From positions 214,261 to 278,260 of the forward strand of contig BDIU01000277.1 in the NCBI GenBank assembly GCA_002118135.1: a DNA stretch of 64,000 nucleotides. The letters run 5' to 3'. The DNA comes from Trebouxia sp. TZW2008. Its lineage: Eukaryota; Chlorophyta; Trebouxiophyceae; Trebouxiales; Trebouxiaceae. Shown in pieces: positions 1 to 64,000 of the stretch. Position 1 is the first letter of the stretch. Each line of letters begins with the position of its first letter. The notes below the pieces were generated by a model. It saw only the letters and a program-made list of their open reading frames with translations, was not told the origin of the DNA and ran no database searches. The translations under genes were made by a program, and so were the position numbers.

Positions 1-1516
1 AGGCCAGCATGCGTGGCACAATGCTGTCTAGGTCAGTCCGGGAGGTGATAGAGACGCCCTCAGACACCTGCAGCTCCAGACACAGCAAGGGAGGCTTCTG
101 TGTGAACACAGTTGTCCCTGGTGGGTGCTCCACATTCACATTGTTGGTGTCGGTGACTGTCACCTGCAGTCATGTAGCATAAATCGGTCAGCACCCAGCA
201 TCTCCAGCGCGACAAAGCTATCAACTTCTTGGACCCCATCATGCAAATTGCGAACGCGCTATGCGATCTTTCAAATATCTCAAGCCATCCTAAAAGCTTG
301 AGGACATCCTCAAATGACTTGCATCCATGTGTTTTGTTCCTGATGCTGTCACCCATCAGGAGCTGTCTATAGCTGTACAGGCATCCAGCTAGCTGCCACT
401 TACCTTGGCACCACAGGCTGAGTTGACAAAGGCCAGAAACTTCTGATGGTTTTCAATGACCAAGCCGCGCAGGGTGTCTTCCATCATGAACCTGGTTACA
501 ACCAAGAGAGACCTCATCTTGCTGAAGCAGAAGGTCTCATAGTTGCTCTCATTCAGGTTGTACCAGCCCTTGCCTGCACAGCCACACCCATAATGAGACT
601 GTTGTGCAAGTGCACTGAAAGCCGCATTTGCATGACACGCCAACAGTAGCCTGATAACAGATAATGGGCAAGCATTTCAGATTGAGCCCCAAATCATGCT
701 GTTTTGGCAACTGCCTCACGCTGGGTTGGGCCCATAGCATTACATTTTTGCATCACTGACATCTGGCGCAGGAGAACACAAATGCTTTGCAATCAGCTCC
801 AATGGGTGATCAGCGGAAGAGGCATATCAATCACGCATGGCATGAATTGTAGTCCTTGACACTTTGAGAGGGCTTACCAACATCCTTGAAGGAGGTCTTG
901 AAGGCCAGCTGCACGGCTGTGACCCAGTTGTCCCGCAAGCCATTGCTTGCTTGATCCAGGGTCTGATTCTGTGCCACCTCAAACTCTTCAATGGCATGGC
1001 TCTTGGTGTACCAGGCATTGAATAGACTCATCTTGGCAACCTGCAATCCATTGCAACACGGTTACTTGACCTTGCGTGTGCCGTTCAAATTGGCTTGAGC
1101 AAATCAGGTCGTGGCATGTGCATACTGAGGTGGTCACCAGCACAGCTGCTGCTTCCAAATGAGACAGCAGCAGACAGCAGCAGCATGTCCTCAGGCGATT
1201 TCTGGTGTGAGCTGATCAAGCATACAAGTCAAGGCAGGAGCATGGCGTGCTGGTGCAAGATAGCCGGGGTTGCTGACCTTGTTGCACTCGGCACGCACTT
1301 TAACCAGAGCAGCAATGACTTCTGCCTTGGTCAGCAGACTGAGGAAGCTGAAGCTGGAGAACTTCTCAGGGAAGCTGTAGGCGGGTACTAGCACACTGGC
1401 TTGTGCTGGCACCTACATATACAGTCATGTTACTTACAAGCAAAACATACAAGCTGTCCTGACGCCTGATGACATTGCATCAGTTGACTGGCAACAACAA
1501 AGATATGACGTCTGTC

Positions 1517-1574
<58 letters not shown>

Positions 1575-3199
1575 AGGCACATGTACACACACAGCACGGG
1601 CGTTGTACTGCAAGAGTGCGTGCTGTGATGTAATCCAGAATTGGCAGCTTTGCACAGTCCTTAAGCCAGGACATTCAGAGGTCCTTACTGGGTGTACTTG
1701 AGGCTTTGGGTGCAAGGAGCTGTCAAGCGGCACCATAGCCAGCCCTTGCACACCAGAAATCTTGGTCTTTGTGGCATGATCGAAGCTGATTTTGTTCATG
1801 GCTCTGGCGTAGTCAGTGATGGCTTCATTGACTAGAGGGTGAGTCTCAGACAGTCTCTCCTGCAGATCAAGTCTGAGCTGAGCAAAGTATCAAAGCACCG
1901 CATGACATGTGAACACAAGAGTGCGCAGACACCGCACCAGCATGATCAATCATGGACAGACGGGGTGGACAGAAGTATGATTGCCATGCAGAATGCATGC
2001 TTGCTGAACAGCAGCATCGTTGACACAGGTACAAGCAGACGCCCCAAGATAGGCCAGCTGGCAGGCTTTCACTTATGTGGCAGGCAGACATGGGTTGCAT
2101 GCCTGAGGTACTTACCCTCAGAAACTTGGAGTTGAGCGCCAATGTCAAGACCCTGTTGATCTGCTCCACAGATAGGGAGTGCATGTCATCAGCTGGCATG
2201 CTATCAATGCACAGATGATAGCGCATGGCATTGACAGCATCGATGCGGCTCTGGTGCGCAATGGCAACCCTTTTGGCATACAGTGCCGGGTCCTCTGATA
2301 GGAAGTACAGTCGGATCCTAGGGACCCACTCTTGTACTGGCATGTCAAATTGCCCTGCAGCCACAAAACAGCAAAATTTGTGAGCGTTCAGGCATGCAGG
2401 GCGTAATTTCACAGGCAAGCATTGCCATCCATGCTGTGAAACGGAGTTGTACAGATGCTGCTGCTGCTGCTACAAAGCTCATGAGCATGTGGGTGTGAGC
2501 ATCTGGGTGTACAGATAGTCAAGATGGTAGGCAGGCCGTGATGAATGCTACAGGGCAGGAACTGCATGTATGCTGATGCAGCAGGAGGCATCAGCCTTCA
2601 GGCTTGCAGAGATTGAGCCTATAGACACCCTCATGTGCATGCTACAGGTGGATCTTGCATGTTTGCTGTTGCTGGGAGCGTCACTTTCTGATGTTGACAG
2701 TGAAGCACCTGGCTCTGTTGTAAGCTGCACCAGGTAGGTGTGCTGCTGCTCATTGTAGTCCAGGACTGTGCAATCCCTGAAGCTGTAGGTGCCATCAATA
2801 GACGGCATCGCAACGCGCCCAGGAGCAGCAGGAGCACCAGGCTCTTTGCACACCCATCCATGAGGGTCTCTGGACTCATATTCTGTGTCATCAAAGATTG
2901 CCAAGGGCAGCATGCCATCTAGCTGCTGGTTGAGGCCTGTGAAGGTTTGCTTCTGGTCAAGGCCTTCCTTCACAAGTAGGTCTTCAACCTTTTGCATGGC
3001 AAACAGCCGCCGCTTCCTGCAACACAACTTATAGTACAGTCCCTGATAAAGTATAATATTGTGAGTTGCTGTACCAGTGACAGTGGAGGTCATAAGAGAG
3101 GCAAGAGGTGAAAGCTGTCTCTGAAATTAGATTCAGGTTTCACCTTTGGATGAGGACCTCTCTGGGTGCAGAAGCATCAGAAGCCTCAAAGGGGGCCAT
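1..3199 (-). CDS. Axonemal dynein heavy chain, N-terminal tail (partial, runs off left edge)
   Basis: This is the cargo/stem region of a dynein heavy chain, the motor of ciliary inner or outer arms. Eight exons join in phase: 3199-3144, 3016-2709, 2354-2116, 1859-1689, 1412-1278, 1040-878, 573-404 and 163-1, giving about 468 residues with no AAA module yet. Family-like segments are LPLAIFDDTEYESRDP (first 60 residues), EWVPRIRLYFLSEDP, DYARAMNKISFDH and GKGWYNLNESNYE followed by RFMMEDTLRGLVIEN. These resemble single-headed inner-arm chains (DNAH1/3/7/12 class), but the subclass is inferred. The start is the first in-frame ATG of an open stretch that continues upstream to an acceptor-like site near 3303, so an earlier first exon is possible. 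Dynein implies that the organism builds, or recently built, motile flagella. Confidence 0.85.
1517..1580. repeat. Hexanucleotide microsatellite (ACAGGC)n
   Basis: About ten head-to-tail units of ACAGGC, slightly degenerate at the right end (AGGCGC). It sits inside the dynein intron 1688-1413. It creates a spurious Pro-Val or Ala-Cys reading frame on the minus strand that is not coding. Confidence 0.95.
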
Positions 3200-4265
3200 G
3201 ACGGTTGGTTGCAAATGCTGCCAAGAGTCCTGCTGGTGAGCAGCGATCTGATCTGTAGCCTGACTCCTGTCAGCACTGTCGACTTGAGCAGGGAAACCAC
3301 CCTGCGAGAAGCATGAACTGACTTGCTGTGGCCAGCCAGACCTTCAACGGTGCATTGTAGACCGTGTGTGACGCATGACGCCAAGCTTAAGTTGACTCGG
3401 CAGTTGTACCTTTGCATTGCTCAAGGAAAAGGCACTATCCTCTCGGGCTTGAACACCTAGCCTGGATTTGTCTCGGAAACGCGCTGTAGCAGAGATGAAC
3501 ACCGCTTGAGTCCAAGCCGCAAACTTTGTCGCGGTTTTACACGTCCCTCACCTTTCGGCGTTTTGAGCCTTGGCCCTTCCTGCATTCTGATCAAGCGAGC
3601 TCACGAGGTTAAGGCCAAGGATCAAGACATACTTCACGCGATCCCTCAATGCTCTAGCGGGAAGCCATTAAATGACATGATATCCGAGTCAGTAAGTGCC
3701 CGGAAAGTCAAACGAGCAAGGCGCTCTTGCAAGCATTGCATCGGGGGCCCCTTGTTGCAGGAGACGCTGGTTTCGGAGCAGGCTTGACAAATCAGGTCAG
3801 CCACTCAAGCAGTCCAGCATCGATGATGCATGCAATTTGCAGCAACACTGATGGAAACAAAGATCCATCTCCTGATTCCAGAAGCTACTGAGATGTCGCG
3901 AGCTTCAACGCTTGCGGTGTTGACTCTGAGCTGACTGCATGACACGGTGCTGACAGTCGTGAAACTTTCATCCTTTAAGGATGTCAGGCGATGAAAAAAT
4001 GATGATCATCAGTATACGTTTTTGCCAGGCTTCCGCCATCAGGATCAACGCTCATGCCTTTTTGCTGGCTGGAAATGCCGCGCATGGTAAAGCCTGCTGT
4101 GACCAGTTTGCAAAATTAGATACAGCCCATGTTGACTAAGTCTATAGACCTCACGCCATAGCAGAAGCGAGCCTGCGCGTGGTGCACGGTCGGAAAGGAC
4201 TTCCTCGCCCCAATTTTGTGTCAAAGCAAACCATGTGATATCAAGTTGATCGGACACAGTCATAC
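3200..4265. other. Divergent intergenic region, dynein / SET gene
   Basis: About 1.07 kb between two head-to-head genes, probably holding both promoters. A reading frame in phase with the dynein first exon continues to about 3340, so part of it may be 5' UTR or an additional exon. I recognise no TATA box or other motif. An open frame at 3506-3787 (+) has no recognisable domain and is not called as a gene. Confidence 0.5.
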
Positions 4266-7200
4266 ATGCACCTTGCAGGCGCTAGACCTCGCTCATGCCT
4301 GTCGGCATGGGCGTGCGCATTGATCTTGCTCTCACTGGTCACTGTCAGCGCAGCTGATCCTCCTCAAGGTCTGCAGAGTCAGACTGCTGGACACGGATTT
4401 GTGTCTCGTCTCAAGGTTGATAGGTCGCAGCTCGTCGTGACCTCACTGGTGTGCATCATGCAGACGAGTGTTCTAGTGACGTGAGCAAAACCGGAAGTGT
4501 GTCTGATGTGCTGCAATGGGCCAAATCGTTAGGCGCCACATGCAGTGCCCTCAGGGCTGACGACACGCTCAAAGTGAGAGGAGTGGTTGCAACTGCTGAC
4601 ATCCCAGGTGGCTCAGTCATTGCCAGCCTTCCAAGGAAAATTGTCTTGAGTGTCTCGCCTGAGCAGAAGTGCCCAATACCAGACTTAGTTCCTGAAGAAG
4701 TCTGGGGCACTACTCCCAAGTGAGATGCACTCCCTATTTGTCAATGTGCAGTCAGTAAATACACATGCGTGTCAGTGGATGCTGGGTAACGTGAGGCATG
4801 ACTGCATTAATGCACATCACAACGTTGTGATCAAGCGTTTGAGATGCAGCATGTGTCCTTTCCTGTCAGAGCATGAGGAAGCATTCACCTATGGCATGCA
4901 ACTGTACTTGCTGCACTTAATTCATTTGCAACGCAGGTACTTTCAGCTTGCCCTGCTGTTTTTGAGTGAGGTCAAGAAGGGTTCACAATCCCTGTGGTAC
5001 CCATACATCCAGAGTCTTCCGCGTGATTTTGACACCCTTGTGCATTGGAGCAATGCAGAACTGGCAGAGCTGCAGTATGACAGCACCAAGATTGAAGAAC
5101 AGTTCATACAAGAGGCAGGATCCCTGACACTTAGGATACATGCGGAAAGCTGATGAAGATACTGCATTCCTGCAGCGTGCCACCTGAAGCGGCACTTGCA
5201 GGGTCTTGCAAGTATCCTGTGACATGCTACCAGATACTGCACTTGTGCAAGACATATGTTACTTCCCTGCTTGACATCATGCATTGCCTTTTCCTTCTCT
5301 TGGATTGTTGTCCATGAAATTTACTCTACGATGTTTGCATCAAATTGATGTTGATATGCCCAACATTATGACCTGTGCCTGCCGGCAACGCAGCAGCTGA
5401 ATGAGATCAACATGATGTCAATGAGGGCAAGACTGCATTGTTGTTTTCCTTGACCCTTGCCTGCTGTCAAAGAAGCAGCTGGCTGATGTTAACGGCTTGA
5501 CAATCACAGAGAGTACATTGCAGATTGTCATGGCAACCTTGTCACAATTTGCCCACCTAGCTGTCGCATCGCGCTAGCTTGCAGGCATTCAGACAAGGCA
5601 ACAAGGCTGACCTGGTGTAATGGCTGCAGGCAAAGCAGCAGCTGGATGACATCAAGGAGCTGTATGAGAAGGTGCGCTGGGCTGGCTTGGTCACCCAGTT
5701 CAACAGCACCCTTGAGGACTTGGTCTGGGCCTCAGACATTGTGCGCAGCAGATCCTTTGCCATCACCACAACACCAGGTCAGCCTTATTGAAAACAGGGC
5801 TTTACGGCTGCTGGGCAGTTCCGGGTGCTCAACCCTCAAACCGCGCACAGCCATAGAAGATTGCCTCGACATCAATCTTGGGTTGCTGTTGTAGCTCACA
5901 GAAACTGCCTTGCACTCCACACACAAAGGCACGCATAATGTGGGCAACCCCTGGGATTCCAGGGCTCTTGTAGACCCCTGGTCGACATGCCTGATCCCTT
6001 GTCGCTGAGCGTGATAATATGGCAAGGCTGAAACTGTTGTGCCAAATCCCCCACAATGCACCAGTTTGGCTATCACTTCTTGAAAGTGTGCAGGTAGCTG
6101 TACGCACTGTCTGCTTCTGTCAGGTCACCCCAATCACCCCAGTCTTTCATGGTCAAGGCTCATGCACCGCAAACGCATTCTCGTTTTGGGAATGGTGCAG
6201 CAAGATATTGATGAAGCATGCGAGCAAAGCATCATCAGCACAGGGCCTGACGCGGTATCCAGATTGACAACAGTCAAACCTACAACTGCATCACTCGGAA
6301 TGTTGCAACCGCACGTGGTTCCAGGCAGACAGCGTTGCCACAATCGCAATCTTGTCATGCCTGCAATGCAAGACTTCTGGGCAAAATCAACTTGCAAACA
6401 ATACTTCTGACCAAATTGCTGATATTGATGGCGGTCAGATTTACATTGGCTGCCAGTAGCCGAGCTTAATACAAGTCTTTTTGACTGCAGGATGGGTAAA
6501 TGCAAAGAGCATTGGCATTACAGCCTTCATGGCTAATGTAGTGCTGCGCATACCCTTCTTCAACCAATGGCCTTTCATCCAAAGGGTATGCTGACCATCA
6601 ATCCAATTGCGCTTGCATGGCTGTTGCACTGCAGTCAGTCTGTTCAGTCCAGTCCATCAAGTTAGTAGCCTTTCATTCAAAGGGAATGCTGACAATGCTA
6701 GCCATCTGACTGTCCTTGCATGCCTATGTCACTACAGTCAGACTGTGTTGTTCATCAAATAAGGAGGCTGAGCTCCATGTCCAGGGGTTCAAAATGGCTC
6801 ACTGTGTATTTTGCGCTTGACTAGGTGTCTGGCATGGTGCAGCTGTCTATACTTGCAGGCTGACCTGCTTCTGATCTGGCTTGCATGCTGGCACTGCTTC
6901 ATGGGTAGCCGTCATGTATCTTGACATGCGTGCAATGTTTGGCTGTTTACCTGCAGGTCATCGACACCCTCAAAATATTCTGTTACATGTCTGAGGTTTC
7001 GCGCATTAGTGCAGATCATTGGCATCTGCTGCTCAGCGACCTTACAGCTTGTGTATATGCCAGCCATCTTGCTTGGCGCTCAGACAGCCAGCAATCTGGT
7101 CCAGTGTGTGTCCTGACTTGTTCAATGTTGGTGTGCAGATCGGTGAGATCTGCTGCTCATTGACCTCTGTGAGCATGGGGGGCTACCTTCTTTGGCGCCC

Positions 7201-10030
7201 AGACAGCCAGCAATCCAGTCCAATATATGCCCCTGACTTGTCAAAATGTGGATGCAGATCATTGGCATCTGCCGCTCGGTGACCTTTGTGTGTATGGGAG
7301 CCATCTTGTTTGGCGCTCAGACGGCCAGCAACCTGGACCTGACGCTGCTGCCTGTTGTTGACTCCATCAACCACAACTCTGAAGGCATGGTGAGCTCCTC
7401 TGTGCCCCCGCCTTGGTTGTAGATCTCACTGCCCTGATTTATTGATGATCTGCACTGTGGTTCAAAGCTCCATCCATAGGCCATCCATAGGCTAATTTTT
7501 CTCCTGATTGTCGCTTGAAGAGCAGCAATGAAAGGCTGCCCCTGTTGACCGAGAGTCTTGTTATGCCTCCAAATGGCAGATTTTGTCCCTTGTTGTTTCC
7601 CCTGTTTTGCAAAGCTTAGCTGTGTAAAAGCAATATTTTAAAAGGGTCTTGCTGTCTATAGCCACCATCAAGGCTCCCTGAACCTTGACTTTGAATGACA
7701 CTTTGACAAGTCATGCAGGGCTGTGTTCAGCCAGGCATCTTGGGCACCATTATCACTGTGGACGCCTGAATTGACCCTGACTGCTTGTACATGGCACTCT
7801 GCTTTCACGGGCCTCAAGATTCACAAACTTGCCACATATCAACTAGGCAGGGCTCAGTGCAGCCAGGCAGGTCACGCATGCATTGCGGTGGGAGCCTCAA
7901 CTCCAAACGTCATGTTTCACTGATGAACAGTATCACTGTGCAGGGCTCTGTTCAGCCAGGCAGGTCAGGGGCCACTATCACCGTGGATGCCTGGATCGGC
8001 CCTCATGGCGCCAACGCTGGCGAAGAGGTATGCCCATAACATCAGCGTAGCATACAAGCTTCTGTCAACACCTTCAATCAATGCAACTGAGGGCAGCTTG
8101 CTATTTTAATTAGTGTGAGCCGGCTCTGCCTTCAGCATGGCTGTTTGATGCAAATGGCAACAGTGCTGAAATTAGAAAAGAAACCTCCTGTTGTTTCAAC
8201 GCAGTGTGAATCTACATGTCTTGTGTTGCACTCAATAGTCAGCTTGCTTTGTTGACTTCTGACTAGGTGTATTGCCCATGCTGCAACAGTATGATTGCAT
8301 GTTTGTTGCCTGAGGAGAGCAAAGATGACGCTCTACAATGCTGTGCAAGAAAAGATCATCAGCAATCAGCTGCAAAGCAGTGTTGGTGCTGTTACTGAGC
8401 GGCTTTATACAATGCGCAGGTGACAGCTGCCTATGCAACTGCTTCCAATGAGATGCTGCTTCAGCATTATGGTTTTGTGGACATGCAAAACATCAACAAT
8501 GAGTACACAGCGGACATCCTTGATTTCATTGAGCAGAATGTGATTGACCAGCCAAATGAAGAACAGCTGCAAGCTGTACAGGCTGACGCTGGCTTGACAA
8601 AAGCTCTGACGCAGGTAATTCAATTCTCTCCATATGCTGCTGCAAGTGCTGCATCATATGTTCATTATTTCATTACAAGTGTTTGCCAGGCAGGCTTTGG
8701 CACCTGCCTGGGGAGACAGGACTTGACCCACACACACCTAGCATATGCGGGAATGTGCAATGAATATGATTACTATAATGATATGGCACCCAGCGACTTG
8801 GCGTGTACAGGCACAGTCAGCTGCCTCCATGCAAGTCTGTCAGAAGCTGTTTTGCTGCATCATGCTTTCATGTGCTGTGATTTTGCTTGCACCTGTTTCG
8901 CTCACCTGGAGTTGAAGTGCACACAATGCTGCCTGTGTCACCCTATCAAAAGTTTGAGTCGCAATAGAAAGTTGCTGTTCTGCTGGACAGATTTGACAGT
9001 TCAGTGACAGCAAATATGGCAGACATGATGCCACAGATGTCACAGAGTGCTCAAAATGAGCTACACAATCTTTGGTCTAACCACAGCGGATGTCTTGCAG
9101 GCCAAGCTGACAAGCAAGGGGTGGTCTACAGAGACCACACAGGCTCTAAGGTTCCTCTTGGCAAGCAGGGACGAAGCAAGCGCAGCGCAGTCATGGAGTC
9201 CAGCGCGATGGGTGACTCACGTAGTACGGCATCAGCAGCTGCCTGCTGCTGGCTATGCCTTTGGTCAGCCACAGTCATCTGCAACAGAAACCAAGGTTGA
9301 TCAGGTGAGCTTGAATTGCGCTGTTTGCACTTGTTTGTGTGCTCTCACTCAAACGCTCTCAGCACTGCCAGCAGCATCAATAGCTGCCTGCCGCTGGCTA
9401 TGGGTTTGCTGAGCCACAGTCATCTGTGACCGACACTAAGGTTGTTCAAGTCAGCTTTGTCCACTCTGTTCTCATACTGTTCTGTGCGGGGACTCAATTA
9501 TTCCTCATTACAAGCAGCAGCAGCAGCGTGAGTACAGCAACAGCAGCTGCCAGCTATGCGTTTGGGTAACCACAGTCATCTGTGACAGAGACCAAGGGTC
9601 TCACCAAGGGCAAAGCTAAATGGGCTTGTGTTCATAGCAGTGCATGCTTTGCACAGGCATGGCATCCTTCATTGTAAGGACTCTAGCATGCTTTTCTGCT
9701 GCATGCTGGTGTCATTCCTGGCTGACCAGCCCAGATGTTGCACCTACAGCGTGAGTGCACTTCATCACATGTGCAAACTCACATTGTTTGCATTATGATT
9801 GCCTGTGGCGCTACTGAAGTCAGACTTGCCTCTGACCGCAGGTCCTGTCAAGCCTATGCCAAGACATCAGCAAGAGCAAACCCACCAGCCTTGAAGCAGA
9901 TGCAGCAGCCCTGTTGCGTTTGGAATCGGTTGCTGATTCTGGGTCACAGAGGCATAAATTGGCATTGCAATTTCGTGTTGGATACAAGCAGTTGCTGCAG
10001 CAATGCTATCAGCAGCACAGCAGAGCTTGA
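4266..10030 (+). CDS. SET-domain protein with Rubisco LSMT-like substrate-binding region
   Basis: Predicted protein lysine methyltransferase of the RLSMT/SETD3 class. Nine exons join in phase to 481 residues: 4266-4368, 4464-4719, 4937-5114, 5630-5777, 7301-7389, 7944-8027, 8420-8614, 9101-9304 and 9842-10030. The first exon ends a hydrophobic leader (WACALILLSLVTVSA), so a signal peptide is likely. SET signatures follow: LWYPYIQSLPRDFDT, VRSRSF, the Asn-His loop LLPVVDSINHN, and SNEMLLQHYGFVD. The C-terminal helical part (KGWSTETTQALRFLL, then PTSLEADAAALL) matches the RLSMT substrate-binding fold. Exon 3 seems to end at a GC donor (5115), and the acceptor of exon 5 (7301) is the least certain junction. 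Substrate unknown. Introns hold decayed copies of exons 4, 5, 6 and 8. Confidence 0.85.
5383..5495 (+). repeat. Two decayed copies of the SET exon-4 acceptor boundary
   Basis: Segments near 5389 and 5465 resemble the start of exon 4 at 5630: the GCAAAGCAGCAGCTGGATG context is recognisable in both, with several substitutions. They lie upstream of the genuine exon and cover only its 5' part. Confidence 0.6.
7019..7300 (+). repeat. Tandem copies of the SET exon-5 acceptor boundary
   Basis: Two earlier units (about 7019-7125 and 7138-7240) resemble the segment 7255-7345 that contains the start of exon 5. Shared landmarks are CATTGGCATCTGC, then TTGGCGCTCAGACAGCCAGCAA. Only the intron end and the first part of the exon are copied. 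Unit length is about 120 bp. Confidence 0.8.
7713..7943 (+). repeat. Two decayed copies of the SET exon-6 acceptor boundary
   Basis: GGGCTGTGTTCAGCCAGGCA at about 7715 and GGGCTCAGTGCAGCCAGGCA at about 7850 mirror the genuine start of exon 6 at 7944. The first copy also keeps CATTATCACTGTGGACGCCTG but then runs into an in-frame stop. Copies lie only upstream and cover only the 5' part of the exon. Confidence 0.8.
9363..9605 (+). repeat. Two decayed copies of the SET exon-8 donor boundary
   Basis: Segments 9376-9450 and 9525-9600 copy the last part of exon 8 (AGCCACAGTCATCTG and the following CAAGG context), including remnants of the donor. They lie downstream of the genuine exon end at 9304. 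Confidence 0.8.
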
Positions 10031-12171
10031 TCAAAGTGCAACTTGTGTGCAGCATTCGCAAAAATACTTGGAACAACGCTTGCTTGCTCTGCTGCATGAA
10101 ATCACAGCAAAACTTGCTGTGAATGCCTACGCTGCTTTGGCAAGTTACATGGCAACCTTACCTATGGCTTAAGCTTGCTGTTAATGCATCCGATATTCTG
10201 CAGCACAACAGCATTCAATGGACGCTTTGCAAGACACATCAACTGCCAGTACCTTGCCGCTTTCAAGCTGCTCAGCTGGCAGTCAAGCTTTGAATATAAA
10301 TGAATCATTCGGAATGGCTGTGGCTCCGAAACAAAAGTTCACTTGGCTTAAAGTTGCTGCAGGTAGCTACAGATTCATCAGCTGAACTCAAGGCAGTCAC
10401 AGCATTCGAGAGCTACATAGAAACACACCCACGACGTTTCTCAATGCACAAGTGTTGAATTGAGCTTGCGACTCAGCTAGGTAGCCCTCATGATCAGCTC
10501 ACACCCATCTGGACCAAACGCCGGCAAATTACAGGTAGGGCAATGCATATGGCTTGTAGAAACAAGTGCTGTGAAGAGAAACGGCGGAGTGCTGCCTGCG
10601 CAATTTCTACCTGTAGCACAGGATTGCCAGTGCAGGCAGCGGGGGTGCCCTCTTTTGGGGGTACTGCAATGGCTTGAGGGTACTGTAAGTTACACTCAGA
10701 ACCATGAGCCAGAATCCCTGCATGCAAGCAGCTCTGGTCGCTTTACAGCTGCGGCGTAAAGTCTGCACTCAAGCATTCTTGCACCTGAGTCCCAGGGAAA
10801 CCTTTTGCACCATTATGACTCATGATGGCATGACTCAGCACATCCCTGGGATTCCCCAACAAATTTTGAAATTACAAGCTGGGGGGTGTACAGCCTGCTG
10901 TTGTGTTTGGCGCAGGCGAGCGAAGGAGCTTTGTCTTTGTCTTTGTCTGCCGTCAAAGTACAAGTCCAAAAGTCAACAAGGCAGACTATGGATCAAAATT
11001 GTGCAGTTGCAAGTGTTTGCTCAGGAAACAGAGCTTTGCCTGTTGCATAAGCTTTGCTGGAAGTTGCAGCAAGACTTGCTCAACAAGCAGATCTCTAAGA
11101 TTCTGTGAAAATGCTGCTGCTGGCAGCATACTGCTTTTTAGGAAAACTTGGATACTAGGCTGGCAAGCTGGCCTGTTTTGCCAGACAGCCATAGTCTTTC
11201 AATGACTGCTTGCCTATGCTGCTTGTGTGCTACATACCTGCAAAGTTGGTACCCTCTCTCAAGCAGGTTTTCTAGGTCAAAGAGACATGCCAGTCAACGC
11301 ATTGCTGCAAGCGCTACAGACGTTACCTGCTGTAGCGGTCACTTTGATCGTATGCTTTGAGGCTTGGCTAAGCGTGTGTGGCCGCACCGCCGACGGTTCG
11401 GCGTATGCATGACATGCAAGCCGTTCTGCTGAGCAGGCATCGTTATTGAGTGCAGACTTTCTGCCACAGCTGTATTGCATGAGTGTGTATCAATGTGATG
11501 GATTAGGGCCTTGCCCTCTAGGTCGCAATGCCTTTGGTCCCATTTGTGCCCTGTGTCAAATGGCCTCATGCTTTCTCAGGCTTCCCAGCATGACCTGGAA
11601 CCCTATGACTCCCTGCCATATTGGCATAGTCTGACAATGCTGTATGTATATGTAGCACAATCACAACTGTGCGTGATCTTGCCATTGCGAATAGCTCATT
11701 GGCCAGCATAGTCCCACAGAGGGCTTTGTCTGAACATCCTTGCAATCAAGGAAATGCAGCAGCTGCCATCTGTTCAACCAGCAGGAGAAAGGCTGCAGAT
11801 CAAACTAAAACAGTTTAAACAGCAAGCTTGTTGCAATTTTCTTGTTACATCTGCATCATCATCTTACATCAAATGCTACGCTAACGCTGCCAACATCACA
11901 TGACTAGTACTTCAATCAAATTCATCACAAGCTTGGCCTGTTGATCACAAAGGATCCGGAATCTGAAACAAAAAAAGCTAGAGCTATCTAGTTCATCAAG
12001 CAGCGTGGCGCTTTTCTGCTGTCAGAATTTAACGATATGTCGTCCAGCAGAGTCTCCTTGCCAATTTGCTCTTAGAAAGCCAGTTTGGTATGGCACAAGC
12101 AAATGTACTATGGCAACAAAATCTCGGAAGTAATCGTGCAAATGCGCACAACTACTGAAAGCCTGCAGTAC
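10031..12171. other. Convergent intergenic region
   Basis: 2.1 kb between the stop codon of the SET gene (+) and the stop codon of the acid phosphatase gene (-). It should contain both 3' UTRs. The longest open frames (10704-11108 and 10903-11205, +) have no recognisable domain and lack exon-like neighbours, so I call no gene here. Confidence 0.5.
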
Positions 12172-15100
12172 CTAGTACCCAGCCTTGTTGGCGCATGACA
12201 GCTGTCTGATGATGTATACAGTGTCCATATTGATGTTCTCATTGTCCAAGTTTCTGTTCCATTGCCACAAGGCATGGGTGGTGTTCTGGAAAGTCAAAAC
12301 ACCATGGCCGTAAGCAGGCTCACGGAATGCTGACCATGCAGGCTGAGATGTGGCACAGAACTGGCCATTGTACACAAAAGTGGGGCAGTACCCTCCTGGC
12401 TGGTAGGCTGGCACTGTCTTGTTGGGGGTTGGGCACTGTCCAGGAGAGTCAGCAAATGTCTTGTCTGCAGCAGGCAGCTTTACTGTCAGCATAGCAGTAG
12501 TCTGACACCATCAAACCATCAACTGACAGCAGGAATTTTACAGTCAATATTGTTGGGTCTAACAGTGCAGAACACATTGACAAAATGTACAACATGAATA
12601 TGGTGCTCAATATCAGTAGCCATGCGTCAAAGCTGTGCTCAGAAGACAAGCAAGTTGATGTGCACATTACAACAGTCATTGGTTAAGGTCAATGCACTCA
12701 ACGGTGCTAGCTGATAGACTGACCACACAGGCCTTTGAGGCTCTGCACATGTAAGTGCAAGCAACTTCCAGCAATGCAATAGCGGCGCCTGCCGCAGGAC
12801 GTGACTGCTGTATATGTACAGCTCAACTGGCCTGACGTGGCTCAAAAGTAGTAGCTGCTGTAAGGGTAGGCAAGTGCTGTTGTGTCTGAATGTACTTCAC
12901 AGGCATGTGAACCAATGCACAGATGACAGTGCATGCAGGAGATCCTGTTTGATGCAGAACTCACATAGACCCTCAATGTTGCCTCCATCGCCCATGGTTA
13001 TGTGCACAGCTCCACACTGGTCCACATTGAAGTTCTGCACAATAGAAGTAAGCAGTTGACAGTGAGTCCTTCAAGTCAACTTGATGCCCTGAAAGTTTCT
13101 GAAAGGGTGCAAGGGCTACTCATCCTGAGGTCACATGTCACAGCTGCATCACTGTTATTGAGCTTGTACAAATCCACAAGGAGATCTTGAACTACATGTG
13201 TGAAGTGCAGGCAATTGCTCAAGCAGCAGAGAGACTAATATCAGACTCTCTCTGTGACAGACAACTCCTCAGATGCAAGCTTGAGTGTTGAAAGACGTTG
13301 CACTGCTTGTGCTTGAGACAGTAGAGATCTGTAACGACCAACATATGCATGCACTGAGACTGTTGCAGCAGAGAAGTCAGGTCACTGCAACAGGACTGAG
13401 CAAGGAGCGTACATAGACTGGGTTGCTCCTTTCATACTCATGGCAATGTCCATTCAGCACAATGTCCACACCAGCCTGGTACAGGATGTTTTCCATGGCC
13501 AATCTCATGCACTCATTCTCCTTGTAGTGTGAGGTGTCTGCAGCCACAGCACACACGCTTGGACATGACGTGAACCTTACAAAGACAATGCCATTCACGT
13601 TATAATGTGAACTGTCTGCAGCCACAATTACGCAGAAATGAAAGCAGGCACAGCTACGTAACAGGCTCAGCATGAGCAGCCATAAAAGAGAAATAGCGCA
13701 AGCAGCTGTGTAAGGGGGAGCGCACCCAAGCTGGGACATCAGTCACATACAGGGCAACACAGGCGACAATGTTTTGGTTGCAGGGTTGATGACAGCGGCA
13801 CTTGGCATAATGCAGTGCACATGCTAGCATGTTCTCATCAGCTTGCTTTTGAAGTAGCTCATGCACTTGTGAACGTCAGATGTCAGGGCTTGGAGATAGT
13901 GGTCTTGACATGTAAGCACAGAGCAGCAATGCCAGGTCTGCAGTGTATTAGAGGCTGGGCTGAGGAAGCTTACATGATGAGTACCATGGTGCATGGAAAG
14001 TGGCCACAAGCCAGGGTGTGGTCTTGCGGTTGAATCTGCACAACACATCAAACATGTTTTGGTTCTGCTGTAAAGCATACATACATATGTCATTGTCAAG
14101 ACAGGAAAGTTTTGCAGTTGATTCTGCATTGCACATGTGACGCATACGGACCCTCTGTATCAAGTGACCATTGTCTTCATGATCGGACTGTGATGCAGCA
14201 AGTGCAAGCCAAGTTGTCAGCGGTGGTCATGGTCAGCAGACCTATAACTTCTTCACTGTCACAAAGAAAAAGCGATGCAGCTCTGCCTAATGCTTCACTG
14301 CAGGCATTGCACTTGTGTATGCATTGATAAGCAACAATCAGCTGTAGAGACTTACGTAGCAAGGTCATGCACCAGCCAGTTGTACGGGTCACTGCCCACA
14401 GCAAAGTCAGCGTAGTTGGACAGATGAATGATGTGAGCTGGTTCCACATTAGTAGAAGACCACAAGGAGCTGTCAGAGCCACAATGATGCAATTGAATTG
14501 GCAAGCACAAGCTGTAGAGACTTACGTAGCAAGGTCATGCACCAGCCAGTTATACTGGTCGCTGCCCACAGCAAAGTCAGCGTAATTGGAAAGGTAGATA
14601 ATGTGAGCTGGTCCCACATTGACAGAGTACCACAGGGGGCTGTCAGAGCCACTTTGGCCTGCCAGGATGTTAGTGGGGTTGCGGGAAACATAGCTCTGGA
14701 ACTGCTGGTTGTTGTTGAGGCCTGAAGCATAGGTGGCTAGGTACTGAGGCTCCAACTCGTGGTTGCCGTGGTTAGGCAGCAAAGGAATCCTGCAACAGGA
14801 ACAGCAATTGATGTGAGAGTCAGCAGCACAGAGCATCATAAATGGCTGTTAAAGCAAGTGTAATCCGCCAAGATGTCAGGTTGCGAGAAATAAAGCTCTG
14901 GAACTGCTGGTTGTTGTTGAGGCCTAAAATGTATGTCGCTAGGTACTGAGGCTCAAGCTCATGGTTGCCATGGTTGGGCAGCAATGGGAATCCTGCAGCA
15001 TCGTGACTTCTCAACATCTGTGGTATCTGCTTGCGGGAAGCAGTTTCTTCCCGGTGAATGAGCCTATGCACAAGCCAAAGCACAACCCAGGCCAGCTTGC

Positions 15101-17802
15101 ATTGCACTGCAAGCATACCTGTCAACATATTTGCAAAGTGCATCTGTAGAATTGAGTTCTTGCAATGCTGACACATAGTCATGGCTTGGCTCAACAATTA
15201 TTCGTCCATTGCAGCCATTGACATTGGACGTATGGCGAGTGCGCATGTGTGGTGTTGTCACTGATGGACTATCCACCATATGTGGTGCACATGCAATGCA
15301 TGATGCTTGCAAAGATTTTGTCACACGACTGTGTGATGCTTATGTTGTGGACAAAAGATTTGTCACCTTGAGAGGATGGCAGTGGAGTAGTATCTGAACC
15401 ACATGTCCCACCAGGGCTGGTAAGTACCCTCAGGGGAGGGAACATAGCTGAAAGAGCTGCCATTGCTTGTAGTACCAGTGCCTGAGAATCATAACAGATC
15501 ATTCAAGTACTTTTTCAGCAGATTTTATTGCAGTGATATTTCCAGGGAAAGGAACTTAGCTGAACAAGCTGCCATTGCTTTCAGTGCCAGCGCATCAGAA
15601 TAAGGACAGCTCAAAAGTTGTACGGAATTTGTTGAGATTGTTCGAGGTTGTTTGAGATTGCTGTTGGCCGTGGCCTGAATGCTGTTGATTCCAAAGACAC
15701 CATCTGACAATCAGCAAAATACATAACATCCTATTGATGAACTGCTGAATTCATGATAGTTCAACAACTGCTGTGTTGAGCTGAAGGCGACGTGGGAATG
15801 CTGTGTGCCAAAATGCATGGCCAAGCAGTCTGACAGATCAACAGAGCAATGCATGAAACTGCATGTAAGTACTTGACAGTCACGTTGAAGACCAAATGAC
15901 AGCACAATCACGCCAGAAGAGTACAGGTAAAGAAGGATCCAACATGTATGCCAGTGGGCACCATCAAAGAAGCGTCTTCAGAGAAAAAGATGGGAAGAAG
16001 CATCTCCAGTCAGATGCATAAAGCAGCACAGACAAGCCGCAAGAAAAGTGCTGATGCCAGGCTGGTGAAAACACCTATGCAGTCAGCAACCACTAAGAGA
16101 ACTCACCGTTGGTCTGGATGTCATCAGCATACCTGCAAGCACATATGACTGTGTGAGTGGCTGGACATGCATGAGACTGTTGCATGATTTGACAGGTTGA
16201 GTCTGCCTTGACGTGGTGTCAGGCAGCAACTACAGCAACAAGCAGCCAGGCCGCAGCAACTACAGCTACAGCAGCCACAGCAACTGGGCTACAGCACCGG
16301 TAGCAACTAGGGCTACAGCAGCAACAGCAACTGGTCTACAGCACCGGTAGCAACTAGGGCTACAGCAGCCACAGCAACTACATCTACAGCACCCAGAGCA
16401 ACTAGGGCTACAGCGCCCACAGCAAATACCACTACAGTAATGAGGCAGCAACAAGCAGTGAGGTGGGAACTAGTTCTGAAGCTCACTTTTGTTGACAGCC
16501 CAAGATGCTCACAGCAGAGTGATGCGATTGCAGTGGCAAAGCGACATGCATATACTCAGGCAGACTCTGCAAGCAAAACACAGGCCTTGCATGAATCAAT
16601 GGCATTCATTCAGTTGTATGTGTAAAGCCTGAAACCAGGTGCTTACGAGAAGTCTCCAATCAAGGTCCACACTTGAGGGTTGGCATCTACCAAATGTTGA
16701 ATGGTGACTGTGGTATTGATGGTCAATCCAGGGTCTGCTACAACTCCCAGAACAAAGGGATACGATCCACTGCCAACCTTGGGCACTGTCTTGAAGGTAA
16801 GTTCTTTGCTCTGGCCATATTTGGGGTCCCCAACTTTGTAGTAGTAAGTGGTGCTGGGCAGCAGATTGGACAGTGTCACGTGGTGGAAGATAGGTGAAGA
16901 ATAGTTGTAGTTGGGGTTTGCGTTCACGAAGGTGTAGATCTGGTTGTAGTGAGTGTTGGTGGATGGGTCAGCCGTGAGAGTGCTGCTGTACTGCCCTGAT
17001 TTAGTGCCCCACTGCACTCACCAGTATACAGTTGGGACACTATACAATTGCAATCAATGACTGGTAAAAGCGTCTTGTCCAGATGACAGACACAGCAAGC
17101 GCTAAGGAGTGCTACAGCTCAAAATGCCACATACATCACATAGTTGCTTTGCCACAGAGACATGGTCACATGTGGCACATGTCATGACAAGCATGTGACC
17201 ACCTGTACAGTGCTGACTGGACCAGACTCCCTTGTGAAGTAGTTTGGGTCCACAGGAGATGCAGTTGTGTTGCCATAGCCAGTGGCCCATGACACAATGA
17301 GCTGGCTGTCAGAGAGGTATGTCAGGTGAATCTGCAAGTCAACCCCTTCGGTCGTCAGTCAGTTGACCTAATCATGTGCGGGCTGAAGATGCAGCGAAAG
17401 AGCGTTGGCAGCAACCAAGCAAATGCGTAGGATCGCAAATACAAGACCGAGGAGAGCTTTGCTTGACCAGCTTAAGCGGCGACGGCATGCACGTGCAAAA
17501 GGCCGCACCTGCTCAGGAGCCAGACCCGACACTGTCCTCTGCACACGAGGGTCGCTGTAGGGCAGTTGCCCGAGAGGATCTGCATTGACAAAAAAAATGA
17601 TGGATTCCGATGGTATTGACGTAAACTGTCGGCCTCGCTAAGATTAGCCGATCAACTCACCTCCACCGACGTACGCCCTGTTGTAAGGAATTTGCACGTT
17701 TTGAATGGTGTTTGTGGCGTGAAGATTTCTGCTAGATGCGTTGACGGCGCTTGCACACACGATCAACAGCACCAGCGCGGGAAGTGCACGGTATGTCGAC
17801 AT
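12172..17802 (-). CDS. Purple acid phosphatase (metallophosphoesterase), complete
   Basis: Secreted or vacuolar binuclear-metal phosphatase that releases phosphate from organic esters. Ten exons join in phase to 534 residues: 17802-17661, 17345-17203, 17011-16647, 16132-16107, 15481-15367, 14789-14526, 14035-13974, 13537-13413, 13034-12965 and 12464-12172. A signal peptide (residues 1-22, ALVLLIVCASAVNA) is followed by a fibronectin-like N-terminal domain (residues 50-165). The catalytic domain has all seven expected ligands: D188 (ADPG), D215 and Y218 (GDFSY), N273 (GNHE), H366 (VATFH), and H403 and H405 (GHCHEYER). The C-terminus has HITMGDGGNIEGLY. Exon 4 is only 26 nt. The acceptor of exon 2 (CGAAG/GGG) lacks a pyrimidine tract but gives the only phase-consistent join I found. 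Expression under phosphate starvation would be typical; nothing in the sequence shows it. Confidence 0.93.
13592..13640 (-). repeat. Decayed copy of the phosphatase exon-8 acceptor boundary
   Basis: On the minus strand GTGGCTGCAGACAGTTCACA parallels the genuine GTGGCTGCAGACACCTCACA at 13537. It lies upstream (in transcript sense) of exon 8 and covers only its 5' end. Confidence 0.75.
14354..14490 (-). repeat. Copy of the 3' half of phosphatase exon 6 with donor
   Basis: About 135 bp closely matching 14516-14655, including the donor TACGTAAG and the stretch encoding YNWLVHDLAT. It lies downstream of genuine exon 6 in transcript sense. The reading frame is largely intact. Confidence 0.9.
14845..15005 (-). 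repeat. Copy of the 5' half of phosphatase exon 6 with acceptor
   Basis: About 150 bp matching the first half of exon 6 with the acceptor TGCAG/GATTCCC. It still encodes LLPNHGNHELEPQYLATY, that is, the GNHE metal ligands. It lies upstream of genuine exon 6 (14789) in transcript sense and has no matching donor. Confidence 0.9.
15535..15600 (-). repeat. Decayed copy of the phosphatase exon-5 acceptor boundary
   Basis: The minus-strand sequence keeps GCAATGGCAGCTTGTTCAGC, parallel to GCAATGGCAGCTCTTTCAGC in exon 5. It lies upstream of exon 5 in transcript sense and covers only the 5' part. Confidence 0.8.
16224..16436. repeat. Minisatellite in phosphatase intron 3
   Basis: Degenerate tandem units built on CAGCAACTAGGGCTACAGCA, with a 45-50 bp higher-order period (ACAGCACCGGTAGCAACTAG occurs twice). 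It lies wholly in the intron 16646-16133. On the minus strand it gives a meaningless Cys/Ala/Val-rich frame. Confidence 0.9.
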
Positions 17803-18434
17803 CTGCGAATTACAAGGGCTCTGCAGTCCCTGCTCACCTGCAAAGAAGCACCAGGTTTTGATGCTTGTCAAATACACATCTGAGAAAGTTTGTCGTTTAA
17901 CTGCTTTTCCCGACTATGCGTCGCACAGACTCGCTCCGGCAGTTGTCTGCAGATGTTTGCAGCATGGCGTGCACCAGATATGTGCAGCAAGTCACGTTGG
18001 GTACGTCGGGACGCTTACCAGCAAAAGGTGCAGTCTTGAGCAGTGCGAGGTGATATTCAGTCTAAGCCGTCTTTCTTGACATCAAGCCGCTATCCCTTGA
18101 GCACTCTATCCGGTTCTTAAACCTCGTGACAGCATCTGTGGCATTGATGCTGGAAGCCGTTATACGAAATCCGGCCACGTGCGACTTGAATGACTGTATT
18201 TTACGCATGTGCATTCATGGCGCGCAAAATATTATCGAAGAAGAGGAGTGCAACTGTTTTCAACTGCAGCAACACGTAAAGACATGCGATATTGGTAATG
18301 TCACATTCGTTGATCTACAAAGTTTGATGCCGGCATCGTTTTTGGCGGGAATGCAAACGGCATCAGGTCAGCATCAGTATGCCCAACGTGCCGGCATCAT
18401 GCAATTCGACAATTCAACATTTCTCAATGCTCGG
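17803..18434. other. Intergenic region upstream of the acid phosphatase
   Basis: About 630 bp between the start of the phosphatase gene and the stop codon of the next gene on the same strand. It should hold the glycosyltransferase 3' UTR and the phosphatase promoter. I recognise no motif. Confidence 0.5.
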
Positions 18435-21400
18435 CTACTTTCTGCCATGCAAACACCTGTTCACAAGAGACAAAAGCATCTCTGCATTGGCCGCTTCCGT
18501 CCAACTCCTTGCTTTACTGGCTGCCGCTTTGCTGACACCCACCAGTTTGGCTGCATCTGCCCAAAGCGACGCCACCTACAACACGTCACTTCATTATCAT
18601 GGATCATTGAGGCCTTTTCTCAGAGAAAGGTGTGCACAGTAGTGAATGACTTGCAAATGCACGACGTCATCCCTGGCTGTCTCTTTAGACAGAGGCGCCC
18701 ATTAAGACGCCTAACAATGTAGGCTTGTTTCTGCTTTTCGTTCCTTTTCATGATGTCATCAGCCACAACGTAGCATGCAGATGGTAACCTGCAACCAGAT
18801 GTACATAGCAGTTCGAGGAATCAGCACCTTGCCATCTAGCTAGCACTGCATTTTATCCTATACGCACTCTGCAGCAATATAGCTGCTTACCTGTTGCGCT
18901 AGCTGGGCAGTTGGCATAGATAGGTCTACTTCAAAAACTTCAGAAGGGCCCCTCAGCAGATCTGTAGCTCCCACAGCCCCATTGCCATTGACCAATGATG
19001 GTGCACCTGTAATACATGCAATCAGCTTCAAGAGGCATAAGTCTCGGGCTGCCTCCACTCACAAAGGTCCCTGTCATGAAGCATGAGGTCATGGGCTTTC
19101 CTTTCTTTCTTTTGGCACCAGGTGTCTTAACAAAGTGACCAACAAGTACTGGAAGTGCATGCAATCATTGCCAAAACTGCTTGATGCGGATTGCTGGAAA
19201 ACTGTGAGCTGGGTGACATATGTGCCTGTTGGGTTCACTTTATGCGCACACAGTGCATGCGTGCAGATGCTCTGAGCAAAAATGCACATGCCAGGGCTCG
19301 GCGGCCGCTCAACGACAGCTGCAAAGCAGCTGGTGTAAGAGTATGCACTACTCAACACATGAACGTACAAGGTGGCATTGCCTGCTTGAAAGAATATGAC
19401 AATTAACTGCAAAGCAGATTACCTTGGGAAGCGGCCTCAACAACGGTCATTCCATAGGCGTCATACAGGCATGGATGGATGTTGAGCCGTGTTTTGCTGT
19501 AGATCTGTATCCACAAACGTTGTCAGCATTGATCCCAAAGCATATCACATGACCTGAAAGCAGCTTGCACTTACATCACAGGCAAACAAGCTGACACAGG
19601 CACTGATGCAAGTTTGAGTGGCTGCCGCTTGATTTGTACTGTCAGGGTGACAAAGCAGAACCAGAGTGAACGGTTCATGTGCAGCATTATGCATGCCTAT
19701 TTGACAAGCGTCACCCTTGTTTTGGTACGCCAGAATGCCAGCTAAGGTAAGGTACATTGCATGCAGCCAAGCATAAGCTGAAGTGTCATGAAGCGTGTCA
19801 TGATGATTGTTCTGCCACAGAGAGGTGCGCATTTGCAGATCTGCATGCTGTATGTTTTGAAGACAACCAGTGATTTCAGAATGCTGCTGTTGCTGCAAAT
19901 GACTGTACTGGTTTACCACTGATAACTGGAATTGTGACCCTACTGGATGTTTGATGTTCAATTCAGTCCCTTGTATCATATACAAGTAAAGTCATGCATG
20001 CGACCATGATTGGCTGTAGTGATGTCAAGACACACCTCTGCAAGCTGTTGAGGCCCAAGAAACCTGGTCTCAATGATGCTGTCTGGTGCATCTGATCGCA
20101 GCTTTGCAACAAGGTCCACCGCGTAAGGTGTGTTAGAGGAAGCACACATAAGAGGCTGGATGCCCAGCTGTTGCAGACTGTCTTGCCTTGCAAGCTCTTG
20201 CACAAGCTCCACAAACCTGGCAGACAGTTTCAAACATCAGCAGCGCGTCGAGTTGCAGCTGGAACAATGCAAAACTTCAGCAGCGCATGGCAAGCACATT
20301 TGGCATTTCCAACCAAGCATGTGGCACTTATGCCACACGCGGGCAGGACATGCATCAGCAGCTTGATTGGACATGCTGCTACATGCAAGCAGCTTGCCGC
20401 TCAAAGGAAGCATTACGTTATTTGCAGCTTGCGCTGTGATTGAACGATCATGCCATTAACATGGCAAGAAGGACTGCAGAAACTAGTTCTATTTGCAGCA
20501 AAGCAAGTTTGCATGCACCAAAGACCAAGTCTGCATGTTCATTATCATAATCGCGAGTCATAGCTTGGACATAACCACCTGTGCGGCTCCTTTTCAGGTG
20601 ACAGCCTCACGCAGCATGTCAAGTAGGGTCTCGGCTGACACCTCTGGGGGCCAGGTCTCAGAACCTGAAGGGCTTCCGTGGGATCATTTGCAAGCACTGC
20701 GTCCTCACTTTCAAGGCTGCTTGCAGATGAAGAGGAGAAGGCAGTTGTACGCCTCCCAATGATCGGTGACACACAACTGCCAGAGCTGGTTTGCTTGATC
20801 ACGGGCCGGATTGGGCTCTCGTCAACTGCTCTGGCAGCTATGTCTGAAGCTGTACTGGAACCTGAGGTCTGCTGTAGGCTGGCTGCAACAGCTGCTGTGC
20901 TTTGGCCAGAGTTGTTGTCAATGTCCATGCTGGTCTGTACGCCTGTGGGCTCAGCCGCTGTGTTGCTACCCGTTGATTGCTGCTCACCCTGTGTGCTGGC
21001 AGAAGGAGGCCGGTCTGGCTGTAGGTGTTGATCAGTAGGCAATGGTATGGCAGCCATGTCTGATCTCAGGGCTGGAAGTAACACCTGCATTGAGGCAAAC
21101 ACATGTCCTCAACCTGTGCTGCTGCTTTGGTGCATGATAATGGTCGTCATCATTACACTTTTGAGCACATGCTCTGGGCATGTGGGGCACATATCTTATC
21201 TCAGCAAGCCAGCTTGTTCGTGGGTTGTGCGAAGGACGTGTGGCGCTCCAATGTCAAGAGTCGGACAAGACGTTTCGGTTGGTGCATATCCAGGCAAAAT
21301 GCAGTGTGTTGTAGCTACAGCTTACGCGTATGCAGCTACAGCACAGTTGGTGTGAGTGCTGCCAGATACTCTTGTGGGTTTGAGTGCAAAGAACATGAGC

Positions 21401-22705
21401 ATCATTAACCACTCTTTGGTTCCCACTGGCTGCAATTTGTGCCTGATGACAACTAACAGAAATGCAGGTTTGCCTTACCAGGACTGATGCAGCGGGCTTG
21501 TCACTAGGCAGCAGATGGGTTTTGATGAAGTCCGCGTCATTCCTGCTTAAAGCAACTGTCAGGGTAGCTGTTGCAGCTGCCGCTGACTCCATTCGCTGCA
21601 TGAACTCCTGATCGGCTGGTGCACATGTTCTCAAGTAGACCCTGCATAATCATATTCAGAGCATGGGCACAGCAAGCTTGGCTGTCACATGCAGTAATTC
21701 AGCATTGAGTTTGCACTGACACTGTCTGTAAGACCCCCTGCTGGGTCCCTATGACAGTAGATCAATCATTCCATTGTTCTATCCTGTAAGCATCAATGCA
21801 TGTGTGCCTTACCAGTCTCACAAACTGACTGTGCTCACTCTGCACTTGTTTGTAGCATGACAGATGCTACACAGGTCTTGATCACAACATTCAGCCACAG
21901 TGACTTTTCTTTATAAGGACACTCAATGTAAGAACATTCTTGTTGCAGGGACAAGGCAATCGGGAACCAAGCACTGCCTTCTGCATGCAGTGGTGTCTCT
22001 GAGTAAGGACAACTTTCTTGGATTCCAAACCAGTCATTACAAAGAGAAATGACTGTACCTGTAGTTCATGTAGATATATGGAGGAACAGGAAAGCCTTTG
22101 GCATGCAAAGCTGCAGCTAGAGCCTTGTAAGCAGGCAGGCTTGACCAATCAACTCCAAGAACAGCTTCAGCTTGGAAGGCAGCCACATGTTGTACAATGC
22201 TGTCTGAAGCTGCTTGAGTTGCAAGCGCTGACCATCCACTGGCTCTGTCTAATCTGTCCCAGACTGGGACTTCCACCTGACATGAGCTGCAGCATGTCAG
22301 CACTGATGTAAGGCGTTGTGTGTTACAGTGTTTACACCCTGCAGAAGTGACCAGTAAGTCCGCTTGTCTGGTTAGGTGGAGTGTCAAGGGGGTCAATCTT
22401 GCCTGTATCAGTTGTTGAGCTCCCTCGGCCTGGTCCGGTGCTGTATAGCCTACTGGCTTGCCGCTGAAGACAAGCACCTTCGATCCCTGCTTGCATAAGC
22501 TCCTGACCTGCATGCCAGCGCAGACGACGTCGTTCGGCAGCATGTTTGCAAGCCTACGATCGTGATGGTTGGCAGGACCTGCTTCTTGCCTGCGACCGTG
22601 CGTAGACCCCATTGCCACTGAATGTGCCAGCACTGAACTCGAGAGATATGAAAAGGAGTCGAGACATCTGGCTTGCGGAGTTACGCCTTCTAGATAACGC
22701 AGCAT
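18435..22705 (-). CDS. Glycosyltransferase, GT4-like, plant/algal type
   Basis: Predicted nucleotide-sugar glycosyltransferase of the GT-B fold; acceptor unknown. Supported exons: 22705-22403 (alternative ATG at 22612), 22276-22059, 21641-21479, 21084-20709, 20664-20611, 20216-20036, 19504-19423, 19006-18891 and 18575-18435. Recognisable parts are SGKPVGYTAPDQAEGAQQLI, VPVWDRLDRASGW, FQAEAVLGVDWSSLPAYKAL, then the donor-sugar half YDAYGMTVVEAASQGAPS followed by NGNGAVGATDLL, and the C-terminal KARSWTEAANAEMLLSL. Exon 4 carries a Ser/Gln-rich low-complexity insertion. Unresolved: exons 4 and 5 join only through a 44-nt intron (or a frameshift), and the phase between exons 5 and 6 does not fit, so a small exon near 20230-20600 is probably missing. 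Intron 1 has a GC donor (CAG/GCAAGA at 22402). Confidence 0.8.
21722..21770. repeat. Short dispersed repeat, copy 1
   Basis: GGGTCCCTATGACA with the preceding CTGTCTGTAAGACC recurs, slightly changed, at 30281-30325. It lies in the exon 3-4 side region of the glycosyltransferase gene, outside its exons. Confidence 0.6.
21898..22055. mobile_element. MITE copy A (TA-flanked, pogo/Tc1-like termini)
   Basis: 158 bp with inverted ends: left CAGTGACTTTTCTTTATAAG, right the complement of CAGTCATTTCTCTTTGTAAT. The right flank is TA; the left flank is CA. The internal part shares 'AAGGACACTCAATGTAAG' and 'CTGAGTAAGGACAACT' with the other three copies. It lies in glycosyltransferase intron 2, and its right end is 3 bp inside the splice donor at 22058. 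No coding capacity. Confidence 0.85.
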
Positions 22706-22749
22706 GCCCTGGCCAAGGGGGCAGGCATTAACCGTGGTCTTCGACAACC
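22706..22749. promoter_or_regulatory. Very short divergent spacer between two start codons
   Basis: Only 44 bp separate the proposed ATG of the glycosyltransferase (22705, -) from the upstream ATG of the PHS1-like gene (22750, +). Using the alternative ATGs (22612 and 22873) the gap is about 260 bp. Either way the two genes would share a bidirectional promoter. No motif is recognised. Confidence 0.4.
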
Positions 22750-25700
22750 ATGGTGCGAGAAGGAGACTCTCCCATGGCGATGCCGGTCGTGCAACGCCAC
22801 GAAATATGGCCTCACGCGATGCTGTGCGCTGGCATCGCAGGCCAGCTGGCACTGCTGTGCTCTGAGCATGCTATGGTCAAATGGCTCCATGCTGTGAGGA
22901 AGAGCGCGCTGTTAGGTCAAACGCAGCGTCAATGCTCTCTGGCCAAGTCAGCCTTCAAGCGCCCTGCTGTCAACAAGCAGGCATATATCAATTGCCTTGA
23001 GTCTTGTGCCCTTGGCTTTTACCTCCAGTGTGAGCAACGTTCTCGGAACCCATCCATCCCGATCAGCTGCGGGCGCCTTCGCCACCTGTCTGGATTTGTG
23101 GCGTAAGCGCACTTGAAATCTGGGAGCTGAAATCGATCAGCAGATGCGCTGAGGCGCTGCAGGCAGCGAGCGGCAATCGCTCCGCACACCAAAAAAACAT
23201 GCACTGTCAATAGCTGATCAGACAACATCAGACATGACCGGGCGACCCCCGCGCCAGTCTGTAACAGACCGAATAGCTCAGCTTGATTTGAGCGGTAGGC
23301 AGCACCAATAAACCAAAAAGCAACTCGTTTTACTTTCCAAACACTGGGATGACTGACTGCAATGCCTGCTTGCAGAGCTGAATTCCCCCAAAGGACAAAG
23401 GAAACCCAAGCTGATCGGTGATGAAAACTCAACTGGCAACATCAGCCCTTTTGCAGGCGGCAAAGCCTTTCCTGCTGACATGGATGCAGACTCCATGACT
23501 CTAGCAGCAGGTGACCTCAACATGTCCTTGCTCGTTGATAGCCAAATCTGCTCCTATGACCTTGACACAGCTGCATGATCTCATTACATCATGCCCAAAG
23601 AGCTAGCTGACCATACTCTGAAAGGTAACACAAAATGGTGTGCATGTGTTGCAGGCACAGTGACAGCCATGCTAGCTGCAACTGCTGTTGGAGGCGATGC
23701 TGCCAAATCACCAGAAACGGTGAGTAACCGCATGCAGAGTCTGTTGACATGCTGTGCCCACATGCCCAAGATGTTGGAGTGCAATCACAGTGCCTGTGAG
23801 CGCAAAGTTATCGCTTGATATAGCAACCCTTGTTGACACAAATAACACGCATTGTAAGACAGACCAATGCAACAAGCATTTGCATGCAGGTGATACAGAA
23901 GGCGCTAGACTGGCTAGCTGAGCAGCCAGAGGATGCAGCAGAGCTAGCAGAGTTGTTGGCAGAGACTGTGCCCAGGCTGGGACTGAACACCCAGAAGTCA
24001 CGTATGACAGGCATCAGCAGAGCTGCTACCTCCAAGCAGTCCCTGCAGTTGCTGCACGCTGACATGAGCCTCATGCAGCGCCTACAGGCTGCCAGGCCTA
24101 TGCTTGTGGGTACGATTGCACCTGTCATTGTTTGTTTGACTCTCTCCGGCTTGTATTGCCTCATAATGTTACAGAGAAGTTGACTTTGCGCTTGTCTTTG
24201 TGCAATGGCTCAACATTGCGCTATCGTCTTGCTATCCTCCTGACAACATGTGTGGCCTGCCGTCAGGTTTGCTCAGTGGGCAATGGCCTGAAACTCTGCA
24301 AAATCTTGCAGGAGAAACAAAGAGCATCTTGCTGTTCAAAAGCTCATGAGTCTGTAGTCATTGAACTCAGTGCATCATGCTGTTATTGTCTTTGATGCCT
24401 GTTGGTTTAGCCAATGCCCAACAATTGCACCCTCTGCAAAATGCAATGTATCTTGTCACACTACACTGCTTTACATTTTGTGTGCATCTCCAGGGTCTGG
24501 TGACATCAACTGGAAAAGCCTCATCACAGTCTTCTCCTCTGAGATGCTCAAGTTTGAAGAAGAGCAGCGACAGCTCGAGGAGGCTGCCCAGGCCATGGCA
24601 GAGGCATTGGATCGCCCTCACACTCCACCCAGCAGAAAAGGCTCTGGCAATGTAGAATCTCTTAGCTCGCCTAGAGGTGAGCGCTGGACTTGACTTCTTC
24701 AGTTTTTCTCATGTTGTTCTTACATGCATTTCTTGTCATGCTTGGACTCATCAGGGCTCATACATGGCAGAGGCACTTGACCAGCTGCAAACTCCACTCA
24801 GTCAAAGAGGCTCTAGCAATGTGGAATCTCTTAGATCCCCTAGAGGTACAAGTTGACTCCACATTCACTTCTGGCATGGCAAGAGGCATTAGACTGGCCA
24901 TGCACTCCGCCCAGCAGAAGAGGCTTTGGCAATGTGGACCCCCTCAGCTCACGCAGAGGTGACCTGTGCTGCACTTTCCATCTTTGACTCACCTAGCAAC
25001 AAGCATATTTGTGTATCCAGCAGAAGAGGCTATGGCAAGGTGAAAACTCTGTGCTCACCCAGAGGTGAAAGATCATTCAGTAGGCAGTCTTTGCTGTTCC
25101 AGCTGCATGGGAAAGCAAGCAAGTGCTTGCTGTTCTGCTGCTGCAGTGCCTGCCGCTTTCTGGGACCAGAAGGCTTCATTTCTTGTGACGTCTCACAGAA
25201 AGCACTTGTTGTGTCTGTCACTTGCAAGGTCCTTGTGCTTGAAATGGAGGCTCTGGCACAGTCATTGCAAGCTTTTGCTAGCGCAGATGACTTGGTGGTT
25301 GCAACCTGGTGCTATTCTGGTTTGTTGAACCCAGCCAAAGTCCGCCCGCACCAAGAGCGTTCCCTGATATTTGAGTCCTGCACACTGGGCTGTTGACCCA
25401 GTCAGAGCAGTTTGTCGATGAGCATGTAGCAAAACTCTCAAACGCAAAACTGCCATCGCTGCAGGTTTCTGCCAGTGTAGGTGACTTGGTCGAGGTCAGC
25501 GCCAAGCTGGTGCTGTTCAGCTTTTTCAAGCCAGCAGAACCACCTGCACCGAGAGCGTTGTCTTATACTCAAGTTCCTGCGCTTCTGCAAAACCCCAATA
25601 GCAAACGTGCAATTATTGCAAGCTTCTTTCAATGCAGGTGACTTGGTAGAGATCAACTGCAACCTGGTGCTGTTCTGCTTCTTCAAGCCAGCAGAGGACA

Positions 25701-27625
25701 GGCCACACCAGGAGCGCTGCCTAATCCTCAAGTTCCTGCACACCAGGCTGTTGACTCAGTCAGAGCAATTTGCCAATGAGCTGACGCGCCACCTTGACAT
25801 CTGTGCGCCCAACTGCCGCATCTTAAGGCAAAAGGTGAGGCCTCAATTCTTCCCTGTGCTGTGTTCATGAATGGGGACCCCTTGCAATGCTTTTACATAA
25901 AAACCTCAAAGGTTCACAAAAAAGAACTGTATGGAGACAAATCTGACATCTGTGCGCCCAACTGCTGACATCCTAACGCAAAAGGTGAGACCCACATATT
26001 ACTATGGAATGCAATTGTGAACACAAAGCCCTTGCAAGGTGACTGGAGACAGCATGACATCTGTGCACCCAACTGCCGCATCTTAAAGCAAAAGGTGAGA
26101 CCCGGATGTTCCTTTTTGCTGCATTTTTGAAAAAGGGATCCCTTGCAATTCTACTACGTGTAAAATCCTAAGGTTCACGAGAAAGATTATGAAGAATGTA
26201 AGAATGTATGGAGACACCTTGACATCTGTGCGCCCAACTGCGGCACCCTATGGCAAGAAATGAGACCCTGATAAGTCTTTGAGCTGCATGTACAAACTGG
26301 GACCTTTCAAACCTGAGTAGTGATACCTTGAAGTCTACCTGCACAACCTTATGTACAGGCCAGCACAGCAGCAGAGTGAAGAGACTGTCATGCATCAGCA
26401 CTGTTGATGGGCAAGCGGGGTGCTGAGGTGATTGTGAAGCGTACAAGAATAAAAAGACGTGGCTTTAGTTGAACAGGGCAGCACAGCAGCAGAGTGAAAG
26501 GACTGCCATTCAGCAGCACTGCTCATAGGCAAGCGGGGTGCTGAGGCGGTCGTGAAGTGCAGAAGAATTGCAGGACGTGGCTTTTGCTGTACAGGGTAGC
26601 ACAGCAGCGGGGTGGAAAGACTGTCATGCATCAGCACTGTTGACAGGCAAGCAGGGTGCTGAGATTGTTGTTAAGTGCAGAAGAATGACAAGACGTGGCT
26701 TTTGTTGTACAGAGCAGCACAGCAGCGGAGTGGAAAACTGTGATGCATCAGCACTGTTGATAGGCAGGGGTGCCGAAACGATTGATGAAAGCAGAAACGC
26801 TACAAGTCGTAAATTCATTGTACAGTACTGCTTGTTGGCGAACAGGGTGCTAAGATAGTTTGTAGCAGCAGAAAGGTCTTGAATGTGTGATGCAGGGCAG
26901 CACAGCAGCAGAGTGGAAAGACTGCCATGCCTCAGCACTTTTGATAGGCAAGCGGGGTGCTGAAATGGCAGAGCAGATGCAGCGCAGCACCTGTCTGCTG
27001 GTCATGGAATATGTTCCTGGTACCGCACTCTTCACAGCCAGCAAGCCTTTTGGTGGTGACAAGCTGGAACAAACTGCTGCAGATCTTGGCAGGTGTGAAT
27101 TTGCTGCTGCTGTTGTCAACCTTATCAATCTTGCTGCTGCTGGTGCTGCTGCTGCTGATGTCTCTGTTTGTGCTGCTGTTGCTGCTGCTGTCGTAGTTGA
27201 CTGTGTTCCTGGCACCGCACTTTTCGCAGCCAGCAAGCCGTTTGATGCTGACGAGCTGGAACAAACTGCCGCAGATCTTGGCAGGTTGACATCTGTTGCA
27301 TTTGGTGCTGCTATTCATAATACCATTGCTGGTGCTGCTGGTGCTGCTGCTGTTGCTGCTGCTGGCAGACTTGATGGTGTCAGAGTTTCTGCTACTGCTA
27401 CTGCTGCTACTGTATGTTCCTGTTATTGCACTGTTTGCACTGCTGCCTTTGCCATTGTCACAGTCATTGCTGCTGACGTTGTATCACTGCCAGCAGGCTG
27501 TTTGGTGTTGACAAGCTGGAACAAATCGCTGCTGACCTTGGATCTGTTGCCTTTGCTGCTGCCTTCGCTGTTGTCAGGGTCATTGCTGCTGACGCTGCTG
27601 CTGTTGTTGTTACTGCTGCTGCTAA

Positions 27626-27657
<32 letters not shown>

Positions 27658-30600
27658 TTGCTGGTCATGGTGTATGTCCCTGGGGCTGCACTCTTCATTG
27701 CCAGCAAGCCTTTTGGTGCGGACAAGCTGGAACAGACTGCTGCAGATGTTGGCAGGTTGGTGTCTGCTGCAGTTGCTGTTGTTGATGCTTGGGGTGTTGT
27801 TGGTCCTGCTGGTGCTGGTACTGCTGTCAACATCACTGCTCTTGTTGCTGCTGCTGCTGCTAGTCTAGATACAGTCACTTGCACAATAAGCAAGGAGCAG
27901 GTTGGGGCCTGTGGCAAATATGCTTGTGAGTGTAGAGGACACACCCATGCTGATCAGGCTGATGGATGCAATTCACCTTGTTCCTGCTGGACATGCTGCT
28001 GGGCAATGCAGGCAGATTTTCATGCGAGGCATCACAGTGGGAATGCAGGACGCTCTGTCAGCACGTCTGCTACAATTGCCATTAGGCAGTGCAGGCAGAC
28101 TTCTATGCGAGGTGCTATTGTGTGCTATAGGCTGTTCCTGCTGGACATGCTGCTGGGCAATGCAGACAGGTTCCCATGTGAGGCGCTGGGCTGGCGTGGC
28201 AATCCCCACAACGTCCTGTATGGCAGTGCAGGCCCCTTGAAGGTGAACACTCCTGGTTTTTCCTATCCAGTAAAACGTGCAGCTAGTTGAGTGAGTCATT
28301 ACATGGCTGCGTGGGACAGTACTTTGTGGAGCCATTTCATCGCGTCTGTGTGCACCCAGCAGGGTCATAGATCTTTGTTCGCAAGCTTGTAACTGATGAA
28401 GATAATGCACCAAGAGGGGCAAAGTTATTTTTGACTTAATATTATTAAGCTCATGCTGCATTATATGATGATGATGTGTCGAGAGAGGGGCGTAAAGTGA
28501 CCTCATGCTGCATCACATGATGGTGATGGGTCTAGGGGGCGCACAGGACAGTTGGGTAGCCACAGACACCACAAATCAGCAGTGGCTGCACTGTTTCAAC
28601 AGTGGTACTCACCCAAAAGCTTTTCCCACTAATTTTCCTACAAAGTCTTGCAATCTATGCTCCCCTTACACTGCAACAAAGCATATTCTGCATGCAGGAC
28701 AGAGTAATAGCGGTAGATGCTGTGGTGCAGCGGCGGCTGCATTCTTTGATGAATATTACCCAATAGCTTTCTCCCAAAACTTCTGCAAAGTATTTCATTG
28801 CATGCTACCCTTTAATCCTTACAGAAGGCACCCTGTGTGCAGGACAGAATGGTGGCCACAGATGCCACAGTGAAGCAGCAGCTGCACTGTTTATGGACAT
28901 CAGAGACAGAGCTTCAGCACAAAATTGTAGAAAATTTCACAATTTATGCTGCTTTGACAGTCCAACAACACATAGTATGAGTGCAGGACAGATTAGTAGC
29001 CATAGATGCCACAGTGCAGCGGCGACCGCCTGGTGGGCTGGTCTCAGCTGAAGATGCTGCATGCAATCGGCTCACAGAGCTGGCACTCAATGATGCTGAG
29101 GTAAGACCCATCTGTATTTCCCAGAACTGCTGCTGGCTATTCAAAGAGATGCCACAGTGCAGCGGCGGCCCCCTAGTGGGCTGGTCTCAGCTGAAGATGC
29201 TGCCTGCAACCGCCTCACAGAGCTTGCTCTTAATGATGCTGAGGTATGCTAGTTGTGCCAGTACATCGTGCTATCTTGCTGAAGTTGTACAGCCAGGTCG
29301 GGCTTTCTGAAAGATTGGGCCCTTCCGCTTAATGGCTGCAACAGTCTCAGCACTTTGTCAACATCCTTTCCCAGTTGAAGATGCTGCCTGCAAGCGCCTC
29401 ACAGAGCTGGCACTTGACAATGCTGAGGTATAGCCCTGCTGTGTCACTTTGCTCAGTCCACTGCCTATCATTCTGCAAGAGCAGCAGTAAATAGTTTTCT
29501 CATGAAGGTGCTGCTGCAACCGATTTACAAAGCTTGGCTTCAATAAAGCTGAGGTATTAGTCAGCTCTGTTGCCAAGTCCTGTTGCCTTCCAAGCTCAAT
29601 GATGCTGATGGCCAAAGTGCATTCATCTCTTGCTCTCCTTAACAGCCAGGCTGGGGAACTAACCATGCCTACGGTCAGGGAGCTTTTCAAGCTCACCACT
29701 GCATTCTATGACGCTGCCTGCGACTGCCTCACAGAGCTGGCATTCAATGATGCTGAGGTATGATGCAGTGTTGTCTTCGCTTGTCCTGCAGTAAGGTGCT
29801 TTGTGTGATGGTGCAATTGCCGGACGCCGACAGCATGACAATAAGCGTTTACCCTGTTGCTGCTTGTACATGGTGCAGCAGCACAATGCTGGCTATGCAC
29901 CCCTAGTGTCCACTAGCTGTAGGCATCATGAACAGTACTTGCGTACACACATGCAGATTGTCATCAGGAAAAGCAGCCCTTTGGTCATCCTGCCTTCCTC
30001 TCAAAATATCTGTATGTCTTTGCATGGCAGTACTGCTTGCTGCTCTTTTGCTCATGCAGCAGTTGACAGCCACTGTGAGGCTGCTGTTAACCGCATCCTG
30101 TGGTCCTGCTTCAGTGCTGCTGCACATAGCATGTTGGCAGCAAGCGGCTGTGTCTTAGGGTTTTTGCCACTTGCTGCAAGCTTGCTGTATGCAGTGTTGG
30201 CTGAAGCATGTGCCCCATGTGTCATCTCATGTTTGATGTATGTTCACAGGCAGTAGACTGGTATTGCCTTGATACAAACATTGTCTGTATGACCTCCTGC
30301 GGGGTCCCTATGACAAGTCAGTTATTGAATATTTGATGTATGAAATGTGCTCTGCTAGTTTGAACTGCTACCTTGTAGCCTTTGCCACTGTGAGTCTGTC
30401 GGTCTCTGCTGTAGTTCGCACGTAGCATAGTTGCACTCAACAGCCTGTAGCCTGCCATCATGAGCATTCGTGACACAGTGACATGACTGAATGCCAGCAT
30501 GCCATATGCAAGCTGCGGCAAGATTTGCACAAGCTTCCACAAAAGACGCTGTGTACAGTGCTGATCAAAGCATGTGACCCGTATACGTCCCTTTCTTGAG

Positions 30601-33600
30601 CCTATTCTCTGCTGTTTGAGTATTTGTGCCACCGTATGCCTGTCTGCCTCTGACGCACTTGGCACATAGCACATTGGCATTTAAAATTGGCACTGCCTGT
30701 GACTTGTCAACATGGACATTTGTGACACAGGCAGTGACATGACTGAATGCCAGCATGTCGTATGCAAGCTGCAGCAAGTCTGACACAGGCAAAAGACGCC
30801 GTGTACAGTGCTGGTTAAAGCATGTGACTGATATGTCTCGTTTTCTTGTGGCCTATGCTCTGCTAGTGGAATCAGTACCATCTATTGTTTGCCACCATAT
30901 GCCTGTCTGTCTCTGCTGTACTTGGCTTGTAGCATGTTGACATTTGAAGCTATCACTGTCTGTGCCTTGCCACTGTCAGCACATTGTGACACAGGCAGAG
31001 ACATGACTGAATGCCAGCGTGCCATATGCAAGCTGCAGCAAAATTCACACAGGCAAAAGACACTGTGTGTTGAGCTGGTCAGAGCGTGTGACCCGTATGT
31101 CTCCTTTCTTCTGCCCTATGCTCTGCTTGTTGGGCCGTCACCATCTATCCTCTGCGAACATATGTCTGTCTGTCTCTGCTGTACTTGGCACATAGCATGT
31201 TGGCATTTAAAACGGTCATTATTTGAATGATATATATTTATGCTCTGCTAGTTGAACCATTGCCCTGTAGCCTGTGCCACTGTGAGTCTGTCTGTCTCTG
31301 CTGTACTTGGCACATGTTGGCACTCTAAACTGGCACTGCCTGTGACTTGCCATCTTAAGCATTTGTGACACAGGCAGTGACCTGATTGAATGCCAGCATG
31401 CCATATGCAAGCTGCAGCAAGATTTGCACAAGCTTCCGCAAAAGACGCTGTGTACAGTGCTGGTCAAAGCATGTGACCCGTATGCCTCCCTTTCTGGAGC
31501 CTATGCTCTGCTATTTGAGCAATGAGCCTGTATCTGTGTCACAGGGAGCCTGTCTGTCTCTGTTGTACTTGGCACATAGCATGTTGGCATTCTAAACTGG
31601 CACTGCCTGTGACTTGCTGCCGTCAGCAATTGTGACACAGGCAGTGACATGACTGAATGCTGGTGTGCAACATCCAAGCTGCAGCAAGATTTATATAGGC
31701 ATGCAATCATTCAAATTCTAACATTGGCACAAGAGGCAACTGCTGTTGGCTTCCAAGTTGAGACCAGGTGTTCTGATGTTGACGCCGACCAAAATCTTTA
31801 GTGTCATGATGTTTTGCGCAAAATCACAGGATGGCCAAAGCACTTTGAACCACATGCTATCACTGCTTCAGGTGACTCTCTAAGTGAGTGATGGTGTTCT
31901 GATCTTGTTTGAGGACAACTGGTCTACTGCAAAGTCTCTGGTTGTAACATTTGGTGATGGTCTGCATTGAAGCTCAAGTCTTGCATTTTCTTGATGAAAT
32001 GCGGAGCCGTAGGCAACAATGCTTGATGTCATTGAAATTGCCAGATCACGTTTCAGTACAAACTCCAAGTTCATGTCGCAAAGGTTCTAGTTTGCCAGAC
32101 TTGTTCTGAGCATCCAATAATCAAAGACTGTATCCAAGTCACGGAGCTCAGACGCAAGAACGACTTTAGGTCTAACAGCAGCCTCTTGTAAGCAGCCTCC
32201 TGGACTTAGACAATGAGCAGCTGCACATAGCATGTTTGCACTAAGTGGCTGTAGTCTCTGTGTCATGCCACTTAGTGTGAAGGCGCTGTGTGCAAGTTGT
32301 GCACCGATTGCTCAGGCATGAAGACATTACACAGGTCATGCACTCATGCAGGTAAGGCTACAGACAGCAATGTACATTATGGTCAAAACGCGGGTTTGTT
32401 TGATGGCCGGGTTTGAGCATGATAAACGGCATTTCAATCGAACCAGCTTCACTCGTGCAAAGGTATTGTGTAAGGCATGGGGTCTTGGTACAGCTCATGT
32501 AATGCTGCAGAGCAGCAGGCTGCATGGCCATTGTTCAATGAAACATATTGATGGATCTAGCTTTGTTGCATCGTCCATGTCATTGAGTGAACACAAAGCA
32601 ACAACACCACAGGGCCCTGCACCAGATATAGTCATTGAAAACCCATTTGGGGAGGAGGATGTCGTGTCACTTGCTATGGACGGCAACAAACAACCAAAGG
32701 ATCAAAATACCATTTGGGGAGGCATGAACCAGCCAAGTGACGTGTGTGTAGTGCAGGGAGCCACTGTAGTCATGTTGATACCTCCTTTTTATGAATCTTA
32801 TGCTAGGAAATAGCATTTGCAGAGGGATAGCCAAAATAGGCAAATGGTGTATGTGCAATGCAGGTAGCCAAGGCAATCTTGAAGGAGGCAGTGTCTGGCA
32901 GCAAATTCGCTGTGGAAGCGGTTGAGCAGTCTGAAGTGGCCCACATCACATTTCAGAAGGTACACTGCTTGCTAGTGACCCATACTGCTTGCTGAGTTTG
33001 TCAGCCACTTGTCCTGATAAGTGTACACAACACAATCCCTGTGTAATCTCATGTAGGTATCAGCTTCAATTCCAAAGAAGCTCCTCTGTCTGCATGGCAA
33101 GTTGTGTATTGCTGGAGATCACTCTTTGATTGCAGTTGCGTTGCAATCGATTAGAAGTGTGTATGCCTGACATCAGAATGCATTGCTTTGACTGCACAGG
33201 CCATGGGGGCAGGCGACAGGCTAAGCAAGCACCATGGAAGTCAAAGGTCGGTTGCAAGTACATTTTGGGCATGACATGAACCGTTGCGCTTGGGCATGCG
33301 CGGAACAAGATGTGTTCTAGTTGGTTTGCACAGGCCATGAGGGCAGGGCTGCAGGGCACAATGAGAGTGAAAGGGCTGCTGGAAATGATGTTTGAGGTGC
33401 TGAGTGACTGGATTGATGCCTTCATTGAGGACATTGAGGAAGTGGAGGGAACAGAGACAGGCAACACCACACCAAAGGGGAGCATTTCTCCTAGAGACAG
33501 CAGAGGTGCGCTTACACTCTACTTTGCCTGTTTGTGCCATCAACTACAAGCCACAGGCATTTCCCGTGGACAACAACAGAAGCTGTGAGGAACCTCAACC

Positions 33601-35984
33601 TGAAATTGCAAGCCTGGCAGGCAATGAAAGTGTGGCCATGTGTTGAGTCAGTCGCGCAGCCCTGAAATCATCAGAAAATCTTCGCTGCCATTCACACCAC
33701 ATGTAGTCAGTCATTGATGCTGTGACATTCTGCTTTTCTCAAAGCAGCAAAACAGGCAAAGCCAGAGAAAGGCCTGCCAGGAGGCCTCACAGCAAACACT
33801 GTTCTCAAAAGTTCTGCAAAATCTGAATATCCATTGTGTGTGTCTGCAGGGCCTCCTCACAGGCGGTCCAGCACAAGTCCCTCCACAACACAGAAGATTC
33901 GCAGCATCAACCGGGAAGCACAGAAGAATGACATGATTAAGGAGCGCCTGGACCACTGGAAAGCTGAGATGCGGTGAGGCTTCTGCTCTACTTGTGTATT
34001 TTGAGACTCAGCGTTGGCAAGCAGCATTATTTTTTGAGGGGAGACTTTTGAGGGAATGCAAGACGTCTTGTGATTGAAAGCACGAGTGTAGCAGCATTGT
34101 TTGTTGACATGACTCAATCTAGGTTGAGTGACATGTGCGCTGAGCCTGCAGACAACATGGTTGAAGGCTGGGAGCATGACTGAACGTTACAAGTGATTAC
34201 AACTAATGAACTTTTTCAGAAGCATAGCTTGCTGAAGCTTTTGAGTGGCTCACCTTCCAGTGGTGCTCGCAGTGAGAAAGGGGAGGAGCTGAGAGCAGCT
34301 GTCGAGGAATGGCAGACCAAAAGGGCGGTGCCAGAACCACGCCTCACCACAGGCTTCCTGGATGGTATCCAACCCATTGTTGACAGCTATGAGCTCAAGG
34401 TAAAGTGGCTGCTTGCCTGGCAGCACGTGCATCGGTATTTGCAGAGTGTGCAGATTGCAGCAGCAAGCTGGTACTCTATCTTTGGACACCTTACATTTTG
34501 CCAGAAGTATGGGCGTCAAAAGCTGTTTGGCTGCAGGTGCGTCTTGAGCACATGCTACAGCGGTTGCATAGCTTGCAGGATGCAGCGCCAACCTCCAGAC
34601 CAACCAAGCTGTTACCTTATCTGTATGTCTGAGGCGCAATGGAAGCAGCCTCCCTACATGTGATCTCTCTGGGAATTGAAACAGACCTCATTTTGCATCA
34701 AGGACCGGGCTCACAAAGCAATCATTCTCTCTTTGACTGCAGGTCAGATTGGAGCACATGCTGCAGCGACTGCGCAGCTTACAGGATGCAGCAGCAACTT
34801 CCAGACCCACCAAGCTACTACCACACTTATATGTGTCAGGCGCAGTTGAGGCAGCCTCCTTACACGTGTTGCGGCATCTGGGCATCACCCATATTCTGAA
34901 TGCCACAGAAGACCTACTGCAGCCAGACGACTCCCAGAACTTTGTGTAGGGTATCTCATCCTCCTAGTCATGTTGCTGAATGCACTGCAAAGCGGTCGCA
35001 ATGGCAAAGCGTTGGTCATTCAGGCTTTGTGGCATACATTGATCATCACATGCTGGTTCTCACCAGAAAGCTGGTTGCTGGAATGACCTGGGTTGAACCT
35101 GTCAATAAGGTGTACACAGCACACATTGTTGGCAGGCTCAGCCACGGTCATTCCACTTTCCACTGCTGCATTGGCATGAAGTGATGCAGACCTAGAAAAT
35201 GCCACGTGTGATGTTTGCATACATTGCATGCTCAGTCGTTGCATGCAACATGATCCAGTTGTTGATGCTTGTGATGTTTCAGATGACTACTGTGGTAACT
35301 TGCAGTGTCTTGTACGGCCTTATCAGACATATGAGACATGTTAGCTGACTCATTCCTGCTTGGTCAGGTGTCGCCGCTATTGCCTGAAAGATGTAGAAGA
35401 ACAGGAAATCATCCCCTTCTTTTCCCAAGCCACAGACTTCATCAACGAGGCTCAGCAAAGTGGCGGCATAGTCCTGCTGCATTGCCATGAGGGCAAATCT
35501 AGGTCAATCACCTTGGCCTTGGCATATCTCATGCAAGAGAAGGAATGGACTCTGAAAGAGGCTTTGGAGTTTGTCAGTCAGCATAGACCTTGCGCTAATC
35601 CCAATGCTGGGTTCATGACTCAGCTGCTGAAGCTGGAGGAGAAGCTACATGGCAAGAAGACGGTGAAGGTGCTGTTGATTGTTGATCACGGACGTCGTGC
35701 TGCACAGTATCAATCCCATGGCAGCTAGCTTGCCAATCTTGTGTTGTCAGCTGCTCAGTTATCTTATCGCTTTTGACAAAGAAAGCATGTTGCATACAAG
35801 GGCAGCAATGTCTTTTGCGATGGCATTCGACATCTGTCAGAAATGTCTGACTTGGCATGTCATGCAGGTTAAGCGTACCAAGCCAGACCCACGAGTCTGC
35901 TCCATCTGTCATGAAGTTGTTGGCGTGTCAAAGGCGTCCCTTTCAGTGCACGTGAAGAAGCAACATCCAGACTCTGCTGGGTAG
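22750..35984 (+). CDS. PHS1: PHS1-like kinase / dual-specificity phosphatase
   Basis: Homologue of plant PROPYZAMIDE-HYPERSENSITIVE 1, an actin-fragmin-kinase-like tubulin kinase fused to a MAPK-phosphatase-type domain that controls cortical microtubules. Exons in phase: 22750-22915 (tentative; alternative ATG 22873), 23376-23510, 23655-23719, 23890-24109, 24494-24676, 25638-25834, 26896-27092, 28131-28242, 28987-29100, [one unresolved, possibly starting at 32511], 32864-32959, 33334-33505, 33850-33973, 34228-34399, 34743-34945, 35368-35668 and 35868-35984. Kinase part: LVMEYVPGTALF, LLDMLLGNADRFPCEALGWR, VAIDATVQRRPP. Linker: IKERLDHWKAEM and TGFLDGIQPIVDSYELK. Phosphatase: LGITHILNATEDL and HCHEGKSRS, with the nucleophile Cys at 35483-35485. 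The C-terminus has a C2H2-like finger (CSIC...HVKKQH), as in plant PHS1. Exon 10 and the N-terminus are uncertain. Introns are swollen by partial exon copies. Confidence 0.85.
24768..25062 (+). repeat. Three copies of the PHS1 exon-5 donor boundary
   Basis: Segments ending near 24843, 24958 and 25062 copy the last part of exon 5 (ATGGCAGAGGCATTGGA ... CCTAGAGGTGAG) with progressive decay. All lie downstream of the genuine exon end at 24676. Confidence 0.85.
25270..25637 (+). repeat. Two copies of the 5' part of PHS1 exon 6
   Basis: Segments at about 25275-25425 and 25466-25570 copy the start of exon 6 (GGTGACTTGGTAGAGATCAA, later TTCAAGCCAGCAGA). The first has a frame-breaking stop. Both lie upstream of the genuine exon at 25638. 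Confidence 0.9.
25948..26265 (+). repeat. Three copies of the PHS1 exon-6 donor boundary
   Basis: GACATCTGTGCGCCCAACTG and the following GCAAAAGGTGAG recur at about 25948, 26058 and 26221. All lie downstream of the genuine exon end at 25834. The last copy has lost the donor (GCAAGAAATGAG). Confidence 0.95.
26358..26895 (+). repeat. 118-bp tandem array copying the PHS1 exon-7 acceptor boundary
   Basis: Exon-like starts occur at about 26358, 26477, 26595, 26713 and (truncated) 26825 before the genuine exon at 26896. Each unit is a CAG acceptor, then GGCAGCACAGCAGCAGAGTG, then GGCAAGCGGGGTGCTGA, then a short intron-like tail. Spacing is 118-119 bp for the first four. Confidence 0.95.
27203..27757 (+). 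repeat. Three copies of the PHS1 exon-7 donor boundary
   Basis: Segments 27203-27285, about 27483-27540 and 27675-27757 copy the last part of exon 7 (GCCAGCAAGCCTTTTGGTG, GACAAGCTGGAACAAACTGC, GATCTTGGCAGGT). Two keep a usable GGCAG/GT donor. They lie in a 1038-nt intron that is stop-free in the frame of exon 7. Confidence 0.95.
27590..27660. repeat. CTG/GCT trinucleotide-rich tract
   Basis: An imperfect (CTG)n/(GTT)n run in the same intron. It encodes Leu- or Ala-rich junk in the forward frames and Ser-rich junk on the other strand. Confidence 0.85.
27960..28130 (+). repeat. Two decayed copies of the 5' part of PHS1 exon 8
   Basis: TTGTTCCTGCTGGACATGCT and GGGCAATGCAGGCAGATTTT at about 27978-28030, and a shorter copy at about 28083-28115, parallel genuine exon 8 at 28131. 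Both lie upstream and cover only the 5' part. Confidence 0.85.
28545..28986 (+). repeat. Three ~145-153 bp copies of the PHS1 exon-9 acceptor boundary
   Basis: CAGGACAG followed by a GTAGCCACAGATGCCACA-like stretch occurs at about 28545, 28698 and 28844, then in the genuine exon at 28987. Each copy keeps the acceptor and roughly the first 50 nt of the exon and then diverges. Confidence 0.95.
29150..29758 (+). repeat. Four copies of the PHS1 exon-9 donor boundary
   Basis: Copies of GATGCTGCATGCAATCGGCT... ending AATGATGCTGAGGTA end at about 29242, 29427, 29552 and 29757, downstream of the genuine donor at 29101. The first is longest, beginning at GATGCCACAGTGCAGC. All four keep a GAG/GTA donor-like end. 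Confidence 0.95.
30281..30325. repeat. Short dispersed repeat, copy 2
   Basis: TTGTCTGTATGACC followed by GGGTCCCTATGACA, matching 21722-21770. It lies in a PHS1 intron. Confidence 0.6.
30330..31720. repeat. ~255-270 bp intronic tandem repeat, about five units
   Basis: The landmark ACATGACTGAATGCCAGC recurs near 30478, 30733, 31000, 31376 and 31642 (slightly varied in the last two). Other shared parts are ACGCTGTGTACAGTGCTG and CACATAGCATGTTGGCAT. One interval is longer (about 376 bp). The array lies in the PHS1 intron after exon 9 and shows no exon similarity. Confidence 0.9.
33195..33245 (+). repeat. Decayed copy of the PHS1 exon-12 acceptor boundary
   Basis: GCACAGGCCATGGGGGCAGG parallels GCACAGGCCATGAGGGCAGG at 33328-33347. 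It lies upstream of the genuine exon. Confidence 0.75.
34536..34682 (+). repeat. Near-intact copy of the 5' part of PHS1 exon 15
   Basis: The segment repeats the acceptor and about 140 nt of exon 15, 205 bp upstream of the genuine copy (34743). It encodes VRLEHMLQRLHSLQDAA and then TSRPTKLLPYLYV before an in-frame TGA. This is the least diverged copy in the window. Confidence 0.95.
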
Positions 35985-36614
35985 CCCCATGCCCATCTGA
36001 TTGAGCTCAGCGCAAAGTCAGTCAATCCTAGACACCTATGGTCACAAGTCACGAAATCTGATTTTGAACGAAATGATTCAGATGTCTGTCGACATTTGAT
36101 TATTTGCATGGCCTATATAGACAGTGATCAGCCAATGCCAGGATGTGCTTGGGACCAAAGGATATTCTAGCTTGAACGTTTCTGACCATTTCATCACGCG
36201 TGAATTTGCTAAGCTTTTGACACTGAGCGTCGACAACAAGAACGCAAAAGAAGTTAAACTTTGCTGGTCATGGCAGAAGAAGGCTTAGCCTCAGCTCTGG
36301 CTTCAGCTTACTAAGGCCTGCATGAAGCGGCCTCAAGCCCCACAACTCGATTGATTCTATGGTCCACCAGATGCTCGGTGCAGTCAGGACCTGAGCGACG
36401 AGCTCGCGATCGGTAGGAAGCAAGCGTCGAGCGCCCCTGCTGCAGGTACATTCACGTCACCTGCTTTATGCAGATGGTCTCTTGTGCTGAGCTGCCGCCG
36501 CTGTCCGCTGCATGTCATCAAGGTCAGACAAGGAAGGCAGGTGTGACCTGTACAATTATCGTTGGAGTGACTGATCTGCAGGTGTCTGCACAGCAAGTCT
36601 TAGAGAAAGACAAG
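35985..36614. other. Intergenic region downstream of PHS1
   Basis: About 630 bp holding the PHS1 3' UTR and the promoter of the small secreted protein gene. A frame in phase with the next gene starts at ATG 36468, but the ATG at 36615 has the better context. No motif is recognised. Confidence 0.5.
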
Positions 36615-36887
36615 ATGGCTCGCTCCATGGTTGCCGTGCTTCTCTGCAGTTTGATGTTGTCAGCGGTGTTCCTGGCTGACTTGCCGACAGCCCTGTCCCA
36701 AGACACTGCAGCACTTGAGGCAGAATCTTTGGGGCAATACCAGCAAGAGGAGGCTCAAGAGATCCGATTCGACGAGGAGTTGCAAAAGGAGCAAGCCGAA
36801 AGCAAAGTCGCAAAGGACGGAGCTCAAATTGGAAGCCGTCGTCTGGCTCATGCACAATTTGTTGCGGTCCCTGATGGCATTGCGTAA
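36615..36887 (+). CDS. Small secreted protein of unknown function
   Basis: A single-exon frame of 90 residues. The N-terminus is a clear signal peptide (MARSMVAVLLCSLMLSAVFL, cleavage probably after TALS). The mature part is short, Glu/Gln-rich and probably helical (EESLGQYQQ-like, then FDEELQKEQAESKVAKDG), and ends in a small-residue tail. The start is chosen for its CAAGATGGCT context; a longer in-frame version from 36468 would bury the signal peptide. No family is recognised. It lies 630 bp downstream of PHS1 on the same strand and converges with the UPL3 gene. It could also be the first exon of a longer gene, but I see no further exon before 37475. Confidence 0.55.
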   Translation: MARSMVAVLLCSLMLSAVFLADLPTALSQDTAALEAESLGQYQQEEAQEIRFDEELQKEQAESKVAKDGAQIGSRRLAHAQFVAVPDGIA

Positions 36888-37474
36888 TCCGATTCGCCAC
36901 AACAATCCTATCTACATTCAAGCTCTTGTGTAGCACTTGATCCAGCAACCGTCTGAGCAAAAATTGTTTTGTTGTATGTGTATCATACTATGTATGACTG
37001 AGTTGTATAGTTGGTCCGTGGATGCATTATGCTGATACAAGCCTCAGAGCCACAAGTTTAGAAGGTTGTCACAATCTCGAATGATGGCATGTTGCAGTTG
37101 CTGTAGGTAGAATGCAACATCTTTAATTTGGCATCGCGCTTGGTCAACATGCACCGTTCGCAAAGCTACACTTGCCTGACAGTGCAATCAAGTGACTGGC
37201 TGCATGCTTAAGCGCTGCAGTACGATGCAGCGCAATGTAGCTACGCGTACTAATTTACAAATCCAGCCAAACTGCTTTGCATATGTAGTTGTGGTGTTCA
37301 GCTTAGTTGTACAGATTCTTGATGCAAGACCTATCAAGACGTGATGAGAAGCCACGCAAGCAGCTAAGCGTGCCCAAGCCAAAAAACGTATCACTTGATT
37401 GATAGACTGTGCATGCACATGCTAGGTGCGTAGAACGTCTTGAGCAAAAGAAAGCACAAAAAGACAGCTGCAAT
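36888..37474. other. Convergent intergenic region
   Basis: About 590 bp between the stop codons of the small secreted protein gene (+) and the UPL3-like gene (-), presumably two 3' UTRs. Nothing coding is recognised. Confidence 0.5.
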
Positions 37475-40400
37475 CTAAGACAGATCAAATGAACCCTGCC
37501 CCTCCCTAATGGCATACAATACACGCTCCTTCATGACAGCTTTGCTGGAGTATGGAGGCAATTTGATGTAGTTGGCACAGGTCATGACTGATGGCAGGTC
37601 ACCATCAGAAAGGACTGACACGCTTCCCTGATGACCCAAAGAAGGACTTGCTGAGGAACCTAGTGACTGAGCCTGGTCAGGAGTCAGACTTGAATGCTTG
37701 CGCACCACTGTCAGCCTGCAAGGCGCAAATCAATGCTGAATGACAAAATACACAGGAGCAGCAATTAAGCAGAAACTGTGCACAGCTCCTGCATCCAGGA
37801 AGCCATCAATGCAGTGACAAAATAAGGCCAAATTTGATTCCATACAGTTTGATTCAGCGCTGATCACAATTTGCATGCCCTTGAGTTGACCAAGTTGCTG
37901 CACAGAAGTTGCATCGTAGAACTGTTCCAACACTGCACACAATACATTGCTGTAGACAAGCAATGAGGGTTGGAACATTAACCGTTGACCATCAAATTGT
38001 TGTATAGGGTGCTGATGCAACAGCTGAATACTGACCTGGGGTGCAGAGCAGCAATGCCACCAGGGGGCAGCCTGGGCGAGCCAGTTACAAAGCGCAAGAA
38101 CCTGCGCTGGTCTGCCGCATCTAGCTCAGTCAGAATATCCAGGAAGAATCTGATGGCAGTGCTGGAGGCTGTGTAGCCATGGTCGAATTTGATGGTGTCT
38201 GTGAGGGCCTCCACTGTCCATTTCTCACCCGTGCCGCACATCATGGCCTCGATCTCATCCTCGAAGAAGCACTTGAGGGCATCCAGCGGGAACACCTCAT
38301 TGAAGCCAGCCCTGTGGCAGGACAAGCAGCATTTGAACGTGGGACTTGACAGGCAACAGCTAACTTCACAGCAATCTGTGCTTGCACACGAGACGACAGT
38401 ACAGAATAGCCCTGCTAAAAAGCAGCACTCAGCCTTGCTGTAGTAGGACTGAGATCCGCTTTTGGGTCCTGCAGTGTTGCGGCAACACCTGTCTCTGAGA
38501 GCGTGTCATTGTCAGAATCACAAAGTTGGCTGCAACATATACAACACCATGCTCTCCTCAGCCGTCATGCAGCATGACTGACAGATAGTGTCCAAAACAA
38601 GCACCTATGCAACCCCAGCATGAAAAGAGCGCTCTTGCAATGCATCACAGCAGCGTGATGAGTTGCAAAATCCCAAAAAAGACTGACCTAAACTGATGCA
38701 TCTGCGCCTTGATGCCTGATTCCAGGTTGGCATCCACAACAGCGCTGATGTAGGCCCCAACATTGGATGCATCAACCATGACATCACTGCCGCTCTTTTT
38801 CAGCTCGTACTCAGGGTAGCCAGGCAGCACAAATGTGAGGCACAAGTCCTCAATAGGGCAGCCGTCGACCAGCAAGGGGCCTTTTTTGCCCTGGGCTTGA
38901 TGAGCCTTATGAGCAGCGTACAGCTTCTCTAGGGTCTGTCCTAGGGCAGAGTCAAATTTGCGGATGTCGTACAGGTCTAGTGGCTGTCCCAAAGCTTTCC
39001 TGCACAGTTGGCAAAGTACAGGTGAGAAATGCACCTGCCTGCAGCACAATTCAGACAGCATGCACATAAGCATCCAGCTCAGCAAGCTTGTGAATTGCCG
39101 CCCATGCTGCTAAGTGCAGCAGTGTTGCACAGGGCTGCCAGTGTCTACACTGATGTTAATTTATGGACAGCTTTCTCATTTGCATGGTACATATCACACC
39201 AGAAATTTGACCTGAATAAGGGTGTGGTAGAAGCTGATGCCTGACTGTGTGACAATGGTATCTCAAACAAGCACAGAACGAGAGCTGCTTCCAGGGTGAT
39301 GCTTTGACAGATGCAAACTTGTAAGTCAAACAATGGCAGCCCGTAGTCCCTAAGTGCCTTGGCTGTGGCTCAGCCTGAAGGTGACTTGACTTGTGTTGCC
39401 TGACACTGGTTCAACAGCAGGGCAGGACGTTACCTAGAGATATGGTACAGTAACCTCTTTTTGTACAAAAAACTTCAATGTAAGGACATTCTCCATGTAA
39501 GGACAATTCAACTGGTGCTCAATCACTGCATGCTGACTGCAGCGGCACCTCTGAGGAAGGACAACTCAGTATAAGGACAAATTTCCTTTGAAACCAAAGC
39601 ACTCGTTCCAAAAAGAATTCACTGTAACTTTACCTGTAAAAGAGATATGACAATGGCAGGTCCAACAGCCTGTTGTCCTGAAGCGCCTTAGCCATGGCTC
39701 TGCCCAGCAGCTTGAAGTGGCTCAACACCCTGTTGCCTTGGAGCAGGTGGGAGGGGAGGGGGGCGGGGAACAGACCCTGGGGCGCCATGACAAACTGCTG
39801 CAGCTGACCATCCAGGGCAATATCTGACTGGACGGCTGCTACACTGGGCTGATCCAGGTTGGTAGCCTTGATGTCTGCCCCTGTTGCTGGCTTCTTGGGT
39901 GTGCCTGTCGTCATTGTTGCAACAGTGAAAAACAGCCCAGCAAGGCTGATGACTGCTGATGACTTCAAGCACAGTTCAAATGATTGAGATAGCACAGGAC
40001 CAAACTGGTTGAAGACACTTGACTGCTCCAGTATGTACCTAGCTGGGGCTGCTGAGCCTGTCTAGCACACGTCTTGAATGAATGAATGAGTGCTGATGAC
40101 TGCGCAAGCCCACTTGATGCCTGACAAAACACCTTGCAACTGAGCACATGTTGCAGCAATGTCCTGTGCTGACAACATTCTGAGCCAGAGTGCTGATGGG
40201 ACAAAAGACCAAGCTCTTGTGCTTGCATGTTGATTGCACATGTTGCACTTGACTTTCTGCATTTGTAATGCAGACACAAGAGATGCCAGATGCTGCTACA
40301 TTGATGCTGCTATGATGAGCCACAAACAACGCAGCTGACAATGTCAGGGAGGGCCTGACCTTGAGCAGCCGCAGCCTCAGTGTCTTTGCCGTTGTCAGAG

Positions 40401-43400
40401 CGCCACATGCCCAAGCCCTTGCGCTGCAGCTCATGGGACAGCAGGGTGTAGAACTCCAGGGTGGGTCCCAGGCCAGTGCCTATCTCGCCAAAGTACTCCA
40501 GCTCTAGGACTGCTCTGTGGGAGGCGTATGTCTCCATCACCTTCTCTGCTGACAGCAGCATGTTCTTGCGAGACACACGCACCTGCACAGTATAACTTGT
40601 GAGTTGAACTGCTGTTCAGGCTGTTTATAGTGGCAAAGATTCCTGTCATGACGTCTAACAATGGAGACAGTTTGCTTTTTGCATGCTCTCAATGATGTGT
40701 GTCCTCATTGCATACTTGTGCTGTGCCTGATTATGCATTTTGACAGGTCTTGATATGGCGCCTGCCATGACACTCTTTGGAGTGCTTTGTCTCTTGACTG
40801 GACAGTCCTTAGAGCAGACGCAAACTAGCATTGTGGAGACATGCGGTGGAAGATAGGCACTGAGTGGCAAAACATCACACTTTTTTGTGATTTGTGCTGA
40901 TGATGCCTAGCGCCTTCTTGGCCCTCGATTGAGGAGTCACATACAATGCTGAATCTTTTGACAAAATTGCATGAGCTGACCAAAGAAAGGTATCAAAACA
41001 TGCTGCTGAGAGTCACAGTCGCATCCTCACTTGAAGTGCCACAATAGCAGCAGGCACAATACATACTTGCGTGGCGCTCAAAGATGCTGTACTGATGATG
41101 CACAGCACCTTCTGAGGGCAACGACAATATGTTTTGAGCCCATCCATACTGCACCACATGAAGTGTAGATCTTGTTGAAATCTTCACTGAGCTTAAACCA
41201 TTCCAACTGATTCAAGATGCATGCATAAAGACTAATTTTGGTCTTGAGCATTGGCACCCATGTAAAAGAATCTTAATGCCAGTCCAAAGAAGCTTGCTGA
41301 TCACCATGAGGCACTGCCAACAAACTTTTGCCTGCACAACTTGTGATTACTAACTTTTGCACATCCTAATCTATAGACACAAGTCTGCTGATGCAGCCAA
41401 CAAACAGGGAGAGCTGCATGTCAGCAAACATGCAGTAGTAAAGGACTTGCAATGACCCTGTGCATGCTGTCTACCATAAACTGCGAGTATCTGTATGTTT
41501 CAGCAGGTGAATCACATGAATCAGTCAGCACTGTCTCAGCTGTCCATGCAATCATTTGTGCAAAAAGCAGAATGGTTGGTCATGACATACACACATACCT
41601 TCTGCCTGGTTAAGCGTCCAACCCTGAGTTCCCTGACATCTCTGTCTGCATTGCCAGCGCTGCCGCCCTCAGCATTCTGGAGCTGCTGCAGATGATGTAG
41701 CGCCCGTGCCAGCCCAAAGGCTGTGCAGTAGAAGTAACGGCGCCTGATGTCAAAGGGAAACAAGAACTTGCAGGAGAAGACCAGCTGACTGCACCAGCTG
41801 GGCAGGGTGTCACCACAGATGGCTAGGACATCCTGCAGGCAAGCAAATTTGAATTGCAGCTGTATGCTCCACTCCTTCAATGAACACCATCTTTTCTCAT
41901 GCGTCAAGAACTGACTTCTCAGGATTGCTGTATGGTGTGAACAGAAACCTGCTAAACGCAATCCTTGCGACAAAGCTGGACTACAATGTCTGAGTGGTAA
42001 AGGGACAGGGAGGAAGAGCAGGCAGAGATGGTCATGTTGGCTGCAATGACATTGCAACTTGACAATCTGCTTTGCTGAAATCAGCAGGCAACATTGACAG
42101 CCAGGCTGATGCTTTTATTACAGACCACGGCAAGCATTGCGCACTGTATGTCAAACAACTCCAGAAGAGGTGCCTGTGCACAAGCATAGAGGGTCTGTGA
42201 AGCGCTCAAAAAAAGCTGTTTTGTCGTGTCAGAGCTCAAGCTGCTCTCTGATACCATACAGGCATGTACTGTTGATAGGTGAAAAGCTCTGCTGCAGAGA
42301 GCATAAGGGCTGAGCATCACTATGCCATTCAGTGTTGACATAAGGCTCAACTGGAAAGAGCAGTCAGACCTTGAGCTGCTGAGCCAGTTTGGGGGCGAGC
42401 TTGTTGCTGGTGAACTTTTCCCTGGCTACCATGTGATTGTGCTTGATCAGCTTTTTGCTATTGTCAGTGCGCCCCTTCAAGCCATCCTCATACAGAGCTA
42501 GGTGACCCCCGCATCTGTGCACAGCCAGCTCATGTCAGCAGAGCAGCAGCAAAACATGCTGATATTGTGCTCACTTCTTCAATTGAACAGCAAGTACTAG
42601 ACAAATCAGATGCTGCGCTACACCTCAAGTCATGAAGGGAAGCATGCTTTGCCTGCGACGTGATGCTGAGCCTGCTGTCACAAAGCAGCACATGATACAC
42701 TGAGCACTAAAACCAAGACCTACATGCAATGCAGAAGCAACAAAGGTGCAAATGATATTGTCAGCGCAATATAGGAGCCTGTGCATCTTCTGGCAATTTG
42801 CATTGCCCTGAATGCCTGCATGCACAATGGGGAAATGGACACGCATGTTGGATGCAAAGCTGCAGCGCAAAGTCACCTGTTGAGACACTCCAGGAGCTTC
42901 AGCACAAACAGGACATCATGTACAGCAGAGGGCGCCTGCAGGGAATTGGGCAAGGCAGGGTACAGCAGTTCAGCCAAGGGGGAGTCTTTGAGGGGGTCTC
43001 TGCAGTTGGGCGGGGGCGCCCCTAGACTCAGCTGCGCAAGGCTTGTCATGGTGCTGTCAGCCTGCTCTACATTGTCTTCCATGTTCTCATACCTGCAGCA
43101 GAGGCTGAGGCTGGCAAGAAGTGTGTACACAGGACTGTCAAGCTGTCACTGTTGTTCATGGCCAGCAGGTTTGTGACATGTCACTGGAGTACAGTAACTT
43201 CTCTATGTAAGGACACTCAATGCAAGGACATTCTGCATGTAAGGACAGTGCAATTGGTGACCAATCGCTGCATCCTGACTGCATTGGCCTCTCTGAATAA
43301 GGACAACTCAATATAACGACATTTTCCTTGGGAACCAAAGCAGTCGTTACAGAGAGAGGTCAGTGTAGTCTGGTATGCCATTTGCTTCATGCAGGTGTGC

Positions 43401-46400
43401 TGTGGACAGCTTTTGCACTGTCAGATAGCCGCAGGCGATTGCTGACTACCACCTATCGGGTCACTAGCTGTTGCCACAACAAGACTGCTGTTTGTGACTC
43501 AGTCAGCCGCAATGACAAAGCAGCTGCCACTGCTTGTGTGGCAACTTTGTATGACATCATGCAGGTGCTGCAGCAATGACGCACCTGCTGTAGGAGATGA
43601 TGTAGATCTCATCCCAGAGTCTACGCTGCGGTCTGCTTCTCAGCACAGCAGCCAATGCTTCTACAGTATCTGACTGTGCACTTGCCCTTTGAGCATTGGC
43701 ATCTTCCTGGGCTTGCCTCTCCTTTTGGACCAACTGAACAGCCTGCAAGTAACACACAGGAGTCAAAGCTGGAGTATCTGCACTGACATGCTATTGTAAC
43801 GTTTCCTGTGGGTTGCAACTGGCATGAAGCAAATGCTGGCATATCTGGTTGCCAGCTTATCTCAAGGCGCACAGGTATGCATGAGCATATTGCTTTTGCA
43901 TGCAGGTGGCTAAAACTCTCAGGGCTGACTCAAGCTTTGAACTAAGCAGAAGAAGTCCAAGATCGCAGCTTGAGTTTGCCACAAACATGTCGTCAGGGCT
44001 CACAGCAGCATGATCAAAACTTTTATATGTGACCGTGACTCGCCTAGCTAAATCTGTATTATGCATGCCAAACTCATGACCTTCAGCAATGCTCATGGCG
44101 TGCATGCAAGTGCCTCTACAGCAGCCAACTACAACTTGCAATGCAGCTGCATCATGCGCGATTGGTTACCTGGAATATGGTGAAGCTAGAGGGCACCAGT
44201 TTGCCTGCCAGGTAGAAGCGCAACTTGGACTGCCCTGGTCTGCTGGTGTCAGTTGCTTGAGCATAGCTGCTGGTCGGCGCTGCTGGCGCCGCTGTGCTTG
44301 CTGCTGACGCTCTGCAGAGCATCATGACATGACTTGTCAACAATGCCAGTCGTGCATGCAGGCAGCTTGTCATGGGAACTTTTGAACTCAAAAACCTGGT
44401 CCAAGAGCCACAGAAACAGCGGAGGTCACACAACTTGGGCAAGCTGGGCACTCGTTTTAGCAGCAGCAGCAGCTACTGCAGAACATCATGCCAACCATCG
44501 CTGAAATTGACAGTGTTGCATGCTGACAGCCTGTCACAACAAATGTCGCATGCACTGTGAGTAGGGTCCCCTGACACGGGTGCAGATGAAAGTTTGCAGT
44601 GATCACCTGGATTGGGCAAGCTGAGCAGTTGCTGTAGCAGCACCTGCTGCAGCAGAGGCAGCAATAGCGCTTGCGACGGCAGAAGTAGTCACATTGCTCC
44701 CATGGACATACTGGGCTAGGCCCCACCTGCAGGGCAGGCAAGGTGGGCAGGTGTTGAGCGAGTTGGTCATTGACGAGGCATTTGACTTGCATAGGCATAA
44801 GTAAACACAATGGCCTTTGACAAGGCCCTTGCTTATGACTGTTTCATGCACACATGCCATGACCATGCTGATGCATGAGTACTTGGGAACTAAGCTATGC
44901 AAGAGCTTTGCCCACTGCATGCAAAATACAGCGCTGTAAGTGGTTCTGGTGTGACCTAGTCATGCTGACAAGCAGCCTTGAGCGTGGACAAGCAGTGATT
45001 GACCTAGTCGTGTGAGCGCTCTGCTGAAGTTTGAGCTCAGCAAGAGTGGTTTGCAGCCACACACAGCATGCTTGCATAGTTATAGCGATTTGGTACAAAC
45101 CTGGTTCACCCTTGAGCAATTGACCTCCATGTATGAATTTCAACAAAGGCTGTACCAACTGTTGGTCAGCATGCTTGAACAGTGTCACTGACTTCTGTCT
45201 TGCTATCATGTTCATGCCAACAGCACTCTTGCTGATACTGTGATGACTCTCAGACAGACCTGGTTGAGCTTGGCGCTGTATCCCTGCCAGAGGTGCCAGC
45301 AGCAGGCGCAGTTTCTGTGCTGACATGCACATCATGAACTGCAGGCTGCTGCATTGCTAGCTCCTCCTCGTCATCTTCAGGGTCTATCTCATCGTCAATG
45401 TCGTCATCATCTTGTTCCTCCATGTGATCAACACTGTCCATAGATGCACCCAAGGCTGCTTCCAAGGCCTCTGTTGCAGAGACTGGTGCAACAGCAGCCT
45501 CTTCCTGTGAGCATGCCAGCGCAACAATTCAGTCTTGAGGAACAGACAACTTTGTATCAGGACCTCACCTCCCTCCATGATCAACATGAGTGGTTTAGGA
45601 CAGCGCAGGATTGATCTGATTGGAGACAATTGGAAGTTCCAGTACATATAGCTGGGCCTGCTGAGCCTGTCTAGCGCACGTGTAGATTGAATGATGGAGT
45701 GAATGAGGAATGGCACTTTTCAATGTCTTGACCAGCTGACAAACGTCTGCACAACTTTGAGAAGGTAAAGGCAATCAAAGGCGAAGCTAAACGTCTTGTC
45801 CAGAGCCTCAAGCAATAGAATCATATGCAGCAGCTGAAGCCAAGGTGCATGGTAGTACATGGGCCTACTGCTGAAACCTAAATGTATGCACTGGGATTGT
45901 GCTGCTGGTGTAGCTGTTTCAGAAGTGGACTACAAAGTCTGTCTCTGATGTGCAATGCAGGATGGACATTTCTGCTGTGCTGCTTGTATCAAGCACTTGA
46001 CCATAGCTTTAAGTAATAGGCATTCTGCACAGCATGCTGCTGACGCAGGGACCTGGAGTTGAAGGACATCCGCAAAACAAGTACATGACCTGGAGATAGA
46101 CATGTGCCACAGCTCGCACAGAAGGTGAGGGGCTTGCTGTTGTACCATGTCATAGTCGGGACTGGAGCCTTCTGCCATATCTTGGTCCATCACAGCCTCT
46201 TCATCTTCTTCCATGACGCTGCCAGGAGCAGTGTCTGCCAGCTCAGCAGCCGCTCGCGCGGCTGCTGCACGAGTCATCCGCTGATTGGCAGTGGTTTTGC
46301 CTTTGGGGATGGTCTGTGACTTACTCTTAGCAGGAGGGTTGCGGCTGCTTGCCCTGGTTGTAGGCTTTGCAGTTGCTGTGCTGGCAGCATTGCTGCTGCC

Positions 46401-49400
46401 GCCACCTCCATGTGCATCTGAGGCAGCTGCTGCAGCAGGGGCAGCCTCTGCTGGTTGAGCAGCAACATTTGTGGCTGCTGAAGCACTGCCTGCTCTGGGT
46501 GCTGCTGGTTGTGACTGCATTACACATCAGGACTGACAAGGTGTAGCAGTTGTCAGCACTTGGACATTCATACCAGGTACCATTGGTATACCAGGCTGTT
46601 AGTGGCTGGAAGTGGTACCCTTGCTCAAGCAGAACGTTCCAGTCTTACGGCAATGGACTGAGTAAGGCGAATCATCAAGAGAGACCAGACCTACCGTATT
46701 GGCAGCCGGCGCAGCTGAAGGTGGCGGCGACGGGGAGCTTCGGTACACCTTGCTCCAAAGGAAGTCCTCCACCGCGGTCATGCTTGCTAATGGCTCTATG
46801 AGCACAACGTTGGTGGCATAGTCCTTGAGCTGCTTCTCGTGGTCTGCTCTGGCGAGACGCAACTTGAACGGCTGCGTGAGGGCGGCAAGACCGGAGCTGA
46901 GGCTGCTGCCTTCGCCGGCGTTGAAGCTGCGGTAGCCTCGCGCAGCACCGTACGAATGGCCTGAGGGAAACCGAAAGCCGCTTGACCGGGGAGGTGCTGC
47001 AGGCTCTGAAACGGCAAAGGTCTCGACTGATGCAAGCACACTTTGAAGCTTGGTGACCTGCAACGTTGACAACATTATCTGAAACAGCCATCAAAATGCG
47101 CCAAATTGACAGGCAAGACAGCAGGCAGTCATGACATGGCATGCAGTGAACTGCAACGGGGCCTGAGGCTGCATCAGGTCATGCTGTGACTGGCAAACAG
47201 GCAGGCAATAATAGTGCCTGGCAACAGCATGACAGCAAACAAGAAACGTACCAGAGACTGCATAGGTGCTGCTCCACCCTTGCCCTGTGCAATAGCTGCT
47301 TCCCAGAAGGCATGAAGCCGCTGCAGCAGCTTCTGGCTGTCCACATGCACCTTTGCCTTGCCTTTCATTAGGTCAGCGCCAGCCAAAAAGTCTCTAAGCT
47401 GATGCACAGCGCCACTGGTTAGAAACTCAAAGGTGCTGATGTTGGCTGACTCTTGATCTTGCAGCAGGCTGAGTAGCTGTTGCACTTTGCCTGAAATTGA
47501 CAGGTCCTCACAGATGCTGCTCAGCTGCCGCATGCCGTCTGTCTGAGCGCCTGAAGAACTGCTTGCACTGTTGAAGTACTGTTTCAAGAAGGACTGCGCT
47601 CGCTGAGCTGTTGCTGCCTGAAGGCTTGGTGTGGCACTGGGCTTATGGACTGGAGAGGCAGCTTCTTTCTCTGGGGTGGGTGCATCACTAGCTGCCTTTG
47701 ACTCTTTGTTTGCCTTAGTCTCCTCTTTGTCTTTGTTCTGCAACCCATGTACAAAGGTACTGACACAGGACAATCATGCAGCCCGTATGTGTTGGCTAAT
47801 GTTTGTAGAGGCAAGTTGTATGACCATATATGCCTAGCGAGGAGCAGCTTGCAGTGGAGTCATCAAAGTTGGCATGGAGCTGCTACAATGCCATGAGCCC
47901 ACAAGCTGGCCGTCAGCAAATCAAGCGGCACAACTGGCGCGTTGCTCGTCTTGATGAGCAAACTGGTGCAACAGAGTCAGCCGAAGTTCTGTAGGCACTA
48001 AGGAGTTCAACTACAGCACCATCTGAGAAGGTCAATTAGTAGAGCAGCTGCAAAGGTTAGCTAAGATAGCAGCTGACCTTGAGACGCTGGCTAGCCCTCT
48101 TGGAAGCCTTGGTCTTGGCCTTGTCCTCAACAGTAGTCTGAGGCAATGTGGCTGCAGTGGCTGCCAGCTGCTCAACAGCATGCATCACTCCCTCTTTCAG
48201 GAAGTACTTGCTGAAGATGTCTGGTAGCTTGCGCATCAGGATCTCTGCCAGCTGCAGCGCCTTGGCGACAATGCTGCTGTCCTTTTGTGTCAGCAGGCCA
48301 GCAATGAAGCTGGAGATGGGCAAGTCACCAAGGGCATCGCCCAGTGCCTTTGGCTCACTGAAGTGAAGAATCTTGGTGACAGTGGCTAGGCATTGCGTGC
48401 GCACCTACATGGTGGACAACCACAAGCTCAGTTACAGCCAACAGCCTATCATGCTGATGCAGCCAGATGCAGCATGCCTAACTATTGGAGTCAGAACACA
48501 GGGTCAAATTAACTCGTCAGAAATGAGGAAATCTGGGTTTTTATGCAGCCTGTAAAGGGGCATTCCTGATACCTGTTGAGAAAAGCAACATGTTGCTGCC
48601 CCTGCACATGACAGTGCAGTGTATGGCACAGTAGAGTGCAGTGTTTGGCTGTAGTAGTAGAGCAGTCAGGCTGCACCTTGTCAAGCACTGTGCTGCCATA
48701 GACTTGCAGCAACAGCGGCAGCAGGTCTGATGTGAACTTCTGCAAGGTCTCAGGATGCTGTTGTAAGAAGCGCGTGCGCAAACACTCTTCCCTCTCAGCT
48801 GTGTCTCCTGATACAGCTGCTCCTTTGCAATCTGCATATTCTATCGGCTTGTTTGCACAGATGTCTGGGTGGTTGCTACAGAAGAGTGAACTGAGCACGA
48901 GTTTAAAACTGCAGTATGTGGACATGTTGATGCAGCAAGCACTCAGCGCTGCATTGGCATACCATGCAGGTCCAGATGATGGCATCACTAGAACACAATA
49001 TGAGCATGCGCATATGTGTAGAAAGCTAGTCTGTGAGCAATGCATGCCCATGTTATTAAGTCACTTGTCACTTCAGTCATTGCTTGTGAGGCAACAGTAT
49101 CTTGAAGCGTTGTCACATGTCACATGAACAGCGACGCCCTGTGTTCATGAACACCGGCGCCCTTGACTCAACACAAATGGAAGAGCCTGCTGATGACATG
49201 TCATGAACAATCCTCTAGCTATTGTCATCTCTGATATGCCTTGAGAGAAACATCTCTGGTATGCCTCATGAGAACAAGTGGAGAACTTCCTATACTCTTT
49301 CATCTCGTTGTAAAAAGGGATACATTTGTCTAGGGAGATCTGCAAGATGACTCACCAGATGGTATTTGGGGTGCAGGGGGGAGGCCAGCCAGCATGACAG

Positions 49401-52400
49401 TTGCAGCATCTGGCAGGGGAGGTAGCAGCTCACAGGCTAGGGTCACAACCTCATGCAACTGATCTGAGGAGCGCAGCACTGAGGCTGCACTGGTTGTTGC
49501 GGTATTGAACAGGGTTGAGCTGCAAGGTCACAGACAGGGTCAGCATGAGGACATGGCTCATTTGATCTTGCACCCAGTGTACACAATCATCTGGCACACA
49601 GAGAAATGCTTTGCCAACATCAGGAGGCATAACAAGGCTGAAGCCTAGCTGATCGCACTGCACCATGTGGCTGAGTCCTATTTGGCAGTGCTAGCACCAC
49701 AGCAGAATAACTATGACGAAATGCGTGCAGAGGAGACAGAAGTGGCACAACACCAAGTTGACAGCTTGAGGCTGTGAAAAGCTGAAAGGCAGGCTAAAGG
49801 TGTGAACAGATAAACAGCAACAGGGCATGCAGTGGCGACTGTGTGCAATGCTTACCTGCGTAACAAGTTGTGCAGCGTCCCTGAGATATCTGACCGTAAC
49901 AGGTTCTCAGCCACTGTGTGCGAGCCAGTCACACAAGTTGACAGCAACTTAATCAGGCCATAGTACGTGGACAATGACAGCTGTGATGTCATGCTGCCTG
50001 TGTCTGACACTGAGATCTGCATGCAGCAAAACAAGCTTCCCTAGCATATCCCAAACAGCCAATGCAGATAACTGAAACGAGCACAAATGCTCACAGAGTT
50101 GCGATTTTCTGTGGTTTGACTTGCAAGAGCAGTAAAAGGTTGTGCATGCAGACAGCAGCGGACACATGCTACAAGTTTGCCATGACCATTGCACAGCAGA
50201 TGCTGCAGCAAGCAAGCCATGGCTGCCACTACAAGTCACAGCAAAGAAGGCAATCTTACCAGTTGTACAGCATTGCTGATCAGCCCGAATTCACACAGCA
50301 TATTCAGGTTGTCTGGCCGGTGAGCAAAAGCTTCAGCTATGCGGGACAATGCCAGGCACGCATTGTCTACTACTTTGGCGTCCTACACAACAAAAGCACA
50401 AACACGTCACAGTCTCAGACAAGAGGTGCAGCACTTGATTGGCATAGCCTTCATCAGAGCCGCATGCGATTTACACTGGATCAATAAACACAACAAAGAA
50501 GCAAGTACAGACAATGCATCCACGCACAGTTGCATCTCAGAACACTATATGTTTATGTGGGATGTCTGTAATGACCTGACTTGCTTGATGAAACAGATTG
50601 AAGCCATTACCTGATACTGCAACAGGTTTGTGAGAATGGGAATTGCACTGGCAACTGCCTCAGTGTTTTCTGAAGTGACAGATCGGCACATGTTAGCAGC
50701 TGTGGCCACTGCTACTCGCTGCACTCCCGTTTGGAAGAAGTCTAGATAGCTCAGAGAAGCCAGCAAACCCCCATGTCTCAGACAAGCAGCTGGATGTTCA
50801 TGAGAGATCTTCTCTAAAGCCTGCACATGCCATCAATAGGCCGTCAGGCTCAGCTAAGATCAGACGTACACAATATATTGTAGTATGCATTGGATCGTCA
50901 GACTTGCTTTCAGAACCCTTTGGCCCAGATGTGCTTGTTCTTGACACTGTCTGTGTGGCCTGCTGCTGGGTCTCTAAGACGGGAAAACAATGTAATGTAA
51001 CGTGATGTATGGGAGCAGACTGGATGGCAAATTTGACATGCATGCACAGACTATGGTCTGACAAGATTGCAGGAAAGATGATCTGGGTGTGTGCAGTCAG
51101 TCAACAGATTTTGATCATCTTGCAATTGAGGCAGACAAAGCTATATTTAGAATTGTGTTGGCACAATGTACCGGGGCACGTGACCTCAACACTGCACAGG
51201 CGATCTTGCTATCAGCAACGGCCAGCGTTCATGACATGCTTCCAGCATTGATGCAGTATCAGCAGCAGCTGCTTGCCTGAAGTGACTGTTCCGCCAGGTC
51301 TATGTACTCAATGGTCATCAGCCTAGCACACAGAGCTGGCACAGCTCCATTCCTGACTATTGACGAGCAGATGCTGGGAAGGACATCAGCCAGTAATGTC
51401 AAGTTGCGTGCTGCCAGCAGCATCAGCTGAGAATTGTGCTCAGCATTGAGCAAGGAAATCTGCACAGTGACACCCAGCGTCAGCCGTGCTGCATGCTTGC
51501 AAGAGATTGTGCATGCTGCAGAAGAAGCCGATACTCCATAGCAGGCACAAGCGATTTGTCGCTATGTTGTAAGCATGCAGCTGTTGCCACCGTTTGGGTC
51601 CCAATGGTGCATTCAGGGACATCAAGCTGAATGTCATGAACAGTGGTCACAACAATCTGTCTCTTGCTGACAACATGGTCACAAGATGAAACGATGCAGC
51701 CAAGCTGGAATTCTTGCAATTCTGAGCTGCAGCAAGGACTGTTGCTCACCAACTGTGGCACCAGCTGCTCCAGAGGCAGCACTGTCAAGGCCTCCTCACT
51801 GGACATGGACATCAGCTCTGTGAGTTCATTCAGCGCTGCTTCCTGAACCATCTCGTCCTCCTCTTTGAGGGAGGCCATGATTCCCTGCATTCCATTGGGG
51901 GCTCAGGCTACAAGGTTTCACAGCAGTTGGACCAAAGCCAATGCTCACATGCCATCATAATGTCTTGCAGGTTTACACAGAACAAAGCTGCTCAGAGGCA
52001 GCAATGCCTTTCAGATGCAGTGGTGCAATTCTAGCGTGATTTTGAGTTGCTGGCAACAACAGTGGGATGGTGGTGACAGGCAGCAATTCTGGCACACAGG
52101 CCAGGTTGACTGCGCCGACCATGACATACAATGACAAGATGAAATGGCAAAAAGTACAGCAGACCCTTTTGGCAACTGCTTGCCTGTATGTCACACATCA
52201 ATGCTGCAGCACACTTACTGAAGATCACAGCATGGCGATGCACCAAATTCAAATCAGCCTACCTTGAGCTTGGAGCTAGACAGAGGCCCGGCCAAGGAAT
52301 CTCCAAATCTACCAAACAGGCCTCCCAATCTGCATGGATCAATCATGCAATGCATCAGCATATTCGGCAATATTGATTCGCGCCGTGTTCAGTTGACATG

Positions 52401-52947
52401 GCATATGCTGTGGGGAGACTGCATATTGGTAGCAAAACAGCTTACCCTGCTGCCTGAGCTGTCCCAAACAGCTCAGCTGCTCTCCTCTCCTGCAAGTAGA
52501 ACGCATTCAGCCATCTATAGCTTTGGATCGATATTGCCTGAGCTCGCGACATGCAACATTCGAGTTGACCTGCTCCAATGCTGCTCGCTCCTGAGCTTCC
52601 GCCATTTCCCTGCGAGCTCCCATCTCTCGCTCAAGCTCAGCTACAGTCCTGCTCCTCTGCGCCGCTCTCTCCGATTGCGGTGTCGACGCTTCTGCAGCTA
52701 GAGAAGCCGCTGGCTCCTGAACTGATTCCTGCTGAGGTTTTGGGATAGCCGGCTGAGGTGCTTGAACGAGACCTATGTCCTGGTCAGCGCCTGCTCCGGA
52801 TGCTGATGCGTCAGCTTTTGCTTTACTGACGAGATTTGCTTTGCCTTTCCCCTCAGCCTGTGCTCGGCGTACTCTCTTGCTACGGGGCTCAGGAGGAAGG
52901 GATTCAGACGCAGCAGCCTCTTTGCGCTTAGATCTCCTTGTTTCCAT
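37475..52947 (-). CDS. UPL3: HECT E3 ubiquitin ligase, UPL3/UPL4 class, complete
   Basis: Transfers ubiquitin through a HECT-domain thioester. Twenty-six exons, every junction in phase, 1915 residues (plant UPL3 is about 1890): 52947-52570, 52489-52446, 52329-52263, 51884-51750, 51459-51277, 50820-50611, 50382-50260, 50016-49856, 49519-49356, 48831-48677, 48404-48078, 47737-47252, 47057-46695, 46514-46146, 45504-45260, 44726-44607, 44311-44170, 43742-43585, 43092-42877, 42514-42370, 41832-41599, 40582-40360, 39904-39634, 38999-38688, 38311-38036 and 37715-37475. The N-terminus is basic ([10 protein letters not shown]). Armadillo-like repeats follow ([34 protein letters not shown]). The middle is Ala/Ser-rich and acidic (residues 930-1140). 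The HECT domain has [19 protein letters not shown] and the catalytic Cys at about 1882 ([11 protein letters not shown]). Intron 5 uses a GC donor (51276). Two MITEs lie in its introns. Confidence 0.96.
39448..39624. mobile_element. MITE copy B
   Basis: 177 bp flanked by TA on both sides (39446-39447 and 39625-39626). The left end is CAGTAACCTCTTTTTGTACA and the right end is the complement of CAGTGAATTCTTTTTGGAAC. It lies in a UPL3 intron whose donor is at 39633, so the element begins about 7 bp into the intron. Confidence 0.9.
40025..40095. repeat. Dispersed repeat pair, copy 1
   Basis: CTGCTGAGCCTGTCTAGCAC, followed by ACGTCTTGAATGAATGA. Copy 2 is at 45636-45712. Both copies lie in UPL3 introns. 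Confidence 0.8.
43192..43365. mobile_element. MITE copy C
   Basis: 174 bp flanked by TA on both sides. The left end is CAGTAACTTCTCTATGTAAG and the right end is the complement of CACTGACCTCTCTCTGTAAC. It is the best preserved of the four and lies in the UPL3 intron between exons 18 and 19. Confidence 0.93.
45636..45712. repeat. Dispersed repeat pair, copy 2
   Basis: CTGCTGAGCCTGTCTAGCGC, followed by ACGTGTAGATTGAATGATGG, matching 40025-40095. It lies in a UPL3 intron. Confidence 0.8.
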
Positions 52948-54071
52948 AAGGCAATCTATGCCATTTGTTCACCCTCACGCAGGGCTCATGGCGCTCATGC
53001 GATGGCTGTGTTCATGTATGCTGCTGGTAGGACCTTCGTGTCCCCATCAAACTGCCCTCTCAACTGCCCTTGCCGCTGCATTCGTCCGGTGAAATTGCTC
53101 AATCTCCGACTTAGCAATTCCCATTTAGACCAAGCAACGACCAGCAGAGTGAACCGACACCAAGATGTCGAGCAATTTAACTGTGAACTGCATAGTCAGG
53201 CACCAGAGGCGTGTCTTGTTCTAGCAATTGTTCAACCTCGCATGTGTTGCCCATGCTGATGTCTGGTGACAAGACAATTGCAATCACCACTTTGCTGCAG
53301 TTTAGTTCGAATGAGCACCCACAGCTCACAGCAGCAGGCTTCTTAGGTCACAAAACAAACCAGGACGATCTGTATCCTTTGCTCATGCATCCATGCAGAG
53401 AAATGCTTGTCTGTGAAGAAAATAATCAAATAATCCAATCAGCTTGCTGCTCATGCTCTTTAGTGCTGGGGGAAATGAAACTTTTCAGCAGTATCCATAG
53501 AGTTTACAGGCATTGCTGCAGCTGCTGCACCCTATTTCGTATCTGTGCATCCATCTGCTGCATTTGCTGCATCATGCCATGCCCTTGATCTTGCGTATAT
53601 GCCCTGCACACCAGTTATCAGCTTGTGCTTGCATAAGGCTCTGCCCAAGCAGCACAATAACAATCAGCTGAGCGTGCTTTGACAACCTGATTTGAGCTCA
53701 GTTGCCTGATGTGATCTTCAGCAGGCGTGGGTGCTTGTGATGCACGCAGTCACTACCTTACCTGGATGACACTTCCGCTTTTGGAATGTATGACAATTTG
53801 CCTCAAAGCAGAAGTTGTGTCAGCGCCCCATTGGCATCATTATGTTTATCTGACAGCTCGGATGGGACTCAAGTTTCAGCAGCAATTGCAACACCCAACA
53901 CTGGCCAGGATCTGATCCTCCAAGATGCACACAGCTGCATCATTTGGACCAACAGTTTAATCGCAGCACGAATGCTTGAATTGCAATCTCAGCATTTCTC
54001 CAAAAATTGCTCGTCAGTGCAAGTTTGGAAGCCTGCCTCCAGATCACCAACATAACACTGACGTGATGAGC
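52948..54071. other. Intergenic region, UPL3 promoter side
   Basis: About 1.1 kb between the UPL3 start codon and the proposed stop of the SAM-domain gene, both on the minus strand. It should contain the UPL3 promoter. Open frames here (for example 53211-53588, +) are Cys/His-rich junk without recognisable domains. Additional 3' exons of the SAM gene could lie here if its GTAAGC at 54073 is used as a donor. Confidence 0.45.
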
Positions 54072-57000
54072 TTACCATGACTGAGGAGGCAGTGAAGGGG
54101 CAGGACGCTGTACTACATTGCCAGAGCGATGCGATTTGGCAGCCCGAATGACCCTCAAGGCCTCTGCAGCAGCTTGTCTTGGCCCAGGGTCTTGAGGTGA
54201 GCTAGCAGCTTGGTGCACAGCTGCATGTGCAAACACGTGTGTCAACATTGCAGCAGCTATATTTTGGCTCGTGATTTTGATGTGGACAAGCAATTTGGCT
54301 TACAGTCGCATGTGCATGCACGGATGTTGACACTGCATCAGCTGCACTTGGCCCATGATCTTGACTAGACTGAGCACTGGCGGCTGTCAGCTGCATGAAC
54401 GTGTATGTGTTTTAGCATTGCAATGACTGCACTGGATCTATAATGCTGATGTGAGCAAGCAGCTTGGTTCACAGCTGCATTTGCAGACATGTGTCAGTAC
54501 TGCAGCAGCTGCCCTTTGGCCCATGATCTTGACTTGACTGAGCAGCATGGCCGTCAGCTGCATAATGTGCACGCGTTTCAGCCTTGCGATGAATGCACTG
54601 GATACATAATGTTGATTTGAGCGTGCAGCTTGGTTCACAGCTGCATGTGCTAACATGCGTGGTTAACACTGCAGTCCGAGTATTTTGGCACACACTTCCT
54701 GGCAAGCTCAAGCTCATTCTTGTTGCTGAAGAGTAAGATGATGCAGGACGAGAAGGTTGCAAACAGGGCTGCGTCAGAATTTCATGCGGCACAAGAGATT
54801 CAGTAGCAGCATGGCACAGCAAAGATAGCAATGACCATGCCAAACTCACAGTCAGCAGCGCACTGCTGACACACAGAGTGGACAATGCACCTGAACTGTT
54901 CACACCAGAGCTGTGGCGACTGCTTTGGAAGCTGAACTCGCTGTGATGGCTGCTACTGCTTGTTGTCACACCAGTCATGGACACATTGTGTTCCGCAGTA
55001 TAGGCCTGATGCACGGCATGAATGGCAAAGGGCTGTCTCTGCTCTGCCCCATACTGCCTTGCCTCATGGCCCTGCCCCTGCTGCTTGATATGGCCCTGCC
55101 CTTGCCGCATCATGTGGCCCAGCCCTTGCCATGCTTGTTCAAGTTGTGGATCAATCGTGTAGCCTGGCTGATGCCCTGCCTGGTCAGGTTGTGTATCAAC
55201 CCTATAGCCTGGCTGCTGCCCTGTCCCATAGCCGTGACCCTGCTGCATGCTATAGCCCTGACTCTGCCCTGCCTGATCAGCTTGAGGATTAGCCCGATAA
55301 TCTTCCTGCCACAATGCCCTAGCGCCTTGATTCTGCCCTGACCCATAGCCCTGCATGTGACCGTCTGCATAGTTTCGTCCTTGCCCTACCCCATAGTCCT
55401 GCCCCTGCCCTGTCCAAAGCAATTGCTGTTCATGCTGCTGCTGCTGATGCTGTTGCCAGTGCTGGGCAGCAGGCATGCCAACAGGCTCGCTGCTGTTTTG
55501 CCACCTGTACTCGCCAAACTGATTGCTTGTGACTCGACCAGAAGCATCCTGAGCATGCTGGGCGCCATACTGTGATGCCAACTGTGACACCTGCTTGAGC
55601 TGTGGAGTCTGTACTGAGACTGAAGAAGCGGTGAATGCCGCTTGATATGCTACTGCCTGAACAGCCTGCTGGGGCCTCTGAAATGTGACCTTAAGCTGGC
55701 TGTGCTGCTGATCTGCAAATCTCTGTGGAGTAAAAGGTTGGACAGCCCAATGCCCATCAGGCAATGCGGGCTGAGGACTTGCAAGCGATGCCTCTGAGTC
55801 TTGCACCTGAAGCATCTGAGGAAGCAGAACAGGCTGGTGACCAGCTGCTGCATCTGGCTGTCTCTCAACATCTGCACTGGGTATCTGTGGGTGCTGGACC
55901 ACAGAAGGGAAGGCCTGTGTGTGGATTGTCGCTGCATGTGGCTGGTTTCTTGGATGTACCAATGGGCTGTGCATAAGATCAGATGCTGCTGGCAGCTGAT
56001 GCTGTGCATACTGACTTCTCCCCTCAACTGAATGCTGTGCTGCTTGTAAAGGAGGCTGTAGCTGCGCCTTTGCATCCAGATATTCATGCGAGTCAACGGA
56101 TGGCAAGAGATGCTGGTGAACAGGGACACCAGCATTGGCAGCAGTAGACTGTTGAGCTGGAATCAGCTGTGACGGCATGGGTGGCTGCACTGGCAGGGAA
56201 TCACGCGGAGGGGCAACAGGCAGCATGTCTTGATGCTCTGCGTGATGACGGCTTGCAACAGCTGCATGTTGGGCTGCTATGAGTTTGGGCTGGGATGGGT
56301 CACTACTGTCATCAGGCAGAAGCTTGGCAGGCAACGAATCTGTTGGCAGAAAAGTGGGGTCAGTGCTGACGTCCTGCAGGCACAGCAATACTGATGTCAA
56401 GCCAGTCAACGATGGTGTGCGACCAAGGTACCGGGTTTGCAGCCATTAAAACAGCGATGGACAATACAGACTATGCATATCAGACCCATGTTTGGCAAAG
56501 GGGGTTTTCACGTCAGGCATTTCATTGACAAACAAATCAGTTTGATTCATGGAGATCTTGAAGTACTACTGGCTTTGCAGCCTTGACAAAGGCAGCTTGA
56601 GCAGCGCTGGAGTGAGCCAGACAGGCAACGGCATGTTAGGTAATGTTTGTAATGACCCTCATATGCAGAGAACGCTTTTGGCTCCAAACAGGCTCAATTA
56701 GTCTGAGTCTGAACACCACAAACATTGTGTCACAGTAGCAAAGCACCAATGTCAAGGCTGAGGTTTGCAATGTAACCACCATGCCCTTGTTGGACAATAT
56801 CATACCTGAGACAGTATGTCAAAGTTGGTGAAGACCTGAACAAAGGGCTCATCTGGCCATGTCTTCTTAGCCTTCTTGAGCTGCTTCAGAGACACAGATG
56901 CATCCGCACGTGCTTGCTTGGCTGCCGCAGTCCTGTTGCTTTGCGCTGTAGATCTTGCTGAGCCTGCTTGCTTGCCTGGAGCAATCCTGCTGTTTCGTGT

Positions 57001-58144
57001 TGTAGACTTGGTTGAAGCTGCTGACTGCACAGAGGTAGTCTCCTGCTGCCTCTTGAGTACAGGGGTAATGATCTGCATTTGCTGCAGCTGCTGTGCAGTG
57101 GGAGTTGGTACAGATGCTGTGCCTGCTGTTGGTGAAGCATGCTGTTTTGTTGAGCCAATGCTTGGCAGCACCTCAAAAACAGCATCTGATGGTGAAGATG
57201 CAGCAGCAGCATGTGACGCCCTGGAGGAGGCTCTAACATGAGCGGGCCTGCTTTGAAGCCTTATGTAGTCAGCTTCCATCTGACTCTGCAGCTGCTGTAG
57301 CTGATCAAGAGAAGGAGCCAGTCTATTGGCAACAGCAGCAGCATGTGATGCTCGTGCACCACGGGGCTGCTGCTTGCTGGTTGTCGTGACTGCTGACAAT
57401 TGAGTGCTTGCTCTGCTGTTGTCTTCAGTGCTGTACACCTCACTATCTGCAGAGCTGCAGCTTGTATAGCTAGCATAGGAAGTGAGGCTGTTGTCCATGC
57501 CGCTGTGCAATGTCCCACTGGCTGCATGTGCCTGCGAGGGAGGTGCAGCTGTCTGTTGTTGATGTACAGGCTGCCGCAGATCAGCTACAGGCTCGGGCTG
57601 ACTACCATGAGAAGCGGGGTTGAAAGCAGTCCTGGGTTTCTCATACACGTTGCTTGAAAGAGAGCCAGAAGTCTGTGCTAAGAGCTGCTTTGCTGCTGCA
57701 AGAAGACGCTGTCTGTGCTCTGCAGGGATGCCATTTGGGGAGAGCTGTTGAATCACCCTGAGGTGGTTCTCCTCTAGGCCGGCCAGTGAGCTGACATGAC
57801 TGTAGCCTGCTTTGGCAAAGGCTGGGTAGTGCTGTTGCAAACCGAGATTTGTGAGCCAGAGCAGCGTGGTGTTTCCTGATGCCGTCCCTTCTGCAAGCAA
57901 GCAGATTTGACTGTCAAGCATACTGCACATCATCAAATTACGTCACGCAGGCAACCTACGTAAACCATCACACTTGCCTGCGTCCCTTGACTGTCTGCAG
58001 CCCATCTGACTGGCAGACGATGCTTCGGCTGAAGGCACCCTGACCCAGGCTTCACTGATGCTGACAGGTTCAGAATTTACTGCAAAGTCGCCTTCGGCAT
58101 GCTGCACACACACGAGCTCAAGCTGAGCCACAACGTAGCAAGAT
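54072..58144 (-). CDS. SAM-domain protein with long Gln/Gly-rich prion-like region (5' end incomplete)
   Basis: Exons in phase: (58144)-57978, 57890-56806, 56373-54891 and 54220-54072. Near the start a SAM-like fold is visible (LLWLTNLGLQQHYPAFAKAG, then SSLAGLEENHLRVIQQL). A Ser/Thr/Ala-rich linker follows, ending in KKTWPDEPFVQVFTNFDIL. Exon 3 encodes roughly 490 residues dominated by Gln, His, Pro and Ala, then by repeats of the type GQGQDYGVGQGRNY and QGYGSGQNQG. This composition resembles prion-like, condensate-forming regions; the function is unknown and SAM-driven polymerisation is only a guess. No ATG is present in the first open segment, so an upstream exon is missing; one candidate starts at an ATG near 58280. 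The first intron uses a GC donor (CAG/GCAAGT). The stop TAA overlaps a donor-like GTAAGC. Confidence 0.65.
54221..54680 (-). repeat. Tandem copies of the last SAM-gene acceptor boundary
   Basis: CAGCTTGGTTCACAGCTGCA occurs near 54455 and 54627, and a weaker copy (CAATTTGGCTTACAGTCGCA) near 54290. Each parallels the genuine acceptor region at 54211-54235 (CAGCTTGGTGCACAGCTGCA). The unit is about 170 bp, with shared GGCCCATGATCTTGACT. In transcript sense all copies lie upstream of the exon. Confidence 0.9.
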
Positions 58145-58377
58145 CTGCGACAAGAACAGCTTGCAAGCCGTCAAGGCAAAGGGAGCAAGAGTGTACAAGT
58201 TGAACTGCAGCTGACTGATTAGTCACCACAGTCTAGCTGACCCTACGATTGCGGAAGTTGCCAGGTCAACGTGGCTTGTCATGAGCTTGCTTGCTGATTG
58301 ATCACCGAGCTGCTTCTAGGCTGTGTTGATAGGCGTGTTGTGTAGGGGTACCTGTCTTGCTGCTCCAGTGTGCACCG

Positions 58378-59055
58378 ATGAATCAATACGAGATGGACGA
58401 CTATGTGATACCACGCAGGCGGAATCCCTGGGTGCTAGTTGGTAGGCTTCTGCTCGTGTGTTTCACTGTCGCAGGACATCTAGTCCCTGATTCAGCAAGT
58501 CGACGGCATCCTCCTGGCTTGAATCTTCCAGTGGTGTGCAGGTGCAGGAGGCACTGCAGCCATCTTGTTAGGCGGCTTGATAGCTTTCAGAAGGGTGAGC
58601 CTTACTCATCATGGCTGCTTTTTCATGCTATTGTGCCGTTCTCTTGTGAACCAACAGCAGCATCTGTGATATCTGCAGGGCAATCAAAACCTGTCACAAA
58701 GTATGATGCGAGCGCGTGTTGTTGCTCAGGTAAGAAATTCATGGGTTGGTTGTGGCCCCACTACTGCAGCTATTGCACATCATGTGGTCTTCATTCATGA
58801 TCTTCACCCACTGGCTTTTTCAAACAGACACTATGCAGGTAGCTTGAAAGCACCCTGTGCATGTCAACAATCTGACATGACTTTTGACTGCGGTATGACA
58901 GCATTGAATGGTGTTCATGTCACTTGTAGGGAGCCACTGTAGCTCTTATGGCTGGAACAGCAGGAGCTGCTTCCCTAGGGGCAGTCACAGAAGACAAGCC
59001 ACCGACGGCACCAAAGCCGAAGCTGAAGCAGAAGCAGAAATCTGAAATAGAATGA
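58378..59055 (+). CDS. HIG1-domain protein (Rcf1-like, mitochondrial), complete
   Basis: Small inner-membrane protein of the HIG1/Rcf1 type that associates with respiratory complexes III/IV. Four exons join in phase to 97 residues: 58378-58441, 58542-58594, 58679-58729 and 58930-59055. The N-terminal part is NPWVLVG. The first membrane helix is GGTAAILLGGLIAFRRG. The family hallmark follows (GNQNLSQSMMRARVVAQ), then the second helix (GATVALMAGTAGAASLG) and a Lys/Pro-rich C-tail ending KQKQKSEIE. The length suits the family. It starts a few hundred bases from the SAM-domain gene on the opposite strand. No single open frame shows this gene; it appears only after splicing. Confidence 0.92.
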
Positions 59056-60561
59056 TTGCTTCTGCTTGTCCCAGCGCGACGTGGTGCGCCCCGTGCTTGG
59101 CAGCAGCATTTGGCGTCAGCACTTGACAGCATGTTTGCTCCTGGCAGCATTCAACGCGCTGCCACCCTTGAAGGAAATGCAGCATGCTCCAAGGCTTTGC
59201 AGGCTCAATCAAGAGCAAGCTGTAGACAGCAAGCAGCGCCAGATGCATAAATGAAGACCGCGATGTCTCAGCGCTGTAGCCTGACAGTTTCCAAAGCCTT
59301 TGCAAGTCTGCAAAGGGGGATCCAAAGCCCTGACATCAGTATCAGTGTCACTAGTGTACCAACAGCAGGTCAAGTCAGTATACTAATGTGGCTTATCCAA
59401 TGTGATTTATCTTGACTGAGGCAACATCTCACAATCTTCACAACCCACCATTCATGACTGCTTGCTTTTGCATCCTTTACACATTTTAGGCCCTTCGATC
59501 TTTGACAGTCTGTGTATTGGCTGATCTGTGTCAAGATAGGTTGCACTGAATTTTGCAAGGAGAAATCAGGAGAATTATTTGCACGTTGTTCCTGCTCACA
59601 TTTTGACAAATGAATGCAATGCTTTGTGAAAAGTGACTGAAATATATGATGACCTACAGACAGTGGCTGCAGATCTTCGTACAGGTGGTTTGCAGCAAAT
59701 TGCATCCTTCTCGAGATGCTGGGTCGCGCAACAGTTGCATTGACGCATTAGGTGTGAATCCCAACATCCAAAGCATGGGCTAAGATTTCAGCCATGACAA
59801 GCACACGTCCATATAACGTTGCATGCACAGTTCAGTGTCATGATAAGCATTTGTGCATGCAAGTAACGAAAAGCATGAAGTATGTTAGTTGTAGTTGTCA
59901 TTCTGCTACATTGTCATGCCAAACTGTCATTCTGTATTTGCCATGAGGCATGCCTCAGTGGCACGACAAGCCCAACTGCTCATGCTGTGTTGTACTGTCC
60001 TGCTCAGTAAAACCAGATTTGGCTGAAACACATATGAGTGACCCCACCATGCTACATGTCTGACGGACAACAAACCATTGGCAGGGGCACGCCTCACTTG
60101 CTGCCAGGAATTCTTTATTCACTGTGTGAGCACACCGTCTTACAGTCTTTTGATGGTCATCATGTCCTCTAGTAGACTCCCTTTCTGCCGTCGCACTGTA
60201 GGCGAGTCCCTACAGCCAACAATCCACTCCATCTGTCTGTTGTACAACTGGGTCATGCTGAAAGTTTGACAAGCAAAGAAGGTGGACTGCCCTAGGCACC
60301 ATGAGGTGTTACATGCACATCACATGTGCGTTTGCATGATCATAATGGTCGCACCTGTGACCAGCACATCTCAGATCCAGTCTCACATCGTCTAGGTGCA
60401 GAATGGCGCGGGCAGACTTGACTTTCGGCTTGCTGCTTTTTTTTGGGTTCCGACGGCAGCGTGCAATGAGCACAACATGGCAACAAAGCTAATAAGTTGG
60501 ATAAAAAAGAATCTGATCTCGGAATTGGATATCCCTGGAGCAGCGATCTCCAGCACTCTCA
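59056..60561. other. Convergent intergenic region
   Basis: About 1.5 kb between the HIG1 gene (+) and the tentative last exon of the EF-hand gene (-). I recognise no coding exon here. Open frames at 59370-59705 (-) and 60078-60269 (+) have no domain features. Confidence 0.45.
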
Positions 60562-63500
60562 CTATCGCAGAGCTTCTGCAAGGGGTGTGACTTCATGTCT
60601 CGAAAAATGTGCAAGCAGCACAAGCAGCGTACAGTCTTGCCTGTGCGTGACGTCAACCGCAGTGAAGTCCTGCCGAGGCCCACTGTATGGCCGTGAGTCA
60701 TCAAAGAAGGCTGGTACAGATGCATCAGCAGCAGCACTGATGGTCATTGCTACACCCTGCCCTCTGCTTGCTGCCTGCGCCTGCAGAACCAACTTGTCCA
60801 GTTTCTCTAGAACGTGACGATTTCACAGTGTGATGGTCACATGGACAGTGTGTACACAGCGCTGCACATAGCAGAGCCAACAAGTTCACAACTAGTACGC
60901 AATGCTGGTTGTCAAGCTGTCTATGCTCCACATGGGCTCTGATGTAGGCTAACGCCACTAGGCATGCAACCTGGCTGCCAGCACTTTGTATGTCATCCGA
61001 GTTCACTGCCTCAAGAATTGATGGCTGGGCTAGAAGAGCATACCTTCCTTTCAGTATTGCACAATACAGGTGATCACACCTCATGAGCTTGCGCCAGACT
61101 ACTCAAGGTGCAGCTGAGCAGCAACATCAGTGGCCAATCTTCATGTTCACTCACATGTATGTGCAATGCTCCATAGCTGGATGATCTATGATACGTACCT
61201 GGGTACTTCGGCCTGCAGCAGGGGCAGCTGTCCAAGGGCGCTGAAAACTGCCCTGTGATTTTGCAATGGTGCTGATATCACCTGATGGCACCCACTTGTA
61301 AGGCTGATCCATGTTAATCTGCCCCTTGCTGAAGAAGTACGGCACCTTCTGTGGTGGCGGACCTGGTGCCCTGATAGCCTTCATACTTGCATGAGCCTGA
61401 GCAAGGGCTGCTTCATAACGCCCTTGCGCTGCTGCAGACTGCCCTGTTGCTGTTGCTGCATCATACTTGAGCAGATCAGCAGCTGTAGATACAGGCTTTG
61501 CTGCACTGTTTCTGAAAGGCTGCTGTGCAAGCACATCAGCAGCGCTTGGCACCGAAGGCTCAGCACTTGGTTGTGCTGCCTCAACTGGGCCTGCTCTGCA
61601 AGGCTGTGAGCACTGTCTGTCTGTGCTGCCTGTGGCAGCTTCTGAAACAGCTGCAAAACTATCTGTCCCGGATGCTGGGCATTTTTCACCGCTGTCCACA
61701 TGCTGAGCACGCTTTGCAGACACTGCACAGCTCTTTTGAGCTGCTGAAGAGCTACTTTGTCTTGCAAGTGGCGGCTTCTGTACACTTATACTGGCCACGC
61801 TAGCAGACTGTGGGCGGCAGCAGCTGTCAGCTTGAAGCTTTTGAACTGTGGGCCTGTAATTCATCAAGCCATTGCAGTCAGCTAGTCCATTAGACACCTT
61901 CAGCACCTCTGCATTGCTGAAATCAAGGCTGCTGTGCTGCAGAGCTGTTGCAAACTCCTTGCTGGACACAATGCCGCAAGCTTCTCGGTCAAATTGACGC
62001 AGCTGACGCCACACTGCTGCAACTGCTGCTGGGTCTGCAGCCCCAATCTTCTTCTGCAAAAGCTGCTGAGCTGAAGCATGATCTGAATTTGCTGCATTGG
62101 CTGCATGGACCTGCCAAGGAGACACAAGTCAACATATGCGAGACTGATGTCAGGCTTGATGTAGGAATGCAGATTTTGCAATGCTGCTGCTGATCTGTTT
62201 GTGCATGATTGATGCCACATGAAACAACATATGAGCATCAGCTGCTCATTGAGGTCAAATGTACATGCCATGGCTTTTCAACTGCCCAACAGACCGAGTA
62301 TTATGCCTGTTCAAGTTGCAGAGAGGCAAAATGTCTGCAGTGGTTTTTGAGTGACATGGCTGCACTGCTGTTATGTACCTTGGACTGATGAGCTGCAGCA
62401 TTACTGGGATGCCAAGATGAAGACTTCTCAATGTCCTTCAGGAAGTTTGTTGGCCTGCAATGTCACTGAAGACATTGCGTAAGAGGGAATGTCCACGCAT
62501 GCTGACAAGAGATGCCTGTTGAACGCTGAGCGTTCAAAAAGCCCTCTAGAATGCTGCACCAACAAGCTGCCAAGGCATGCTCTATCAGGCCACACAGGAT
62601 ACTTAGCAGAACCGCTGATGAACAATGCAGACCAGTAAGTCATGCTGCTGTCTGCTCCCTGCACCAAGGGAAGGCCAGAAACAATGCAGCTACAGAGACA
62701 AACAGGTACTATGCACTGCGTTTATCTGTGTTCACGAGCAGAGTTGTGTTGTGCATGTAAAGCAAACTCTCTTCGTAAGGACACTCAATGTAAGGACAAT
62801 CTCAATGTAGGACAATGCCATTCATGACCAATCACTGCGTTCTGACTGCAGTGGTCCCTCTGAGTAAGGATAGTTCAATGTAAGGACGACGCTCTTGGTA
62901 ATACAAGCAGTTGTTACAAAGAGAGATTACTGTACTGACTGCTGTTGATGCCATAATAGCAGCGCAAGATATGCCGCACCTGGCAGCTTCTGCTTGGCGT
63001 GTCAGGCTTGGGGCAGTGGCAGGCCGATGCTGTGCATGCCTTGCCCTAGCAGCCAGCTTCCAGTCTGGTTGCCAGCCTGGCGCAGCGCCATCCACATCAG
63101 AACAGTCTAGTCTGAAGTCTGGGTGAGGCTGCTTTGTTCTACTCCTAGGCGATGCCTGCAGGGTATTTGCAGCTGTGAAATTGCATCGATGACACAGCTT
63201 GCATGCTTGCTTGCATTAGACAGGAATGTCACGCAGGATGCAAATGCAATGCAATACATGACTGGTGTGCTTAGCCTTTGCAAAAATGGAAAGGAGAATA
63301 GGACGACGTTCAGGAGCTCAAGCTGTTTGTGATTCAAGCCAGAGCAGTGTACTTTGTTCATGAGCTGATGCATGGCAGGCACCTGAGCACCAGCAATGTC
63401 TGAGTTGTCCAAGGAGTTCTTGATGAACTTTGAGGGTGCTGCTGCTGCCTGAGGCAGCTTGCCTTCACGGAGGGGCCAAATATATTGAGGCTCTAAGGGA

Positions 63501-63955
63501 TCCGTCAGCCTAGGCGATGTTGGAAAACAGTGCTGCTTTGGCCGAGTGCCGGTTATGTCATCAAGTCGGAGATTGAGCGGGTGAGCATGGGCCTGCCTGA
63601 GCTTGCTCTTGCCAAAAGATTGCACCTGCTGATCTGGCGTGACAAAAGCAAATGGTGGCGGATGCTCCACATGCCAACTGCACGTAGCAAGAAGTCTCAG
63701 ACTGCTAGAGAGGCTGAAGCGTACGCGTCAACCCGATTGCGCACACCGGCATGCCCAAGCAGTCGCATCGTTTAACACTTGCGCACTGTTGGCCTTGTTG
63801 ATGCAAGACCACTCACCAGTGAAGCCTGCCCATGAGCTCTTTGTGGTGAACGAACAAGCACAGCCCGTCCGCAACGGCGTCGTTATGGTGATTTGAGCTT
63901 TGCTGGCGTTTCGTCTGGGACGAAACGTCCCAGACGATAGCTGCGGGGCAACCAT
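60562..63955 (-). CDS. Degenerate EF-hand protein with LD-x-SDI-x-GA-x-P repeats, possibly ciliary
   Basis: Exons in phase: 63955-63817, 63633-63383, 63128-62980, 62454-62379, 62110-61199, and a tentative last exon 60780-60562. The N-terminus has SSGTFRPRR and DQQVQSFGKSK. Repeated motifs are LRLDDITGTRPK, NSLDNSDIAGAQPHPD and LDCSDVDGAAPGWQPDWK, joined by DPLEPQYIWPL. A single EF-hand-like loop follows (FDREACGIVSSKEF), with non-canonical residues at positions 3 and 5, so calcium binding is doubtful. The rest is Ala/Ser/Gln-rich, with a conserved-looking end (PYFFSKGQINMDQPYKWVPS). From memory, proteins with this layout are conserved among flagellated protists; that role is inference, weakly supported by the dynein gene in the same window. 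The start ATG is in a GCCATGG context. The last exon is in phase but unproven. Confidence 0.65.
62760..62932. mobile_element. MITE copy D
   Basis: About 173 bp, TA on the right and TA two bases before the left end. The left terminus is degenerate (AAGCAAACTCTCTTCGTAAG); the right end is the complement of CAGTAATCTCTCTTTGTAAC. It shares the internal AAGGACACTCAATGTAAGGA. It lies in the EF-hand gene intron about 48 bp after the donor at 62979. Confidence 0.85.
63912..63936. other. Perfect 11-bp inverted repeat with AAA loop
   Basis: CGTCTGGGACG, AAA, CGTCCCAGACG. It lies within the first coding exon of the EF-hand gene, about 20 nt after the ATG, and would form a strong hairpin in the mRNA. 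Confidence 0.9.
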
Positions 63956-64000
63956 GGCCAGATTACTCGTCACCCCTCGTTTGAAATTTTGACTTGAAGC

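What the first reader, a model, noticed from the sequence alone, without database searches (positions are those of the whole stretch)
4266..54680. Introns grow by one-sided partial copies of their flanking exons
In four unrelated genes on both strands, introns contain tandem copies of exon edges. Copies before an exon always carry the acceptor plus the first part of that exon; copies after it always carry the last part plus the donor. Acceptor-side clusters: SET exons 4, 5, 6; phosphatase exons 5, 6, 8; PHS1 exons 6, 7, 8, 9, 12, 15; SAM last exon. Donor-side clusters: SET exon 8; phosphatase exon 6; PHS1 exons 5, 6, 7, 9. I saw no exception. A tandem duplication across a splice junction leaves the protein unchanged only if splicing keeps the exon-proximal site, so selection would leave exactly this pattern. 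The number of events per gene looks far beyond background and suggests a duplication process focused on, or tolerated only at, splice junctions.
Basis: partly seen in the sequence, partly recalled or inferred. Interest (0 to 1): 0.88.

Follow-up and report, generated by a model that had tools for sequence, protein, structure and literature searches.

The report
Tandem duplications across splice junctions
In a lichen alga (Trebouxia), short stretches of DNA that straddle exon-intron borders have repeatedly been copied in tandem, leaving decaying fragments of exon edges inside introns while the protein seems unchanged; it is a natural experiment on how cells choose between neighbouring splice sites.

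Summary
Confirmed: introns hold direct, tandem, partial copies of the adjoining exon edge. Copies 5' of an exon carry acceptor plus exon start; copies 3' carry exon end plus donor. In 264 kb from four contigs: 5' edge upstream 24/262, 3' edge downstream 11/255, wrong quadrants 3/262 and 2/255, inverted 0/1034. Proteins of other Trebouxia verify SET, phosphatase and PHS1 exons; kinase and kinesin genes elsewhere show it too.

Likely mechanism: ordinary DNA tandem duplication (offset quartiles 112-174 bp) across a junction; the exon-proximal site stays in use, the intronic copy decays. Evidence: mismatch by codon position near 1:1:2; copy-only residue changes 97, exon-only 10; AG/GT loss at the neutral rate; junction offsets free of frame.

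A process focused on junctions is not shown: the excess over chance is 1.4- to 3.7-fold by model. One-sidedness itself follows from geometry plus an intact protein. No pair outside contig C30 reaches 95% identity (0/84), so none is fresh. One HECT gene (23 exons) is nearly free of copies. No RNA data.

The parts
5630..5777 (+). SET-gene exon; acceptor-side copy at 5379-5410
   Evidence: 28/32 identity; exon by P0172/P0173
6491..6585 (+). SET-gene exon; donor-side copy at 6668-6691 (repeat 6570-6643 / 6668-6746)
   Evidence: 22/24 identity
7010..7213 (+). acceptor-side copies of SET exon 7258-7389 (array, unit about 119-124)
7714..7778 (+). acceptor-side copy of SET exon 7944-8027
   Evidence: 52/65
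9374..9457 (+). donor-side copy of SET exon 9101-9304; stop in the aligned frame of the copy
   Evidence: 55/68
15543..15613 (-). acceptor-side copy of phosphatase exon 15367-15481
   Evidence: 48/59
14828..15000 (-). acceptor-side copy of phosphatase exon 14526-14789
   Evidence: 79% over 177 columns
14526..14789 (-). phosphatase exon with copies on both sides
   Evidence: 88% to Trebouxia sp. C0005 protein P0001
14340..14482 (-). donor-side copy of phosphatase exon 14526-14789, donor GTAAGT kept
   Evidence: 88% over 143
13592..13623 (-). acceptor-side copy of phosphatase exon 13413-13537
   Evidence: 26/32
24763..25069 (+). three donor-side copies of PHS1 exon 24494-24676
25303..25539 (+). 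acceptor-side copies of PHS1 exon 25638-25834
26047..26102 (+). donor-side copy of PHS1 exon 25638-25834
   Evidence: 45/48
26352..26801 (+). four acceptor-side copies of the start of PHS1 exon 26896-27092 (unit 118), stops in two of them
27655..27759 (+). donor-side copy of PHS1 exon 26896-27092 (others near 27228-27288 and 27501-27542)
   Evidence: 54/58
27979..28030 (+). acceptor-side copy of PHS1 exon 28131-28242
   Evidence: 47/52
28837..28879 (+). acceptor-side copy of PHS1 exon 28987-29100
   Evidence: 37/43
29147..29762 (+). donor-side copies of PHS1 exon 28987-29100 at 29147-29246, 29369-29431, 29710-29762
33193..33213 (+). acceptor-side copy of PHS1 exon 33334-33505
   Evidence: 20/21
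34523..34662 (+). acceptor-side copy of PHS1 exon 34743-34945; stop in the copy
   Evidence: 78% over 140
54249..54674 (-). acceptor-side copies of the SAM-gene exon 54076-54220 (offsets 84, 169, 254, 420)
37475..52933 (-). HECT (UPL-like) gene, 23 exons tested, nearly free of copies: internal contrast
   Evidence: 1 expected-type hit on 44 exon sides

Best explanation
Short DNA segments duplicate in tandem in this Trebouxia genome (junction-type offsets: median 154 bp, quartiles 112-174, 37 events). When the segment spans a splice junction, the result is intron-with-acceptor plus exon start, twice in a row, or exon end plus donor-with-intron, twice in a row. Only the copy joined to the rest of the exon can give the old mRNA, so splicing keeps the exon-proximal site and the other copy is left in a longer intron, where it decays as near-neutral DNA. 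Repetition gives arrays. Shown: direct tandem copies, intron flank copied along in clear cases, decay of copies without codon constraint, constraint on the exon, no frame constraint on offset, presence on many contigs. Inferred: that RNA splicing uses the proximal site (no RNA data), and that splicing recognises the exon as a unit.
For: Sidedness and orientation: 24/262 and 11/255 against 3/262 and 2/255, inverted 0/1034; at score 36, direct 34/340 and 15/338, inverted, reversed and shuffled 0 (at score 30 one inverted and one shuffled hit). Copied intron flank: in the kinase gene on C73, 60 nt of intron are copied with the exon start; pooled, 15 of 33 intron parts have z over 2 against other introns. 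Dead copy, constrained exon: mismatch 0.097, 0.122, 0.232 at codon positions 1, 2, 3 in 33 of 49 hits (16 hits starting more than 3 nt from the edge dropped); copy-only amino-acid changes 97, exon-only changes 10, over 491 compared sites of 16 of the 23 copies seen (copies of one exon share exon sites). Splice sites: AG kept 16/23, GT kept 10/14, within neutral expectation (37 of 58 hits). Frame: junction offsets mod 3 = 13/15/9, coding-only 11/11 multiples of 3, nine of these from one block. Intron growth: median 472 (n=32) vs 341 nt (n=348), p = 0.003 (longer introns also have more room for a match). Lineage-recent: where exon and relative differ, the copy agrees with this exon 43 times, with the relative 10, neither 19.
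Against: No transcript data. 18 of 33 intron flanks have z of 2 or less, as expected for old neutral DNA but not proof. Kept donor copies score lower (mean 3.55) than neutral decay predicts (4.66 to 3.94), a hint that spare donors may be weakened; kept acceptor copies score higher (5.82 vs 5.35 to 4.26). The gene finder sometimes calls a copy an exon (PHS1; C157 and C207), so counts are approximate. Acceptor-side copies outnumber donor-side ones (34 vs 15; 24 vs 11), which simple geometry does not predict. No fresh duplication was seen: 0 of 84 pairs outside C30 reach 95% identity.
Confidence: 0.86

Rival explanations
1. Duplication is truly focused on splice junctions (a mutational hotspot, for example tied to splicing-coupled chromatin or nucleosome-sized replication units), beyond what a uniform rate plus tolerance gives.
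For: 37 junction against 17 intron-only events, 35 against 13 as families; a uniform tandem-duplication model with decay predicts ratios of 0.59 to 1.60 over twelve settings, observed 2.2-2.7. With the measured indel rate (0.07) and old-skewed ages the ratio is 0.92-1.23, p 0.0007 to 0.055.
Against: The expected ratio depends on age distribution and indel rate: in the three most old-skewed settings p is 0.014 to 0.33. A random-shift control gave 26 exon-intron pairs against 35 observed (C30 included). Exon calls are partly uncertain.
Confidence: 0.22
2. The copies are functional: mutually exclusive or alternative exons, or maintained decoy splice sites that regulate splicing.
For: About 70% of copies keep AG or GT, some with strong sites.
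Against: Copies are mostly partial, 4 stops occur in 16 copies, they evolve without codon constraint, and AG/GT are lost at the neutral rate.
Confidence: 0.04
3. The copies come from a mobile element, introner-like insertion or RNA-mediated copying.
For: Introns grow in many genes at once.
Against: Each copy matches its neighbouring exon in direct orientation, clear cases include genomic intron flank, and no inverted edge copy was found in 1034 tests.
Confidence: 0.02
4. Assembly artefact or unmerged alleles.
For: Tandem repeats are a known source of assembly error.
Against: No pair outside C30 reaches 95% identity, some copies carry stops, and the pattern occurs on many contigs.
Confidence: 0.01

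Closest known systems
[quoted passage not shown] passages read)
   Different: There one event made a new intron through an activated cryptic donor. Here many events lengthen existing introns, also on the donor side, and the old exon is kept.
[quoted passage not shown] not held; known here from citations and from recall)
   Same: Duplication of segments inside genes as a common process.
   Different: As cited, it concerns common internal duplications and segments containing entire introns; whether it counted partial exon-edge copies left inside introns could not be checked.
Tandem exon duplication giving mutually exclusive exons (recalled)
   Same: Local direct copies of exon sequence.
   Different: Here copies are mostly partial, one-sided and not under coding constraint.
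Pseudoexons or decoy splice sites (recalled; search listing)
   Same: Intronic sequences with plausible splice sites that seem not to be used.
   Different: Here they arise as copies of the neighbouring junction, in large numbers.

Membership tests
Tandem segmental duplication across an intron-exon boundary | Direct orientation, adjacent copies | tested here: met
   inverted 0/1034
Tandem segmental duplication across an intron-exon boundary | Duplicated unit includes both intron and exon sequence | tested here: met
   (C73 60 nt of intron, C130 about 16 nt), z over 2 in 15 of 33; arrays. Not shown for each case
Intron gain by tandem duplication | A new intron is created | tested here: not met
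   In PHS1, phosphatase and SET the relatives' proteins match the proximal exon copy and the spare copies lie in introns between exons; relatives' gene structures were not seen
Mutually exclusive exons | Both copies under coding constraint | tested here: not met
   copy-only changes 97, exon-only changes 10
Mutually exclusive exons | Both copies spliced into mRNA | not testable with these tools
   No RNA data
Introner elements | Similar sequence dispersed among unrelated introns | tested here: inconclusive
   Copies match the adjoining exon; direct hits over 5 kb apart are 9, 2, 0, 0 and 27 in the five blocks, but the whole genome was not scanned

The most novel reading that the evidence does not exclude
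Trebouxia carries, by extrapolation, thousands of natural splice-site competitions in which identical sites were placed side by side by duplication and the exon-proximal one kept winning, on both exon ends. This implies that this green alga recognises exons as units (exon definition), although green algae with introns of similar length are described as using intron definition, and it shows intron lengthening by junction-spanning duplication as a main route of intron growth, possibly with a mutational focus at junctions.
Probability: 0.3. Interest if true: 0.78.

Novelty: new variant of a known kind. Interest (0 to 1): 0.58.

Why it matters
To my knowledge (recall) how introns gain length without transposons is poorly documented, and few systems offer many natural tests of splice-site choice between near-identical sites. 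If RNA data confirm it, these loci would test exon against intron definition in green algae, measure how fast decoy splice sites die, and warn annotators: gene finders can call the copies exons, as mine did in PHS1.

Tried and rejected
Alternative exons and functional decoys were rejected on codon-position rates, the relative-rate count and AG/GT loss. A profile-overlap search for copies in other genes worked for kinases and kinesins: of 12 regions fetched (3 from kinases, 7 from kinesins, 2 from TCP1), 7 showed exon-edge repeats (C73, C130, two on C79, C157, C275, C207) and 5 did not (C273, C33, C87, C193, C144). The lists were read by eye for overlapping ranges, the kinesin list is cut off, and weaker overlaps were not followed up. 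Contig C30 (14.5 kb, many inverted repeats) was left out of later counts; it was, where it gave no exon-edge hit. Loci L001-L008 were not used. Attempts to show a junction hotspot gave no firm result. No comparison with the DNA of another alga was possible.

Papers: PMC4974935, PMC3488318, PMC11523091, PMC6652019, PMC12712428 and PMC4378016 were seen as passages only; others as search listings. That a genome-wide report of this pattern was not found rests only on the listings in an open-licence library; it may exist elsewhere.
Full report
What the window is. The window is G000:C263:214261-278260 of a 68.5 Mb assembly in 527 contigs. The C0004 models ACH3X1_001295, 001296 and 001299 are numbered close together and are listed with one contig length, as expected if gene order is shared.

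How exons were fixed. A hidden Markov gene finder with splice-site and codon models was seeded from nine in-frame window segments and trained on 278 kb: the window, four further blocks of about 50 kb and one 14.5-kb contig. It gives 380 introns, median 345 nt, and exons of median 146 nt. SET, phosphatase and PHS1 exons were then checked with tblastn of relatives' proteins.

Observation. Aligning each exon with its flanking introns gives, at score 36, 34 of 340 upstream and 15 of 338 downstream direct matches, and none for inverted, reversed or shuffled introns; at score 30, 37 and 21, with one inverted and one shuffled hit. With exon edges as separate queries (exons of at least 110 nt, C30 left out): 5' edge upstream 24/262, 3' edge downstream 11/255, 3' edge upstream 3/262, 5' edge downstream 2/255, inverted 0/1034, Fisher p = 1e-5. 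The five wrong-quadrant hits concern four predicted exons: one (27497-27663) is probably a mis-called copy, since the relative's protein matches there only in a short piece already covered by exon 26896-27092; three lie in repeat arrays on C10 and were not resolved. In the window there are 13 acceptor-side and 8 donor-side cases. The relative's protein makes the pattern plain: the last residues (198-226 region) of the P0121 stretch coded by exon 24494-24676 occur three more times downstream; residues 289-320 start exon 26896-27092 and occur four more times upstream.

Not only here. A Pfam search of the genome found overlapping profile ranges in neighbouring matches of kinase and kinesin genes. 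Of 12 regions fetched, 7 show direct repeats of an exon edge on the expected side: C73 and C130 (kinase), two places on C79, C157, C275 and C207 (kinesin). Some further repeats in these short regions are cut by the region's end or unresolved. C73 has acceptor-side copies with 60 nt of intron copied; C207 has four donor-side copies. These loci were chosen because of overlap, so they show spread, not rate. In the four blocks outside the window 22 families with both exonic and intronic copies lie in 200 kb; the window has 13 in 64 kb, so it is richer than average. Scaled up, some thousands of families may exist in the genome, an extrapolation from 0.4% of it.

What decays. Comparing exon and copy, mismatches are 0.097, 0.122 and 0.232 at codon positions 1, 2 and 3 (33 of 49 hits). 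A dead copy beside a constrained exon predicts about 1:1:2. At compared residues where exon and relative agree (419 of 491), the copy differs at 97; the exon alone differs from both at 10 (16 of 23 copies; copies of one exon share exon sites, and copies were found by their protein likeness). So the exon-proximal copy is the coding one, which stands in for RNA data only in part. The copies keep AG in 16 of 23 and GT in 10 of 14 cases; decay at 0.11-0.15 per site predicts 0.72-0.79. Kept acceptors score as well as or better than neutral decay predicts (5.82 vs 5.35-4.26), kept donors worse (3.55 vs 4.66-3.94), so weakening of spare donors is possible; numbers are small. The offset is a multiple of 3 in all 11 coding-only repeats (nine from one block) and in 13 of 37 junction repeats, as expected if junction copies are not translated. 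Where this exon differs from the relative, the copy agrees with this exon 43 times, with the relative 10 times, with neither 19 times: most of these duplications appear younger than the split from the relatives.

Mechanism. Direct orientation, adjacency, arrays and the copied intron flank mean DNA-level tandem duplication. Which mutational process makes them (slippage, unequal exchange, end joining) is open. Sidedness needs no special process: a duplicated acceptor segment always leaves the spare copy upstream, a donor segment downstream, provided the whole exon is still made. No pair outside C30 reaches 95% identity (0 of 84); fresh repeats may be collapsed in the assembly, lost by recombination, or the process may have slowed.

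Is the junction a hotspot? Junction events outnumber intron-only ones 37 to 17, families 35 to 13. Junction offsets are also longer (median 154 vs 94), as longer units cross junctions more often. Simulated uniform duplication with neutral decay predicts ratios of 0.59 to 1.60 over twelve settings. Settings near the observed median identity of junction events (78%) are those skewed to old ages, with ratios of 0.92 to 1.60 and p from 0.0007 to 0.33; with the measured indel rate (0.07) they are 0.92 and 1.23, p 0.0007 to 0.055. The excess is suggestive, not established.

Splicing inference. After duplication the two sites are identical, and on the donor side the spare site lies nearer the acceptor, on the acceptor side nearer the donor. 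Pairing across the shorter intron would choose the spare. That such loci are common and spare sites largely persist suggests that splice sites are paired across the exon. Volvox and Chlamydomonas, with introns averaging 491 and 373 bp, were described as using intron definition (PMC4378016, passages). This step is inference; RNA data are needed, and exonic enhancers could have the same effect.

Uneven spread. The HECT gene (37475-52933, 23 exons) has one expected-type copy on 44 exon sides; SET, phosphatase, PHS1 and SAM together 20 on 62. Why is unknown.

Noticed in passing
window 37475-52933: A 23-exon HECT gene is almost free of exon-edge copies while its neighbours are full of them.
   Followed up: partly
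window 30348-31701: Long intron holds a tandem array (unit about 263 bp) that overlaps no called exon.
   Followed up: no
whole sample: Acceptor-side copies are about twice as common as donor-side ones (34 vs 15); geometry predicts equality.
   Followed up: no
whole sample, offsets: Repeat offsets seem to cluster near 80-120 and 143-175 bp; the second is nucleosome-sized. Judged by eye, not tested.
   Followed up: no
whole sample outside C30: No local direct repeat pair of 84 reaches 95% identity: the duplications are all old or fresh ones are missing from the assembly.
   Followed up: partly
G000:C237 block, 38.5-45 kb of the block: Coding tandem repeats with offsets such as 96, 153 and 174 bp, all multiples of three.
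   Followed up: no
window 26887-28290: Repeat-rich stretch with TGC runs and open reading frames on both strands that look like genes but are partly copies of PHS1 exon edges.
   Followed up: partly
G000:C30 (14.5 kb): Small contig with 47 local inverted repeats, unlike the rest.
   Followed up: no
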